Shown here one piece after another: positions 1 through 64,000 of a stretch of 64,000 nucleotides of DNA. Numbering within the stretch: position 1 is the first letter of the stretch; each line of letters opens with the position of its first letter. The notes beneath the pieces were generated by a model. The model was not told the origin of the DNA. It was given only the letters and a program-made list of their open reading frames with translations, and made no database searches. A program made the position numbers and the translations under genes. Source of the stretch: Thermothelomyces thermophilus ATCC 42464 (lineage: Eukaryota > Ascomycota > Sordariomycetes > Sordariales > Chaetomiaceae); the NCBI RefSeq assembly GCF_000226095.1, contig NC_016473.1:2294001-2358000 (forward strand). Direction: 5' to 3'.

Positions 1-1514
1 CTATTCTCCGAGGGATGGCGACTGTCTGCCGAATCCCAGACATAGAACAAGAAAAAAACCGCTCCCCGGATCCGGTATCGTGTCACCATCAGCAAGACAG
101 GGGAGGGGGAAGGGGTTTGGCGAAGACAAACCGAAAAAGGACAATGACAACGACGACAACAACAAAGGTCATCTGAAGCAAGGAAAAGTCTCGGTTAATA
201 CTCCGGGGCCCGTTCCGGCGGTTTCCTTCCTTCCGAATCTGCCGAGTTTCCACTTTCCCGGGGTACACTACGTCTGGAGTGGTCGAGCATCTGGAACGCT
301 TGGAACACCAGGAGCTTCTCCTGGAACCACACAAACAGGGGCAAAAACCTCCAAGCGAACCTTTCTCTCGCAGCAGACCGGGGTCGTATATGCGTCATCA
401 CGTCATTGATTAGGAGCATTCTCCAGCCCACTACACTACACAGAGTACGGGCCCTCATTCTTCGTTTTCTTGATGCTGTTAGCTCGTTTCTCTGACCTCG
501 TGTCCAGCAGAAGTCGTGAGATCGCGGCGAATGCAGGATTCGGCGTCCCGCGGAAAAAAAAAATACTGAGTGGTGAGGAAATCTTCGCACGCACTCAAGT
601 CTAGACAAATCAACTTATTGCCCAACTTTTCCCTGGGCCCGGGACCCTCAACATCTTGCGGGCATGTTCCTATACCTAAGGTATGAGGCACTGTATGTGC
701 ATAGTGTACGGAGCAGTTACTGTAACTAGGTACGTACCTATGTATGTATGTACGACAATAGTATGGATTACATACATAGGTAGGTACATACACGTGCGTA
801 CTTCAGGTACCTACCTACCTAGTGTAATGGTTCAAGGTGCGTCGGGGGATGGCTTTGCTCCGAACCGAAACCTTGAGAAGCCCCTGCTCGACAGGTACAT
901 GTCTCGCGTGCCATATGAATTCGAGTTTATTAAACTATCTGGTAAAGGGATGCGATTTGTGCGAGACGGAAAGCCGTGACATGGCAGGACACGTTGGCTG
1001 ACCAACAAACCCCCGTGCTGATCAACATCAGGCAGAGATCACCCTAGTGTGGCCATTGTTTACAAATGTGCGCCTGACTCGGCAAAGCTTTTGCTTTTCT
1101 AACAACCTGTAGTGTATGTATACACGCATTTTGCTTTCCCCTCTTCCGTGGGGGGGAAGGAGAGAGGGGGGGGGGGGGCCGCACTACTGTGCTTGAAAAC
1201 ATTTTCTTTGCAAGAGGTCTGAGGCACGTGAGAGTATTGGAAAGGAACGAAGAAAGCGGGAGCAGCCCGAGAGCCAATCTGGTCTTATCTCCACGGGCTC
1301 CGGCTGACCTCGTGGCACGGGTTTCATTTGGCATTGGTTGACTTGTCTCAGAAGACCCCGCGGGCCGCAACGGCACGAGTGGGTTGAATACCCCGACAAC
1401 TGCAATACCGAAGCTGCATAAGACGCAGCCTCAAGACGACTTTAGTGGTCAATACTGTGTCTCTGGTCAGCCCTGTCTTTCCTTATTCGTCAACAAACTT
1501 CTCGGTTTCGGTGC
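1..1514. other. Intergenic, no supported gene
   Basis: The longest open frame here (80-409, plus) opens on GTG and not ATG, has low-complexity composition and matches no family I know. Visible features are an A-run near 551-560, a cluster of TAC/GTA-rich words (TACCTAC, GTATGTATGTACG) at about 720-825, and a G-run at 1167-1178. This lies downstream of URC1 and probably holds its 3' UTR. Confidence 0.6.
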
Positions 1515-3621
1515 TTACTCCTCCCAAATCCGGCCCTGCACGCTCTTGAGTTCCTCCTCGGTCATCCGGTGGCCTGTCGTGAAATACCCTGCAGGAAATA
1601 TTGGTGTCAGTCACGAGGCCGAAAGGGGGCTTGCTCGCGACAACGAGGCAACTAACCGGCGTTGATCTTGGCATCGATCTCAACCCTCGAATCGGCGGGG
1701 ATCCACGACTCCGGAAGCTCAACTCGCTCGTAGATTGGGATGCTGGGGGACGCTTCGTCAGCATTACCGGTCTCGGAGCAGCGTGACTGAGCAGCAGCGT
1801 GACTCACCCTTGCCCGACAATAGCATCGTGTTTCATGCTGCGAGTTGAAACGGGGTCAGCTCGGAGAAGCACCAACTAGGCAGGTCTGATGCTCACTTGC
1901 TCATGCTGAGCATTCTGTCAATCTTGGTGATGCCCAGCCAGTGCAGGATATCGGGCATTAGGGCCTGGAATCGCATGTCCTTGACCCCCGCGATGTTCTC
2001 GGTCCGCTTGAAGTAGTCCGATGCGCGATCTTCCCCACGCTTCCGGGCATTGTACACGACTAGAGATCTACGTTAGATGGGGCCAATGGCACACACAGCA
2101 GCACAGAGTGCTTGGTAGCACCGAAGGTCTCGACATACGGTACTGCGTTCGCGTAAGCTTTGGAGCAGCGGGTGGGGGAAAGCTCGAAGAGGGGGAAAAT
2201 TCACCTTTGTTACTTCACCCAGAGCTCGGCCTTCCTTCCGGAAGTAGATGACGACACCACTGCCGCCGTTTTGGGCCTCTTTGACGGCCTCCTCAATGCC
2301 GAATATCAGGTACGGCCTGCACGTGCAGATGTCCGAGCCGAAGACGTCGCTTCCGTTGCACTGGTGATAGTCAGCACGGCGCGCCAACATGCCTAAGCGT
2401 ACCAAAAAGAAACTTGCCTCGTCGTGGATGCGCAACGCAAGCCTCTTGGAAGGATCCGACATCCTCGCGGGATCTCCAAAGCAGTAAACCGTCAAACCGC
2501 CTGCAGCCGGTTCAGAATCATGCCGAAAACGGGCGGACGTGGGGAGCGGGGGTCTATTTTACCAATAGGGGGGAGGAAGACTTTGATATCGGAGCGGGTT
2601 ATCAACTGCATACCGCCGTGAGCTTCACAATTCCTCTCTGGCGTTGTGCTGGTTCGGGAGCACTCACCTCTGGATACATGCCGCCTGTGTGTTCAAAGAG
2701 CGATCTTCGCAGGGTGCCCTCATCGATGCCGAACCGCTCTGCGACCCCCGGGAGATACCAGACGGGCTCGACGGCGAACTTGGTCACGTTGAGCTCGCCT
2801 TGATCGTTGAGGCACACCTTGCCGTCAGGGACCAAGCGTCCGCTCTTAACGCTCTCCTCGAGCTCGGGCAACTTCATGTGCGCCTTGGTGATGGCAATGG
2901 TCGGTCGGAGATCCACTATCGCGGGGTTTGTTAGCCTTGCGGGCAGACGAAGGGGCTTCAATGGTGTGCACATGCCGTTCTCCTTCTCGATGATATCGCG
3001 GAAGACCCAGGGCACCAGGTGGCCCCAAGGGTCCATTGCCACAATCTTTTTCTTGTCGCCCCATTGGGGAAAGGGACCAATGTTCACGGCCGGCTCGGTG
3101 TTGGTATAGTCCGGCTTGTGGTCCGCCTTGAGCTCTCTGCTGGCCAGAGCAAGGGCATAGTAGATGGAATAGGAACCGCCGTGAGCGCCGATGGCGTTGC
3201 GTCTGCCAATGGTGGATGGCGACCTAGACACCGTCACCGGGCCACGCTGCAGCGGGTCTGCAGCACCCCACTCCAACGGCAGCGGCTTGATGCCGATCTG
3301 CTTGGGATACGTCGTGAGGACGACGCGGGACGAGAAGCTGGATTTCAGCTCGGGGGACGTCGAGGACATGGGAGAAGATTGGGTGCCCGCCTCGGCCGGC
3401 AGCACCGTCGAGGGCGAGGGGGTGAAGCCGCCGGCAAGCGGCGTCAACGTTCGCTTGAGACCATCGGTTCCTGCAGTGTCCGGTCGCCGACGGTCTTCCT
3501 CCTGAGCCTTCTCCAGCTCTGCAACACGCTGCGAGACGCTCTCGACTGCGGATAGCAGCTTCTCCTGGCCGAGGGAGATGACTTTCAACGCCTCCTTTAC
3601 GTCTTCTAAACCGGATGCCAT
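1515..3621 (-). CDS. URC1: Urc1, GTP cyclohydrolase II-like uracil catabolism protein
   Basis: Homologue of Urc1, which is needed for the URC route of uracil breakdown and is related to GTP cyclohydrolase II (RibA). Exons from the start: 3621-2668, 2605-2563, 2500-2418, 2360-2205, 2142-2139, 2059-1897, 1837-1808, 1742-1657, 1588-1515. Together they give 530 residues in one unbroken frame. Residues 1-45 look like a coiled coil and about 50-110 are low complexity. The cyclohydrolase core keeps the zinc cysteines in the RibA spacing C-x10-C-x-C (Cys361, Cys372, Cys374), then FRKEGRALGEVTK where RibA has its EGRGIG loop. The C-terminus reads SNMKHDAIVGQGIPIYERV, as in other Urc1 proteins as far as I recall. 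Intron 2361-2417 is GC-AG, and exon 5 is only 4 nt. The first ATG in frame is used. UPRT, acting in the same pathway, lies 2.2 kb away. Confidence 0.93.
2139..2142 (-). other. URC1: 4-nt micro-exon of URC1
   Basis: On the minus strand the sequence reads cgcag|TACC|gtatgt. It is flanked by introns of 62 nt (2143-2204, branch-like CTTAC) and 79 nt (2060-2138, CTAAC branch site). Only its inclusion joins AAG of the previous exon to TCGTGTAC of the next in frame. The result is EVTK-Y-L-VYNARKRG, which is the expected Urc1 continuation. Confidence 0.82.
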
Positions 3622-5019
3622 GGCTCTTGCTGGACAGGAAAAGTAGCCGCGGGAGTTCTATCAGACGAGCTGGCGCGCAGCTTTCAATTCAAACAAGGGA
3701 AGAAGAGCAATGTGAGACGAGAGGGGCCACCTGATTTGTGTGTTCAAGCAACTTCTCTACTCGAAGCAGGTACTGATAGTAAGTCTTGTTCCAGGCTTTA
3801 TAGGTCGCGTGTGTTGGAAGCTAGTATAAAAGAGAAACTGCGGGAAGAGATCAATCACAACAAAGACAACCTGTGAAAGCTGCCTGGTAGGTGTTTTAAA
3901 GTCGACGCTGGAAAATCCAGAGGACGACTGGAACAATAGCTGCAAGGACGGGCAGCTCGGGAGCGGAAGGCGGAGTGCGCCAAGTTCCGGGCACAGGTAG
4001 TAAGATCCCGTGATAAGGATTCTGGTTGATTGGCAGCCATCTTGCTACCTCTCTATCGCCAGCAGCGATCGGGTAGTGCTGGCACGGGCAGGTGCACAGG
4101 TGCCCGTGATCAATCAGCAAGGGTTGGGCATTCGCTTGCCCCTGCCTTACCGTCTCCGCAGACCCACCCGAGAGCCCAACGGCGGGGAACTGGATTCAGA
4201 GATCGACTGCCGCGCCAGTCAATTCCGGGACGGCTTCGCTGTGCGCTGTTCATATCGCAGGTTGCTGTACGGATATACCTCCGCAGTAAGTCACTATCAG
4301 TGTGGGTATGTTCGTAGCAACGAGAACAGATTACGCATTACACTCCATCAATGATGAGGGACCGAGAAGCGGGCGCTGTGGATCAGGAAGGATAATCTGA
4401 GATGACTGGACTAACCAAAGTATTGGTTCACACACGTACGGAGTAGTGCACCGCAAGCATAGTGGAGGATTAATAGTTTCAACTCAACTTGGTGTGCTGC
4501 GTAGTCTCTTGCAGGCGCTTGATATTTGGAGAGTGTGCCGCGCTTCCATCCTGTCGGGAAACGTAATTGGCGAATAGGTACCTTACTCTAGTAGGTAAGG
4601 TATGTACGGAGTACCTACTGTACCTACACCACGACACGGATGCACGGGCCATTACGCGTTTGCCGCTCCCGCGAAGCCAAGACTGAATTGCCCCCCCAAG
4701 GCGATGGATGACATTACGACTTCGTACTCGCAATTCCATCCCTTGGCTAACCCCAGGACATTGAACGGCAGTTGGTGGCACCCTCGACAATCGCATGCAC
4801 CTGAATATCGAGCAACACCATATTTGCAATCTAAAGAGCATCTCCGAAGTCGAGTAATAGCGAGGACATTTACCCCCGAAACCGGGCCCAATCGATCTCC
4901 CCCACTTACGATCAAGCGACTTGAACGGCGTTGCTCCCAGGAGTCTGAAGCCTGCTTTTCCTTAAGACCTCTGTTTACAATACACGGAGCTTGACCATTT
5001 TTGACCATTCTCGATCATA
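3622..5019. promoter_or_regulatory. Divergent intergenic region URC1 / ELF1
   Basis: 1.4 kb separate the URC1 start (minus) from the ELF1 start (plus), so both promoters probably lie here. No frame in it is convincing. At 4577-4630 there is a dense cluster of ACCTTAC, TAGGTAAGGT, GTACCTAC and similar words forming imperfect inverted repeats; the same words recur near 7225-7240, 7405-7422 and 59006-59023. The stretch TTGACCATTTTTGACCATTC directly upstream of ELF1 (4991-5010) is a short direct repeat. Confidence 0.5.
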
Positions 5020-5614
5020 ATGGGCAAGCGAAAGAGCTCCAGAAAGCCTCAAGCGCCGAAGAAGGTACATCGACATGCCGTCCGCCCCATTCTTCCAACA
5101 GTGCCCTAGCTGATCCCCTTCTTCTATGACAGCGCGAGCCCCTGCCGACCACCTTCACATGCCTGTTTTGCAACCACGAGAAGTCGATCCAAGTCAAACT
5201 CGATAAGAAGGCAGGTTGTGGATGGCTCGACTGCAAGGTCTGCGGGCAAAAGTTTCAGTGCGCAATCAACTGTAGGCACCTTACGATCCCGGACACTGGC
5301 GTTTCGATACAGCCGGAGCTAACAGGAGACGCCAGATCTTTCATCTCCGATAGACGTCTATAGCGAGTGGGTCGACGCAGCAGGTACGATGCGACACACA
5401 AATCGGCTGTTTTCTGGCTGTGGAACAAAAAAGCTGACCGGTTCTACTAGATGCTGTCGCTGCCGAGGCCCGCGAGGCCGAGAAACTACGGAGCGCCAGC
5501 AACATAAGCAGCAGACGGGCTGGAGGGGCGAGTCAGAGGATAGATGAGGATGAGGATGATCGCGGCGGTTATGAGGGGGAGGGTATCGTAGCTGACGATG
5601 AGGACTACGATTGA
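5020..5614 (+). CDS. ELF1: Transcription elongation factor 1 (Elf1/ELOF1)
   Basis: Small nuclear zinc-ribbon protein that travels with elongating RNA polymerase II and helps it pass nucleosomes. Exons 5020-5064, 5133-5271, 5336-5383 and 5451-5614 give 131 residues. The basic N-terminus [11 protein letters not shown] is followed by the ribbon with two CxxC pairs (CLFC, CKVC), then [19 protein letters not shown], which is the conserved Elf1 helix. The tail is a long acidic D/E/G-rich extension ending DDEDYD, as in yeast and filamentous fungal Elf1 and unlike the short animal form. All introns are GT-AG, and the second splits the Tyr codon of INY. It sits between URC1 and UPRT and converges on UPRT with 221 bp between the stops. 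Confidence 0.95.
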
Positions 5615-5835
5615 TGCGCCTGCGATGGCTTTCTCGTATTACCCCCCTCCCCCCCCCCTCTTCTTTTGTACCTCATTTTCGGCGTGGGAGATAAAAAACC
5701 GGTGAATGATTGCGGGCGATACCAGTTGCATTACCAACCGGTGACACGGAAGATCGCCTTACCGAAGCGAGTCTGTAATACTACGCTGTTTCTTTGCGCG
5801 GCTGCTATCTGATCCCATGAAAGTGGACATGCGTT
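5615..5835. other. Convergent 3' region ELF1 / UPRT
   Basis: 221 bp separate two facing stop codons. A C-run with two T breaks (5641-5659) followed by TTCTTTTGTACCTC may belong to the ELF1 3' UTR. No gene fits here. Confidence 0.6.
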
Positions 5836-6740
<905 letters not shown>

Positions 6741-8065
6741 TGCGGACTTGCCGTGGCTCAAGAAGTCGCACTTGAACCGATAAATTGAGCCGAAGCAATC
6801 CGCAACGAGCGGCCGGACAATCGCAGTACTAGAGCCCTGGAAAGACGGCGAGGACACACACTCTACCCAAGCTTGGCTGCTTGTTTGGCTGACAAGGAAC
6901 GCGGCAGGGCAAAACAGGAGACAAGTTGCCAGTTATGCAGGCGAAGGATTTCTGTACGGGATACACTCCTATGTAGGGAGCAAAGGGTTCAAAGACCCAT
7001 GATAAATTCGGTGGCCCCTCCTTCAGCTCTCATGTGGACTCGCGATTAGAACCAACCCCGCTAAGGCAGCTAGGACAACAAGGGGTGGGCGCCCCTGGTC
7101 AACTAAACTACTGCGATAAACGTTCTTTGAGCCCCAGCGACCCACAGGTGTGCAAACCCAAAACAACTTCCTAAAGAAGGCATACACTGCCTGATGCGTA
7201 TCGTATGGAGCGATCTAGCATGCTTTACCAGTACCTTAGGTAAATATGTAAGTAGACACTCCATAGGGCCTGAATTCCCTCACGGCCAAGCCCAATGGAG
7301 TGATGATCAACTTTTGTAGGGCATGTTATCTTCAAAAACAACACCCTGTAATTCATATGCTTCTGGAGGGTTGGGCTTTGATACTTATACCAATGTATAG
7401 TACATACCTAGTAGGTAAGGTGCTGTTCGGGCATGGGTGAGCTCTACCCTGTTCTCTAGACTCCTCTACTATTCAAGGAAGAGCCAGCCTTTGTGCTTTA
7501 GACTCTTCTACTGCCCACTTAGACCAAAAGCACAACATAACTAGGTATTACTTTGGAACTCTCTCTGTGGGCCCCCGAGTGAATGCTGCAACGAGGCACT
7601 GCGCACGGGTCAACTGCAGGGAGGCAGGCGGACAATGTGGGGTCCGTCATGCCCATGTGCCGGGGTTCGTTTCCAAACAGCAACGGGTTGTCTGCTTCCC
7701 GCGCATTGCATCAAACAAACCCCCGTTGTATCGCACCGCGCGACAGTCCGCGCAATCATTTTCTACCTTGATCAAGGGTTCTATCTGGGGTGCGCATACA
7801 TTACCAACGCGCCTGAAATACTCAATTTTACTCAATCCCTCTTCTCCGCATAACTGCGATTCTTGAGCGCCCCGCGCTTCCTTGTCCGTCGCGAAAAGCC
7901 ATCGCAACAAGTGATGAGCAGCTGTTCGCACATACCTCCGGACGCTTACACAAGGATGCCTCTCTAACCTCATTACCCGTCGAGAACCAACAATTTGCCC
8001 AGCGAATTCTCAAGGGCCAATTCTCCAGGCCGCAACAACCTCTCGCCCTTCGTCGAAGCGTCATA
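6741..8065. promoter_or_regulatory. Divergent intergenic region UPRT / WAPL
   Basis: 1.3 kb between two divergent starts. Repeats of TACCTTAGGTAAAT (7233-7246) and TACCTAGTAGGTAAGG (7405-7420) belong to the motif class also seen near 4590 and 59015. A short CT-rich tract just precedes the WAPL ATG. No coding frame here is supported: the longest reach about 100 residues and are mutually overlapping shadows. Confidence 0.5.
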
Positions 8066-10689
8066 ATGATGGCCAATAACACCGAGTCAGTCTACGATTT
8101 CGGCTTTGCTCCGAAAAAGAAGGTCGCCGCTACATATGGGAGAGCGGCACGGAGGAGAACAGAGACGGCAATACGGCCGGCGACCCTCAGACACGCCGAA
8201 TCAGCGCCGGTCGTCCCTTCAAGCTTCGCCCACTCGCAAGCTGGTTCGCCTGAGCCCCCTCGTTTGTCAACACGCGCCATCTCTTCCGTCAAGGCTAGGC
8301 GACAGGACTCACATAAGCTGGACACTGGGTCGCGTCAACCACAGCCTGGCGAGGCGCAAAGCCAGCCGCTCCCTGATCCTTACGACATCGACTCGTTGTT
8401 GAGCGAGACCACGGGGACAAAGAGGAGGAGGGCTGGACAGGGCTCATCCGCTAAGGGAAGGGCTTCCGGTCCTTACTCTACACCAGACTCGTCGCCGCCT
8501 GTCGCTCGGTCGCCCCTTCCATCGAGTGAGGAGGAGATACCAAGATCGGCACCAGACGCGAGCCCATCTATCACGTCACAACGGAGTACGCCCGAACGGG
8601 ACGCGGGCATGAAGGATGATGTTCCCACATCTATGCCCTTCTCAGCAAAGACGTCTCGGAGGCTGAAAAATCTCAGTGTCTCCTCCAAAAGTCCAGGATT
8701 CAAGAAGCAGCAGATTCCCATCCGTCTTTCCGCGCCACCTCCCAAGCCAGCTCCTAAAAGCCCCACACGACTGGCGACCACGGCCACTGCTGTTGAAGAA
8801 CAGGCACCAATTGGCCAACCAACTCGAAAGCGGCGGCGTCTGATAGATGCTTTGGCAGAGCAGGTTCAGGAGGAAACCAGTTCGTCCGAGGATGAGGCAT
8901 CGTCCCGGGATTCAGAATTCGCCAATGCCCGGTCCCCATTAGCAGTTCAAGCCTCCCCCACCCCTGTTTCGACAGTGTTATCCCACCCTACAACAACCGC
9001 CCGACCGGTCCTGGCCACCAAGAAAACCGGCCCAAAGTTCACCTACAGCCAGCAACGATCAATGCTAGCTGATGATCATGACCCTCTCCTCGGAGCCGGG
9101 GGGCTTGGCGACCTCGGCGACGGGCCGGCAGGAGGCGCGCTATTCAACCTCGGACGTCTCACCAAGAGTTCCACCGTGAACACAATATCGTACCTCGATG
9201 AGGATGACGAGACAGGCAACACCGGGGCCGTCCGGAGCATTCACGAGTTAAGGCAGGCTGGCGCAAATAGCCGCTTTGCAGACGAGATGGATGACATCCT
9301 CGACAGGGCAGGCTTACCATCGTCGGCTAAGCCTTCCTCTCTGCGGAGAGGCGCGCTGCTCGAGGTTGCTCAGAAGCTCAAAGACAAGGATTTCCGGCAG
9401 CAGTTCCGCAACCACAGTGATGGGGGAAACCTGTTCAGGTCGCTCGCAGATGAGAACGATCTGATCTCTGGATACGCAATTTTGGCCATAGTCACGACCC
9501 TTCTTGCTGCTACCACGTCTGCGCATCTAATCCAGCAGCTTCGCTCGCAAGGTCTCGCCGCGCTCGTTAGCAAGCTTCTCGACTTGCCCACCGACATCGC
9601 GCTGCTCGCAAAGGATAGGAAGCACAACGTCTCCAAGAACGGCCAACTTAGCATTGCGACCATCAAATCCTCACTTCTCGAGCTTCCCGTGTGGAAGCCG
9701 TTCTCTCCGACCTCGCTTTCGCCACGCACATTGGCCCTGAAATGCCTAGATCTGCTCATGCGGCAGCCCTCTCACGCATCTGCTGAAGACGAGGTGCTCT
9801 CACAAGCAGTGACGGACCGCTTGTTCTCGATCCTAGCCGAGGGCGTTTCCGATGCGGCCTGCTGGGACTTGCCCAACCAGAACGAGTCGTGCGACTTCTA
9901 CCTCGCTCTCCATGTGCTGGAAGGCCATTCGGTCAGCGCGATGCAGTCGCGGCTCAGCTCGCTCTGGACCGGGCATTATGCGCCGATCGTTGCCGAGGTA
10001 TTGGAGGCGGCCTTGCAACGCCCGACCGACCAACTTGGTGACCTCGAGAGCCTCACCCTACGGATATCGCTGAACATCACGAACCACAACGGGGAGGCTT
10101 CGCGGATGTTTGTCGAGAAGGGGCTGCTCCGGCGTCTCGCAGAGTCGGCCAGCAGCGCATTCGAAATGGTCTTGAGTTCCATGAGAGTCGACTCCTTCAT
10201 GTCTAAGGTACTCGAATCTCTTATCATGATGTTGGGAGCCATGATCAACTTTTGTGTGTATTATCCGCCTGCATCTCGAAATCTGGAAGAGCAAGGCGAT
10301 GGCACGGGATCGCCTCTCAATCGGCTCATCCGGCATTTTGCAGACAACCACACGAAAACTGGTGATGTAAGTCGCGAGGCCAGACGGTTCGTTTTCACGG
10401 TCGCTAATGTGTGGAGCAGGCCGACTCGATGGAAAAGACTCAGCTCAACGTTGCCCTGGGCTACCTGTCGGTCCTTCTGGGGTATCTCTCTCTGAGCGAC
10501 TCGATCAGAGACAGATTTATTCTTGTCCACCCGAAGAAGAGCATTCAGCCGCTGCTCGATTCGATCAACGAGTTCATTGCCTTTCACCGCCAAGTTGCGG
10601 AGGCGCAAGGCAGCGACGGAGACAAACAAGAGTCCGGTTCGTTGGCTCGTCTCCAAGATCTAGCCGATCAGCTGGCGGTGCTGCGTTGA
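8066..10689 (+). CDS. Wapl-like cohesin release factor (WAPL domain)
   Basis: Wapl/Rad61 proteins open the cohesin ring with Pds5 and counter cohesion and chromatin looping. Exons 8066-10366 and 10420-10689 give 856 residues; the 53-nt intron is GT-AG. Residues 1-380 are disordered, rich in S/P/K/R, with the N-terminal YDFGFAPKKKVAATYGR block and several basic clusters suitable as nuclear localisation signals. The conserved helical domain starts near residue 387 (RSIHELRQAGANSRFADEMDDILD) and runs to the end. It includes LADENDLISGYAILAIVTTLL and, near the C-terminus, NVALGYLSVLLGYLSLSD spanning the exon 2 region. Naming rests on this domain layout; a distant WAPL-domain paralogue is the main alternative. 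The first of two adjacent ATGs is taken as the start. Confidence 0.85.
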
Positions 10690-10985
10690 CATGGTCTCGG
10701 GCAAACTCTCTCCACATGTCTCATGGTTTTACGGCGTTTCCGGACACGACAGTAACCTTCTGACACGGCTTTGCATACGGGATATATGGTCTGGGGCTAA
10801 ATGGTGGTCACGGTTTGGTATTGCAATGGCGGCTGATGAATGGACTGATGAATGGGGGGGGGGGGTTCACGACATTGAGACGACACCGACGATGGAATGA
10901 TTTGGTATACGGCAGATACGTAGACGGTAACGGCCGGTTCCCGCAACTCCTCTCGCACGGGGAATGCAAATCAAATCTGACATGC

Positions 10986-11006
10986 CTTTTTTTTTTTTTT
11001 TTTTTC
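10986..11006. repeat. Poly-T tract
   Basis: Uninterrupted run of about 20 T in the region between WAPL and RHEB. Confidence 0.9.
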
Positions 11007-11350
11007 ATTTTCTCTCGTGTCAATTGGGGCAGCTCCTGTTCCCACGAAGCTGCTGTACCCTTGTTGGCCGATGACTGTGTAGTCGGTGGCTGTCTTCGTC
11101 ACATGCCCGGGCCGAGCGTCGCACAGCATGTGCCCGGTGTTCTGGATGCAGCGAGTGCGTTGCGCGCAGCGCATTCCAGATCCTGGCTCCCAATTGAGCC
11201 GCAGCGGGGCGCCTACTACTCCGTAGTACCGCTAGAGTAGTTAGAACTCCGCTCTCGAAGCGCCACCATGGAGCCGCCCAGGGGCCCTGGCCACAACTTG
11301 CCAAGGCCCGGCGACTGGCATGTGGCATGGCAAAAGTGATGTATGTGCTG

Positions 11351-11371
11351 TACATACATACATACATACAT
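11351..11371. repeat. (TACA)n microsatellite
   Basis: Five tandem TACA units followed by TCCGTACATAG, in the RHEB upstream region. Confidence 0.9.
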
Positions 11372-11885
11372 CCGTACATAGTTACTGTAGTCTTGCCTTC
11401 CGTATCCCGTTGCCACCCCGCTGTTCCCTTCCACCGGTGGAACTGCCTATATCGCGAGGGAACAGAGTGTATATTGCGCGGTCGTGCAAACGCCACAGCT
11501 CCCGCACAACTTTGTCATTCGACATATTGGTCGAGTCAATCCGCCTTTCGCGGTGTCTGCAGAGTTTTTCTGAACCGGCCGAGAAGAACCTTTCTTACTG
11601 CCCAACCACTCGTTGCCAGCTCCCTCCCCTCCCCCTTTGCCTGATCTGAACTACTCAGAGCAAGGCCCCGCGCCCGCAAACGATCCGACACTCGTTTTCT
11701 TGCATGTCGACTTACTTTGAACAAACAAACCCCGGTTCGACTCCTGTCTTAACGGCGGCACGCTCGAATTGGCCCAAAGTGCACCAGACCCCTCAGCGCG
11801 ACTGTCGATTACGAAACTTTGTACAGTACATCCGGTCGGCACCCTGATTTCTACTCCGGCGCGACGATAACCAAACGCAAGCACG

Positions 11886-12689
11886 ATGCCGACCACGCTC
11901 GCCAAGCAGCGCAAGATTGCCATAGTTGGCAGCCGCTCAGTCGGTATGAGACGCCTTTCTTTTGCCCTCCCTCTCGCCCACCCGAAACCCCGCTAATACG
12001 CAGCTCAATCATGATCCAGGCAAGTCTTCCCTGGCCGTCCGCTACGTCGACGGGCACTTCGTCGAGAGCTATTACCCGACCATCGAGAACACGTTCAGCA
12101 AGGAGATCCGGTATAAGGGCCAGGACTTCGCGACCGAGATCGTCGACACGGCGGGCCAGGACGAGTACAGCATCCTCAACTCGAAGCACTTCATCGGCAT
12201 CCACGGCTACATGCTCGTCTACAGCGTCTCATCCCTCCAGTCCTTCGAGATGGTGCAAGTGATCCGCGACAAGATTCTGAACCACCTTGTTCGTTCCCCC
12301 CCCCTCCCCCTCCTCCCCTCCTCCCCTCTCCTCTCCCCCAGCCTCTAGAGCCACTCAGCCAGGCGAAAGAAAAGGGAAAAAAAGGGAAAAAAAAAAACCT
12401 CGCTAACCAACCTTCAACTGCGCTCGCTCCCCCGCCCCGCGTATAACAGGGCACGGCCACGGTCCCGATCTGCATCGTCGGGAACAAGTGCGACCTGCGG
12501 CCGGAGCAGCGGCAGGTGACGCCCGAGGAGGGAAGGGCGCTGGCCGAGAAGTACAAGTGCGCGTGGACCGAGGCCAGCGCGCGCTACAACGAGAACGTGG
12601 CCAAGGCGTTCGAGCTGCTCATCGGCGAGGTCGAGAAGTCGCAGAACCCGAGCGAGCCCTCGGACGGCGGCAAGTGCGTGCTCATGTGA
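11886..12689 (+). CDS. RHB1: Rheb-family small GTPase
   Basis: Ras-superfamily switch that activates TORC1 at endomembranes. Exons 11886-11943, 12020-12288 and 12450-12689 give 188 residues. Landmarks: P-loop GSRSVGKSS (residues 15-23), with the Arg that marks Rheb where Ras has Gly12; effector segment SYYPTIENTFSK; DTAGQDEY; NKCD; TEASA. The C-terminus KCVLM is a CaaX box ending in Met, so farnesylation at Cys185 is expected. The first intron splits the Gly of GKS. The second (12289-12449, 161 nt, pyrimidine-rich) has a weak GTTCGT donor, but it is the only join that restores ILNHL-GTATVPICIVGNK. The assignment to Rheb is firm; the symbol RHB1 follows yeast and fungal use. Confidence 0.95.
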
Positions 12690-12716
12690 GAAGCTTCTTC
12701 CGCCCGCTCCCCCTGT

Positions 12717-12749
<33 letters not shown>

Positions 12750-13548
12750 CTCTCAACTCCTGTCCGATTCGCGGTTTCCTCCCCCGTTTTACCCCCATCT
12801 CTTCTTCCCTTCCCTGGAGGAGAGAAAAAGGGGGTAAAAAAAAAAAAATAGGCGGGAGGGAGGAAAGGAAGAGGAGGGTCGGACAGCGAGCAAGAGCGGA
12901 GGAACAAGACGGCAAACAATTCCTGCCTTATTAGACCACTTGTATGTTTCCTCGAGAGGGTTTTCAAGAACTGCTGGGACGGATGGTTTTGATTGGGATG
13001 GCAATTGCCCTCCCCCTCCTTTTTTCTTTTTCTTTTTCTTTTGGAGTCTCTTTCCTCCTCGGAAGTTTTGGGCCTTTTCTCGGCCCGGGTATTTTTGTGT
13101 CGTGGTTTGTGCATCTTAGGTTCTCTGTCTGTCCTCGTTTACTTAATTTGGGACGAACATTGTTGTATGGTGCATGTAGGCAGGCACCTGGAGGGATGGC
13201 ACAAGCGACGCGGGGTTCACGTTTGGTTTCATTTATTATGTCTTGCATGGCTGCGTCAGGGGTTAACGTTCAATGTATGATGGGGAGTACGACAGCTGCG
13301 GGATGCACTGTCCTTCTTTACGTTTACAGCTTGCTTACCAGGTACATACATACAAGGGTTTTGAGACGTATGATGAGTGCCTTTGGATCGGAGTCACCTG
13401 GTAATCAACGATTCCTTGATACGACAGCACTGTTCTATCGCAGCAGATTCCTGCTCAAAAGATGCAAAGCTCGCCCGCTCAAACAAGGCTTGCTACCTGC
13501 TCCTATCACAACGAACACCAGAACTCCTCCGTGGGTACCCTCGTTCCA
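12690..13548. other. Convergent 3' region RHEB / seryl-tRNA synthetase
   Basis: Strong strand composition bias: CT microsatellite at about 12717-12756, then poly-purine and poly-pyrimidine tracts (A-run at 12836-12849, TTTTTC repeats at 13020-13041). Open frames here follow from this composition. It most likely holds the 3' UTRs of both flanking genes. Confidence 0.6.
12717..12756. repeat. (CT)n microsatellite in RHEB 3' flank
   Basis: About 14 uninterrupted TC units, then TTTCTTTCTCTC, starting 28 bp after the RHEB stop. Confidence 0.9.
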
Positions 13549-16021
13549 TTACCGGACGGGGACCTCCTTCTTCTCGCCTTCCTTCTTCTCCGCATCCCTC
13601 TTCGCAAATGGAATGAAATCGGGAGCTCCGGGGAGGTACTAATATTTGTTAGTACAGAATGTACATATCCATACGTGCGGCCTTCCCGGCTTACCTTCCG
13701 CAGCGGTTCGGGAATGCGGACACCCTAATAGGAAGTTAGTGGTATAAATAACTGAGGATGCTCGGATAACCTCTTACATCTTCGGTCTGGAAATTCTCCA
13801 GGATCGCGCAGATTGTCCTCGTGGTTGCCGTGAGAGTGGAGTTGAGGCAGTGAACATAGGTCTTCTTGATGTCGGTCTGCTTCTTGACTCCGAAGCGGAT
13901 CTCGAGGTCCCGGCTCTGGTAATCGGTGCAGTTCCTATATCGAAATAGTGTCACCAATAGGTACCTCGTAAGATTAGGGACGGGTAAACATACGAGCAGC
14001 TCACCAACTCCTTGAACTCGCCCTGATGCGGGAACCAAGCCTCGAGGTCAAGCTTCTTGGCAGCTTATGGTTGTTAGTAGAGCGACTCGTGCCCCCTTCG
14101 TTGTCCAAACATACCGGCGTTGTCTAGAAAAGGAAGGCAAAGTCAGTTAATTGCTCGTTTCGAACATGGGTATCGCGCAGCAGGGCAACGTACTCAGAGC
14201 ACCAGAGACAATGGCGACCACCCGGTAAGGAATTCCAAGAGACTTGTAGAATTCCTCTGACGTGGAGATCATGCTTTCGAACATCTCCCACGACCTAGTA
14301 AATGTGAGATGCGGTTCGCAGAACAAGCAAGAAGGGCAGCAGCTCACTTCTCGGGGTCGGTGATGCAGAATTGCTCAACCTAGAACGCGTTAGGCACTTT
14401 CGAACCAGGCGGCAGAACCAGCGGACCGACCTTGGTGAACTCGTGAACACGGAAGATGCCCCAAACATCCTTTCCGTGCTGGTAAAACGATCAGCGTTGG
14501 GGCAGGTTAACAAAACGGAGAGTGCAAACTTACAGCGCCAGCTTCCTTCCGGAAGCAGTTCGAATAGCCCGCATACCTGGGCATACCGTGAGTGACAGTT
14601 CCAAAGGATCCATAACATAAAGACTTACTTTAGGGGCAGCTGCTTGGGCTGCAGCCATTCGTCGCTGTGGAAAGCTGAGATTGGTTGCTCAGAGGTCTGT
14701 CTCCAGTTAGGGATGTTGCCGCCAGAAGCATTATCCACAGGAATGACTCACCGCGATCAGGTACTTGTCTGCCTGGTCACCAGTGACCTTGTAGAGTTCC
14801 TCGTCAAACCTAATCCGAGCGTTAGAGGCATACCGAGGCCAGGACCCATGTGTGCAGGTCTTCGTACTGTGAGAGCTGGGCCGTTTTCGCCATCTGATCC
14901 TTAAGCATGAGCTGCGGAGTCTGCAGAGGAATGTAGCCTCTCTCGTTAAGGAACTCAAGACCGTAGTTGATGAGGGCTCTGAGAATCGCTGTTAGGGGCC
15001 AGCCGACAGAAACACCTTGGATCACATGGGTACCACCATACTGGTTGAGAAAGACGCCCCACCGGCGCAGGAAGTACCCGCGATGGCCGACAACCTTGAC
15101 TCCTCTCTCCGGGTCGTAGCCGTCCAGCTTCTCTAGGACCTCGTGATCTAACCGTTTTCGTCAGCCTGGTTCCGGCGCGAAAGGATGGGCCTGGTTGTCC
15201 TCACGCGAAAGGACATTGCGCTTCTCAAACGTGACCCCCTCAGGGGCCCACGTGCGCTCGACAGTGTTGTTGTCCTAGTTACGGTCAGGGCCGGGCGGTG
15301 TTTCGACATGGGGCTGGCGCATACGGACCTCGTTGTCTGAAACCGGCACGGACTCGTGGACGATGTTGCCGATCGTCTTGACCTTGGCTTTCAGGGCCTT
15401 TTCTTTCTCGGCGGCCAAGGCCAGGAGGTCCTTCTTCTCCTTCTCGAAATCGGCTGGGCAAGTCAGCACCCTTGACTGACCGGGTCGGCTTCGTTCTCCC
15501 AACCTTTCTGCTTCAGGAGATCGGTGACATCTTCCTTGGCCTGCATACGCGGTCAGAATCGAGTGGGCCGAAGGGGGGGGGGGGGGTTGGTAGGCGTGCG
15601 TGCCTTCTTCTTGGGGCCGATCTGTTTCTGGACCTCGTTGATCCTGGCGTTGAGTTGGGTGGCAGCGTAGGCAGCTGTATGGTTTTGGTAGGAGTTAGAA
15701 ACCCAAGCTGAAGTAGGGATAGGAGAGCGGCATGGACCGGAGACTCACTCCTGCGGTGGTCGTCCCACATGGCGATCACCTCGTCTACAACCTCCACGGG
15801 CGCATAGCGCTTGCGCTGGCTCTCCCTGATCTTGTCAGGGTTGCCGCCGCGCTCGACAACTGGTTTACAATCGGTTAATGTTTTTCAATACGGACACGGA
15901 TCACACCGGAGGGAAGGTCGTGTGCAATTAGCAGCAAGGAGACGAGGAACACGGGTTGGACGGGAAACGGGCGGGAAAGAGAGGGAGGGAGTTTCGTACT
16001 GAAATCGTTAACGTCCAGCAT
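13549..16021 (-). CDS. SES1: Cytosolic seryl-tRNA synthetase, 18 exons
   Basis: Class II aminoacyl-tRNA synthetase charging tRNA-Ser. Exons from the start: 16021-16000, 15859-15749, 15674-15604, 15540-15504, 15453-15329, 15274-15205, 15147-14868, 14809-14752, 14696-14629, 14576-14534, 14478-14431, 14379-14348, 14294-14194, 14123-14115, 14063-13994, 13934-13778, 13724-13695, 13638-13549. Total 473 residues, all phases closing. [20 protein letters not shown] is the typical eukaryotic start. The tRNA-binding coiled coil spans about residues 40-110. Motif 2 is [20 protein letters not shown] and motif 3 is [19 protein letters not shown]. The tail is lysine-rich ([13 protein letters not shown]). 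Intron 15541-15603 must be GC-AG, since no GT donor exists there and retention gives a stop. Exon 14 is 9 nt. Seventeen introns are many for this lineage. Confidence 0.95.
14115..14123 (-). other. SES1: 9-nt micro-exon of seryl-tRNA synthetase
   Basis: Reads ttttctag|ACAACGCCG|gtatgt on the minus strand. It supplies the N-N-A of [17 protein letters not shown]; skipping it would delete three residues. Confidence 0.85.
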
Positions 16022-17400
16022 TTTGGCTGCTATGGAAGACTAGGAGAGGCCGGGGGGGGCGTCGAGATCAGTAAGAACCAGCAAACCCTGGGGCTACAGC
16101 AACAACGGCGGGATAGGCGATGGTGTCGCGAAAACAGTCATTGGCGGGGCAGAATAATTATTTCGCGGGGTGGAGGGGAAGGTGGGGCAGTCAATCAGCC
16201 CAGGTTCAGCGCGGCTCCTATCGATAAGCTTAATCGAACTCGCTCTGCAGCGGCCTAATTCAAACCAAGGGTAATTACCTTATGCATTTATCAGTATGCC
16301 CCAGAGCAACAAACTCCAACAACCTCCAAAAACCTCGTTTCTATCTGCCAATGTGTACCAACTAATCACAGGCGGTAACTTGCCAGTGGTCACACACCGG
16401 GGGGTTTACATTAACCTGTGTGACCCAGAATACCTCGTGACAGTTGTTCAGTGTCAAATTGCGTCCTCAACAACATGTCGGGCCGATAATCAGTCCTTTT
16501 CGGCACCCGAACGACAGCGCCCATCAAATTTCATTCCCCCCCGTTCCACCACTTTTCCCCTTCTATACTTTTCTTTGGGCTCTGAAGGAGAGAAAAAAAA
16601 ACAAATCACAGATTCATCAATCTTGAGTACTTGCTTCTTCACCATGAAACCACCATCTGTCGTCAAGACCCCTTTGAGCTTGTTCGCCTGGGAAGGGCGC
16701 AGGTCCGCAGTTCGAATCAGGCCCGGTTCTTCGGGAGTATGCTATCTCCGCGGGCAGGGAGTTGACACATGCAACAGGGTACGTGGAAACCCCGGCTTCC
16801 TGGCGACCGGCTGCCTGGCGACCGGCTTCCGCCCAAACGTTACTTTGGACTTCTGAGCTGCCTATCGCAGGGGTGTCGAAGCCCCATGCCTCGTGGAGCT
16901 GGAGGAACTCATAGTCTGGGCCCGCGCCGCATGGAAGCACGGCGGCGGGTGTTTGCGCGGCCGAAAGGTCGGGACTACCGTAACGATATAGGTTGGGCAA
17001 AGACGCTGGGACGGAACCTGTATAGCCATCGCAGACTTTCGATCCTGGCACGCCCCGCGCTGTGTGCTGCTGCATATTCGTGCAAACTTTCAAGACTACC
17101 AATCACCAGGTCGGCGGAACTTCTGGAAATGCTGAAACTCGGGTAGATTAGCAACATACGCAGTAAGAACGATGAGAAACATCATCTTCTCATATTTGAA
17201 GAGTTATTAAACCGCAGAGCGCAGGGGCGAATACGAACACCTATCGCCTGTCCAGCACTCTGTCTACTATCCAATGACCTCCATATATAAGGACATTCCC
17301 ACGAAGCTCCTTGTACATACGACCATACCCACCAGAAAGCACGGCATCCCGTCCGCTCTGCCCTAGTTAAGCTGGTGAGGGCCTTCATACCTAGGGCATA
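16022..17400. other. Intergenic between seryl-tRNA synthetase and the island
   Basis: Normal base composition, so still outside the RIP zone. Contains an imperfect direct repeat (CTGGCGACCGGCT, about 16800-16826) and a GTTCGAATC box (16711-16719) that I could not extend to a tRNA. Frames of 120-186 residues overlap one another on both strands, and I recognise none as a protein. Confidence 0.5.
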
Positions 17401-17647
17401 AGGGAAAACGCTATAAAACGGCTATAACCTCTCCGTAAATTGTTAGTACTCTCCGTTGTCGTTCCTTTTGGTAGCGTAATTCGGTTGGTTCCCATGTTTC
17501 GGAGGCCGCGGCGTAGTTAAGGAGCCGCTCCCTGTGGCCTCCTTCCCTATCCGAGGCACTTGTTATTTTTCTCAGAGATTATTTTTTTTAATACTAGATA
17601 ATAAAGAAAAGAAGGGAAAAAAAATCTACGTCTCTTTTCGGTTCGAG

Positions 17648-20341
17648 ATGACTTGGCGACGCTGTACTCTTGTTATCAATGAGCCTATAACCACCTTATG
17701 CGATCGTAGCGAGCGATAACGAAAAGCGGATAAAGACAATAAGCTGTTCGAGGACTCTAATTTCGACGATGTAGTGGATGTATATAAAAAATCATAGGAA
17801 GATCGACGACGCGTATAGTAATCGATATGGTAGTAAGTACCTATAGCGCTTTAGTCAAAGAATATCTTATTAATGATAACCTTAGCTTTGTTAAGACCTT
17901 TAAGAAGGAAGATTTTAACTAGGTCTGGCTTAGATTGTGCTAGGATAATAGGAAATCAAAGAAAATCATCAAATCATACTTTCGTGATTACGTTAAATCT
18001 TTATAGACAACTTGCCCTAGCCTTAGAGAATATAAATAGGATATTATCTAAACTATTACGACGGCAAAGACTATTATTAGTCACTAGAGAACTCTGCTTA
18101 TAGAAGCAAACAATACGATCCTTAGGGCCATAAGACGGAAGGATCCTAGCAATCGTAAGCTCTAGAAGTTAAGATAGGAAAAGGGAGAGTCAAGAGATAG
18201 GCCGGTAGCAGAAATAACTAAGGTAAGAAACTCGACAACGCCCCTTTTAGGCCGACATCTAGCGGTCAAGTAGGTCTTCTAGCTAACAAGTGACAAATAG
18301 TAGATTTAGAAGGAACTTGCCCCGACGTTCGGGTTAATACGTACGACGGAGCTTACCTTCAAAAAGACCGAAACTACGTCCGATGACCTCTTAATACTCC
18401 TTGATACGCTCTAGACACGCGCCGACGATGTGCCCTGCCAGCCTTGGGTCCGTATTACGGTTCACTAGACGCTAATCCTGGCAGGGTTTAGATTCCGACT
18501 AGGGTCGTTAATACAGTTCTATTACAAGCATATTCGGCTTCTAGTTATTCGAGATCTAGAGAACCCGGACCGAACCACACTCGCCGCTACTATCACAGTA
18601 GCCCACGACAAATGTCATACAGCAGATCCTTGCCTAGAGAAGTCGGGATATATAAAGTCTAGGTATACGCTATATACTTCCTAGTATAGAATTGTTCTCT
18701 TAGGATATTTATATATTTTGGTATATAGTATTAGCTTTACAGTCTTTCCGGTCCTATGCTAACTGCTGTGTCTTGTCAGCCTGATTGTAACCCAAGCAAT
18801 CGCTGACGATGCATTTAAAACCCCCTTCAAATCTCTTGATGAGATACTTACTCGGCCGGATCTCGAACATACCGACTCTCTAGAGCTCCATTAGAAGAAG
18901 GATATACTAGATCACAAGGTGTTTCCGATCTAGTACTTTAAGTACCGGGAAATATAGCATCGCCTATGGCCAGTGGCTAGCAGCAGAGAACTTTAACAGC
19001 CATACTCCCTCTGTGTTAGCGCTGGCGTAAAGCTAGACGGTAATACCTTCTGCTAGGCGATAATCTAGCATTATAGACTAACTCTAGGTAATTTTAGGTC
19101 CCCTAACGCTGGCATTACGCTCTCATTTCATATCTAACTCTAAAGAAGTTTTTCAACAAAACTACCTTCCTTAGCACATCCGTAAAGAGATCATGCTGAT
19201 CATCTTTAGTCTAGAAGTAGCAAGGATAAACGAGAAGCTATACGTAATGATACGACATACGACTATAAAGAGAGACCCGAATGTACCGATTTATCCGACA
19301 ATTAACGAGGTAAAGAGCCTTAAGAGCCGTCGAGATATATAAGAGCTAAAACAGGAGTACCTTGTAACAAGAGACGAAAGAGGTTCGGATGATAAGGAGA
19401 TAAAACGGGCTTATACAGCGTATTTCAGCCGTCGAGAGGAGCTCGTAAATCTGCTTATTAAGGATAGGCGACGTGAATACTTCGCTAAGGCAAATAAGCG
19501 ACGGGCACTTAGATAGTTAACCAATGACTTGTCTACACCAGTGGCAAAATTATAGAAGCCACGCACTTATATGGCGGCTTTCGACCAGACCGCTACACAT
19601 ATTAGCTACTTCCTTAGCCAGCGGGACCTTGGTAGGCGGCGGCACGCGCAGATTTTTTCGGAGCTACTTCTCTCGTACCTCCGCAACTAGGGCACAAAGG
19701 TAGAGGCCGCTATAGCCTTACTCGAGGAGACGAAGAAGCCATAAGCCATAAAGCAAGAGCCTAAGATATAGACATGCCTCTTATATCTCGCTCGGTTTCC
19801 CTATTGTAGTAATTTGACAAGGCATAACACAAAAGTCTATTTCTTGAAGGGTACGTTCGACGAGCCCTTCTCATGCCTACAATGCGACCGTCTTGGTAAA
19901 GAGAAGCATATAGTAGATGGGGTAGAATAATGGAGCAATTACATAGAGCAGTGCTATAGTATTCTCTACACGCCGTATCTACCGAGCTTAAGGTATAAGA
20001 GAAACGCTAGGGCAGCCTAACTAAAGCCTACAAAAACAAGATCTACCTGTTGCCTAGTCTGCGAAGGCATGTTTTATTCTAGAAATAGCTTTACACGACA
20101 CTTTAATAAGGAGCATGGAACTCTGTTCCAAGAGCCCTTCCCATGCTTTGAATACCATAGACAAGGTAGTAAGGTGGTCAAGATCGACGGCCGGGCAGCT
20201 TGGATAGAGTATGTCGCTAAGGTATATAAGCGCGATGGACAGACGATGGTTAAGATATCCGAGCTAGGGAAGGTGTTAAGGAGGAAGAAGAGAGAAGAGT
20301 ACGATAGAAGAGAAGGTGTCAAAAGAGTGATATCCGCTTAG
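17648..20341 (+). pseudogene. DUF3435 tyrosine recombinase with C2H2 tail, RIP-inactivated
   Basis: Reads in one frame for long stretches, broken by TAG/TAA at former CAG, CAA and TGG codons. In order: acidic N-terminus (about 17.70-17.80 kb); helical core-binding-like segment (17.83-18.2 kb); catalytic region with a GFRFRLGSLIQF box that probably carries the first catalytic Arg (about 18.48-18.53 kb); a KEVFQQNYLP segment that may hold the Tyr (about 19.15 kb). The long charged linker then reads IKRDPNVPIYPTINEVKSLK with K/R-rich helices ending RRALRQL, which I recognise from DUF3435 proteins. The tail is Cys/His: CLQC, then CLVC with HFNKEH, then PCFEYHRQG, where Tyr replaces Cys by C-to-T. 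This family includes Starship captains, but C2H2-tailed members also occur elsewhere. The start is uncertain. Confidence 0.75.
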
Positions 20342-20399
20342 AGGAGAAAGGGAAGAGGCGGAACAGGAAGTGGGGGAGGGTGTAACTATAGATCTGTAA

Positions 20400-21565
20400 A
20401 GTAACTTAGTCCCCGTAAAACTCGGAAGACAATCGAAGCATGATAGCATAGTTTAGCAGTATCTAGGGCAGTGAAATCATACTCTAACCTAGGAGTATCA
20501 TTTATGTTCTACTTGTCTTAGTCCTTCTTTACCATATATAAGCGAGTTTAGGAGTTACTCTATAGCTAAGAGCGCCTTATGGCCTACTAGAGTCGAGGCT
20601 AGCGAACAAGTGATATTACATTATATATCTAAAAAGCCTAAGACATACTCTACCTAATCTATATATTATCGAATAGCGCGTTCTGCCGAATCGTTAACGG
20701 TAATATACTAGCCCTGCTAGTTTCGAACTCAGGCCGTTATCTCGCAAGCTTATAGCTATAACGAGGAGTTTTGAGCGCTTTAGTCCGCTATGCTAGATGT
20801 TAGAGCTACTTTTATTATTGTCTAAATAATAGACTCTAGGCATTGCTATATAATTATATTACATCCCCTTGTATACGTATATGTTTATGCTGTCTCTTTA
20901 CTATAGCAACGCCCTTTGTCAGGGTCCGAGGTAACTCTTGTCTATTAGGGTTTGGTCGTAGAACTATCCGTATATTTTCCCTCTTCTAGTAGATTCTCTA
21001 TACCTCTTGGTACTTAGTAATCCTACTAGTATCGATTATATCTAAGCTAGCTAGGTCGGCCTATAAGCCGTGCTAGCTTATTAGATGCAATGGTTAGGTA
21101 GAATTAATAGGCATAGAGTTAGGAAGCTATTAAGTCTAGAGCAAGGGAACCACTAGATGAGGTAATAGGAGGAACAATTAGAAAAAAAGGATAAGCAAGT
21201 CTATAGATCGATTCTAACTAAACTGTCGAAAAGCGTCCTAGTAGTCAGGTATAAATATTAAAGGTATTATAACGACTTTGATAGAGATTTCGTCCCAAGC
21301 TCTATATAACTCCTATAGTTGCTTATCTCGTCGGATCGCTAGCCTCTAATAGAAATTATCGAGATCCCTCGCTTCGCGTCCAATCTCGTTCACGTCATGG
21401 TAAAATGCTACGTAGCTCTAGATCCGGTATAGCGCTATATTATACTATTTGGCTAAGGACTCGAAGAGGTCTTGTAGCGTAAAGCCAAACTTCTACCATT
21501 CCTAGCGCCATAGAGAATTATTATCGAAACTTGGTTGCCAGGGCTTGTATACGTCGGTATCCATT
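20400..21565 (-). pseudogene. Degenerate unknown gene
   Basis: A readable minus-strand frame begins MDTDVYKPWQPSFDNNSLWR near 21563 and continues through SYVAFYHDVNEIGREARDLDNF and RAWDEISIKVVIIPLIF. Stops stand where CAG or TGG would be expected. The composition is that of a real soluble protein, but I do not recognise the family. From about 21.2 down to 20.4 kb the frame fades and I cannot support an end point. Confidence 0.45.
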
Positions 21566-21931
21566 GCTTCTGTAAAGGTTAGGTAATGATAAGGAGGGAA
21601 ATGTAGTTTCTGTTAGCCGGTTAACATGATCTTAGCGAGCACGGCTACCTTGCCTAGGCAGCTCCTTAGCAACCCCCACTTAACTTAATAACCAACTAAT
21701 AGAATAGCTACCTTGTCTTGATACGGACACTAACTACGACGTCTATACATAAGTACGACATGTACAAGTGCCAACAGCACAACAGGGACATGGAAGGCGG
21801 TAAGCGTAGGTTGCGTAAGTTAGGCACCTTTTATAAGCCCACTGCCTAAGATGTTCCTTGATAGCGCCGAGTTCTCCGTTTTAGACACGTAGCCTCTGAT
21901 TTTCTCCACCTCTTACTTCGCTTTTCGAAAG

Positions 21932-23880
21932 AATGGATCAGCTCGAGGACCTGTCGGATATCCAGTCAACCTAGCCCTTTTCCTCTAACAATACGTCGTA
22001 TAAGGTTCGACTCGCCGAACTACTTAGCCAGCAGGATGAAGCAGCGACGCCGGCCGTTCGATTCCCAAGATACAACGTACAAGACCCGTCTCCAAAATGC
22101 TCTTAGCTAGCAAGATCCTACCAAAGCTTCCCAGCCCGAAAACGACGCCAGCCAAACCCTGGTAGGACCGTCACATTTTAGACCATCCTCACCTTAAGAT
22201 AACGAAGACATACGGTTGCTTTTCCTACCATCAGATCCGACCAGCTTTAATCTGAAACATATAGACGTTGAAGGCTACCGGAGTCTACCTATAGAATGGA
22301 TCGACCTTAGCTACAAGGGTGACGAAGACCTAAGTATTAAGGCGCTAAGGGTACTAGTAGTCGTGTAGTCTAGCTCGAGCGTTGGTTACAATGTTACAAT
22401 TAGCGGTACCTCTGCCACTACCACTGTCACTTTTCAAGTAATCTACGACCCTTCGAGTGATGAAGTCCCCCTTGTAAACACCACCAAGGCAAAGGGTACA
22501 GCTACCCTTATTGCTAAGGGGGGTCGGTTAGATGATCCCCGCTAACAAGAGATCCAGATATACCCTTTGTCAATAGCGTAACTCTGTCTAGGGGAGTGGG
22601 AGATCTCGACATCCAGCCACGGCTACACCACGAAGCTTCTAATCCTTCATCGCCGCTTCCTCTTACCCTCAGCCTACGTAAAATTTCGGGAGAAGTCTTA
22701 CGGGAAGAGAGGTATTCCGTCGACCCCTAGCGAGTCAGCAATGAAGCGTATTAGGGGCACGAGAGAACTCTTCAAGATCTATACACTCTTAACCATACGA
22801 ACCTAGGAAGTCGATATACCTGCTTCACACCTGCTCATTGACCTCTAAGCAGGTCAGAGAGCTGAGCTTATTAGATTAAGGCCTGGCGAACAGTATACGG
22901 TCACGAGGATTTGGAACTTGTCAGACTCTCGATCCTCATTAGTATAGTAGGCAATGATTTCTATACTTATACCTGCTCATTCATCGGTTATTGCCAAGGT
23001 GGTCAAGCGGACAGGTAATCCGAAATTCACTACAACGATATAGCTTCACGAAACAAGTATTTACTCAAAGCTTTGTACCGGCAGACTTCCTACCATCGTT
23101 CAAATATTAGGCCTAGATGCTTGTATATATAGCCTCTACTTAGAAGACATCGCGGCGCCGTCCCTTGCCTAGCGGGAGTGGCGGAGGCAAGACGATCACT
23201 TCAAGGGTATACCAGCTAACGCCTACCGAATCCTAAGGGACATAGCTTCAGCCCTAAAGTTTATACACGATAACGGTATTTCCTATAACGATATAAAACC
23301 TGCCAATATCCTCTACCGTACTGCTCGTAGCACTGTGCTCATCGACTTCGGGCTAAGTAGCGTAAACAAGCAAGACTCCGAATCACTCTATACCTTAGGA
23401 ACGCCCTAGTACATCCTGCCTAAATTCCTTACAGACCCCGGAGTCGGCCGCGGCCTGCCTAGAGACGTTTAGGCTCTCGGCGTGGTAGGGCTGTACTTGC
23501 TTTACGCTCTACCACTTCCTAATAAGGGGGCGGAGTAGCAAATTTAGGCGGTTGCTTCTCGAGCGAGCGCAAGTGCGTATACGGCCACGAGAAGCATAAT
23601 ACAAAAGATCGAGACAGTGAAAGACAGGCAGACAAAGCTTAACTCTAGCCCTGTTTATAAAGTTGTCAGATGTATAACAGAGCTAATACGCTTAGAACGT
23701 GCTACGATAGATAAGGTCGTGGAGCTCTTAGAGAAGCTAGAACCCCGTGATAGGCCGACGGCAGAGGAGCTACTCGCGGACGTATGGTTCACAGAGGAAT
23801 CGCCGGACACCCGGGACCCGCTTCCTAGGGAGATTAGGCACCCTGAGAAGGCGAAGCAGTATGGAGAGGAAGGACTATAG
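21932..23880 (+). pseudogene. Ser/Thr protein kinase gene, RIP-inactivated
   Basis: Begins MDQLEDLSDIQST and carries an N-terminal region of about 330 codons ending in a basic stretch before the kinase fold. The kinase catalytic loop reads HDNGISYNDIKPANIL (about 23265-23312), with YND where HRD is usual. The Mg-binding DFG is present in LIDFGLSS (23338-23361), followed by TLGTP at the activation segment. The C-lobe ends RDRPTAEELLADVWF. Premature TAG/TAA codons interrupt the N-terminal part and the lobe after GTP, all one transition from sense codons; the last 260 bp are open. The N-terminal portion shifts frame once or twice, perhaps at introns. The substrate cannot be told. Kinase genes of this type are common cargo of fungal accessory regions. 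Confidence 0.8.
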
Positions 23881-25780
23881 GCAGATATAGATTCTTTTTC
23901 TAATATTAAGGCTCTGTCAAAGAAAAACTGGGTTTGGAGTTGCCCCCTTTTGTCCGTATTGTTAAGAAAATAAACTCGAACTTAGCATCGAGTTCTAACC
24001 CTAGTAGCTTTTCTGATTCTGGCTTAGTGGTGCCAAAGTCACGTACTAGGGTTATTTACCCTGGAGGAGGTGTAATGTGGGCGATATGTAGGGGACGAGG
24101 AAAAGTAGGGCGTAGCATAAGTAAGATAGGGAGGAATCTACATTGCCTGGCGAGATAGGCGGGGAGACCCCGCTATTTTAGTGCTAGTATATCTCCCCAC
24201 CACCAGGAAGTAATATAGATCTCCTACAACATTGGCCATAGGCTGCGGGGTAGCGAGGCTCAGATAATTAGACTACATTCGGCGGCCATGCTTGGTAAGA
24301 TTTAGAGCTTGTTAGTTACATATATACAAGGGTGTACTTTGTATAGACGACATCGCTACGGATTTTCAACCTAATCAATCGGTTAGTTCGGATATAGTCA
24401 AGTGCCTAGCTATTGTATTTCTATAACACAAGGGCTAAGCGGCGGTATTACTTTGGCTAATATTGACTGTTTTTTAGCGTAGTTTAGGGGAAATCGCACG
24501 CCCTAGCAGAGTTATACACGTATATACATAGATTGTAGGTAAGGTTTTGTTATAGCAGGGCCCTAGAAGCCCCCGAAGATGTTTCAGGTCAGGTTCAGCT
24601 CCGTTCGGCATAGCGGTGCCACTTCCGGTCCGAGTACTCGGGTAGGTCATAGGACCCGCGGGGCTAACAGTGGTCTAGTTTCGAAAGAGGTTAAGGATGC
24701 TCTAAACTCGGTAGAGTAGTAGCATCTTCAAATCATTCTTACGCTCGTACATTTCACCCCCTTGAGTCATTTCAGGAGCCAAACCTCTTGGTCAGTTCCA
24801 ACATGAAAGTTGATTCTCGGAGCCTCCATTTCCGGTATCCTGCTTATAAATCCGCACGTACGCTGTCTAGAGGCGCTCCAGGCCAATCGCTCCCTGCCAT
24901 ATACTATGACGTGAACCAACTGTCCTACAAAGGAGGGCTCTCCTACCTACCTCCCTAGCTCCAATATTACACTTTTCATTAGGCAGCTACTTCATAAGTC
25001 ACCTTGTAGCTATAGGGCAAAGTTCTACAATCTTAAGCAAAGTGCTTCTGAGGGCGTTTCTGGTATAAAAGCGGGACACACCTAACTAGAGATTGTCTAG
25101 AATCAAGTTAAGCGGTACCGCTTTCGTATATCATTCATCGTACCTTCCTAGCACGCCCTACTGCGTTTAAGTTCCAGCCTCCCAGCACCACTGCTCGCCT
25201 AATCCCTCTTGCTTCTAAGATAGGCGACCCTGTTCCCTGTCCTAAGTGCTACACACTTATTTCGAGCTCGGCAAGTGCTTAGTATGTCACGTGCAATACG
25301 TATGTTCTCCTCATTACTAAAGATTTATACGCTCGTACTAAGATTGAATGGCATTGGATAGAAATGTGTAGAAGGCGAAGATGAAGGCCGATAATAAGGC
25401 TAAGAAGGGAAAGGATGAAACTAAGAACGACAAGGAGGGCACTTAGCCAATGCCAATCAAGAAGTGATGTTTTTCTAACGGCCATCAGATTCGTATATAG
25501 GGGGGCTACGGCAATTAGGAAGACCGTATGGATGTGCAAGTCTAGTGAGATAGGATATACGAGGAGAGAGTGCTTAAGCCTAGGAGTACTTGTATCTATT
25601 CTTACAAACCTAACTTAGATTGTTCTTACAAGCTTGTTACTAGCTAGCTACCCCTTAAAATGATATATAATCAAGATTACCTTAGCTTGTCATCTCACTT
25701 CTTTATATACCGGTTCAATGTGATTAGGGCTTATAGACATAACGTATTCCTAGATTTCGAAGAGAGTGTCGTTTTTACTA
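23881..25780. other. Degenerate sequence with fragments of unknown genes
   Basis: Short frames persist on the plus strand at 24804-24960 and 25130-25618. The second contains CPKC-x6-9-spaced Cys/His (PVPCPKCYTLISSSASA) and a basic helix RRRR-x-RPIIRLRRERMKLR, so a zinc-binding protein is possible. No family can be named. Confidence 0.3.
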
Positions 25781-25784
25781 GTAA

Positions 25785-26719
25785 TACCAATTTCCCACAG
25801 TCACCGACTTGACTTACATCGCGAGCTCGTCCTTTATCTGGCTAGCTAGTTTAACCTCCTCGTATACTAGGGCTAACTTAACCTTCTGACTCGTTAGTTC
25901 GGCCCCCTTGTAGCTCGATAGCTTGTCGCCCGAGTCTTTAGGGGGGGCCGGCATCGAGTTAAGCTTATCGTCAAGGGTAGGCAGGTGTTACTGCTTAACC
26001 TCCTCGTAATTAGCTATCAGCCACTCGCGGCAGCGTTCCCTATCGTCCTCCTCCCCCTCAAGTACATAGCTCTTACCACGCCACTTCCAGAACGGCCGCT
26101 CGAACCACTCAGGCCAGAAGCCGCCAAACTCCTAATCAAGGATAGCCGTGATCTTAAGCGTCTTAGGGTCAACGAGCACGTTATACTGGCCCAAGTCGTT
26201 ATGGCAGAAGACAAAGTCGCCCTTGACATCGCTACGCGGCCGCCAGGTACTGTGATACTTCTAATTAAAGTCACAGACGCGTTGCGGCGCGATTATGAGC
26301 GGTTCGCCTGGTACGCCGGGGGTGTCGGATCGCAGCGACTTGAGCGTCTCTACGTACTGCTGTAGCTCCTTCTTGACGATCTTTTAGTCCTCCTTAGACA
26401 GCTCCTCCATACGGACGCCTTATATAAACTCTATCACCAGATATATAGCGCCATTGTCCTCAAACGCCGACACGAATACAGGCAGAGGGATGTTAGTCTG
26501 TTCGTATAAATACTACTAGATAGCGGCGTCGGTTCGGAACTGCTGGGACAGGGCGGCAGAAGGCGTCAAAATGTAGTTATCACCGAGGTCCGACCACTCG
26601 TACCTTCGTAGAGTCCGCTTAACGAATAGATTTTTCAGGAAGTAGAGTTTCCGATCGGCAAAAACAGCCTAGTACCTAGGCTCCCTATTCTCGTGTAGAA
26701 AATTAGGAGGAGGAGGCAT
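25785..26719 (-). pseudogene. APH-type phosphotransferase gene, RIP-inactivated
   Basis: Reading from ATG at 26719, one frame holds for about 310 codons: MPPPPNFLHENREPRY, LGDNYILTPSAALSQQFRT, AIYLVIEFI, then the catalytic loop FVFCHNDLGQYNVLVDPKT (HxDxxxxN) and ITAILD followed by a stop where the family has Trp, then EFGGFWPEWFERPFWKW. This is the aminoglycoside/choline-kinase-like fold (PF01636), common in fungi and acting on unknown small molecules. Eight stops interrupt it, including two adjacent codons near residue 68 and the one after ILD. Most are explained by CAG, CAA or TGG becoming TAG or TAA. No frameshift was needed, so decay here is almost purely RIP. Confidence 0.85.
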
Positions 26720-26779
26720 TGAAGCGTCTGTTTAGCGTTATTAGGAGGTACTAGGAGGACCTTTATAATGCCTGTTAAT

Positions 26780-28823
26780 TAGTTTTCGGAATAGAGACGA
26801 TGGGGAATCAGACAAGCACGAATAAGTTCTATTTTTTATTTCGAAGCTATGTTAGGGAAAATTATAGTCACGTATCTAGCTAGAAGAAACCTCTACCGCT
26901 CCTAGGCTCAAACGTTACATAGACGAAAGTAGCTTCCGAGCTTATTCCTCTCCCAAGCCTAGTTTAAGGCACGGCCGGCGCCGATTTGTCGTATCAGAAA
27001 TCTAAAGGCAGCTTCCTTTTACCATTCTGGCCAATGCCACAGCGGCCGTTATATCTCTTATTTTTGACCAGATCGAAATGTCAATAGATATCCGCGAAAA
27101 TATCCTCATAGTTTTCGTTTTCAAATCTCTGTAGCTAGTAATAATCTATTATAGCTAACTAGTAGTAGCAACATTTATCTTCCTCCCATTCGTTGCCTAT
27201 ATAAGACGCCGGCTATAGGTGACAGAAGGTTCTCCAAGCAAGGGTGACGGCGAGATCGACGAGAGAGTATAGCTTTGCGGAGGTAACAGGGCCTGTACAG
27301 CTAACAAGGCGACGTTTTACGTAGGTAACAGTGACGAGGCAGTGTCTCGCGTGAATGACGGAGAGGCTGACGGGGCCGATAGGGCCGACAGGGCCGACGA
27401 GGCGACGTTTTACACAAATAATAGTGACGAGGCGGCATCTTGCGTAAATGATAGAGAGGCTGACGGGCCTGACAAGGCCGTGACCGAGTAGAGGATAACA
27501 CGGATAAGCCTCTAAACAAAGCACTGTATTCTTACAGTATAGAGGATTGGTTTTGAAGAGCGAATAAATGAACCCAAAAGTTACCTGTTTGGTAATATAG
27601 AGAATGGAGCAGGCTATATGCCAATATGTAGTATATTGACCAGACGTATCCTGTCCATTCTTTATCAGCTCGACAAAGTGGTGAAGGCGACCCTAAGCAT
27701 GTATAGGAGGGGGGATGGGCATCATGTCTAAAGTATTCTCCGTAAGTTGTTCTATATAGACTAACGTAGAGAGTATCAGAATTGCCGACACCGGATCTAT
27801 CTCCCTAAGTATACGCCGAAGAAACCATCCATTGAAGCTATCGTAAAGTTTCTAGACATGATGTCGACTTCCGCAGGAGATGTTTAAGGCTTACGCAAGA
27901 CTACAGAGGTATATTAAAATTTCTTTCTCGATCGGATGTAACGTTAAATAGTTAAACTTTAACTCTTGACTCCTGTCATTACATAGTAAGAAGGTGAACA
28001 AAAGACTTAAGCATAGAACTTAGGTACCTGAAAGCTACAATGGCATCATGGTCATTGACCTTAACTAAATTAACAAACGTCCTAAAGGTAGAAAGAACGT
28101 ATTCTAGGGGCTGAGAATCTTCCATTGTAAGTGATTTATCCGACTCTCTGCGAATGCCGAGGGGTGATACGGAAAGGATGGTGAGTAGATGTGGCCAAGG
28201 AATGAAAATGTGCTACGACGTTTCTTTCGCAAATACCCGAGCCCGTTCCTCGAGGTTAGAGAGGACAGTATTGACATTACTATGTCGATGGCTTAGCTAA
28301 AACATTATGTAGGGAGCATATCGGTGACGACAGGGCTAGTATGCAGTCTCGCGGGGCAGGGGGAGTGAGTATATCATACCTCGGAGCATATATCACCACC
28401 CCACCACACTCAGAGAAATTGCCATCTAGAACGAATAAGCAACCCCAAGCATCTATTTTAGGGATAGTACATTTAGGTAGCGTCTAGCTCATCTATATAA
28501 GAGGTTGCGGGGGACATTTAGGAGAACATTCCCCGTAATCTTTATCTTCCTCTCCGAATAGACCTAGCTTATTATAAATCTAATATAGACCGGAGAGGTT
28601 CACGTCTCTATTACATCGCGTGTGCCTCTTAGATAGATGCCTATTCCTGGTGTTTTTTAAACCACCTGTCCTTTGATCTATCCCTATTGAACGTTTGGAG
28701 TCATCCGCTACGCTGCCTTGTAAAGGCTATATACAATTACACCGGAAGGAGATATTTGTATAGTTATAGTAGATGGATTCCTACCTAGTAGTACTAGCAC
28801 TATACGCTTCATAGGAAGAGGTA
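26780..28823. other. Degenerate sequence, no recognisable gene
   Basis: AT-rich and stop-dense on both strands. Contains the GAC/GAGG-rich repeat at 27236-27485 and otherwise nothing I can name. Confidence 0.4.
27236..27485. repeat. Degenerate GC-rich tandem repeat
   Basis: Two to three imperfect copies of a unit near 100 bp containing GGCGACGTTTTAC, GTGACGAGGC and GAGAGGCTGACGGG. Differences between copies are mostly transitions. Confidence 0.6.
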
Positions 28824-29250
28824 TATGACGAACCCAACTCAGACTTCTTCTGAAAGGGTCCAGACGGAGGTAGATTGAGCGTGACAAGCAGGCAGGTCGT
28901 CTAAGGGATTCGGTGAAGCCAAAGGGTTCACAACAACACTAGAGTTATCTCTCACAGTAATCAGCAATGCTTGGTATAAGTACTGTGATTATGATTGTTA
29001 CCACTGGTGAACTCCTAGAGCCTACTATAACGAGTGACTATTTATATGTATATATACTCCTAGGATCACTAGCAGTCGTAGTGATCATTTATACTAGCTT
29101 ACCTGGCTTATATCGTGAGCTAGTGATCCTCTGTTAGGATCATTTCTTGCTAAGCGTAATCCTGTCCTAATTAGTCTATCATTCCTTCGGCTTGATTGGC
29201 CTATTCGTGCCAGTGGCTTAGGCGGCATCTATATATATATTTCCGTGACA
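28824..29250 (-). repeat. 3' LTR of the gypsy element (left copy)
   Basis: Same length as the right copy. Its first base pair of TG is mutated (TATGACG versus TGTGACG). In its second half it carries the A/T variant at nearly all sites that differ from the other copy. Confidence 0.93.
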
Positions 29251-29599
29251 CAATACCCTCCCTCTAAGGCTTTCGACCTAAAAGCCCTCTTTTAGGCCGT
29301 TTCAAATAGCGCTAACATCCTTTCTATGTATGCCTTGTAATTTTTCCCTTTTCCTGTACCGCTAGTGACTGATAAGATGGTAGATCGTATTTCTAAGCGC
29401 CGATCCTCGAAATCCTAACAACGCGCTGTGCTTGCTTCTTTTATTGATTCTTCTAGCGTGGACGTCATACCGTGTTTGTGGTATTTTAAGCGGAACTTGG
29501 CTTATTGTATAGCGTTAGGCTCTTCTCGCTATAGCGAGTATGTATATCGGGGTCGTTCTTACGATAGTTCCGACGTAGCGTCTGCTTGTTTATAACCTA

Positions 29600-32500
29600 G
29601 TTTATTATCTTAATGTTTGTAGCTAATTCTTTATAGTAACAAAGATTATATCCGAATAAAAGCGTGTAGAATAAGAAAAGGCTAATGCTAAAGAGGCCCT
29701 TTTTGTCCTTCAGACTTAACTTTAGACGGCTATCGGTCGATTAGCTTGTCTTTGTCACCAGAAACGTTTCTTAAAGGAGCAGGGTTCCGAGCTGTTTCAT
29801 TGAGGCATATAGTCTCTAGAGGAAATAGAGGCAGAAGAACGGAGGGTGCGGGAGTCCGAAGCATACGTTATTAGTGATGTATAGTCCTAGGGTGCTAACG
29901 TCCCGTTTGACTAGTCTTCTTTAGGCCTAGATTTGTCAGAGGCCGACTTAGCCGTTTTGTCCGAGCTAGTGCCTATAGTCGATCTAGGTTCTGCTGGTAG
30001 AACTATTCTAGTTTCTTAGGGCAGTTTAAGTTTTTAACTAGTTCTTATAAGTTGTCTTTTAGTCTAAAATTAAGCTATTTAACTAGGTACTATAGTTCCC
30101 TATTAATAATATATAAATCTAGAATTTCTTTGACATCCTATTCTTCTTCCTTGTCTTCTACTTCGATATACGTAGTAACCTTAGCGTTTTTCGGTACTAG
30201 TTCGAGGAGTGAAATATAAAAAATATCTGTCTATAGTCATATAGATGATGGTAATGATAGTCGGTAGTTAGATATCGAAATTCGTTCTTTGATAACGAAG
30301 GGTCCGACCTTTTTAAAGTCTAGCTTCGTGCTTGGTCGTTTAGTTCGTAAGTTCCATGTAATCAAGTAGACTTTGTCTCCCCTCTCTAGGCAAGGTCCCT
30401 TGAGCCTGTGTTTGTCGTAGTAATTTTTCATTCTAGTCTTGACAAACTCGAGTTCCTTTTTAAGCTTTTTATATAGTACGTACATTTGTTCCGCTTTGAC
30501 TACTACTCTCGGCACTATAACCTCTAGTCCTTGCCTAAGGTCTGCTTTATATCTGTAGTTCGCGAAGAACGGTGTGACTTTGGTCGTTTCCATTGGCATT
30601 GTATTATAAGCGAGTTATACTATTAGTAATAGCATGACCTAGTCGTCTTGCTAGTAGTTAATGTAAGAGTAGAGGTATTACTCGATAACTTGGTTTAGTC
30701 GCTCTGTTTATCCGTCAGTCTGTAGGTAATATGCCGTTAATAGCTTGCTATTAACGCCTAATCGTTGTATTAACACTTGCTAGAACTTCGATACGAACTT
30801 GGTGTCTCTGTTGGTAATCTATTCTTGCGGCTAAGCATGTACTGATATAACTTGCCGATAGATCACATCTGCTAGCTATTTAGCTATCTAGGACTCCTTA
30901 TAGGGAAAGAAGTATACCTATTTAGTTAGGCGATCTACTATAGTAAGAATACTATTGTAGATTACTCCTATAGCTATATCCTTAGATTCTGGCAGCTTCG
31001 TAATGAAGTCTATCGTAATTGAGCTTTATAGTTTGTCAGCTGTTAATAGTGGCTAAAGTAGCCTATATAGCTTATATCATGCCGTTTTGCTTCGATTATA
31101 AATGTCGTAGTTCTATATGACTTCCTTAACCCGTGCTGTTAACTATGGAAAGTCGTAGTGTTTCTTAACTTATATAATAGTCTTCGTAACTCCTTTATAT
31201 CCTCCGAGTTTCGACTCGTAGAGTTCTCGAATCATCTATAGCTATTAATCTTTATCGTAGATATACGCTTTGCCTTGGTACTAGAGTTTCCTATCTTTTT
31301 CTTCCACTCTATCAGGTACCACTAGTCCGGGTGCTACTTGATACTATGCCTCGTTAATCCTTTCTTCTCGAAAGATTGTATAGTATTCGAGGAACGAGTC
31401 AAGTGGATTATCTTCTACAGGTGTCTACATTTCGTGATATAGCGTTCCGTCTGTTCGTTCCTTAAACAACGGTAGTGTTATTCCCGTTTGTCCTTTTATA
31501 TGATCTGTTCGTCAGCTTAAGATGTCCGCTTATGTGTTCTCTTTGCCCTTCTTATAGCGGATCTCAAAGTTGAATTCCGCGAGGAATTCTGCCTATCGTA
31601 TTTGTCGTCCGTTGAGTTCCTTTGTTGTTATAAAGTATCGCAGGTTCTTGTAATCTGTATATACTTGTACTGGTTTAATCGTACCACTAAGGTATAGTTA
31701 CTATTCCTTAAAAGCTTTAACAATCATAAGTAGTTCCTTGTTATAGATTAGATAATTAAGACGTAGTCTATTAAGCTTCTTTAAAAAGAAGGCTATAGGA
31801 TATAGCTTCCCTTGTTCGTCTCATTATCCTAATTATCCTCTAATAGCGTAGTCTAAAGCGTCCGTTTCTACCTTAAATAGCTTCTTAGGGTCTAGTAGTA
31901 CTAGTACTAGATCTTTAGTAATGGCGTTACGGATCTATGTAAATGCTTGCTCGTGTCGCTCTTCCCATTAGAATTTAGCGCTCTTCTTGGTAAGTTCGTA
32001 CAAAGATCGTATGATCGCTCTAAAGTTCCTAATGAACATTCGGTAGAAGTTTGTAAATCTAATAAAGCTTCGTACTTCTATGACTAACGTCGGTCGTAGC
32101 CAATTCTTGATAGCTTCAACCTTTAAAGGTTCCATCTGAATTTGTCTTAGGGATATTTCGTATCCTAGAAATACTGTTTTCCGAACGTGAAATTTGCTCT
32201 TTTCCTTATTAACTAATAGCTTGTATATATATAGCGTGTCTAGCATTACTTTTATGTACTTCCGGTGTTTGTCTATTATCTTAGAGAAGATAAGTATATT
32301 GTCGAGATAATATATCGTAAATTTGTTGAGAAAGGGTTAGATAGCTTGATCAATCAGGGCTTAGAACGTTGCCGGTGCGTTCGTAAGTCCGAATGGTATA
32401 ATAAGGTACTTATAGTGGCTATAAGGTATCCTAAAGGCCGTTTTCTACTCGTCGCCTTCTTTGATCTGTATATAGTTGTAGGCCGATAGTAAGTCAAGAC

Positions 32501-33700
32501 GTGTGAAATATTAGGCTCCTACTAACTAATCTCGGAGCCGTAAGATTAGTAGTAATAGGTATCGATTTTTCACGGTCTATTCGTTAAGTTACTAATAGTC
32601 GACGTATAACTATAGCTTTCCGTCTTTCTTAGGCACAAATAGGATTAGATAGCCTACTAGCGATATCGACAGGTAGATATATCCTCTTCGAAGGTTCTCC
32701 TCTAAATATTATTTAAGTTCTTCGTTCTATATCTAGCCTATATAGTAAATCTTGAAGAACTTTAGTCGTGCTCCTTCCTTAAGCTTGATCTCGTAATCCT
32801 ATAGGCCGTGTTCTAGTAATCCTTCTAGATGCTTCGGTTTAAATGCTAGGTGTCCTTCGTATTCCTTCGGTACTTCCCTAGTCTTATCTCGTCTCTCGGT
32901 TTTCTAATAGTATACAAACTTAGTTCTATCTATAGCAATACTAGCAATTTCTCCTATCTTAACCTACTACTCCAATTATAGTGCTCTACATTTATCAACG
33001 GAGAGAATAGCTATCGGCGATTTAGCTCGTTCCTCCTGTCGCGATATCGATATCGTTATACCGCCTCTTCTAGAGTCCATAGTAGTCTGCCTGCTACTAT
33101 CCGTCTCTTATAGTGGATCTGTAGGATATGCCTTTCCTTAAGCATCGTCTACTTGTAATCCTTGTGTACTCCCTATCTCGCTAGTCAAATATAACTCTAT
33201 TCGGGGTTATAGATAGCTACTATTCTTCTAGCTAATATCTAGGTTGTAATCTTCATACTATAGTAACCTTAATATTATATCTTTGTCGTTGCCTATGTCT
33301 ATAATGCTAAATATAACTACTATAGTCTTCCTTACTATAGTAATGTCGATCGGTTTGGTCTCCCTACATACCTATTATGTCAGAAATAGCCCTTTGACTA
33401 TACTATGCTTCCGCTTTATTCTCTAGGATATCTATAGCTAATTTATAAGTATTGGCGAAATCAGGTTTATCTCTGCTCCATTGTCCACTAGTGCGAGCAT
33501 TTCGTGCTGTTTCTACTATGCTATTATCTATAATTGCTTATCTTACCGCCGTTGTCCAAAGATTGCGGCGATTTCCTATGCTTCTGCCGGGAGGTCTCAA
33601 TATAGTGGTCTCTTGCGCTAGTCCCTCCTATACTGCGCTACTACTCGCCATTGCGCGGGCGTTAATGGTTTCCAGGCCCCTCGAAGGGCCCTGACCCGTT
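29600..33700 (-). pseudogene. pol relic (RT, RNase H, integrase)
   Basis: The RT palm motif YLDD reads YYLDN at about 32290-32320: the second catalytic Asp codon changed by G-to-A. Downstream, KSKFHVRKTVFLGYEIS, EVRSFIRFTNFYRMFIRNF and LYELTKKSAKF (32246-31968) are the RT thumb/RNase H junction typical of Ty3/gypsy. At 30599-30237 the integrase C-terminal region reads TPFFANYRYKADL, KNYYDKHRLKGP and GDKVYLITWNL. Stops punctuate all parts between these windows. Confidence 0.88.
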
Positions 33701-35923
33701 TCCTAGGTTAGTGCTAACCTCTTTAGTTATTTGGCTGATAGCGGCTTTGTCGATCGTGCTCATTTCCGTGAGCCATTGAGTGCTTACGGCTTCCTACTAT
33801 TAGGTCCGTTCCGCTTTCCGTCGTACGTACTATAGCTTTATCTGAAGCTCCCGAATTCGCAATTTCTTTTTATCCGTGTGATAGAGGTAATCGTTACTCT
33901 AATACAAGTCCTACATGTCTTGTCCGGTTCCGCAGTATCTAGGCCAGGCTCGTCTTAGAACTATCGTGACGCCTTCTAGATTACGGGCTTCGATCTTCTA
34001 GAGCAATTCGGCCGCTCTATTTCCTATATTGTAGACCTATTCTATAGGGTGTAAGCTTCCGTCCTCATTTCCTTGTCGGGTTGGCTAGTGATTGTTTTCG
34101 AATTTATTATAGAAGTAGTATCGGCATTTGTATACTATATACTAGAACCAGAGCACTTATATATATGCCTTATATCAAGGGTACAGTTATATAGTGTTGC
34201 CTAGGAGGTATTGGAATTCTTTTCCGAATCCTTCCCACTATACGTAGACTATAGGTACTCTAGTGCTAATATAGGAGTGTTTCTTCTAGTAGCTTTCCTA
34301 CGTATGTTCGTCTTTTCTGCGGTTCATACGTATAAACTAGTATTCTAGGTTCCGTACATTGTTACTAAGTTACTAGCTGTTAAGATACTTGGTATAGCTA
34401 TTAGGCCTATTATATATCATAGGCTATTCTCCTTTAATAGTTTCCACAATATGTTAGAGTTCCCTTATTTCGTCCCTCATTCTATCGCTCTACTAGGCAA
34501 GTCAAATTAGGCATCTATCCCATTCGCGTAGTTCTATATTAAGTCGAAAAACTTCATTATAGTACTATTTAATTCGTTCCTAGAGGAATAGAATATTAGG
34601 TCCGGGTCTTTCGATTCCTTAAATATCGGTTGTCCACAATCCATCCTGCCTCTATATGACCGTAAAACCCCACTGCCTTAAGGCTAGGAGAATCGAAATT
34701 GGCGGTATATACTCTCCTGCTATATCCCATTTGGCGAGACCTATCTCTAGGTCTATAGTGACCAGTTCGGAGTACGGTACTTGTTCGTCTTTACTATTGC
34801 TGTCGTGTCCAAGACTGTCTATATCACTACCCTTGTCTTTGTAGCTTGTAGCCGTTACTTCGATAACGTCCTTGGTAGTTTTGTTAATAGCTATAATTTC
34901 CTTCCTAGGGGCTAGTTTCTATTTTTTCTTTAGGCTTTAGCATTCTTACTTATAGTGCCCTTTCTTTCCGTAATTATAGTAGGTAACATTAGACTTGTCT
35001 TTAGTCGTCTTCTTCTAGTCCTGCTTTTACGCTATGTCTATATCTATAGCTCCGGGGTATATCCCGTACGAGGTACTAATATACGCTCGCTTTTTCTTAT
35101 CGTTAGCCTTAACCGTGGTTCCGTTCATTTGACCTCGTTTCTACTACTCTTGTATATAGAGTCGATCATCGATCCTAATGGCCTATATAATATATTTGTC
35201 TAAAGTCTTAGGCTGATCGTACTTATATAGCTTATTTTTAACCTTTTCCTTTAAGCCATTATAGAATAATTATATTAACGCCTTATCGTTAAGCTAAGAC
35301 TTAAGTATATCCTATCTAAACTATATAGTATAGGAGGCTGCTAACTTAGTCTGTCGGAGATTGGCGAGTCTTTCTTATATATAAATCTTCTCGTCTTTGT
35401 CGCTAAAAACTTTCTAAAGCTCTTCTTCGAAATAGTCGTAAGATTAAAAGACTACTTATATAAATGTGTCTCGGTTGTCTTCGTCTTCCTTGGTGAGATA
35501 GTCATTCTACGTAGGCTTAAACTATCTAAGTGCCTTGCCTCCTAGTCTTATAGCTATATAGAGGACTTTAGCTTTGTTGTCCGGAAACTTATTATCATTA
35601 AGCCAGAAGTATGATCAGAGGTTTGTCAAGAATCCTACAAGATCCTCTTTGGTTCCTCCGTATTTGTTAGGTAGTTTGATCTTAATACGCTTCGCTTTAG
35701 CGCCCTCGAGTGCCTCGATTTTGGCGTAGGCCTCGTTAACTAACTTCTGCGAGTACTTTTTACGGTTCTCGAGTTCTTTAATTCGAGCTTGAGTAGCCTT
35801 ATCTCTCTAGTCTAACTCCTAGATCCGCTGCTAGAGTTGACTAAGCTAAGCGAGCAGCTATTCGGCCGTGACGTTGGTAGCCATGTCGATATCGAGGTCA
35901 AAGTTACCTCCGTTCTAAACCAT
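33700..35923 (-). pseudogene. gag relic of the gypsy element
   Basis: The frame starts near ATG 35923, 28 bp inside the 5' LTR. It reads a coiled-coil leader, then LPNKYGGTKEDLVGFL and other capsid-like helices. Near 34.95 kb is the remnant of a CCHC zinc knuckle, YNYGKKGHYK-x-EC, in which Cys has become Tyr. Many stops are present. The boundary with the protease region (about 33.5-33.9 kb) is not resolvable by eye. Confidence 0.75.
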
Positions 35924-35950
35924 GACAGAACAAAGGGAGTAGTAACAACG

Positions 35951-36377
35951 TGTGACGAACCTAACTCAGACTTCTTCTAAAAGGGTCCAGATAGAGGTAG
36001 ATTAAGCGTAACAAGTAAGCAGGTCGTCTAAGAGATTTGGTAAAGCTAAAGGGTTTATAATAACACTAGAGTTGTCTCTTATAGTAATTAGCAATACTTG
36101 GTATAAGTACTGTGATTGTGATTGTTACTACTGGTGAACTCCTAGAGCCCACTATAACGAGTGACTATTTATATGCATATATACTCCTAGGATCACTAGC
36201 AGTCGTGGTGATCATTTATACTGGCTTACCTGGCTTATATCGTGAGCTAGTGATCCTCTGTTGGGATCATTTCTTGCCAAGCGTGATCCCGTCCTGATTG
36301 GTCTATCATTCCTTCGGCTTGATTGGCCCGTTCGTGCCAGTGGCTCAGGCGGCATCTGTATGCATATTTCCGTGACA
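35951..36377 (-). repeat. 5' LTR of the gypsy element (right copy)
   Basis: Begins TGTGACGAAC and ends TTCCGTGACA. Aligns end to end without gaps to the left copy. In its first half it carries the A/T variant at most differing sites. Confidence 0.93.
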
Positions 36378-38120
36378 AGGTGTAAACCTAATCCTAAGGA
36401 CTTAAAGGATATAGAGGATATTTGTAGTATATAACCTAGTTATCTTTACTGTATATAAAGTACGATCTTGACAGATAACCTAGCTAATTGCCGACAAGGC
36501 TCCTTATTCTTAATAGGCTAAGGAGCTAATAGAGTAGGTGAAATAGCTAGGAGAAACATCGAGAGAGATAGAACACGCGCGTTGACAGATCGGGCTAGAC
36601 AACAACAGGAGAAGTGTAGAACAAAGAGGAATATGACGTATTAGCGCATAATTTTACCCTTTTCTCTTTCGTCAAACTATTATTCTCCCTTCTCTTATGT
36701 CTTTCTTTGAGCAAGTAATAGTATTATGCTATCTATACGAGTGGCATTCCGAGGAGCGGCTATATCACCAAACCCTGCTTAGGTACATACAAGTTTTCTC
36801 TCTACCCGTCAAGTCCGATGAAAACGCAGGTTTGGCGGCACTCCGTCAGTCCGGTGGGGCAGGAGCCGGATAGCTACAAGAGCACGCTAAACAAGTTGGA
36901 GTAACATGCCAAGACATACTATTAGGCACCTCTTTAAGGCTAAGAACCTCAATCACGAGTTACTCGTCTTTTCCGTCTTCCCCGCAACCCCTGCCGCCCT
37001 ACCAGGGAATCATAGCGTCCTTGGCTTTCGCCCCCCCTTCCTCTACCAACCCGTTCCCCGCCCCCTTTTCCCAAAATCACGAGTTACTCGTCTTTTCTAT
37101 CTTCCCTGCAACTCCTGCCGCCCTACTAGGGAATTATAGTGTCCTTAGCTTTCGCCCCCCCTTCCCCTACTAACCCGTTTCCCACCCCCTTTTCCTAAAA
37201 TCACGAGTTAGTTGTATTTAACCACCCTACCCGGGAAATCACGACTTTCTTGTCTTTCGCCCTCCTTGCCTCGCTTTTCTTAATACTGTAACTATCAAGA
37301 TCACGGATAGTATTCGGGTTAAGGCTACTAGTATAATATAGCTGCTTAGGGGAATAAAGAGAGATCCTAAGTAAGGTTTCGAAGCTAGTCAGGCAGAAAA
37401 CCTTTTTAAGTATAATCTTAGAACGTGTAATAATTGCTATCCACGTATATAAACATAACTTATATAAATCCGACTGAAAATCATAGTCACCTCACCCGTT
37501 AGGTTGCATATCTGATCTATGCCTGTTTGAATTAGCAGAAAGGGCTAGATCTTTTACCCTTGCTATAGAGCCTGCGTAAGCTACCTGTAGGGTTTGGCTA
37601 ATCACACCTTCCCCGTCTTTCGCCTCCCCTACGCCTAGAAATCACGAGCTACTCGTGTTTCTTCCTGGAACGTCTTTCCGGAATCACGACTTCCTCGTCT
37701 TGCGCCCCTTCCCCTAGTAACCTACCTTCCCCCCCCCCCCCTAGAAATTACGAGTTACTCTATTTTTCCCTCCTTCCCTTCCCCCCGACTCGTAAGTGTG
37801 TTATTACTTTGTTTATTTGAAAGAATGATCAGCGGAGAAACATCCTATGCTTCTTAGGGTAAGCCGATTTCTTAACTCTATGGGAGGACAAGTACCTTAT
37901 GCCCTAGAGGGGTATATGTATGTCTGGGACTGCCTACACTCAGAGTGTACTAGCTGACTTTCTACTAGCCTTGATGGTTGCCTTATTGCGCCACCTACGT
38001 TGCCTCTATGTCCTTGTTCGTCAACATGTAGGGCGATGTCATAGGCAGTGAGCTGGCCCGGTCTATTGTAGCCTTCGCCATTCCGTCGGTAACCTGTCTT
38101 ATCTCTATCATTTGTACCTA
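36378..38120. repeat. Satellite-bearing stretch with palindromic core repeat
   Basis: Three tandem units of about 124 bp start at 36951, 37075 and 37199, each opening with AATCACGAGTTACTCGT and continuing into C-rich sequence (GCAACCCCTGCCGCCCTACC). Partial copies follow at 37237, 37639, 37682 and 37745. The core is close to the palindrome ATCACGAGTTACTCGTGAT. Copies differ by transitions. No gene is supported in the interval. Confidence 0.7.
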
Positions 38121-38121
38121 G

Positions 38122-38840
38122 GTGTTCGGCGAACGTAGATCGTTACTACGTCTGTATCCCGATTGGGAGATCCTCGTCGCAACCTGGCCTCTGTTTAGCG
38201 CTACTGGAATTTGCCTTGCGGTTCTCACGGCACAAAAATGCGACGTCCGCTATCATCTTGCCTTGAAAGGCGTAGGATTTTTATCTATAGACGTTCGGGT
38301 GGTATGTTAACTTTTCCCTGCTTTTAGAGATTAACTATTAATTGCTTTTCAGGTCGTTGTATCAGGCCGCGCGATTTTCCTATCTAATCAAGATGTGCCC
38401 TTGCTACGGCTACTAGTATACTTTATTCTATTTGGAGCAATTTACCTTCTTCTTCTTAGTCTAGGAATTTGGAAATTACTCGATAGCGGATCTAAGTTTA
38501 TTTAGGCTGTGCCAAGCACTTATCATTTTGCCGTCTTCCTTTTCCTTGTTTCATTGTTTATCTATAGGGCTTATCGTTAGGGCCGTTAGGGGGAGAGCTA
38601 TAGGTACAAGAGCCTAGGATAGTGGGGGGTTGGGTTCTAGGCTGCCAACCTGGTTGCATTTGTCCTGCCGGTTATTGCTATAGCGCTTTATACTAGATGG
38701 GCTCATTTGTCTCAGTGTTTGGCTTCCTCTGTTATTGTGCTCCTTGCCGATATAAGGAAATGGTAGCAGGCTGGGCATTCCGGTGGCGAGAGGCTTTCCG
38801 GTGGTGACAGAGGCTTGATGGTTCTAAGTAGATTGTCTAG
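38122..38840 (+). pseudogene. Degenerate membrane-protein gene
   Basis: A frame with few stops encodes several hydrophobic helices: LFSATGICLAVLTAQ, LLRLLVYFILFGAIYLLLL, YHFAVFLFLVSLFIY and LVAFVLPVIAIALYT, separated by short charged loops. This suggests a multi-pass membrane protein of four or more segments. Stops fit CAG/TGG changes. Family unknown. Confidence 0.45.
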
Positions 38841-39199
38841 TCGAGATAAAGTTTAGGGGGTTGTCCGGTAATTCGAGCGTAAGAGAAGACGGCAGCAACG
38901 TGGAGGGTGCTGCTTAACGCGTATAGGAGGGCCATACGTGTGCTCGGGTACTAGGGGCGATGGCGAATCCGGTTTAAATCACCGGACGTCGACCGTTTTC
39001 ATATCGAATAGAGTTTTGGTCGTGTAGTTCACCCGATCTACTGAAGCGCCCTGATTATTCTCTTTAGTTACATCTGCTCTCTTTACCGACTATATTAAGA
39101 CAGATTTACAATGTCTTCTTACCAACTTGCTGCGAATCTGCTCTTCCGGCTGCTTCTGCCAGAACGAGTATCGAGTTACGATGTACCGCCTGTCTCCAG

Positions 39200-39835
39200 T
39201 GGTCGCTCAAGGTTGTCTAAAGCCTTTCTAGCTCATAGGTCTGTCAACTGACAGATATTGTAGAAGTATCCTACGCCCTATCCTTGTTCAAGGAGGAGGT
39301 TACAGAACTATATAAAGATCTCTAGGACAAGCGTGAGAAGTAGAAATCTGTTGACGATATTACCTATAATGGTAGTATATAGTCTCGTTTTATAAGCCTT
39401 GTCGCAATTATCACTAGCTACGGCCTCCTGGTATGGCGAAAATTACAGGACCTGCAGAGAAAGCGAAGCCTGAACGAACTTAAAGTCACGTAGAGCGACA
39501 CCATCGAAGCCGGACGATTATCTGACCCCAGATTTTTTGAGATCGGCTTGCTCAAGACTATCGATAGGACGATAGAGTCTATAGCACAGAAGTGCGAAAC
39601 CATAGGATATAAGTTTCTGGCGAATTCGTAGAAATATGACAGCATAGAGCTAGAGTACATTATATAGCTGATAGAAGACCTCTGGAACAAGGTGAACGGT
39701 GAAACATATAACGAGGATGTAATTAAAGATATAGGCAAGAAGAGGATGGAGAAAACTCTAGGTGAAGACAATGAAGATTTGGAGTTGAGTAAGCTTGATA
39801 GACCTGTCTCTTAGGTAGATAGATAATTGATCAAA
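39200..39835 (+). pseudogene. Degenerate coiled-coil gene
   Basis: The plus frame reads LSDIVEVSYALSLFKEEV, AIITSYGLLVWRKLQDLQRKR, then SDPRFFEIGLLKTIDRTIES and a helical C-terminus EDVIKDIGKKRMEKTLGEDNED, with TAG interruptions. It is mostly helical and charged, family unknown. It may be the 3' part of the gene whose membrane portion lies at 38.1-38.8 kb, but I cannot join them. Confidence 0.4.
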
Positions 39836-40640
39836 CTCTCTGTCAAGCTTCGATGAGACAAAAGTAACGAACCCGAGGCTAAAGCAGGGCGACCAAAAAG
39901 ATAACCTGCGGAGTGGTATCTATGGGCTCTCTCTATTCAGACGACGGCGCGTTTGGAAAGCATGATTGGGTTGGTGAGGGCGGAACGGTTAGACTGTTTT
40001 AGGATCGACAAATTAATTACTGCTTATTAGTAATATTCGGGTACGGATTCCATTTCCGGCGCTGGCACACCACCCCTATAGCGTTAGCTTCGGCATCTGA
40101 CAAGGGAAGTGTGCATATCGTGCATATGCTGGACATACGGACGTTGAGATGGCTAAGGACCTCGCCAACCGTGACGTACCTAGACAAGGCGACCAAGGGC
40201 TGGGAAAAGAACTGCAGAGTGACATCCCGCAGCTACGGCCGCGGGCTGGCAGGTTCCACCTAAGCGAATTAGCTTGTAGTATGACTGCCGTTCCGTCTAT
40301 AAGTAGGGTTAGGGTAAATGGTCTATACATATGCAGACGCATATGGCAAGTATTGCTATAAAAACGAACTTAGTCTAAACTAACTATATCTTGGAGTGTT
40401 TTGTTAGGTAGTACCCTTCTAAACTTTTAAGTATGAGTTTTAGACGTTGCCTATACGATGCTTAGCATTACCAGAACCCTTAGGCCCAATACTCTATCAT
40501 CAGATTCCGTGTTACCTGACGTAGCGAGTTCTTCCGTCATTTAACGGCTCCACGCGAATTACCCCGCCAACTTCCCCGCCGAAGTATATTTTTACAGACG
40601 GGAAATCCCTCGCGCACAGAGCAGATAGCCTCGAATGTCA
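39836..40640. other. Partly RIP-spared stretch, no recognised gene
   Basis: 40.08-40.35 kb keeps more CA/TG dinucleotides than its surroundings and is open in several frames, without a recognisable protein. Confidence 0.3.
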
Positions 40641-41545
40641 ACCAAAACAACCTACAATCGATCGATCGATACCTATATCAAGAATGCTAAAAAGTGTTGA
40701 GAGTGAAGGCGACGCCTTAAAACGAACTGCTAAACAGGTAAGTTGTTGTATTTCTTTGTAAGCCTTTATAGCTAACGAGAGATTAGATAGTTTTGTCGAT
40801 AGACAACCTCGAAGTCAGCAATACAAGGAGCTTGAACATAGCGGCTATTTATATAGAGAATCGCAACGGTTTTATCATTGCCGAAGAAGATTAGCTATAC
40901 CCACCGATCGGAAAGTGGTTATACAAGCATGATGAACTCCCTAGCACTTTCTTTGGTGTGAACGATGTCATGATTAAATATATTAATAAGAAGATATAAT
41001 TAGATAGATGGTAGTCTTCTATAGAGATATTTATACAAATCGGTGTGGTTGAACCTAGAGCTCATCTCCTTAAGCAGGACTAGAGAATCGGTTTGTTTCT
41101 ATTGAACCTCGAAGACCTCGTCGATCATAGTAATACTACCTCCTTTCTTTACATGTAAGGACATGAAAGAACGGTACCTAACAAACAAACTCGCGATCTC
41201 CGAAGAAGATATTTCGAAATACCCTATTATCCCAAAGTTAGCTTTATACTAATCTATGGTTTGGTAACATGACATATAATGCTAAGTGATATAGAGCCGT
41301 TATGCTTTGTTTTCAGGCATGACTATACGGAAGCGATTGTTTATCTACTTCGTTACATACCAACCGGGCTTACGCGTACCGTCTTGTCTAAGTTTGCCAG
41401 GCTCATACTCAAATTTGATAATGCTATTGACCCCTTTTATCACCTATATCAGGGCTTCACCAGTGTAAATAGATATAACGCAACACCGACAGACATACTC
41501 CGAAAGCCCCTCGGCCGCGTATTTTGTATCAGCTAAAGGAGAGGT
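40640..41545 (+). pseudogene. Degenerate unknown gene
   Basis: Readable plus-strand pieces include SLNIAAIYIENRNGFIIAEED, YPPIGKWLYKHDELPSTFFGVND and, open to the end, SDIEPLCFVFRHDYTEAIVYLLRYIPTG (41279-41536). Composition is protein-like with RIP-type stops; the family is not recognised. Confidence 0.4.
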
Positions 41546-42600
41546 ATACTTGTCCCTAAGCTAAACTAATCGAGGCATCGATCCGCCGGAGTCTGGTAGA
41601 TCGGTAGGTATAGTCAGTGTAGGTCTAGAACAGCACAGTATGCCGGCTAAGACGACTAAACCGAGCTAAACAAACATACCTTAATAGACGCTTCTACACT
41701 GCTTATAGGCTCCTGTATTCAGCCTCTTTGGCTGTAGCTCCTCGGGTGTGCTTGGCGCCAAATGGAGTCGCCGAGGAGTAGGATCTTCTGTCATCTCTAC
41801 GTCAGGATCTTAAGGCTTGCCGCCGTATAACTGGTCCTTCAGGGGGTAAACAACACCCGGTTGATTTGGTTACGGGGCAACTATGCCGTATATTGGTTGA
41901 TCCGCTTCGGGGGTCGTTATACCGGTCCCTCGAGATTGCGCTACCGTTAGCGTAGTATCCTTAGCCACAGTGGGGTATCTCCCGATAGATGGCGGCAGGG
42001 TATTCCTGGGGTGGTTGTAGAAAGGCTGGGCGGGCGGCGGGGCAGGGGAGAATCGGGTTGGCTGAGCTGTGGTCGTGGTTGCTAGCCAGTAGACGGGAAT
42101 GGGTCTGGGCGTGATCGGCGGTCTCTGTTCGCGAACGACCTCGACGAGTTCCGGTTAATTTCGCCAATACGGCCATATTGCTATCCTCCGAGCTCCTTCC
42201 GAAAGCGCTTTAACACTATTGGTTAAACATTTATAGATGTCATCTAGTTTTAGGATGACTACTAAGATGCCGAGCATACGGTTATCTAATCCTTCTAAGC
42301 AAGCGCGTTTCTCGAGGCCTTCTTGTTACGCTTTTCCATCCTCTAATCCTTTAAAAACCCGCCTTAAAAATAAAGATGCGTTAAGGAGAGTCCGTCTGTC
42401 GAGTTTCTCTCGAATAAGTTGCTTTTAGGTAACAAACTTCCGAACATTAAGGCATTTAATAGCCTAAGTTAGGAGGTTAACAAATTCCTCTTCTTTAATA
42501 GGTTTAATAACATCGGTAGCAAGAGTTAAATCCTATAAATAGTCAAGAAGTAGATAAACAAGGGTACGGAATTTTTCCATTAGGAGACGTATAAGTCATT
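41546..42600. other. Degenerate sequence, proline-rich fragments
   Basis: Contains short open frames on both strands (41961-42176 minus; 42237-42428 plus), the former Pro/His-rich. No family can be named and the strand of any original gene is unclear. Confidence 0.3.
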
Positions 42601-42659
42601 ACGGCGGGAGAGAAAAGCAAGTCGGCAAGGTGCTCGCGAAGCGGGGGGAGAAAAGGGAG

Positions 42660-42860
42660 AGGAGACGGGAAAGACGAGGCTCGTGAGTCTGGTGGGGTAG
42701 AAGACATTCCAGGGGGAAATCACGAGTAACTCGTGATTCCAGGGAGGGGGGAACGAAAGACGTGGACGTTATAATTTCCGAGTAGGGCAGGAGTTACGGG
42801 GAGAGCGGAAAAACACGAGAAACTCGTGATTCTAGTGGGAGGGGAGGGGGCCGTGAATCT
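42660..42860 (-). repeat. Inverted copy of the palindromic-core satellite
   Basis: The perfect palindrome-like core ATCACGAGTAACTCGTGAT lies at 42719-42737 and CACGAGAAACTCGTGAT at 42813-42829. The sequence between them, read on the minus strand, matches the 124-bp unit at 36.95-37.2 kb. So the same repeat sits 5.5 kb away in opposite orientation. Confidence 0.75.
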
Positions 42861-43185
42861 AACTACTAGTATAGGCTTAGGGGGGAAGTACCCTAAAGTG
42901 GAGCTGCTCAAAAGAGGACTAGTATAATCAGAACGGGGAGTGTAGGTCTGGTAAGACAGGGAGCCTCTACGACTTGTAATATATATACTCCTATTGTCTT
43001 GTCGGTGACAAGGGATATCCAAATCCGAAAGTATTTCTTTGTCGGAAACCTGCCTTAATTCCATTGGTCGCCGAGACTCGAAGGTAATTATACGTCGAGA
43101 GGAAGGGCTCCATTATTTTTCGGGTACGGCTGAGCCGTGAGAGGAAAAAGGGCGAAACCAGGGTGACATATCTGCCTAGCTTATC

Positions 43186-43800
43186 TTGCTCTCGCTAATA
43201 TACTCACCCTCCCTTAATCACCTCCACCCTGACAGGGATATGGTAGCGGTGGTCTCTCTTGTATCCTGTAGATCGATACTCTCACCACCCATTCATTCTC
43301 GTATATCCAAACCCCCAAGACAAGACGCTATATTAGAAATGGGAAGATGGATCGCTACCATCTCTGAAACGCCATATGAACATCTGTTGATCACCTTGCA
43401 CTTCACTTGATGCTAATATACTACTTCCTTAACATGAACGACTCTAACTCTCTAGTCCACAGGCGCTTATATATTTATAGAAAGGGGGAACATATCCTAG
43501 TGCTCTCGCGAGATGATTTGTGCCTATTTACCAAGGCAACTTACAAGCCCTGTCAAGAAGGAAAGTTCCCTATCTTCTGGGACGATGGGTATGTAGTATA
43601 TTATGAACGGATAATAAGAATGAACCTAATATATTTTAGGACTTTTGACTAGATATCTGCCGAGGCCTTTTTACGTCTTTATTCATATTCCTTGGTAGAC
43701 TTGTTAAGAAAGTAGGTTAAGAAATATGTAACTAACGTATTATTAGCAAAGTACGTACTATATTTAAGCCGAAATATGATAGTGAGAACTGGCTAACGAA
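43186..43800 (+). pseudogene. Degenerate unknown gene
   Basis: Plus-strand frame with GEHILVLSRDDLCLFTKATYKP and GKFPIFWDDGYVVYYERIIRMNLIYFRTFD (43440-43650), continuing past stops into a Lys/Arg-rich tail. Protein-like but not recognised. Confidence 0.4.
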
Positions 43801-43959
43801 AAAGAAATAGGAGCAAGCTAAACCGGGCAGGGGATGCCAAAACTAGTACCGAGGTAGAATGATATAGTGTCTGATCGGCTTCGTTTACAACCTAAGCACA
43901 GTAGATTATCCTCTAGGGCCATATATGCGATGTCTGAAGCCAGTTCAAATACTACGCTT

Positions 43960-44690
43960 TCTTGCTACTATAGGCGCCTGCCAACTTGTCGCTGATTAGA
44001 TTGTAGTCTATATACGACAGAGGCTAGTGTTATGCTCCTTGACTTCCACTTACCTAGCGACGATTCTTCCTCAATGGAAGCCGTAGTCCATACCACCGAC
44101 TCGAATCTCCCGAGTTTCCCGCCTTCTACGTGTACTCCGATACAAGCAACCCCACTTACCCAGCCCCGCGAAGGATCGAGTACAGCTTGGCTTTGTCCAT
44201 TTCCAAACTGCTTAGAGAAATGCATGACAATGAATGACCTTAAGGTATATTCATCCTTCAATGTTCCAGAATACTAGATACTAATCCCAGAATCTAGTAC
44301 CATCTAATGACTCGTCATGTCGACGATATTAAGGCCTTTAAGGCCAAGCTTATCTCATTAAAAGATAAGAGAATGGTATCTAAGAAGGACAAGGAGATAA
44401 TCAAGTGCCTTATTAGCGTACACGGGACCCGGAAGAAGACTTGTACATACCCCAGATACAGTATGACTTCCGCTTTTCCATCGACCCGCAAGAGAGATAT
44501 AGTCACCTACTTGAACAAATCGGCAGCTTATTATAAGGGTGAGAATAACAAGGGCTGGCCGAGGGTGAGGATAACGAAGAGCTGGCTGAGGGTAAGGATA
44601 ACAAAGGGCTGATAGAGGGTGAGGATTACAAAGGGTTGGCTAAGGGTGAGGATAACGAAGGGCTAGCTTTTGGTAATAGGCTTCCACTTT
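43960..44690 (+). pseudogene. Degenerate C2H2-like gene with coding tandem repeat
   Basis: The frame 44032-44277 contains CPFPNCLEKCMTMNDLK, then in another register TRHVDDIKAFKAKLISLKDKR and a basic helix (44307-44520). It ends in five tandem copies of a 27-bp unit (about 44537-44672) encoding variants of GEDNEGLAE. The Cys pattern suggests a zinc finger whose first His became Tyr. The first repeat copy lacks one base, which shifts the frame. Confidence 0.45.
44537..44672 (+). repeat. 27-bp tandem repeat, five copies
   Basis: Unit GGTGAGGATAACGAAGRGCT plus GGCTGAG. Copies vary by transitions, and a period of 27 keeps the reading frame (nine residues per unit). Confidence 0.8.
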
Positions 44691-44847
44691 GGCTTTAATG
44701 TTTCCACTATTTGTTTCAACAAATATTATCTTGATTGCTTACACTTCATTCTACTTATTCTGCCTTTTTGTTTTCCTTTCTTTCCCTTATAGCTTTTGTA
44801 ATATTATGTAGATAATGAAGCAAGTAAGCGTCGTCCGAACACGCCAG

Positions 44848-45160
44848 TCATCCAAACCAGACGTCCAAACCTAACGTCCAAACCAGACTAGATGTCCAAA
44901 CCAGACTAGATATCCAAACTAGACTAGATATCCAAACCAGACTAGATGTTCAAACCGGACTAGATATCCAAACCAGACTAGATGTCCAAACCAGACTAGA
45001 CGTCTAAACCACACTGACACCTAAACTACCGACACTCAATTATACCCAAACCAGACTAGACATCCAAACCAGACTAGACATCCAAACTAGACAGACACCC
45101 AAACCATAGACACTCAATCATACCCAAATCAGACTAGACACCCAAACCAGACTACATACC
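44848..45160. repeat. 18-bp minisatellite
   Basis: About 15 units of ATGTCCAAACCAGACTAG and variants (ATATCC, CATCC, ACACCC), becoming irregular after 45000. Differences are mainly C/T and G/A. Confidence 0.9.
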
Positions 45161-45778
45161 TTCTACAGGCTTACCTGGGTACCCAATCACATACTAAGTC
45201 TGGTAGAGACAAGGCTTGTGATCGAAGCCCTACTCTCTCTATCGCGTAGTTTTACCATTAAGCAAATCGAAGTTTCACTGTTAGAGGCATTGTTTAGCAA
45301 CATTTCAAGCGTATCCACGTTCGTCAATAACGTAGTTCGAATTACTTTTGGTTTACCTTAGCAAGAATGTAGAGAGTAGTAAATTAGCCCTATACGGATC
45401 TAGCTACTCTTCCTTACTAAGCCTTCTATATAATTATTCCCTGGCAGCCTGCTTTCCCACCATCTTCGGATCTACCTCAGAGATTCGAACGCTTGAAGCG
45501 ACTCCTCTTCCTCTAGACCTTGATATATATATTAGTCTATCATACAGAATCGCCAAAGTCCTTGCTGAAGCTTTCTATATATTCTTTGGCAGCCTGCTCT
45601 CCTACCATCTTCGGATCTACCTTAGGGTTTCTAACTCTCAAAGCGACTCGATCTATTAGTTTAGCGGTATACGACATTCCTTTCTTAATCTCCTCATCCA
45701 GGTTGACACCCGATCCTAGGGTGATCACTAGTTAGAGGGAAAGGTTAGTTACAATGCCTAAGACTAAGTTCTAGGTAT

Positions 45779-46208
45779 TGTGACGAACCCAACTCAGACT
45801 TCCTTCTAAAAGGGTTTAGGAACGAAGGAATATATAGGACTGAAACGATAAGTCGTCTAAGGGATTTGGTAAAGCCAAAGGGTTTATAACAACAGAGTTA
45901 TCTCGTACAGTAGTCAGGTCGTGTACCTTAGGTGTACTGTGTTTGTGATTGCTATTGCTGGTGAACTCCAGAGTCCACTAGAACGAGTGACTATCTAGCT
46001 AATTATACTGTCGAGTTCCTTTCTATAGCCGTCCTTCCTTGAGTTCCTAATCGTGCGATCGCTACTACGATCCTGCGATCGTTCTTTGGGTGCTCGCTTC
46101 GGTCGAAGTGCGATCACTGCGATCACTTTGTAATTAGTCCCTAATCCTACACTCCTTGATTGGTTCCGCGCATCCCACCTGGTTGCTCTATACGGCCAAA
46201 TCGTGACA
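45779..46208. mobile_element. Solo LTR with perfect 5-bp target duplication
   Basis: 430 bp from TGTGACGAAC to TCGTGACA, flanked by GGTAT on both sides (45774-45778 and 46209-46213). Shares its first 60 bp and several internal blocks with the 427-bp LTRs at 28.8 and 36.0 kb (for example GGTGAACTCC and AACGAGTGACTAT), but the 3' half differs. It is therefore a related subfamily. LTR-LTR recombination has removed the internal part. Confidence 0.9.
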
Positions 46209-46213
46209 GGTAT

Positions 46214-47600
46214 AAAGAACATACCTAGTATACAGACTTTTAAGAGGGCTTCGTTAAGTCTCTTAATACTAGGTTATCTAGTCATCGTGACGGTATATTA
46301 AAGGAGAACGATGTGATAAGCAATAGGTAGAAATATACGATAAACGGAGTCTGTTATTCGAAGAAAACAGTTTTAGAAGAGGAGAAGGGAGGAGATAGGA
46401 CATTAAATAGGTATAAGAAATATCTAACACCCGAGTTCGCTATGAGGGACTAATTATAATGTACTTGTGCGAGAAGCCGTAGGGGAAGGGTATACCTATC
46501 ACGCATAGATAAGGTCTTTTCTACTCCTGGCGTAGTTACGGTAGTCGCCTTCCTAAGCATACTATCTTCTTGATAACATCTGGCTCTTTTTAGCCCTCAA
46601 GTCCAAAAGTCGGTCACCCCGCACCCCGGTCTTATCACCCCACCTAATCACTCCGCCTAGTAGCCGAGGCAGAAAACATACAGTTAGCTACCTAGTACAG
46701 TTCCGTGTATAACAACACAGACCCACCTACCGCTAGATTTTTATGCTTAAGCATTAGAGCCTGGCACGAGCATGTAGTGAAAAATTGGAACTGGATCCGG
46801 AAGGGTGGGCAAGGGATCTTTGGAATGGGCGGTGTTAGCGAGCTAGAGCAGCCGTGTTCTTAGGTAGGCGCTTTTATAGAAGGACGTTGTCAATTGGCGA
46901 GAGAGTATCTTCTTCCCCCGATCACACTTTAACTGATGTACCCTCCCTACTTCGAATGACTTGTAGTTGTATATTCTTAATGACGATCCTATCGACCGTG
47001 GCCAAATCGCCAGTCACTAGCTAAAACTCGACGCCTTCTGGCAGGGATCTTCCGACCTATGTCTTATTGCGTTGTGATATTGCACGAGCCTTAGATGATT
47101 AGTTAGAAGCTAAAGAAATGCAAAGTAAAAATGAAGGGTTTATGTACTATATAGCTCTGATAGCGAACATTTCCTGTTCCTAGAGCCTTTAAAAGATATT
47201 TCCTATCGTTAAATTTGTATATCTGCCCTTCTTAAATATATATTCTCCTATCTATCCTGTCGAGGAACAAGCATTAAAGAAGTGCGATAAAGAGAAGTAA
47301 CGCTCTTGTAGTAGATACTAGCTAGAACTTACATATAAACCTTTTCTTCTTTGTGACCTAGCTCTCTTCCTTTTACAAGCTGGCTACGCTTCGATTGTAG
47401 GAGCTTACTTATAGCGCCCTATAGAGAGATAGACCTGACTATAAAAGGGAAAGACATTACATGATTACCGGCATCGAATGTCAAAGCTAGTAACGTAAGC
47501 TTCCTATCTTATTCTTCGGTCTTATATTTTTATTAGACGTCGACACTATATTCGTGCTACGGTGTGCCAGGGCCTAATTACACAGAAGCCAGACATCTTC
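46214..47600. other. Degenerate sequence, nothing recognised
   Basis: Stop-dense on all frames with no protein-like stretch longer than about 40 codons. CCCC/ACCCC-rich patch at 46615-46670. Confidence 0.4.
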
Positions 47601-48300
47601 CTTCCAAATTTGTCGATCAACCGAAGACTAACCATGTATAGCGTTCCTCTCGGCGTTCAGTTGTGGCGCTCCCGTTACGCAAATTGTACCTATATAGCCG
47701 ACTACGGCGGTTCAGGTCTCTCTCCGTAATCAAAAGCATGGTACGCCAGGCTCTCAATCGACGAGAGTACCTCAGGTGGTGGCTCAAGTGCCGAGGCGCA
47801 TAGGTTACGGTTCGCGAACTACTTTACCAAGGCAGCTTCGTAAGGCTCTAAGATTTACCATAGGGCGTGTACTACGTCTAATCTAATGATCTCCAATTTC
47901 TGTAGAGGCTTAATTAAGTCCCTATATACCAAATTCTCTTGTCTCTGTATCCTAGTATTAGAGTCAGAGCTAATCTGCTAGACTTGCTTGCTATTCGGCA
48001 TCTCTGTAGCCAATTTGTAATTGCTTAACGTTATCCTTGCTCGAGAACCTGTATTTGCATCACTATACCATGACGCTACCCAAGGATTTAGCAGATTATT
48101 CCCAAGCACCAAGCATGTCAAGAAATAAGATTCAATACCTTAAATATGGCCCTAGGCTCTGTTTAGAGATCGCCCTCACGAAAAACGACGATGCCCTAGC
48201 TCTTCTAGCCTTGAACGGCCCCTGCTCTAAATCTCTTACGCCAGTGCTTGAATGGATTAAAAACACTAAAAGAGACGACTATATAAATACTTAGGGAGAG
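47600..48300. pseudogene. Fragments of unknown genes
   Basis: On the minus strand, 47.90-47.62 kb reads LEPYEAALVK and EPPPEVLSSIESLAYHAFDYG and then FGRKMSGFCVIRPWHTVARI. On the plus strand, 48037-48294 is open and reads SMSRNKIQYLKYGPRLCLEI and LALLALNGPCSKSLTPVLEWIK. Both look like real protein; neither is recognised. Confidence 0.35.
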
Positions 48301-48439
48301 AGAGCCCGATTGCTCTCGAACGAAAGGTTAAACACATCGTCTCTCGCCGCCATTTTCGGCCTCTTACGCTAGACGCTAACCCTCCTTTAGCACCGTTCTC
48401 GCGAGGCAACGCATCCAGCCAGATACAAATCTAGAAGAT

Positions 48440-50076
48440 AAGATAATCAAGCAGCTCGAGACCCAGCCTATCTTCTAGGAATAACTGGTAGCTAAGGTTA
48501 AAGGCATCTATACTAGGCTCGTAATGCTCGAGGAGAAATGTATTAAGATACATAAACAATGCCCGACCAAATTGAACAAAGGCCAATGGGAGGCTTTAGT
48601 CTCCCTTCACCGGAGCCTGCTTCAGGAGCACTACGACTTCTTCACCGCTTCGTAGCACCCCTTGGCAAGCCCAAAGCTCAGGGAACTGCCTACCAAGTAC
48701 ATAATGTGCGAGAGGATGTAGCGTCATAGCATTCACGGTTTTCTTGAGCTCCTACGGAAAAACCTACCGGCGAGCTAGGACTTCATGCTTACGTTCATTC
48801 ACCTGGCTTACTCGATGATGGCCGTTCTTTACGAGACTCTCCCTGCTTTTGAGGACGCCTAGATCGAGTGCTTGGGAGATCTTGGCCGATATCGTATGGC
48901 GATCGAAAGCGATATCTAGGATCGAGAAGTTTGGGCTTCTGTAAGCCGAGACTGGTATTCTCAGGCTTCCGACAAGCAGCCGGAGGTTGGGCGGCTCTAC
49001 TACCATCTCGCTGTCCTAGCTCGTTAAGATCCTTGGAAGCAGCTCTTCTATTATTTGAAGTCTCTATATGTGGGTAAACCCTTTACACCAACCAAAGAGG
49101 GTATTATGACTCTCTTTAGGCCCCTTATCTTAACACCTAACGCGCCGTAAGAACATCTCCAGCCGATTGAATTGAGCTTTGTGAAAGCGTATGCTATTCT
49201 CTTCAGTGGTAAGCAGCTAGATAAGCTAGAACCTACATTGAAGGATTTTCTCTAGAGGTTAGACACGTATATCACCTGCTTAGGATATTAGTTTTGCTCA
49301 ATAGGGTAAGTAGAAGTGATTAAGATCTAAGTTATCTATTTCGAGTTCTAATACTAATATCTTATATCAAGATATTGCATAGCTATCGCTAATATCTGTA
49401 TAATATACGGTTATAATAACGAAAGGAGTCTGATCTCGGCGACCCCTTCAAGCAATTAGGGCCCCTATGCTCTTTACCTATTTATAGAAACTTACTACAT
49501 TGTCTACCGCCGCTTTAGCGACCTTAACGTTCTATCTTTCTTGTACATCACCTTAGTTTTCATCTACCACCTTACCTTCAGCCCCGATATCATTGCCTAG
49601 GTCGCTCCCCACTTCCCTTAGAAGCTTACCTCTATTATACTAAATGTATTGTTAAATTAGCTCTATACGTTGTCGTTAGGCGTATTACAGGACTTGGCTC
49701 TTCTCCTCGATAGGGAAGATTTTCGTTTGAGTGGGGAGGTAAACGTAGCAGGGAAGACAGAAAGAAGGAGAATGCTTCTTAGGAGATAGGCACCAAGGGG
49801 AAGAAAAAGCCACTTGCGGACGATTACGCAATGAGAGGGTTTCTATAGACTAAGATATACTTTTCTAATGGGTTCTTTGTTACTAGTGAGAGGTTCAACG
49901 CTTAGGAGAAGTATCTCGAGCATCCAGATATGTTAAAGGAAAGACAGGAGCAGGTGATTTGGCTTGGTTTATAGATTGCTAAGAGGGGGGAAGGGAGCTG
50001 GTTGCTCTTTGAAAAGGAGGCTAAGAGGTTTGACGCCAATCCGAGTTTCGAGGCGAGTTTCGAGGCTACAATCTAA
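48440..50076 (+). pseudogene. Est1-type DNA/RNA-binding-domain gene, RIP-inactivated
   Basis: One frame runs through EALVSLHRSLLQEHYDFFTAS, HSIHGFLELLRKNLPAS, DFMLTFIHLAYSMMAVLYET, IECLGDLGRYRMAIESD, VWASVSRDWYSQASDKQPEV and GRLYYHLAVLAR (about 48570-49025). The C-terminal part at 49.7-50.07 kb includes KYLEHPDMLKERQEQVIWLG and GSWLLFEKEAKRFDAN. This is the Est1/Smg7-type TPR and helical RNA-binding module, known from telomerase regulation and nonsense-mediated decay; many filamentous fungi carry extra lineage-specific copies. Stops occur where CAG, CAA or TGG would be. The start is not found, and a less readable gap (49.27-49.6 kb) may contain an intron. Confidence 0.85.
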
Positions 50077-50329
50077 ACTGGTTGAGTTTGGTGCTCAAAT
50101 CCGTGTATGGTTTAGGTAAACAATTCAATGAAAGAAAAAAGCTCCATCTAATATAGCTCAATCATGCCAGATGCTATCCTATAGTTGCTATAAGTTATAG
50201 GAACCAGAAACAGCCCCTTCTTCTACTCCCTTTGCGAGCTAGATATAGAGTTAAGTAAACTATAGCGAATACCGTTGCGTAACTTAATCCCCGATCAGAT
50301 CCAAAACAGGGTTATTCACCCCCCGAAAA

Positions 50330-50810
50330 CCGTTACTAAGACTGTTAGTGGTCATTCGTTGTTATGAAGAAAACGAGACTTATATAATCGTCTCGGTGTA
50401 ATTAGAATATATAAGGAGGAATAGTAGTGACGGTTTAGAAAGTAATGCCTAGTGCCGAGACACTTTACGACGCTCTAATATATGTCGACGTATTAATCTC
50501 CCTTCTAGTGCGTCCCGGTAGATGTTTATAGCGATGCTATCGTCGCTAATGCCTTGTTTCCGTTGACCAATTTTGATCTTTCTTTCCTTTCCGATCGCCT
50601 TCTTTAAGGTATCGAAGACCTGCATTAACCGAATATATACAAGCCACTATAGCACGCCATCTGTTGTCGAGATAGTTCGTTTAATTGTTTAGAATGTATA
50701 AGTGAAGCGTGAGTCTCGGCTTGTAATGCGAGGGGGAATGGTGGTTCGAGACAGGAATAGGATCTAGTCGTCCTAGATGCTAGCGCAGCGTAAAGCAAAA
50801 GCCTCAACCG
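50330..50810 (-). pseudogene. Degenerate unknown gene
   Basis: Minus-strand frame QVFDTLKKAIGKERKIKIGQ then RQGISDDS-like sequence and AINIYRDALEGRLIRRHILERR (about 50625-50450), preceded by a second open piece at 50807-50625. Basic and helical; family unknown. Confidence 0.35.
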
Positions 50811-51077
50811 TTATATGTTAAATAAGGTCCTTCGATAATAGTTATACTGTAATTGTTTGTTTATCCTTATAACTTATATCCCTGTTCAGATCTATTATAA
50901 AGTGAGCATCCGTACTAGGATCTAAGGGGCATAAAGTCACGGCAGTTCGCGTTAAAAATACGAAACCTTCAGTGGCGTATTAATACTATCGTAGTCAGGA
51001 AAATGGCACAGTAGAACTGTCGTCTTCTTGCAATTTCTAGATATACCGAGGCGGCATTTACAACAGAACATGCTTAG

Positions 51078-51161
51078 GCGGCGTAACTTGAGCGGCGCAA
51101 CTTGAGCGGCGCAACTTGAGCGGCGCAACTTGGGCGGCGTAACTTAGGTGGCGCAACTAGC
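51078..51161. repeat. 14-bp tandem repeat, six copies
   Basis: Units of GCGGCGCAACTTGA, with C/T and G/A variants, head to tail; further degenerate GGCGTA units continue to about 51215. Confidence 0.9.
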
Positions 51162-51398
51162 GAGGCTAGACGGCGTATCACAAACAAGCGGCGTAACTTA
51201 AGCTAGTATGGCGGCGTATCCTAACTCTTTAGTATTTAGGAAAAGCGGATTTATAGAATTACTAATCCTATCTGCTAACGACCCTGCCTACCTTTAGGAG
51301 ATATAAAACCTACAGGTTAGTACACTCTAAAGGATCATTAAGTAAGTGCTATATATTGTACCTTTTGAACAGCTCTAACTTGCTTGACAGATACGAAG

Positions 51399-51960
51399 AT
51401 GGAAATATACGAAGAGATATCAGCAGATCTTACGGCATGGCTGGCAGAGCAGGAACAGAGGTGGTTTACTTTGATGGCCGCCAATGAGACCATGCCCTCA
51501 GCGTCCACTCCGACACAACAACTCCCGGCTTCACCGTTTGGGTTCTTTTGTTGGGACCATGGGTGCAATGGGCGCCGGTTTTCGAGCCCTAGCAACCTCC
51601 GTAGACATCATCGCGAATACACACAGAAGCCTCCCGGTTCTTTAGCAAACTTGGCAGGGCCTCGCTGCTAGGACCACAGGTATAATGGCCGGCTATTCTC
51701 GTCTACTAGCAATCTTTATAGGCATTATCGTGAGCGTATCTGGAATAAGAGGACGACATGTCCTAAGTGTCACACCACCTTTAAACCAAAGCAAAACAAG
51801 ATGGCGTCGGGTAAACGACCTGAGGTACCAAGGTATTAGGAGCATGGATGTGACGGCCGGGCATTCCCAAAGTATAGCGATCTCTATAGACATCAACGAC
51901 ATATGTTAGCACGGCAAGTGACCTGTCCTTAATACAGCTATATATTTAAACGGTCGGATA
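51399..51960 (+). pseudogene. Tandem C2H2 zinc-finger gene, RIP-damaged
   Basis: From about 51399 the frame reads [18 protein letters not shown], then a Cys/His repeat [21 protein letters not shown] second degraded copy with the same spacing follows (YNGRLFSSTSNLYRHY), then CPKCHTTFKPK and a third (GCDGRAFPKYSDLYRH). The C-x4-C-x12-H spacing is visible in copy one; in later copies Cys and His are replaced by Tyr or Arg as RIP would do. Probably a DNA-binding protein. Only a few transitions separate it from an open frame. Confidence 0.7.
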
Positions 51961-53400
51961 GTATTTAAGCCGGTCGAATGTTTAGTTTGAATACTAAGGC
52001 ACCCGATAGAATGGCCGGTCGTTGTTCGTGTTAGGCATGATAGTTAACAGTAATAAGGATATTAGCGAAATTTGTTGGTATTAGAAGCGTATATCACTAG
52101 TTTCGATGCTCTTCTCTTGTTCGTTCCTTTGTAGATACTTCAACAAGGCACTTTTGTCCTTTCGAAGCCACCGCTCCAAAGCTCTCTTGTATACTTCCTT
52201 GACTTCTACTATATCTAGGAAAGATCTTTAAGAACAACGGTTTCATATAGTATTCTAACTACTAACTTAATCAACTCATCCCATCAGGGCTAGCTTCGAC
52301 CTAGTAAATTACCTATTATAATATATACTACCCGTAGAACCTTCTATTTAGGTCTCCTTCTCTTGACTATCTCTAGCGTGTTCTCTATTATTCTCTATAG
52401 AGTCAGGGGTAAAAATAATCGGTAAAGGAAACGAATTTGACTAGAAATGTGGTTAGAGTCGCTAACAATAGTCAAAATATAGAACCTACGATCTCTTGAA
52501 ATGAAGGCGGCCACTATAGACCCGGGTTCGAGGAATAGACGAAAAACCGACAATTCGTCCGAATCACGAGGTACACTTGTACAGCGTAAAGCCGATGGTA
52601 CTCGTCAACTTTTTTGATGAGTGTCTTTCTTCGCTTTCGAAGCTAAGACAAGTGACGCTTTCGCGAAGTCGTGACGGCGTTCTAGGCCATTTCATCAGCT
52701 TATATATAAAGGCTGGAAAATGTAGCCTACAAGCCTAGGATACCGTAAGCTAGCAACAAATTCTCAAAATACGGTGACCTTTTTTCGTATTAATAACGGT
52801 TTAAATTAGATACTAGGATCCCTAACTGCTAAAACTCCGAGGCTCTGTACCTACGATAATAGATTTCCTCGACGCCAGATTTACTTTGTTAGTTTAATGT
52901 TGGTTTTATCACTTGTTCTGTCACCGTTGATCATAGTAGGGAGCCACTTAGACGCTATATTAAAGTCCTTCGCCTGAGCCCTACAGGTGGTATAACCTCG
53001 GCTAAGTGGCACAGCCCTAGCTAATAAGCCGCGCCGTATGCAGGAGTTAGTGTGGGGTACATCACGAGCAGGGCGTATAGAGTTACAATACCAACTTCTT
53101 CAGACTAAATATAGTAATCATGCTTCATCCGCTATTCCAACACGCATTGTAACCTAATCAAAGCGCGTTCCGTTCTACTAGGTCGCCCGATCATACCTAA
53201 CGTGTTTGTTCCCGATACAAACTAACATCTTTTGCACAAACCAACATCTTCACACAAAAATAGCTCATTACAGGGCTAAAGAAGACAACATATAAATTAG
53301 CAACGGGTAGGATAGCTAAGCTAAAGAAATCTAAATTGGCTCTATACCATCGCTATATCTACATTAACAATTTCAAGTGAATAGAGTGCCTCTCCGTTAA
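51961..53400. other. Degenerate sequence, nothing recognised
   Basis: Stop-dense, with C/T-biased patches at 52090-52390. Near 52562 ATCACGAGGTACACTTGT resembles the core of the 124-bp satellite. No gene is supported. Confidence 0.4.
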
Positions 53401-53408
53401 CTACAACA

Positions 53409-54257
53409 ACTAGCGACGGGAGCGGTGATCCTCTATTGGCAGACCCTAATATACTTCTAACGCCGCTAGAACCTTTCCATCCGTCATTCACTACAGGCCA
53501 CGAGCGGGGAGAAGCTCTCTTCAACTTCCCCAGCCTATATAGAGACCCTCCATTTCCCGCCTCTGACACTGACCCGCGACCAAATTTGCCGTGTCTCGAC
53601 CTGTTTCAGCTAAATAGATCCGATCTCCCTAATCCTTCAGCTGATCTTAACCTCCTCACCCCTAATTCCATTAGGTCGTTCGGAGAATGTTTATCGACCC
53701 TGCCCTATTTGACCTTCGACCTTCTAAGCCAGCCCGAAGAGTAGTCTAACCTACCAAGCCAGCCACTAGATCCGACATCCAACTCCCTAAGTTAGCTAAC
53801 AGACCTAACAGGTGGACCCCGGGAGCGTAACTTGCCTCGCTCTAACGAATTGCTGCCGTCAGATATTCTAGCGAGAAAGTTCTAATGCACCTACCTAGGG
53901 TGTTTCAAGCTATACACCTGTAGGTATAGTGCTATGGTTCATATGAGTCACGTATATGGATACGGCTATCCGCAGATGCTTTTTCCTGAAGAGAAGTATC
54001 CTTGTCCTATTGTAGGATACTCTAAGTCATTCTTTCGCAGAGGGAATATTGCCATTCATATCCTCGCTTACGACCATATCTCTGTCGTTAAATGTGAGAC
54101 CTGTGAGAAAACGTTTACACGGAAAACAGACCTTCGGAGGCATTACAATTCTATCTATTCACAGGAGCGAAAATATTCCTGTCAATATTGTTCGATGCGA
54201 TTCAATCGCAATGATATTCTTACACGGTTAGTCGTCTCTTGTAAATCGAAACGTTAA
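53409..54257 (+). pseudogene. C2H2 zinc-finger transcription-factor-like gene, RIP-damaged
   Basis: The N-terminal 100 codons are Pro/Asp/Leu-rich (DPNILLTPLEPFHPSF, PPFPASDTDPRPNLP), as in activation regions. After three RIP-type stops come the fingers: CTYLGCFKLYTC, CPIVGYSKSFFRRGNIAIHI, CETCEKTFTRKTDLRRHY and CQYCSMRFNRNDILTR, ending CKSKR (54240-54257). Several zinc-binding His/Cys are now Tyr (GY for GC, HY for HH), each one C-to-T or G-to-A away. Upstream of 53436 no clear ATG is visible. Confidence 0.75.
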
Positions 54258-54550
54258 TAACTAACATATCTCTTCAGGCACATTGCAACTTGCCATTTAC
54301 AATAAGTAATACAAGGAATATAGGTCGCCGGGGGGTAAAGGAATATATAGGACGTCTTAGGCCAGACTATCGGAACTTTGGTGTTAAAACAGCCTACCTA
54401 TCACATAGGCCGACTTTGATCTTCGTACTTTGTATATGCCTCTAGACTATTATAAAGACTGCGATTGTCCTCTCATCTATCATGATTGCAATATCATTAC
54501 AATATTCTCATCCTACCGATTTTTAATATTCTGTGACTTTCTCAGGCACG

Positions 54551-56403
54551 ATGGCGAAGAATAAAGAAAACGAAATGAAGAGCCTTGCACGCCAAATACA
54601 ACGGCATATACAGAAGTTTCCTGAAGCCACATTTACCGCAGCCGAACTTGAAATTGTAAGAAGGGTCGATTATAATCTAAACTTCTACGAGGATAAGACA
54701 GAAAAATTAGGGTCGAACGAAGTAGAATGGGCTAGTCCACAAAAGCGAAGAAGGGACATTAACAAGTTACGGAAATGGCTCTCTCAAACCGGCCAAACAC
54801 CGTAGGATACCTCATCGGCACCTACAAAGCCATAGGCTAAGCTATAATAACCATAACACTAGGATTCTCCTGCCAGCTAGTCAGTACAACAGCGTCAATA
54901 ATAGGGTACTACGGCTAGCCAGTCAATACAGCAGCCTCAACGACAGGGTACTACGGCTAGCCATTCGGCACAGTAGCCTCAACAGCAAAGACCTCCTACT
55001 AGCCAGTCGACATAGCAGCCTCAATAGCAAAGACCTCCTACTAGCCAGTCGACATAGCAGCCTCAACGACAGGGTACTACGGCTAGCCAGTCGGCATAGC
55101 AGCCTTAATAGCAAAGACCTCCTACTAGCTAGTCGACATAGCAGCCTTAACGATAGGGTACTACGGCTAGCCATTCGGCATAGCAGCCTTAACAGCAAAG
55201 ACCTCCTACTAGCTAGTCGACATAGCAGACTTAACGACAGGGTACTACGGCTAGCCAGTCAGCATAGCAGCCTCAATAGCAAAGACCTCCTACTAGCCAG
55301 TCAACATAGCAGCCTCAACGACAGGCTACTCCGGCTAGCTAGTCGACATAGCAGCCTTAGTACCAAGGTTTTTTAAATGGCCAGTCAAGACAGCAGCCTC
55401 AACAACAGAGACCTCCTGCTAGCCAGTCAATATAACAACCTCAGCGCCAGGATCGTCTAGCCATTCAACACCAGGTACCTCCAGTTATCCAGCCGGTATA
55501 TCAGCCCCAACGTCAAGAACTTCTAACTAGCCAGCACCAGGGGCCTCCCCAATCACAGGGATATTCTCAGCATCAAAGCAACCAACACGCACAGTCCCGT
55601 CAACAGCTCCAAGAGCCATATAATCTTTACCAGCAACAGAAGCGGTACGCAGGCCAAGAGCACTCCCAGGAACAAATGAACCTCGACCCCACATTTGGCA
55701 AGAGGGATTATAGTCGTATCCGTTCAAATACTTCGACGCCACCGAATGCTTCAACACCACGACCCAAGAGAAGACAAGACAGTCAGAATAGGGTGACCAA
55801 GGAATACTACGCTCCGCAATTCGATACCTCGCTACCGCAATTCTCCCAAACACGTTCCCCGCAAGATTTCTTATATGAGTCAGATCAAGCGTCCTAATTC
55901 TCTTAGTCACGTGTCTAACAAGTTTCTATATACGACTTAGATCCAGCTACCTAAGTAAATACCTCTCTACTAATTACAAATGGCATTGTAACGCTTACTC
56001 TTGAGGAGGACTACGGAGTCTAATAACTACAATTCTATTTAATATCACCTTAGCTAATCTATTAATCTGATTTTCAGCAACCATACTTGGAACCACCCTA
56101 ACCGTAACCTTAGCGCCCTCGTGATCTAATATACTAATCGTACTCCTGACAGCCATACTCAGAACCGTCTTAGCGCCATCCTCGACCAATCTACTAATCA
56201 AACTCCCGATAGCTATACTCAGAACCACCCCGACTACAACCTCAATATAAAGAACGTCAGTATTCGGCGCCTATACAACCACCTTACCCTCTTCTACAAG
56301 AGCCTCGACAATCTTAGCCACGGCTATCTCAGTCTCCATTACCGAGTATTGAGGAAGGCGAGGAACACGACTTAGAAGAATTCGATGACGAAGATGAGAT
56401 TTA
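54551..56403 (+). pseudogene. Glutamine-rich repeat protein gene, RIP-inactivated
   Basis: Starts MAKNKENEMKSLARQIQRHI, then a folded-looking region to NKLRKWLSQTGQTP. After that the same frame runs through about 15 units of 42 bp (54885-55530), alternating QPQRQGTTASQSA and QPQQQRPPTSQST types, with Q codons variably CAG, CAA, TAG or TAA. The C-terminal part is Q/S/P-rich (QQLQEPYNLYQQQKRYAGQ, SRIRSNTSTPPNASTPRPKR) and ends acidic (EEGEEHDLEEFDDEDEI). The frame is preserved for 1.85 kb, with stops almost only at Gln positions. A nuclear or prion-like low-complexity protein is plausible; family unknown. Confidence 0.75.
54885..55530 (+). repeat. 42-bp coding tandem repeat, two alternating subtypes
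   Basis: About 15 head-to-tail 42-bp units inside the Q-rich gene. Subtype A contains GGGTACTACGGCTAGCCA, subtype B AGACCTCCTACTAGCCAGTC. Units keep frame. Confidence 0.9.
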
Positions 56404-56443
56404 ACCACTGATAGCACCTCTTATAAGATCTAAGAACTCGAAA

Positions 56444-57240
56444 ATGTTTAGGCAGGCTTATATTGTACAACAGTCCGCAAAACTCTACACTCCCCTGGCG
56501 AAGTCAATCCTAGTCGAATTTAAGGCTGGTAAAAATACTTACTATAGGGACATTCTCTATAAGGTAGTTAACTTACGATACCTCTATACCGTGGTAAACA
56601 CAGGTAAGGAGGTTAAGAAAGCCTTTCTCCTAAAAGCAAAGGACTTCCCTAAGGAAGTAGATCTACTAGCCGCATTTCATCTGCTATTAACCAGTGGGGA
56701 TCTATTTAATATTAAAGGATTTGTTATTAATACTATTGCTATGGTTAACGAAAGGAAGAGGGTAATCTACATAGTTAAAGGGGCTACTATAAATAATAAG
56801 AATATATAGGTTAGTACAATTTCTATATTAAAGACCAAGTAGTCGGCTTCGTTAGTTATCGCCTAGGTAAAGGCATAGCATAAGGAACAGAAACAACTAA
56901 ACTTTCTTTAAGGCTAAGGATTTTAGAGTTTATTACTATATCTTAGAATTTAAGGTCAGTTTTCAGTTTAAATAGGATAGTAACTACCTATTTATATCGA
57001 GCTAGTGCCGACTCTCCCAGCATAGCTACATACCTCTTAATTAAGCCAAACCTCCGTCTAGTCAGAGAGGAACGATGGCTACCATTCCGAGTATCTAGAG
57101 CATCCGAGTATTCGCGGTCACAGCAGACGTATCTATCCTCCGAGGAGCAATGGCAACGGGCACAGCCTCAACGACAATAGTCTCCCTCTGGTCATATATA
57201 AAATAATTTACATACGTGGAAAAGACAGCTCTACTCACAG
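56444..57240 (+). pseudogene. Open fragment and degenerate tail at the island's right end
   Basis: 56444-56809 is open for 121 codons (QAYIVQQSAKLYTPLAKSIL, YRDILYKVVNLRYLYTVVNT, DFPKEVDLLAAFHLLLTSGD), with no recognised family. It may continue beyond its TAG, a likely former CAG or TGG. After about 57.0 kb CA dinucleotides become common again. Confidence 0.4.
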
Positions 57241-60200
57241 GAAGGGAAAGAAACCAGTATGTCGTCGGCCTTACGACAGAGGGGGGTTGTGAGGGCTAGG
57301 GCACTCTCTAGTCGAGCACTAAAGCTCGCGCAGCACTTCTCCACTTTTTCAATGATCTGGCAGAGACTGACTGCCTCGGCGAAACTAACAGGAAAATCTG
57401 CCTACTCTAATAGGCGCATTATGCAACGACCCACATTATGATGCAATATTACCCATAGTAAGGTTGTATAGAGCCAATTATCTGAGCCCTTCTAGCGCCG
57501 TGCCACACTTGTGCCGAGGATGACCTATAGGTAACCTACAACGAGGTTGTATAGAGCTAATCATATAGGGCCTTCGCCGTACATGTACCTGGACGGTTCT
57601 ATAGTACACCCCGCACTACCGTTAGAACAACGGACTGCACTAACAGAGGCAGAAAGGAGCCCGTTTTTAGATCCTAAAACGCTCCGAATTTTGACCCCTC
57701 CGATCCTAAAAGGTAAGATGCATGAGGGTCCGGGTAGTAGTTGGGTCGGTGACGACCAGCGAATGCCGGATGTTGTATGGTTTTTATTCGTCTTTTTGGC
57801 CCGCCCGGCCTCGAAGTTCCACTTGGCCTACCTTGTGTACCCTTGAATATGGACCACAGTACGGACTACACTACCAAGGAATTCGTAGTTCAGGCCGTCA
57901 TGCAGAAGCAAGGACAGGGAAAAATGAGCAATTGACACCGGCCAGTAGGCCATACATATTCCAATCAGACAACAGAAGAAGACTTGCGACGTCCCAGCAC
58001 GCCTCCGCAACACGACAGACGAGCACCACAGCTAGGCATCAACATTGTCGCCACCTGGGCAACAAAGAGCCATACAGCTATCATATCGGTCTCCGACTCG
58101 AGATGGTTTCGCGATATGATAAGCTCTGTCCACATAACGAGCGGCCAACCCATAAGTAGCATGACAATAGAGCAGGTTGAAGTGCGGCAGGAGTAGGGAG
58201 ATGGCGTGGATCTCGTCCTTGCCCGACATGAGCTTGTACCATTGGATCTGGGTGTACCAGTTATATGCGAGAAAGCCGATGTCGCTAGGGCAGTTGCTGT
58301 TCAGTCCCGACACGAACTGTGCCGGAGCTAGGAAGTAGCTGGTATATAGGAGCCACCGGTTCGTCAGGCTAAAACCTGGCACGACTTGCACGGCCATGGC
58401 CGGGCCTTTAATGTCGGGGACGAAGTAGTGACGGTCGTTGCACGAACGGGTGCTTTGACAGCGAGTCCAGTTCGAAAGACGGTTGATGTTTCAGTCGGCC
58501 GAACGAAGGCGTTTGTTTCGTCTTTAGTCCAGCCAGAGAAGGGCCTGAGCGACAACAGGTGGGACTGCGTAAAAGGATACAGGAAGTGCCTCTCAGGGTT
58601 CTCAGGACTCTCAGGCCGACGCGGCAGAGAGGAGGGTAATCATCTGTTATATTTTCCGTCACAAGCTGCCAGGGTTTACAACTGTTTCCGCAGCCTTGTG
58701 CTCATAAAGTTGAGGCGTGAGGCTGAGCTGCGGTCTAGTTATCGTCTGCGTGGTGCCATCACTGTCTCGTCGTCGGATTGGTAAGATTACCAACTCAAGA
58801 ACAGCACCCCTCTGGCCAGCTGGAGCTGCCTGTCGGCCTCTCGGAAAGCCTTGCCTGGAAGAAGAAACATCATTACATAGTGAAAAAGAGGAAGGGGGGG
58901 GGGTTGACTAATTTCACCGACCAAGCCAACTTCGTTGGGGGTTGTGGCTATGTTTTGATGCGGCGGTCACCTAAACGGATATAGTAATTGCTCCATTTCC
59001 AATTATTACCTACTAGTAGGTAACTTGGCTCCAGTGAAGGTTTGTTTCACGTTAAAGGTGCCGGGCGGCGCAGCGCAAGGCGACGGGAAGAAAAGGGTAG
59101 GCGCACATACAGTTAGGTGAGCGAAGGAGGGATTGAGAGAAGTCGAGAGTACAAGAGAAGGACGTTGAGAGAGGATCGGCAGTACTCACGCCATCTTCCC
59201 TTCCGCAGCGGAAAGAGGTTGTTGGTAGAGACCGCTGAACGGAAAGCGCGTAGTACCGGCGAAGGGAGCATTTGCAGAGGCTGCAAAGGAGGCTCGCAAA
59301 TAGAGGAATTTCCAAGAGGGCTGAACCGGCTATAACCGTCGACTTGTGTGGGCGAAATTGGCTGTTAAAGCGCTCTTTAGGTGCTTCTTGTGGTAGATGT
59401 TGTCGTCAGGTCGGGGAAGAGTGGCCGTGTCAGCTGCGTGTTCGTTGTAAGGGGCGCACCTCTTTTTACCACATTTCGGGGTTGCTAGCAGGGGGCGCAT
59501 TCATCACCAAAAGATCATCAACAGAGAGCAACGACTAGACGCAATAGACCTTTTCTTCAACCTTTGAGAAGTGCCCTTATTTCCCCCTCACGTCGAGGCT
59601 CCTCTCCGTCTGCCCAGAGGGGAGTCGGCATCGTTGTCACTTCGTTTTGATGAACATCGCGATTACGAGGCTGTCATGTTTATCATCAGTTTGCCAGCTT
59701 GCCAGCTTGCCAGCTTGCCAGCTTGTACTCCCTAGAAACTCTGAGCCCGCGCTCCTCTCTATCTGACCAGACGGAATTTTGACTCGGTGAGGGGAGCGGG
59801 TGGTGGCTGTGAGTGTTACCACCCAGTTCAATACAAGGTGTTACGAGTAGGTGGTGAACACACGCCGCCCCTCCGCTGCCATGGCCCCCACAGTATGATT
59901 TCTGCAACTTTGACTTGCATTTGGACACCCAAGATTCCGAGCAACATCGGCACCAAGCTGGTATTTTGGAGTGCACCCTGTACGTCTATTATTGGACTCC
60001 TAGAGGATCTGGAATCAAGCTACCGATTACGCTCTAGTAGCAACGCATAACGACCAGATCATAACCTTTTTGCTTTACCAAAGCCTTACTCTGGTAGACT
60101 ACTTGCACATACATACAGTACAGTACCCCCTCTTAAGGTCGCGCTAAGCCCTCCTAGAGGATAGTGTAACCCAGGTAGTTATATTATAAGGTGCTGGCAT

Positions 60201-60745
60201 ACTTTGTTTGCTAGTAAACAAAGAACAGAAAAAGGTTAAAAAGCCCGCTTATCTAGTAAATATAGCTAGCCATGTAAAAGGCGTCGAATTCAGGGTACTT
60301 TGCGCGCTTCGATTTGGCTATCTACTGTGTCCAGCTATTTAGTGGTGTGACCGGGTAACTATGGGAGTGCATCCATCCTCTGGAAGCCCGTGCGGGGGGA
60401 ATAAGGAACATGTGAGGCGCGAACCGGGCCTGGCACTGTGCTTGCAAGAGGCAACAGCCAGGCACAGCAAACCCAACCCAACCCCCCTTTCCCCCTCCCT
60501 TCCTCCCCTCACAACTGCTACTTCTGGTTCTGACGGATTCACGCGCAACTGGAATCGAAGTCGAGTGCCGATCGATCTTTGAGCCTTTTGGTTGACAACC
60601 TCAGATTAACACTCTAATATTCCTCGGTACTTATCCGTCGATGGTGTGTTTTTCAAGACGGCGGCTGCTTGTTTGGCACTCGGGGCCCCCGAACATAGCC
60701 ACAGCACCGAGTCTGGACAAAGAGGGGTGAGAGGTGTCAAAGCAA
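57241..60745. other. Transition zone without a supported gene
   Basis: Base composition returns to normal. A 121-codon minus frame at 58397-58032 (VVPGFSLTNRWLLYTSYFLA, FVSGLNSNCPSDIGFLAYNW) is protein-like and free of RIP damage, perhaps a gene fragment. The rest gives only overlapping shadows. Repeats: GGTTGTATAGAGC twice (57461 and 57544), an 18-bp palindrome at 59006-59023 and an octamer repeat at 59693-59724. A CCTTCC/CCCC-rich tract lies at 60481-60510. Confidence 0.4.
59693..59724. repeat. (GCCAGCTT)4 octamer repeat
   Basis: Four perfect tandem copies, no variants. Confidence 0.95.
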
Positions 60746-62504
60746 ATGGCCGAAGACAAGGCGATGGCCTGCCCATTTTGTGGCTGGACCAACCCCGGTG
60801 GCGAATATGAGATGCTGCTGGTGAGTCTCTCATTCCCGGCTGATTGCAGGCACCGATGCTGCTGTTGCACGCCTGAATACCGGGTTTGCTGAGAAATCTA
60901 GCACTTGGAAACCTACCACGCCGAAGGAGAAGACGCTTCGTTCCGTCAAGAGCAAGGAAGCGTATCTGAAAATCCCGGGTCTGGTGAGAATATCTCATAC
61001 GTCGAGTGTCCGATTGATGGGTGTGAAGAAATTCTCCCGCTCCAGGAGCTGGATTATCATCTTGAGCTCCATTCCGAGGAGTCTGGCGGTTGCACCACGA
61101 AAGAGCTTGACCCTGTGACACCTGCGGAGCCGGATCCTCACTCTGGGCCGTCGAGGGCTCATCGCGCGGCGCAACGGCATCGACAGTCAGACCCCGGGTC
61201 TGAGGTGAATGAGCGTCAAGGGAAACAAGCAAAGGAAGCAAGGTTAGGAAAGGCAATCACGATCTGGAAGCGTTTGCTCAAGATCCCCGTCTTCACATCC
61301 GAGGGCGTCCACATGCGTGCCCCGCTCCAGAATGAACAGCTTCCGAATAAGCACTCCCCCCACGGCAAACGGCTTGGTGTAAGCGGGTCTAGCTAGTAGT
61401 TCGCTGATGCTCTTGGGCTCAGCTAACGTCCATCCAGAAAGCACATCTCGGAAAATACGCTCATGAGAGCCGTATGCCCGAATGGCTAGTATCGCTGCTC
61501 AAGAGGGAAGGCCAAGTCACGTCGCAAGGTGAGCGATGTGTAGAGGAGCTGTGTTGACCGCTAGGCTAACAGCGACAGGTGTTGTCTCCGTGCTAGCGGT
61601 ACTGCTGGAACAAAGTCCATCGACAAAGCACGCTTACCTCTGCCATCCACGCGTGCAACATGTTTCCAAACTCAAGCGCGAGGGTTTGTCACCCTAAAGG
61701 TGCACGGCTCAGTTACTCACACTAACAAGGCGCATAGGAGGGTTCTGCGGCTACCGGAATATCCAGATGCTGGCTTCGTATATCATAGAAGTCAAGTCCA
61801 AGGGGCATGAACATTTCTGCGGCACTATCCCGTCCATCTTTCAGATCCAAGAATGGATTGAGACAGCTTGGGATTTGGGCATCAATTCACAAGCACGCCT
61901 TGAGACTGGCGGTATAAGAGGAACAAGAAAATACATCGGCACTCCAGAGGTATGAACATAGGTTTCTTTTCTAGCCGCCATCCTATCATGGAGAAACTAA
62001 TGGAAAGCCCACCAGGCAGTGGCTGTGTTCCGGTTGTTGAACATTCCATGTGAACCACACGGTATCAAATTCTCGGAGCCTGGCAAATCCGAGGCGCATC
62101 TCATGGAGTATGTCGAGAATTACTTCGAATTGGGGGTTCAGGATCCCACGCAGCGTGTTCACAGAACAAACCTACCGCCGATCTACTTTCAACACCTTGG
62201 TAAGCCCGCTTGGCTTTCCGAGCTCCTCTCTTCTTCTCCCCAACTCCCGACTCAATGGGCTGACGGATGTACCGGAGTAGGCCATTCCCTTACCATCATC
62301 GGCTTTGAGAAGCTCAAGAATGGCACTAAGCAGCTCCTCGTCTTCGATCCGTCGTTCCATGACTCGTCATACATCGTACGTCTTATAGGCCAGACCAGTT
62401 TCAAGCATCCCGCCCCTGATCTGGCGCTCAGGGCGTACCGGCGGGGAAACGACTATTTGAAGAGGTACAGATCTTTTGAGTTGGTGAAGCTGGTGCCACC
62501 GTAG
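60746..62504 (+). CDS. Peptidase C78 (ZUFSP/Mug105-like) with N-terminal zinc fingers
   Basis: Cysteine peptidase of the family that includes ZUP1/ZUFSP and S. pombe Mug105, deubiquitinases cutting Lys63-linked chains, and the UFM1 proteases. Exons 60746-60820, 60902-61378, 61438-61528, 61579-61683, 61738-61949 and 62016-62504 give 482 residues with all phases closing. Finger 1 (C9, C12, H26, H31) is split by the first intron; finger 2 is CPIDGCEEILPLQELDYHLELH-like (C61, C66, H78, H82). The catalytic core has GGFCGYRNIQM with Cys253, then GVGHSLTIIGFE with His410 and LLVFDPS with Asp431. PIYFQH fits the oxyanion side. A role in ubiquitin signalling, perhaps DNA damage, is inferred from the family. 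Confidence 0.92.
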
Positions 62505-62740
62505 ATCCATCTGTGCTTCGGATTACCAACAGTTTGCGGACATCAACATAGAGTGTTGCAATAAGGGCCGATGGAGGGTTAATAGGCCGAGATGCTGGAG
62601 CAGAGCGGTATGGCGTGGTGTGGACTAGCCATGGCAGGCGTTGGTAGAAGATACCGGCATAACGGGGGACCGGGTCTTGCCAACTATGAGACGCTGCAAG
62701 TCGGTTCAGGATCTTCCAGCTACCACAATATTGATGCAAG
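62505..62740. other. Convergent 3' region C78 peptidase / HAM1
   Basis: 236 bp between facing stops; nothing notable seen. Confidence 0.6.
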
Positions 62741-63646
62741 TTACGGCGCCAGTTCCTTTGCGAACCAATCTTTTAGCTTTGCCAAGGCCCGGTAGCGGTG
62801 CGAGATCTTGTTCTTTTCCGCCTTGTCCATCTCAGCATACCTTGTTTTACGGTCAGTGACTGAGCCACGGGAACAAGCCGCGGAGATTGGAGACTTACGT
62901 TTTCCCTTCGTACTCGAAAATGGCATCCCAGCCTGATAGTGAAATGTCATGTCAGCGGTAGGCGCCCCCGAGGTAAGGTGACTGACTCCAGGAACATACC
63001 AAAATCCGGCGACCCCCTTGCCGGTACAATCTTGCCCTCGGTAATCCCCTGAAACAGGATCGGCTCATGGCCGGGACCCGCTGAGTAGGCAAAGGTGCAG
63101 ACGGCCTTGGCCGACTTGTCTTCGTACGCGGCCAGCAGGTTGTTGAGACCAGCGTGACCGATGGATGCCATGAACCATTTTCTAAGGATCAAACCATTAT
63201 TATTAGCCTTTGTGCCCGGGAAGAAGAAAAAAAAAAAAAGGGAGGGGTGGAAGGGGAGTAAGAATGGGAGAGACACAAATGTGACGTACATATACGGCCC
63301 CGGAAGTCCATTCAGGGCGTTGAAGCAGAGGCAGGTGTCTTCAACCAGGACGGGGCCCTTGATCTGCAGTTTATCACAAGGTTTCTGATTAGCAGCCCTC
63401 CCACCTCATTCATCTTCGAACGTTGGCTGGTTCGGGTGGCCAGGAGGTAACACGGCTTACCAGCTCGGCCGCTCGCCTGCACTTGTCCAGCGTCACCTCT
63501 TCCAGGGTGCCCTGGATCTCGACCAGATCGAGCGTCTGGCTCTCGACTTGGATCGCCGGCTCCAGGATCGCCTTCACCTCGCGCAGCTTGTTGGCATTGC
63601 CTGTTATGAAGTTGACAATGTGTTTCGCGGCTGTGGGGGTCGTCAT
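62741..63646 (-). CDS. HAM1: Inosine triphosphate pyrophosphatase (Ham1/ITPase)
   Basis: Hydrolyses ITP, dITP and XTP to monophosphates and so keeps deaminated purines out of nucleic acids; cytosolic. Exons from the start: 63646-63461, 63363-63290, 63181-63000, 62932-62899, 62840-62741, giving 191 residues, the usual length. Landmarks: [16 protein letters not shown] (NTP-binding start), [20 protein letters not shown] with the catalytic-site acidic pair, [27 protein letters not shown], and the C-terminal [21 protein letters not shown] with the SHR motif. All four introns are GT-AG. Converges on the C78 peptidase gene. Confidence 0.96.
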
Positions 63647-64000
63647 TTTGCCGACTTCTCTCTTTTTTTTTTTTACTGGTTTTTTTTCTCTCGACTTAAG
63701 GAACGTGTTGACTGGTTGTTGGGAGATTGATTTACAGAAGGGGATAAATCCTCTTGTATGTAGTGGGGTTAGCTGTTAGAGGGCGCTGCGGCGCCCTGCC
63801 TGTGACAGTTTGCTGCGGCAGGGGCAGGCCCGCCTACCACTGTAGCAGGTACTACCCGTACTATACTGTGTATACAGTATACTCATTTCGTCTCTTCAGT
63901 TGCTGTATATTTACTTCAACCCTTAAGATAGACCATGGAACCAGGAAGTTTTTTTTGTCTTTTTTTGATTTTATAATATTAACCCCCATGAGGTCTTGGT
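63647..64000. promoter_or_regulatory. HAM1 upstream region
   Basis: T-runs at 63664-63675 and 63680-63687 lie just upstream of the HAM1 ATG (A-runs in the transcribed sense). At 63781-63796 GGGCGC-TGCG-GCGCCC forms a perfect 6-bp stem hairpin. Further out is TA-rich sequence (ACTATACTGTGTATACAGTATAC, 63858-63880), itself a near-palindrome. Confidence 0.5.

What the first reader, a model, noticed from the sequence alone, without database searches (positions are those of the whole stretch)
17400..57240. Forty-kb RIP-killed island with a DUF3435 recombinase as first, inward-facing gene
Size, sharp borders with RIP-free genes, mixed cargo (kinase, APH, Est1-type, zinc-finger genes) and the edge position and orientation of the DUF3435 gene match the layout of Starship giant transposons. 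If correct, this is a fossil Starship that RIP erased, later invaded by a gypsy element, with cargo still legible.
Basis: inference. Interest (0 to 1): 0.75.

Follow-up and report, generated by a model that had tools for sequence, protein, structure and literature searches.

The report
RIP-killed Starship inside 5S gene
A 40-kb stretch of a filamentous fungus's chromosome is the mutated corpse of a giant mobile element of the Starship kind that jumped into a ribosomal RNA gene, and both halves of the interrupted gene are still there to show exactly where it landed.

Summary
The borders are now exact: window 17,382-57,722 (40,341 bp), not 17,400-57,240. The element sits inside a 5S rRNA gene: its 5' part is at 17,315-17,381, its 3' part at 57,723-57,781, and TGAGGG is duplicated on both sides. 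Joined, the flanks match an intact 5S gene elsewhere in the genome over 129 bp with no mismatch and one gap. The DUF3435 gene (about 17,650-20,340, + strand) starts about 270 bp inside the left border and points inward. It is wrecked by stops, but reads 57% identical to a Corynascus DUF3435 protein and 80% to a 403-residue protein of Thermothelomyces heterothallicus. Three more truncated left ends lie at the same position of other 5S genes. Cargo relics are a protein kinase (firm) and APH-type, Est1-type and C2H2 genes (Pfam scores below cut-off). A 7.55-kb LTR element and a 430-bp solo LTR inserted later. No terminal inverted repeat was found. Captain family could not be tested; the 5S target suggests Enterprise. 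It is a new, well-delimited, dead member of a known kind: RIP-mutated and 5S-targeting Starships are each already in print.

The parts
17315..17381 (+). 5' part of the interrupted 5S rRNA gene (67 bp), including the left copy of the target duplication
   Evidence: Rfam RF00001, 37.6 bits, gathering score 38; 67 of 67 bases identical to the intact 5S copy in L009
17376..17381 (+). left copy of 6-bp target site duplication TGAGGG
17382..57722 (+). the element, 40,341 bp; about 32.3 kb without the LTR element and the solo LTR
17382..17430 (+). left terminus, alike in four left ends in this genome; holds two AAAACG boxes 10 bp apart (element positions 24 and 34)
17651..20338 (+). captain-like DUF3435 gene, broken: 34 in-frame stop positions in the stretches aligned to relatives, 24 of them opposite Q, W or R in at least one relative and 5 opposite gaps only; frame changes near 17,815-17,884 and 19,041-19,094 look like introns
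   Evidence: the first base is approximate (relatives align from 17,648-17,657)
22987..23790 (+). protein kinase domain relic
   Evidence: PF00069, 73 bits, E 3.4e-20
25916..26810 (-). APH-type phosphotransferase gene relic (Pfam match 26,126-26,548); 85% DNA paralogue with normal GC at G000:C4:57787-58679
   Evidence: (21.8 bits, below cut-off)
28824..36377 (.). nested LTR retrotransposon, 7,554 bp, flanking 5-bp repeat AGGTA/AGGTG
45779..46208 (.). solo LTR of a related element, exact 5-bp flanking repeat GGTAT
48441..50044 (+). Est1-type gene relic (domain match 48,947-49,261); 64-70% DNA paralogues on C1 and C6
   Evidence: (16.5 bits, below cut-off)
54090..55376 (+). C2H2 zinc-finger gene relic (finger at 54,090-54,149; same-frame open stretch 54,726-55,376)
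   Evidence: 19.4 bits, below cut-off; no useful relative
56992..57239 (.). short dispersed repeat, 33 listed relatives of about 75-250 bp at 69-82%; perhaps a small later insertion
   Evidence: 39 of 50 candidates scored
57660..57722 (+). right terminus; an inverted pair of AAAACG boxes lies at element positions 40,281 (-) and 40,295 (+), window 57,662 and 57,676
57723..57728 (+). right copy of target site duplication TGAGGG
57723..57781 (+). 3' part of the interrupted 5S rRNA gene
   Evidence: 30.8 bits; 57 of 57 bases, 57,723-57,779, identical to L009; the only orphan 3' half among 23 found

Best explanation
A 5S-targeting Starship, dead. A captain-type tyrosine recombinase (DUF3435) recognised a fixed position in a 5S rRNA gene, about base 62-67, and inserted the element there. 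That cut the gene in two and duplicated TGAGGG (borders, duplication and position shown; recombinase action inferred from the family). The element carried several genes in about 32 kb. Later a second copy of the element, or most of it, must have been present in the same nucleus, because RIP mutates duplicated DNA (established knowledge of RIP). RIP mutated nearly the whole element, including the captain, and left the flanking 5S halves untouched. The partner copy is no longer in this genome (inferred: none found). LTR elements inserted into the body, and they too carry RIP. Elsewhere in the genome three related insertions have lost their bodies and keep only the 5S half plus a few hundred bases of the left end.
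For: Split 5S gene: Rfam finds two 5S fragments in the window, at 17.3 and 57.7 kb. Both halves match the same intact copy, 67/67 and 57/57, with a 6-base overlap; joined flanks match it over 129 bp with no mismatch and one gap. Of 30 5S 5' halves found (self included), 26 are followed by their 3' half and 4 run into a left end of this kind (search counts are lower bounds). The four left ends align above all 500 shuffles in each of six pairs (scores 8 to 96, highest shuffle -8), and four intact 5S controls score -27 to -36. Captain: 57% over 412 aa to Corynascus P0001, 50% over 388 to Parathielavia P0002, 80% over 403 to T. heterothallicus P0004; P0001, P0002, P0003, P0008, P0011 and P0012 exceed the PF11917 cut-off, P0004 does not. 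R of box I and the Tyr box (VFQQNY) are legible; PYSLR reads PYSLC (box names recalled). RIP. 5S targeting by Enterprise-family Starships and direct repeats of 2-12 bp: PMC12153272 passages.
Against: No terminal inverted repeat above shuffles. PF11917 on the relic itself is below the cut-off. The duplication is 6 bp, whereas PMC12153272 associates 5S targeting with more than 6. RIP is weak at 57,123-57,522. No second copy of the body was found, so the trigger of RIP is inferred. The APH paralogue on C4 has normal GC although it was probably similar enough to draw RIP, so the history is not fully explained. No labelled captain was compared. The AlphaFold model of a relative was poor (pLDDT 43) and gives no fold evidence.
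Confidence: 0.92

Rival explanations
1. A composite island: a small DUF3435 element (a 'solo' captain) inserted into the 5S gene, and the rest of the 40 kb accumulated later by independent insertions and duplications.
For: Two later LTR insertions are certain, and a short dispersed repeat lies near the right end. PMC12134995 notes that DUF3435 genes are more often solo than in a cargo element (passages). The three other left ends here carry at most a captain start.
Against: The 5S 3' half and the exact 6-bp duplication lie at the far end, 40 kb away, so the whole stretch now sits between one pair of insertion ends. RIP-type composition runs through 77 of 80 windows.
Confidence: 0.06
2. A tyrosine-recombinase element outside the Starships (Crypton-like or a new YR clade) that also uses DUF3435 and 5S rDNA.
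For: Captain clade membership could not be tested against labelled captains; no inverted repeats.
Against: DUF3435, first-gene position, inward orientation, multi-gene cargo, direct repeats and 5S target all agree with Starships. Cryptons are a few kb (recalled).
Confidence: 0.04
3. AT-rich heterochromatin such as a centromere core or a repeat graveyard, with the DUF3435 gene there by chance.
For: AT-rich, mid-chromosome (2.3 of 5.45 Mb).
Against: It lies exactly between the two halves of one 5S gene, with GC-normal flanks on both sides.
Confidence: 0.01

Closest known systems
Starship Osiris (Enterprise family) of Aspergillus fumigatus, PMC12153272 (passages seen)
   Same: Captain-led giant element inserted in 5S rDNA and predicted to fragment the gene; mean sizes from about 38 to 138 kb.
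   Different: Here the element is mutated throughout by RIP and its captain is broken. The 6-bp duplication is short for a 5S target. Captain sequences were not compared.
RIP-affected Starship of Gaeumannomyces tritici type A, PMC11905480 (passages seen) and PMC12134995 (passages seen)
   Same: A Starship under 100 kb that has undergone extensive RIP.
   Different: Target site and borders of that element were not in the passages seen; it is described as gene-poor. Here the target is a 5S gene, and captain and part of the cargo are still legible.
Captain homologues P0001-P0016
   Same: Same DUF3435 subfamily with zinc-finger stretches towards the C-terminus in the longer members; the closest is P0004 of Thermothelomyces heterothallicus, 80% over 403 aa.
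   Different: Open frames; none is named as a Starship captain by its source; their surroundings could not be fetched.

Membership tests
Starship | DUF3435 tyrosine recombinase (captain) as first gene at the 5' end, facing inward | tested here: met
   relatives align from about 17,650, ~270 bp inside the border, + strand; Pfam on the relic itself is below cut-off
Starship | Short direct repeats flanking the element | tested here: met
   TGAGGG at 17,376-17,381 and 57,723-57,728
Starship | Empty site | tested here: met
   joined flanks match intact paralogue L009 over 129 bp with no mismatch and one gap; a paralogous, not an allelic, empty site
Starship | Site preference of the captain lineage | tested here: met
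   four left ends at the same 5S position
Starship | Multi-gene cargo and size of about 20-700 kb | tested here: met
   40.3 kb (32.3 kb without LTR elements); kinase firm, APH, Est1 and C2H2 below cut-off; size range from PMC12153272
Starship | Terminal inverted repeats (18 of 20 high-confidence Starships in A. fumigatus, PMC12153272) | tested here: not met
   best local score of the ends 6-8, reached by 9-78% of 2000 shuffles; the feature is common, not universal. An AAAACG box recurs at both ends
Starship | Captain groups with named captains in a tree | not testable with these tools
Starship, Enterprise family | 5S rDNA target | tested here: met
   association seen in PMC12153272
Starship, Enterprise family | Captain sequence falls in the Enterprise clade | not testable with these tools
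   reference captain library not available
Tyrosine recombinase fold | Catalytic core by structure | tested here: inconclusive
   model of P0003 has mean pLDDT 43; not searched further

The most novel reading that the evidence does not exclude
This genome shows how a RIP-competent host clears a 5S-targeting Starship lineage: one whole element mutated almost end to end after a duplication whose partner is now gone, and three others reduced to left-end scars in 5S genes. The AAAACG boxes, 10 bp apart at the left end and both kept in three of four copies (the fourth keeps one), with two more near the right end, would be the captain's binding sites, in place of inverted repeats.
Probability: 0.3. 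Interest if true: 0.6.

Novelty: new member of a known kind. Interest (0 to 1): 0.5.

Why it matters
Starship borders usually rest on an empty site from a second strain (as in the workflow described in PMC12153272). Here dispersed 5S genes supply the empty site inside one genome, so dead Starships can be found and delimited in single reference assemblies of RIP-prone fungi, where a captain search can miss them (the whole-genome DUF3435 search did not list this one). Orphan halves of 5S genes are a simple handle for a census of fossil Starships, and so for how often RIP ends them.

Tried and rejected
Terminal inverted repeats: ends compared over 20-80 bp against 2000 shuffles, not significant. 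Right ends of the three other insertions: no 5S 3' half found in L006, L007, L008, L032, L033 or L042 by Rfam, and the genome search with the right end plus 3' half found no other orphan among 23 rows; the bodies are lost or replaced, in L007 by an LTR-flanked stretch. Four weaker 5S hits (L026-L029) looked like further interruptions but are whole divergent 5S genes. Protein search with the zinc-finger gene near the right end gave one weak frog zinc-finger hit and was set aside. Sequence search of solved structures with P0002 gave nothing useful. Structure prediction of P0003 was poor, so no fold search was made. A weak SRF-TF match at 52,559-52,642 (19.1 bits, cut-off 26) was not counted as cargo, nor a weak Transposase_28 match (14.3 bits, cut-off 26.2) inside the captain frame. 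The minus strand of 17,400-20,400 and the nested LTR element were not scanned for domains. No tRNA gene was found in the window. Searches were crowded by LTR copies (4 of 759 and 39 of 1626 candidates scored), so the LTR-free parts were searched again. Centromere: rejected because the island ends exactly at the 5S halves; no chromosome-wide AT map was made. Literature: searches that paired Starship with the likely host's names or with 5S rRNA found no paper, nor did DUF3435 with 5S rRNA; that library holds open-licence papers only, and the founding Starship papers asked for were not held.
Full report
What was checked. The window is G000:C2:2294001-2358000 of a 38,744,216-base genome in 7 contigs. 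From size and contig number I recall Thermothelomyces (Myceliophthora) thermophilus; no call names it, but the nearest captain relative is from the genus Thermothelomyces, a member of the Chaetomiaceae. Composition changes sharply between flanks and island: GC 0.550 and 0.523 in the flanks, 0.434 inside; 77 of 80 windows of 500 bp inside have a composite RIP index above 0, against 6 of 46 outside. TAG/CTA, TAA/TTA and ATA/TAT are enriched more than threefold over the flanks. Compared with its GC-normal paralogue on contig 4, the APH-type stretch shows 77 C>T/G>A and 23 reverse differences.

Exact borders. A genome search with the left part of the island returned 33 places, 29 of them sharing a ~60-130-base stretch that begins near 17,315. 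Rfam shows why: it is the 5' part of a 5S rRNA gene, and a second 5S fragment lies at the other side of the island (37.6 and 30.8 bits, both below the gathering score of 38, as fragments may be). Against the intact 5S copy in L009 the left fragment matches 67 of 67 and the right one 57 of 57 bases, and the two matches overlap by six bases in L009: TGAGGG, present on both sides. Joined flanks match L009 over 129 bp without a mismatch and with one gap. So the insertion is 17,382-57,722, 40,341 bp.

More insertions of the same kind. Counting self, 30 5S 5' halves were found (29 and the window's own; a lower bound). Of these, 22 have a 3' half and 4 more were shown whole, which leaves 4 interrupted: the window, L006, L007 and L008. 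The sequence after the cut is alike in all four (47, 47 and 45 of the first 80 bases identical between the window and the others; global scores above every one of 500 shuffles in all six pairs; four intact 5S controls score far below). Among 23 rows found with the right end and 3' half, the window's is the only orphan. The three others keep only a few hundred bases: L006 holds a piece of the captain start, L008 a 31-base match to the captain start before unrelated DNA, and L007 runs into an LTR-flanked stretch. Target duplications of these three could not be measured, as their right ends were not found.

The captain. Frames +1 and +2 from about 17,650 to 20,340 align to DUF3435-type proteins: P0001 (57% over 412 aa, and 51% over the upstream part), P0002, P0003, P0008, P0011, P0012, and P0004 of T. 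heterothallicus at 80% over all its 403 residues. The second search, which scored 7,993 candidates, lists 16 such proteins; the named hosts are Corynascus, Parathielavia, Chaetomium, Thermothelomyces, Staphylotrichum, Lasiosphaeria and Achaetomium, Sordariales as I recall. Thirty-four stop positions fall in the aligned stretches; at 24 of them a relative has Q, W or R, 5 fall opposite gaps only, and 5 are opposite other residues. Box I (GFRFRLGS) and the tyrosine box (EVFQQNY) are legible, and the arginine of PYSLR reads as cysteine. These box names are my reading of tyrosine recombinases, recalled. Pfam scores the damaged frame at 18.7 bits, under the 25.8 cut-off, and the genome-wide family search did not list it. 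Six of the seven relatives scanned pass the cut-off; P0004, which matches only the C-terminal part, has 23.3 bits and does not. A structure model of P0003 was too poor to use.

Cargo and later insertions. Pfam with X at stops found a protein kinase (73 bits), an APH-type domain (21.8, cut-off 23.2), an Est1 DNA-binding domain (16.5, cut-off 22), and a C2H2 finger (19.4, cut-off 25.2). The APH and Est1 relics have paralogues in the genome that pass the cut-offs with 36.8 and 47.5 bits. A 7,554-bp LTR element lies at 28,824-36,377 with LTR stretches 91% alike over 425 bases, flanked by AGGTA/AGGTG, and has four near-full-length relatives; a 430-bp solo LTR at 45,779-46,208 is flanked by GGTAT on both sides. 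Without them the element measures about 32.3 kb. A short repeat at 56,992-57,239 has 33 listed relatives.

Mechanism. Shown: one insertion footprint in a 5S gene, a target position shared by four left ends, a captain-type gene at the entry end, and RIP-type composition confined to the insert within this window. Inferred: that the captain made the insertion, and that a second copy once shared the nucleus and drew RIP. Searches with the parts of the island free of the LTR pieces found, elsewhere in the genome, only matches of up to about 0.9 kb at 64-85%, apart from the 5S and short-repeat hits; 36,383-45,773 matched nothing but itself. LTR relatives at 87-88% were found by the same method. So the partner is probably gone, though the search skips very common words and scores only the best candidates. 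The APH paralogue argues against host genes as the trigger: apart from C>T/G>A changes, 55 differences remain in about 890 aligned bases, yet it is not AT-rich. Later arrival of that paralogue would explain it equally well.

Ends. No inverted repeat stands out. AAAACG occurs 24 times in the element on either strand, 4 of them in the two 80-bp ends, where 0.095 are expected (Poisson 3e-6, not corrected for the choice of this word among those examined). The left pair is kept in L006 and L007 with the same spacing; L008 keeps the first and has GAAACG at the second. Whether these are recombinase sites is inference.

Known and new. Starships of the Enterprise family target 5S rDNA in A. fumigatus (PMC12153272, passages), and a Starship with extensive RIP is reported from Gaeumannomyces (PMC11905480 and PMC12134995, passages). 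For this host, no paper turned up in the searches made. It is a new member of a known kind. Membership in Starship rests on five features met, one common but not universal feature not met (inverted repeats), and one not testable here (captain tree). Membership in Enterprise rests on the target alone and stays open.

Noticed in passing
L004 (G000:C6:2824543-2827923) and L024 (G000:C6:2930781-2940780): Two further DUF3435 genes with normal GC, about 112 kb apart on contig 6, with Est1-type paralogues between them (C6:2849990 and C6:2898444): a possible Starship region without RIP. The region could not be fetched whole.
   Followed up: partly
L022, G000:C4:57787-58679: APH-type gene near a contig end, 85% identical to the RIP-mutated cargo copy and itself with normal GC; probably similar enough to have drawn RIP, so it may have arrived later.
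   Followed up: partly
window 25,916-26,810 against L022: C>T/G>A differences fall on CpA/TpG (38 of 77) but also often on CpG (21 of 77), so RIP here may not be limited to CpA.
   Followed up: no
   Followed up: partly
G000:C5:3584993-3585265 and G000:C5:3600921-3601166: Two pieces 83% identical to window 28,260-28,532 and 23,904-24,143 lie 16 kb apart on contig 5; perhaps another relic or a source of cargo.
   Followed up: no
window 36,951-37,041 and 42,743-42,831: An imperfect inverted repeat of about 90 bp, 76% alike, inside the body.
   Followed up: no
G000:C4 about 4,621,264-4,659,900: A block with nested copies of the same LTR element beside one of the orphan 5S left ends.
   Followed up: partly
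L006-L008: Three orphan 5S 5' halves with left-end scars of related elements; L008's surroundings have normal GC.
   Followed up: yes
window 7,817-10,495: WAPL-type protein gene (344.9 bits) left of the element; the flanks look like ordinary gene space.
   Followed up: no
5S genes of G000: Diverse 5S genes coexist, 74-100% identical to the L009 copy.
   Followed up: no
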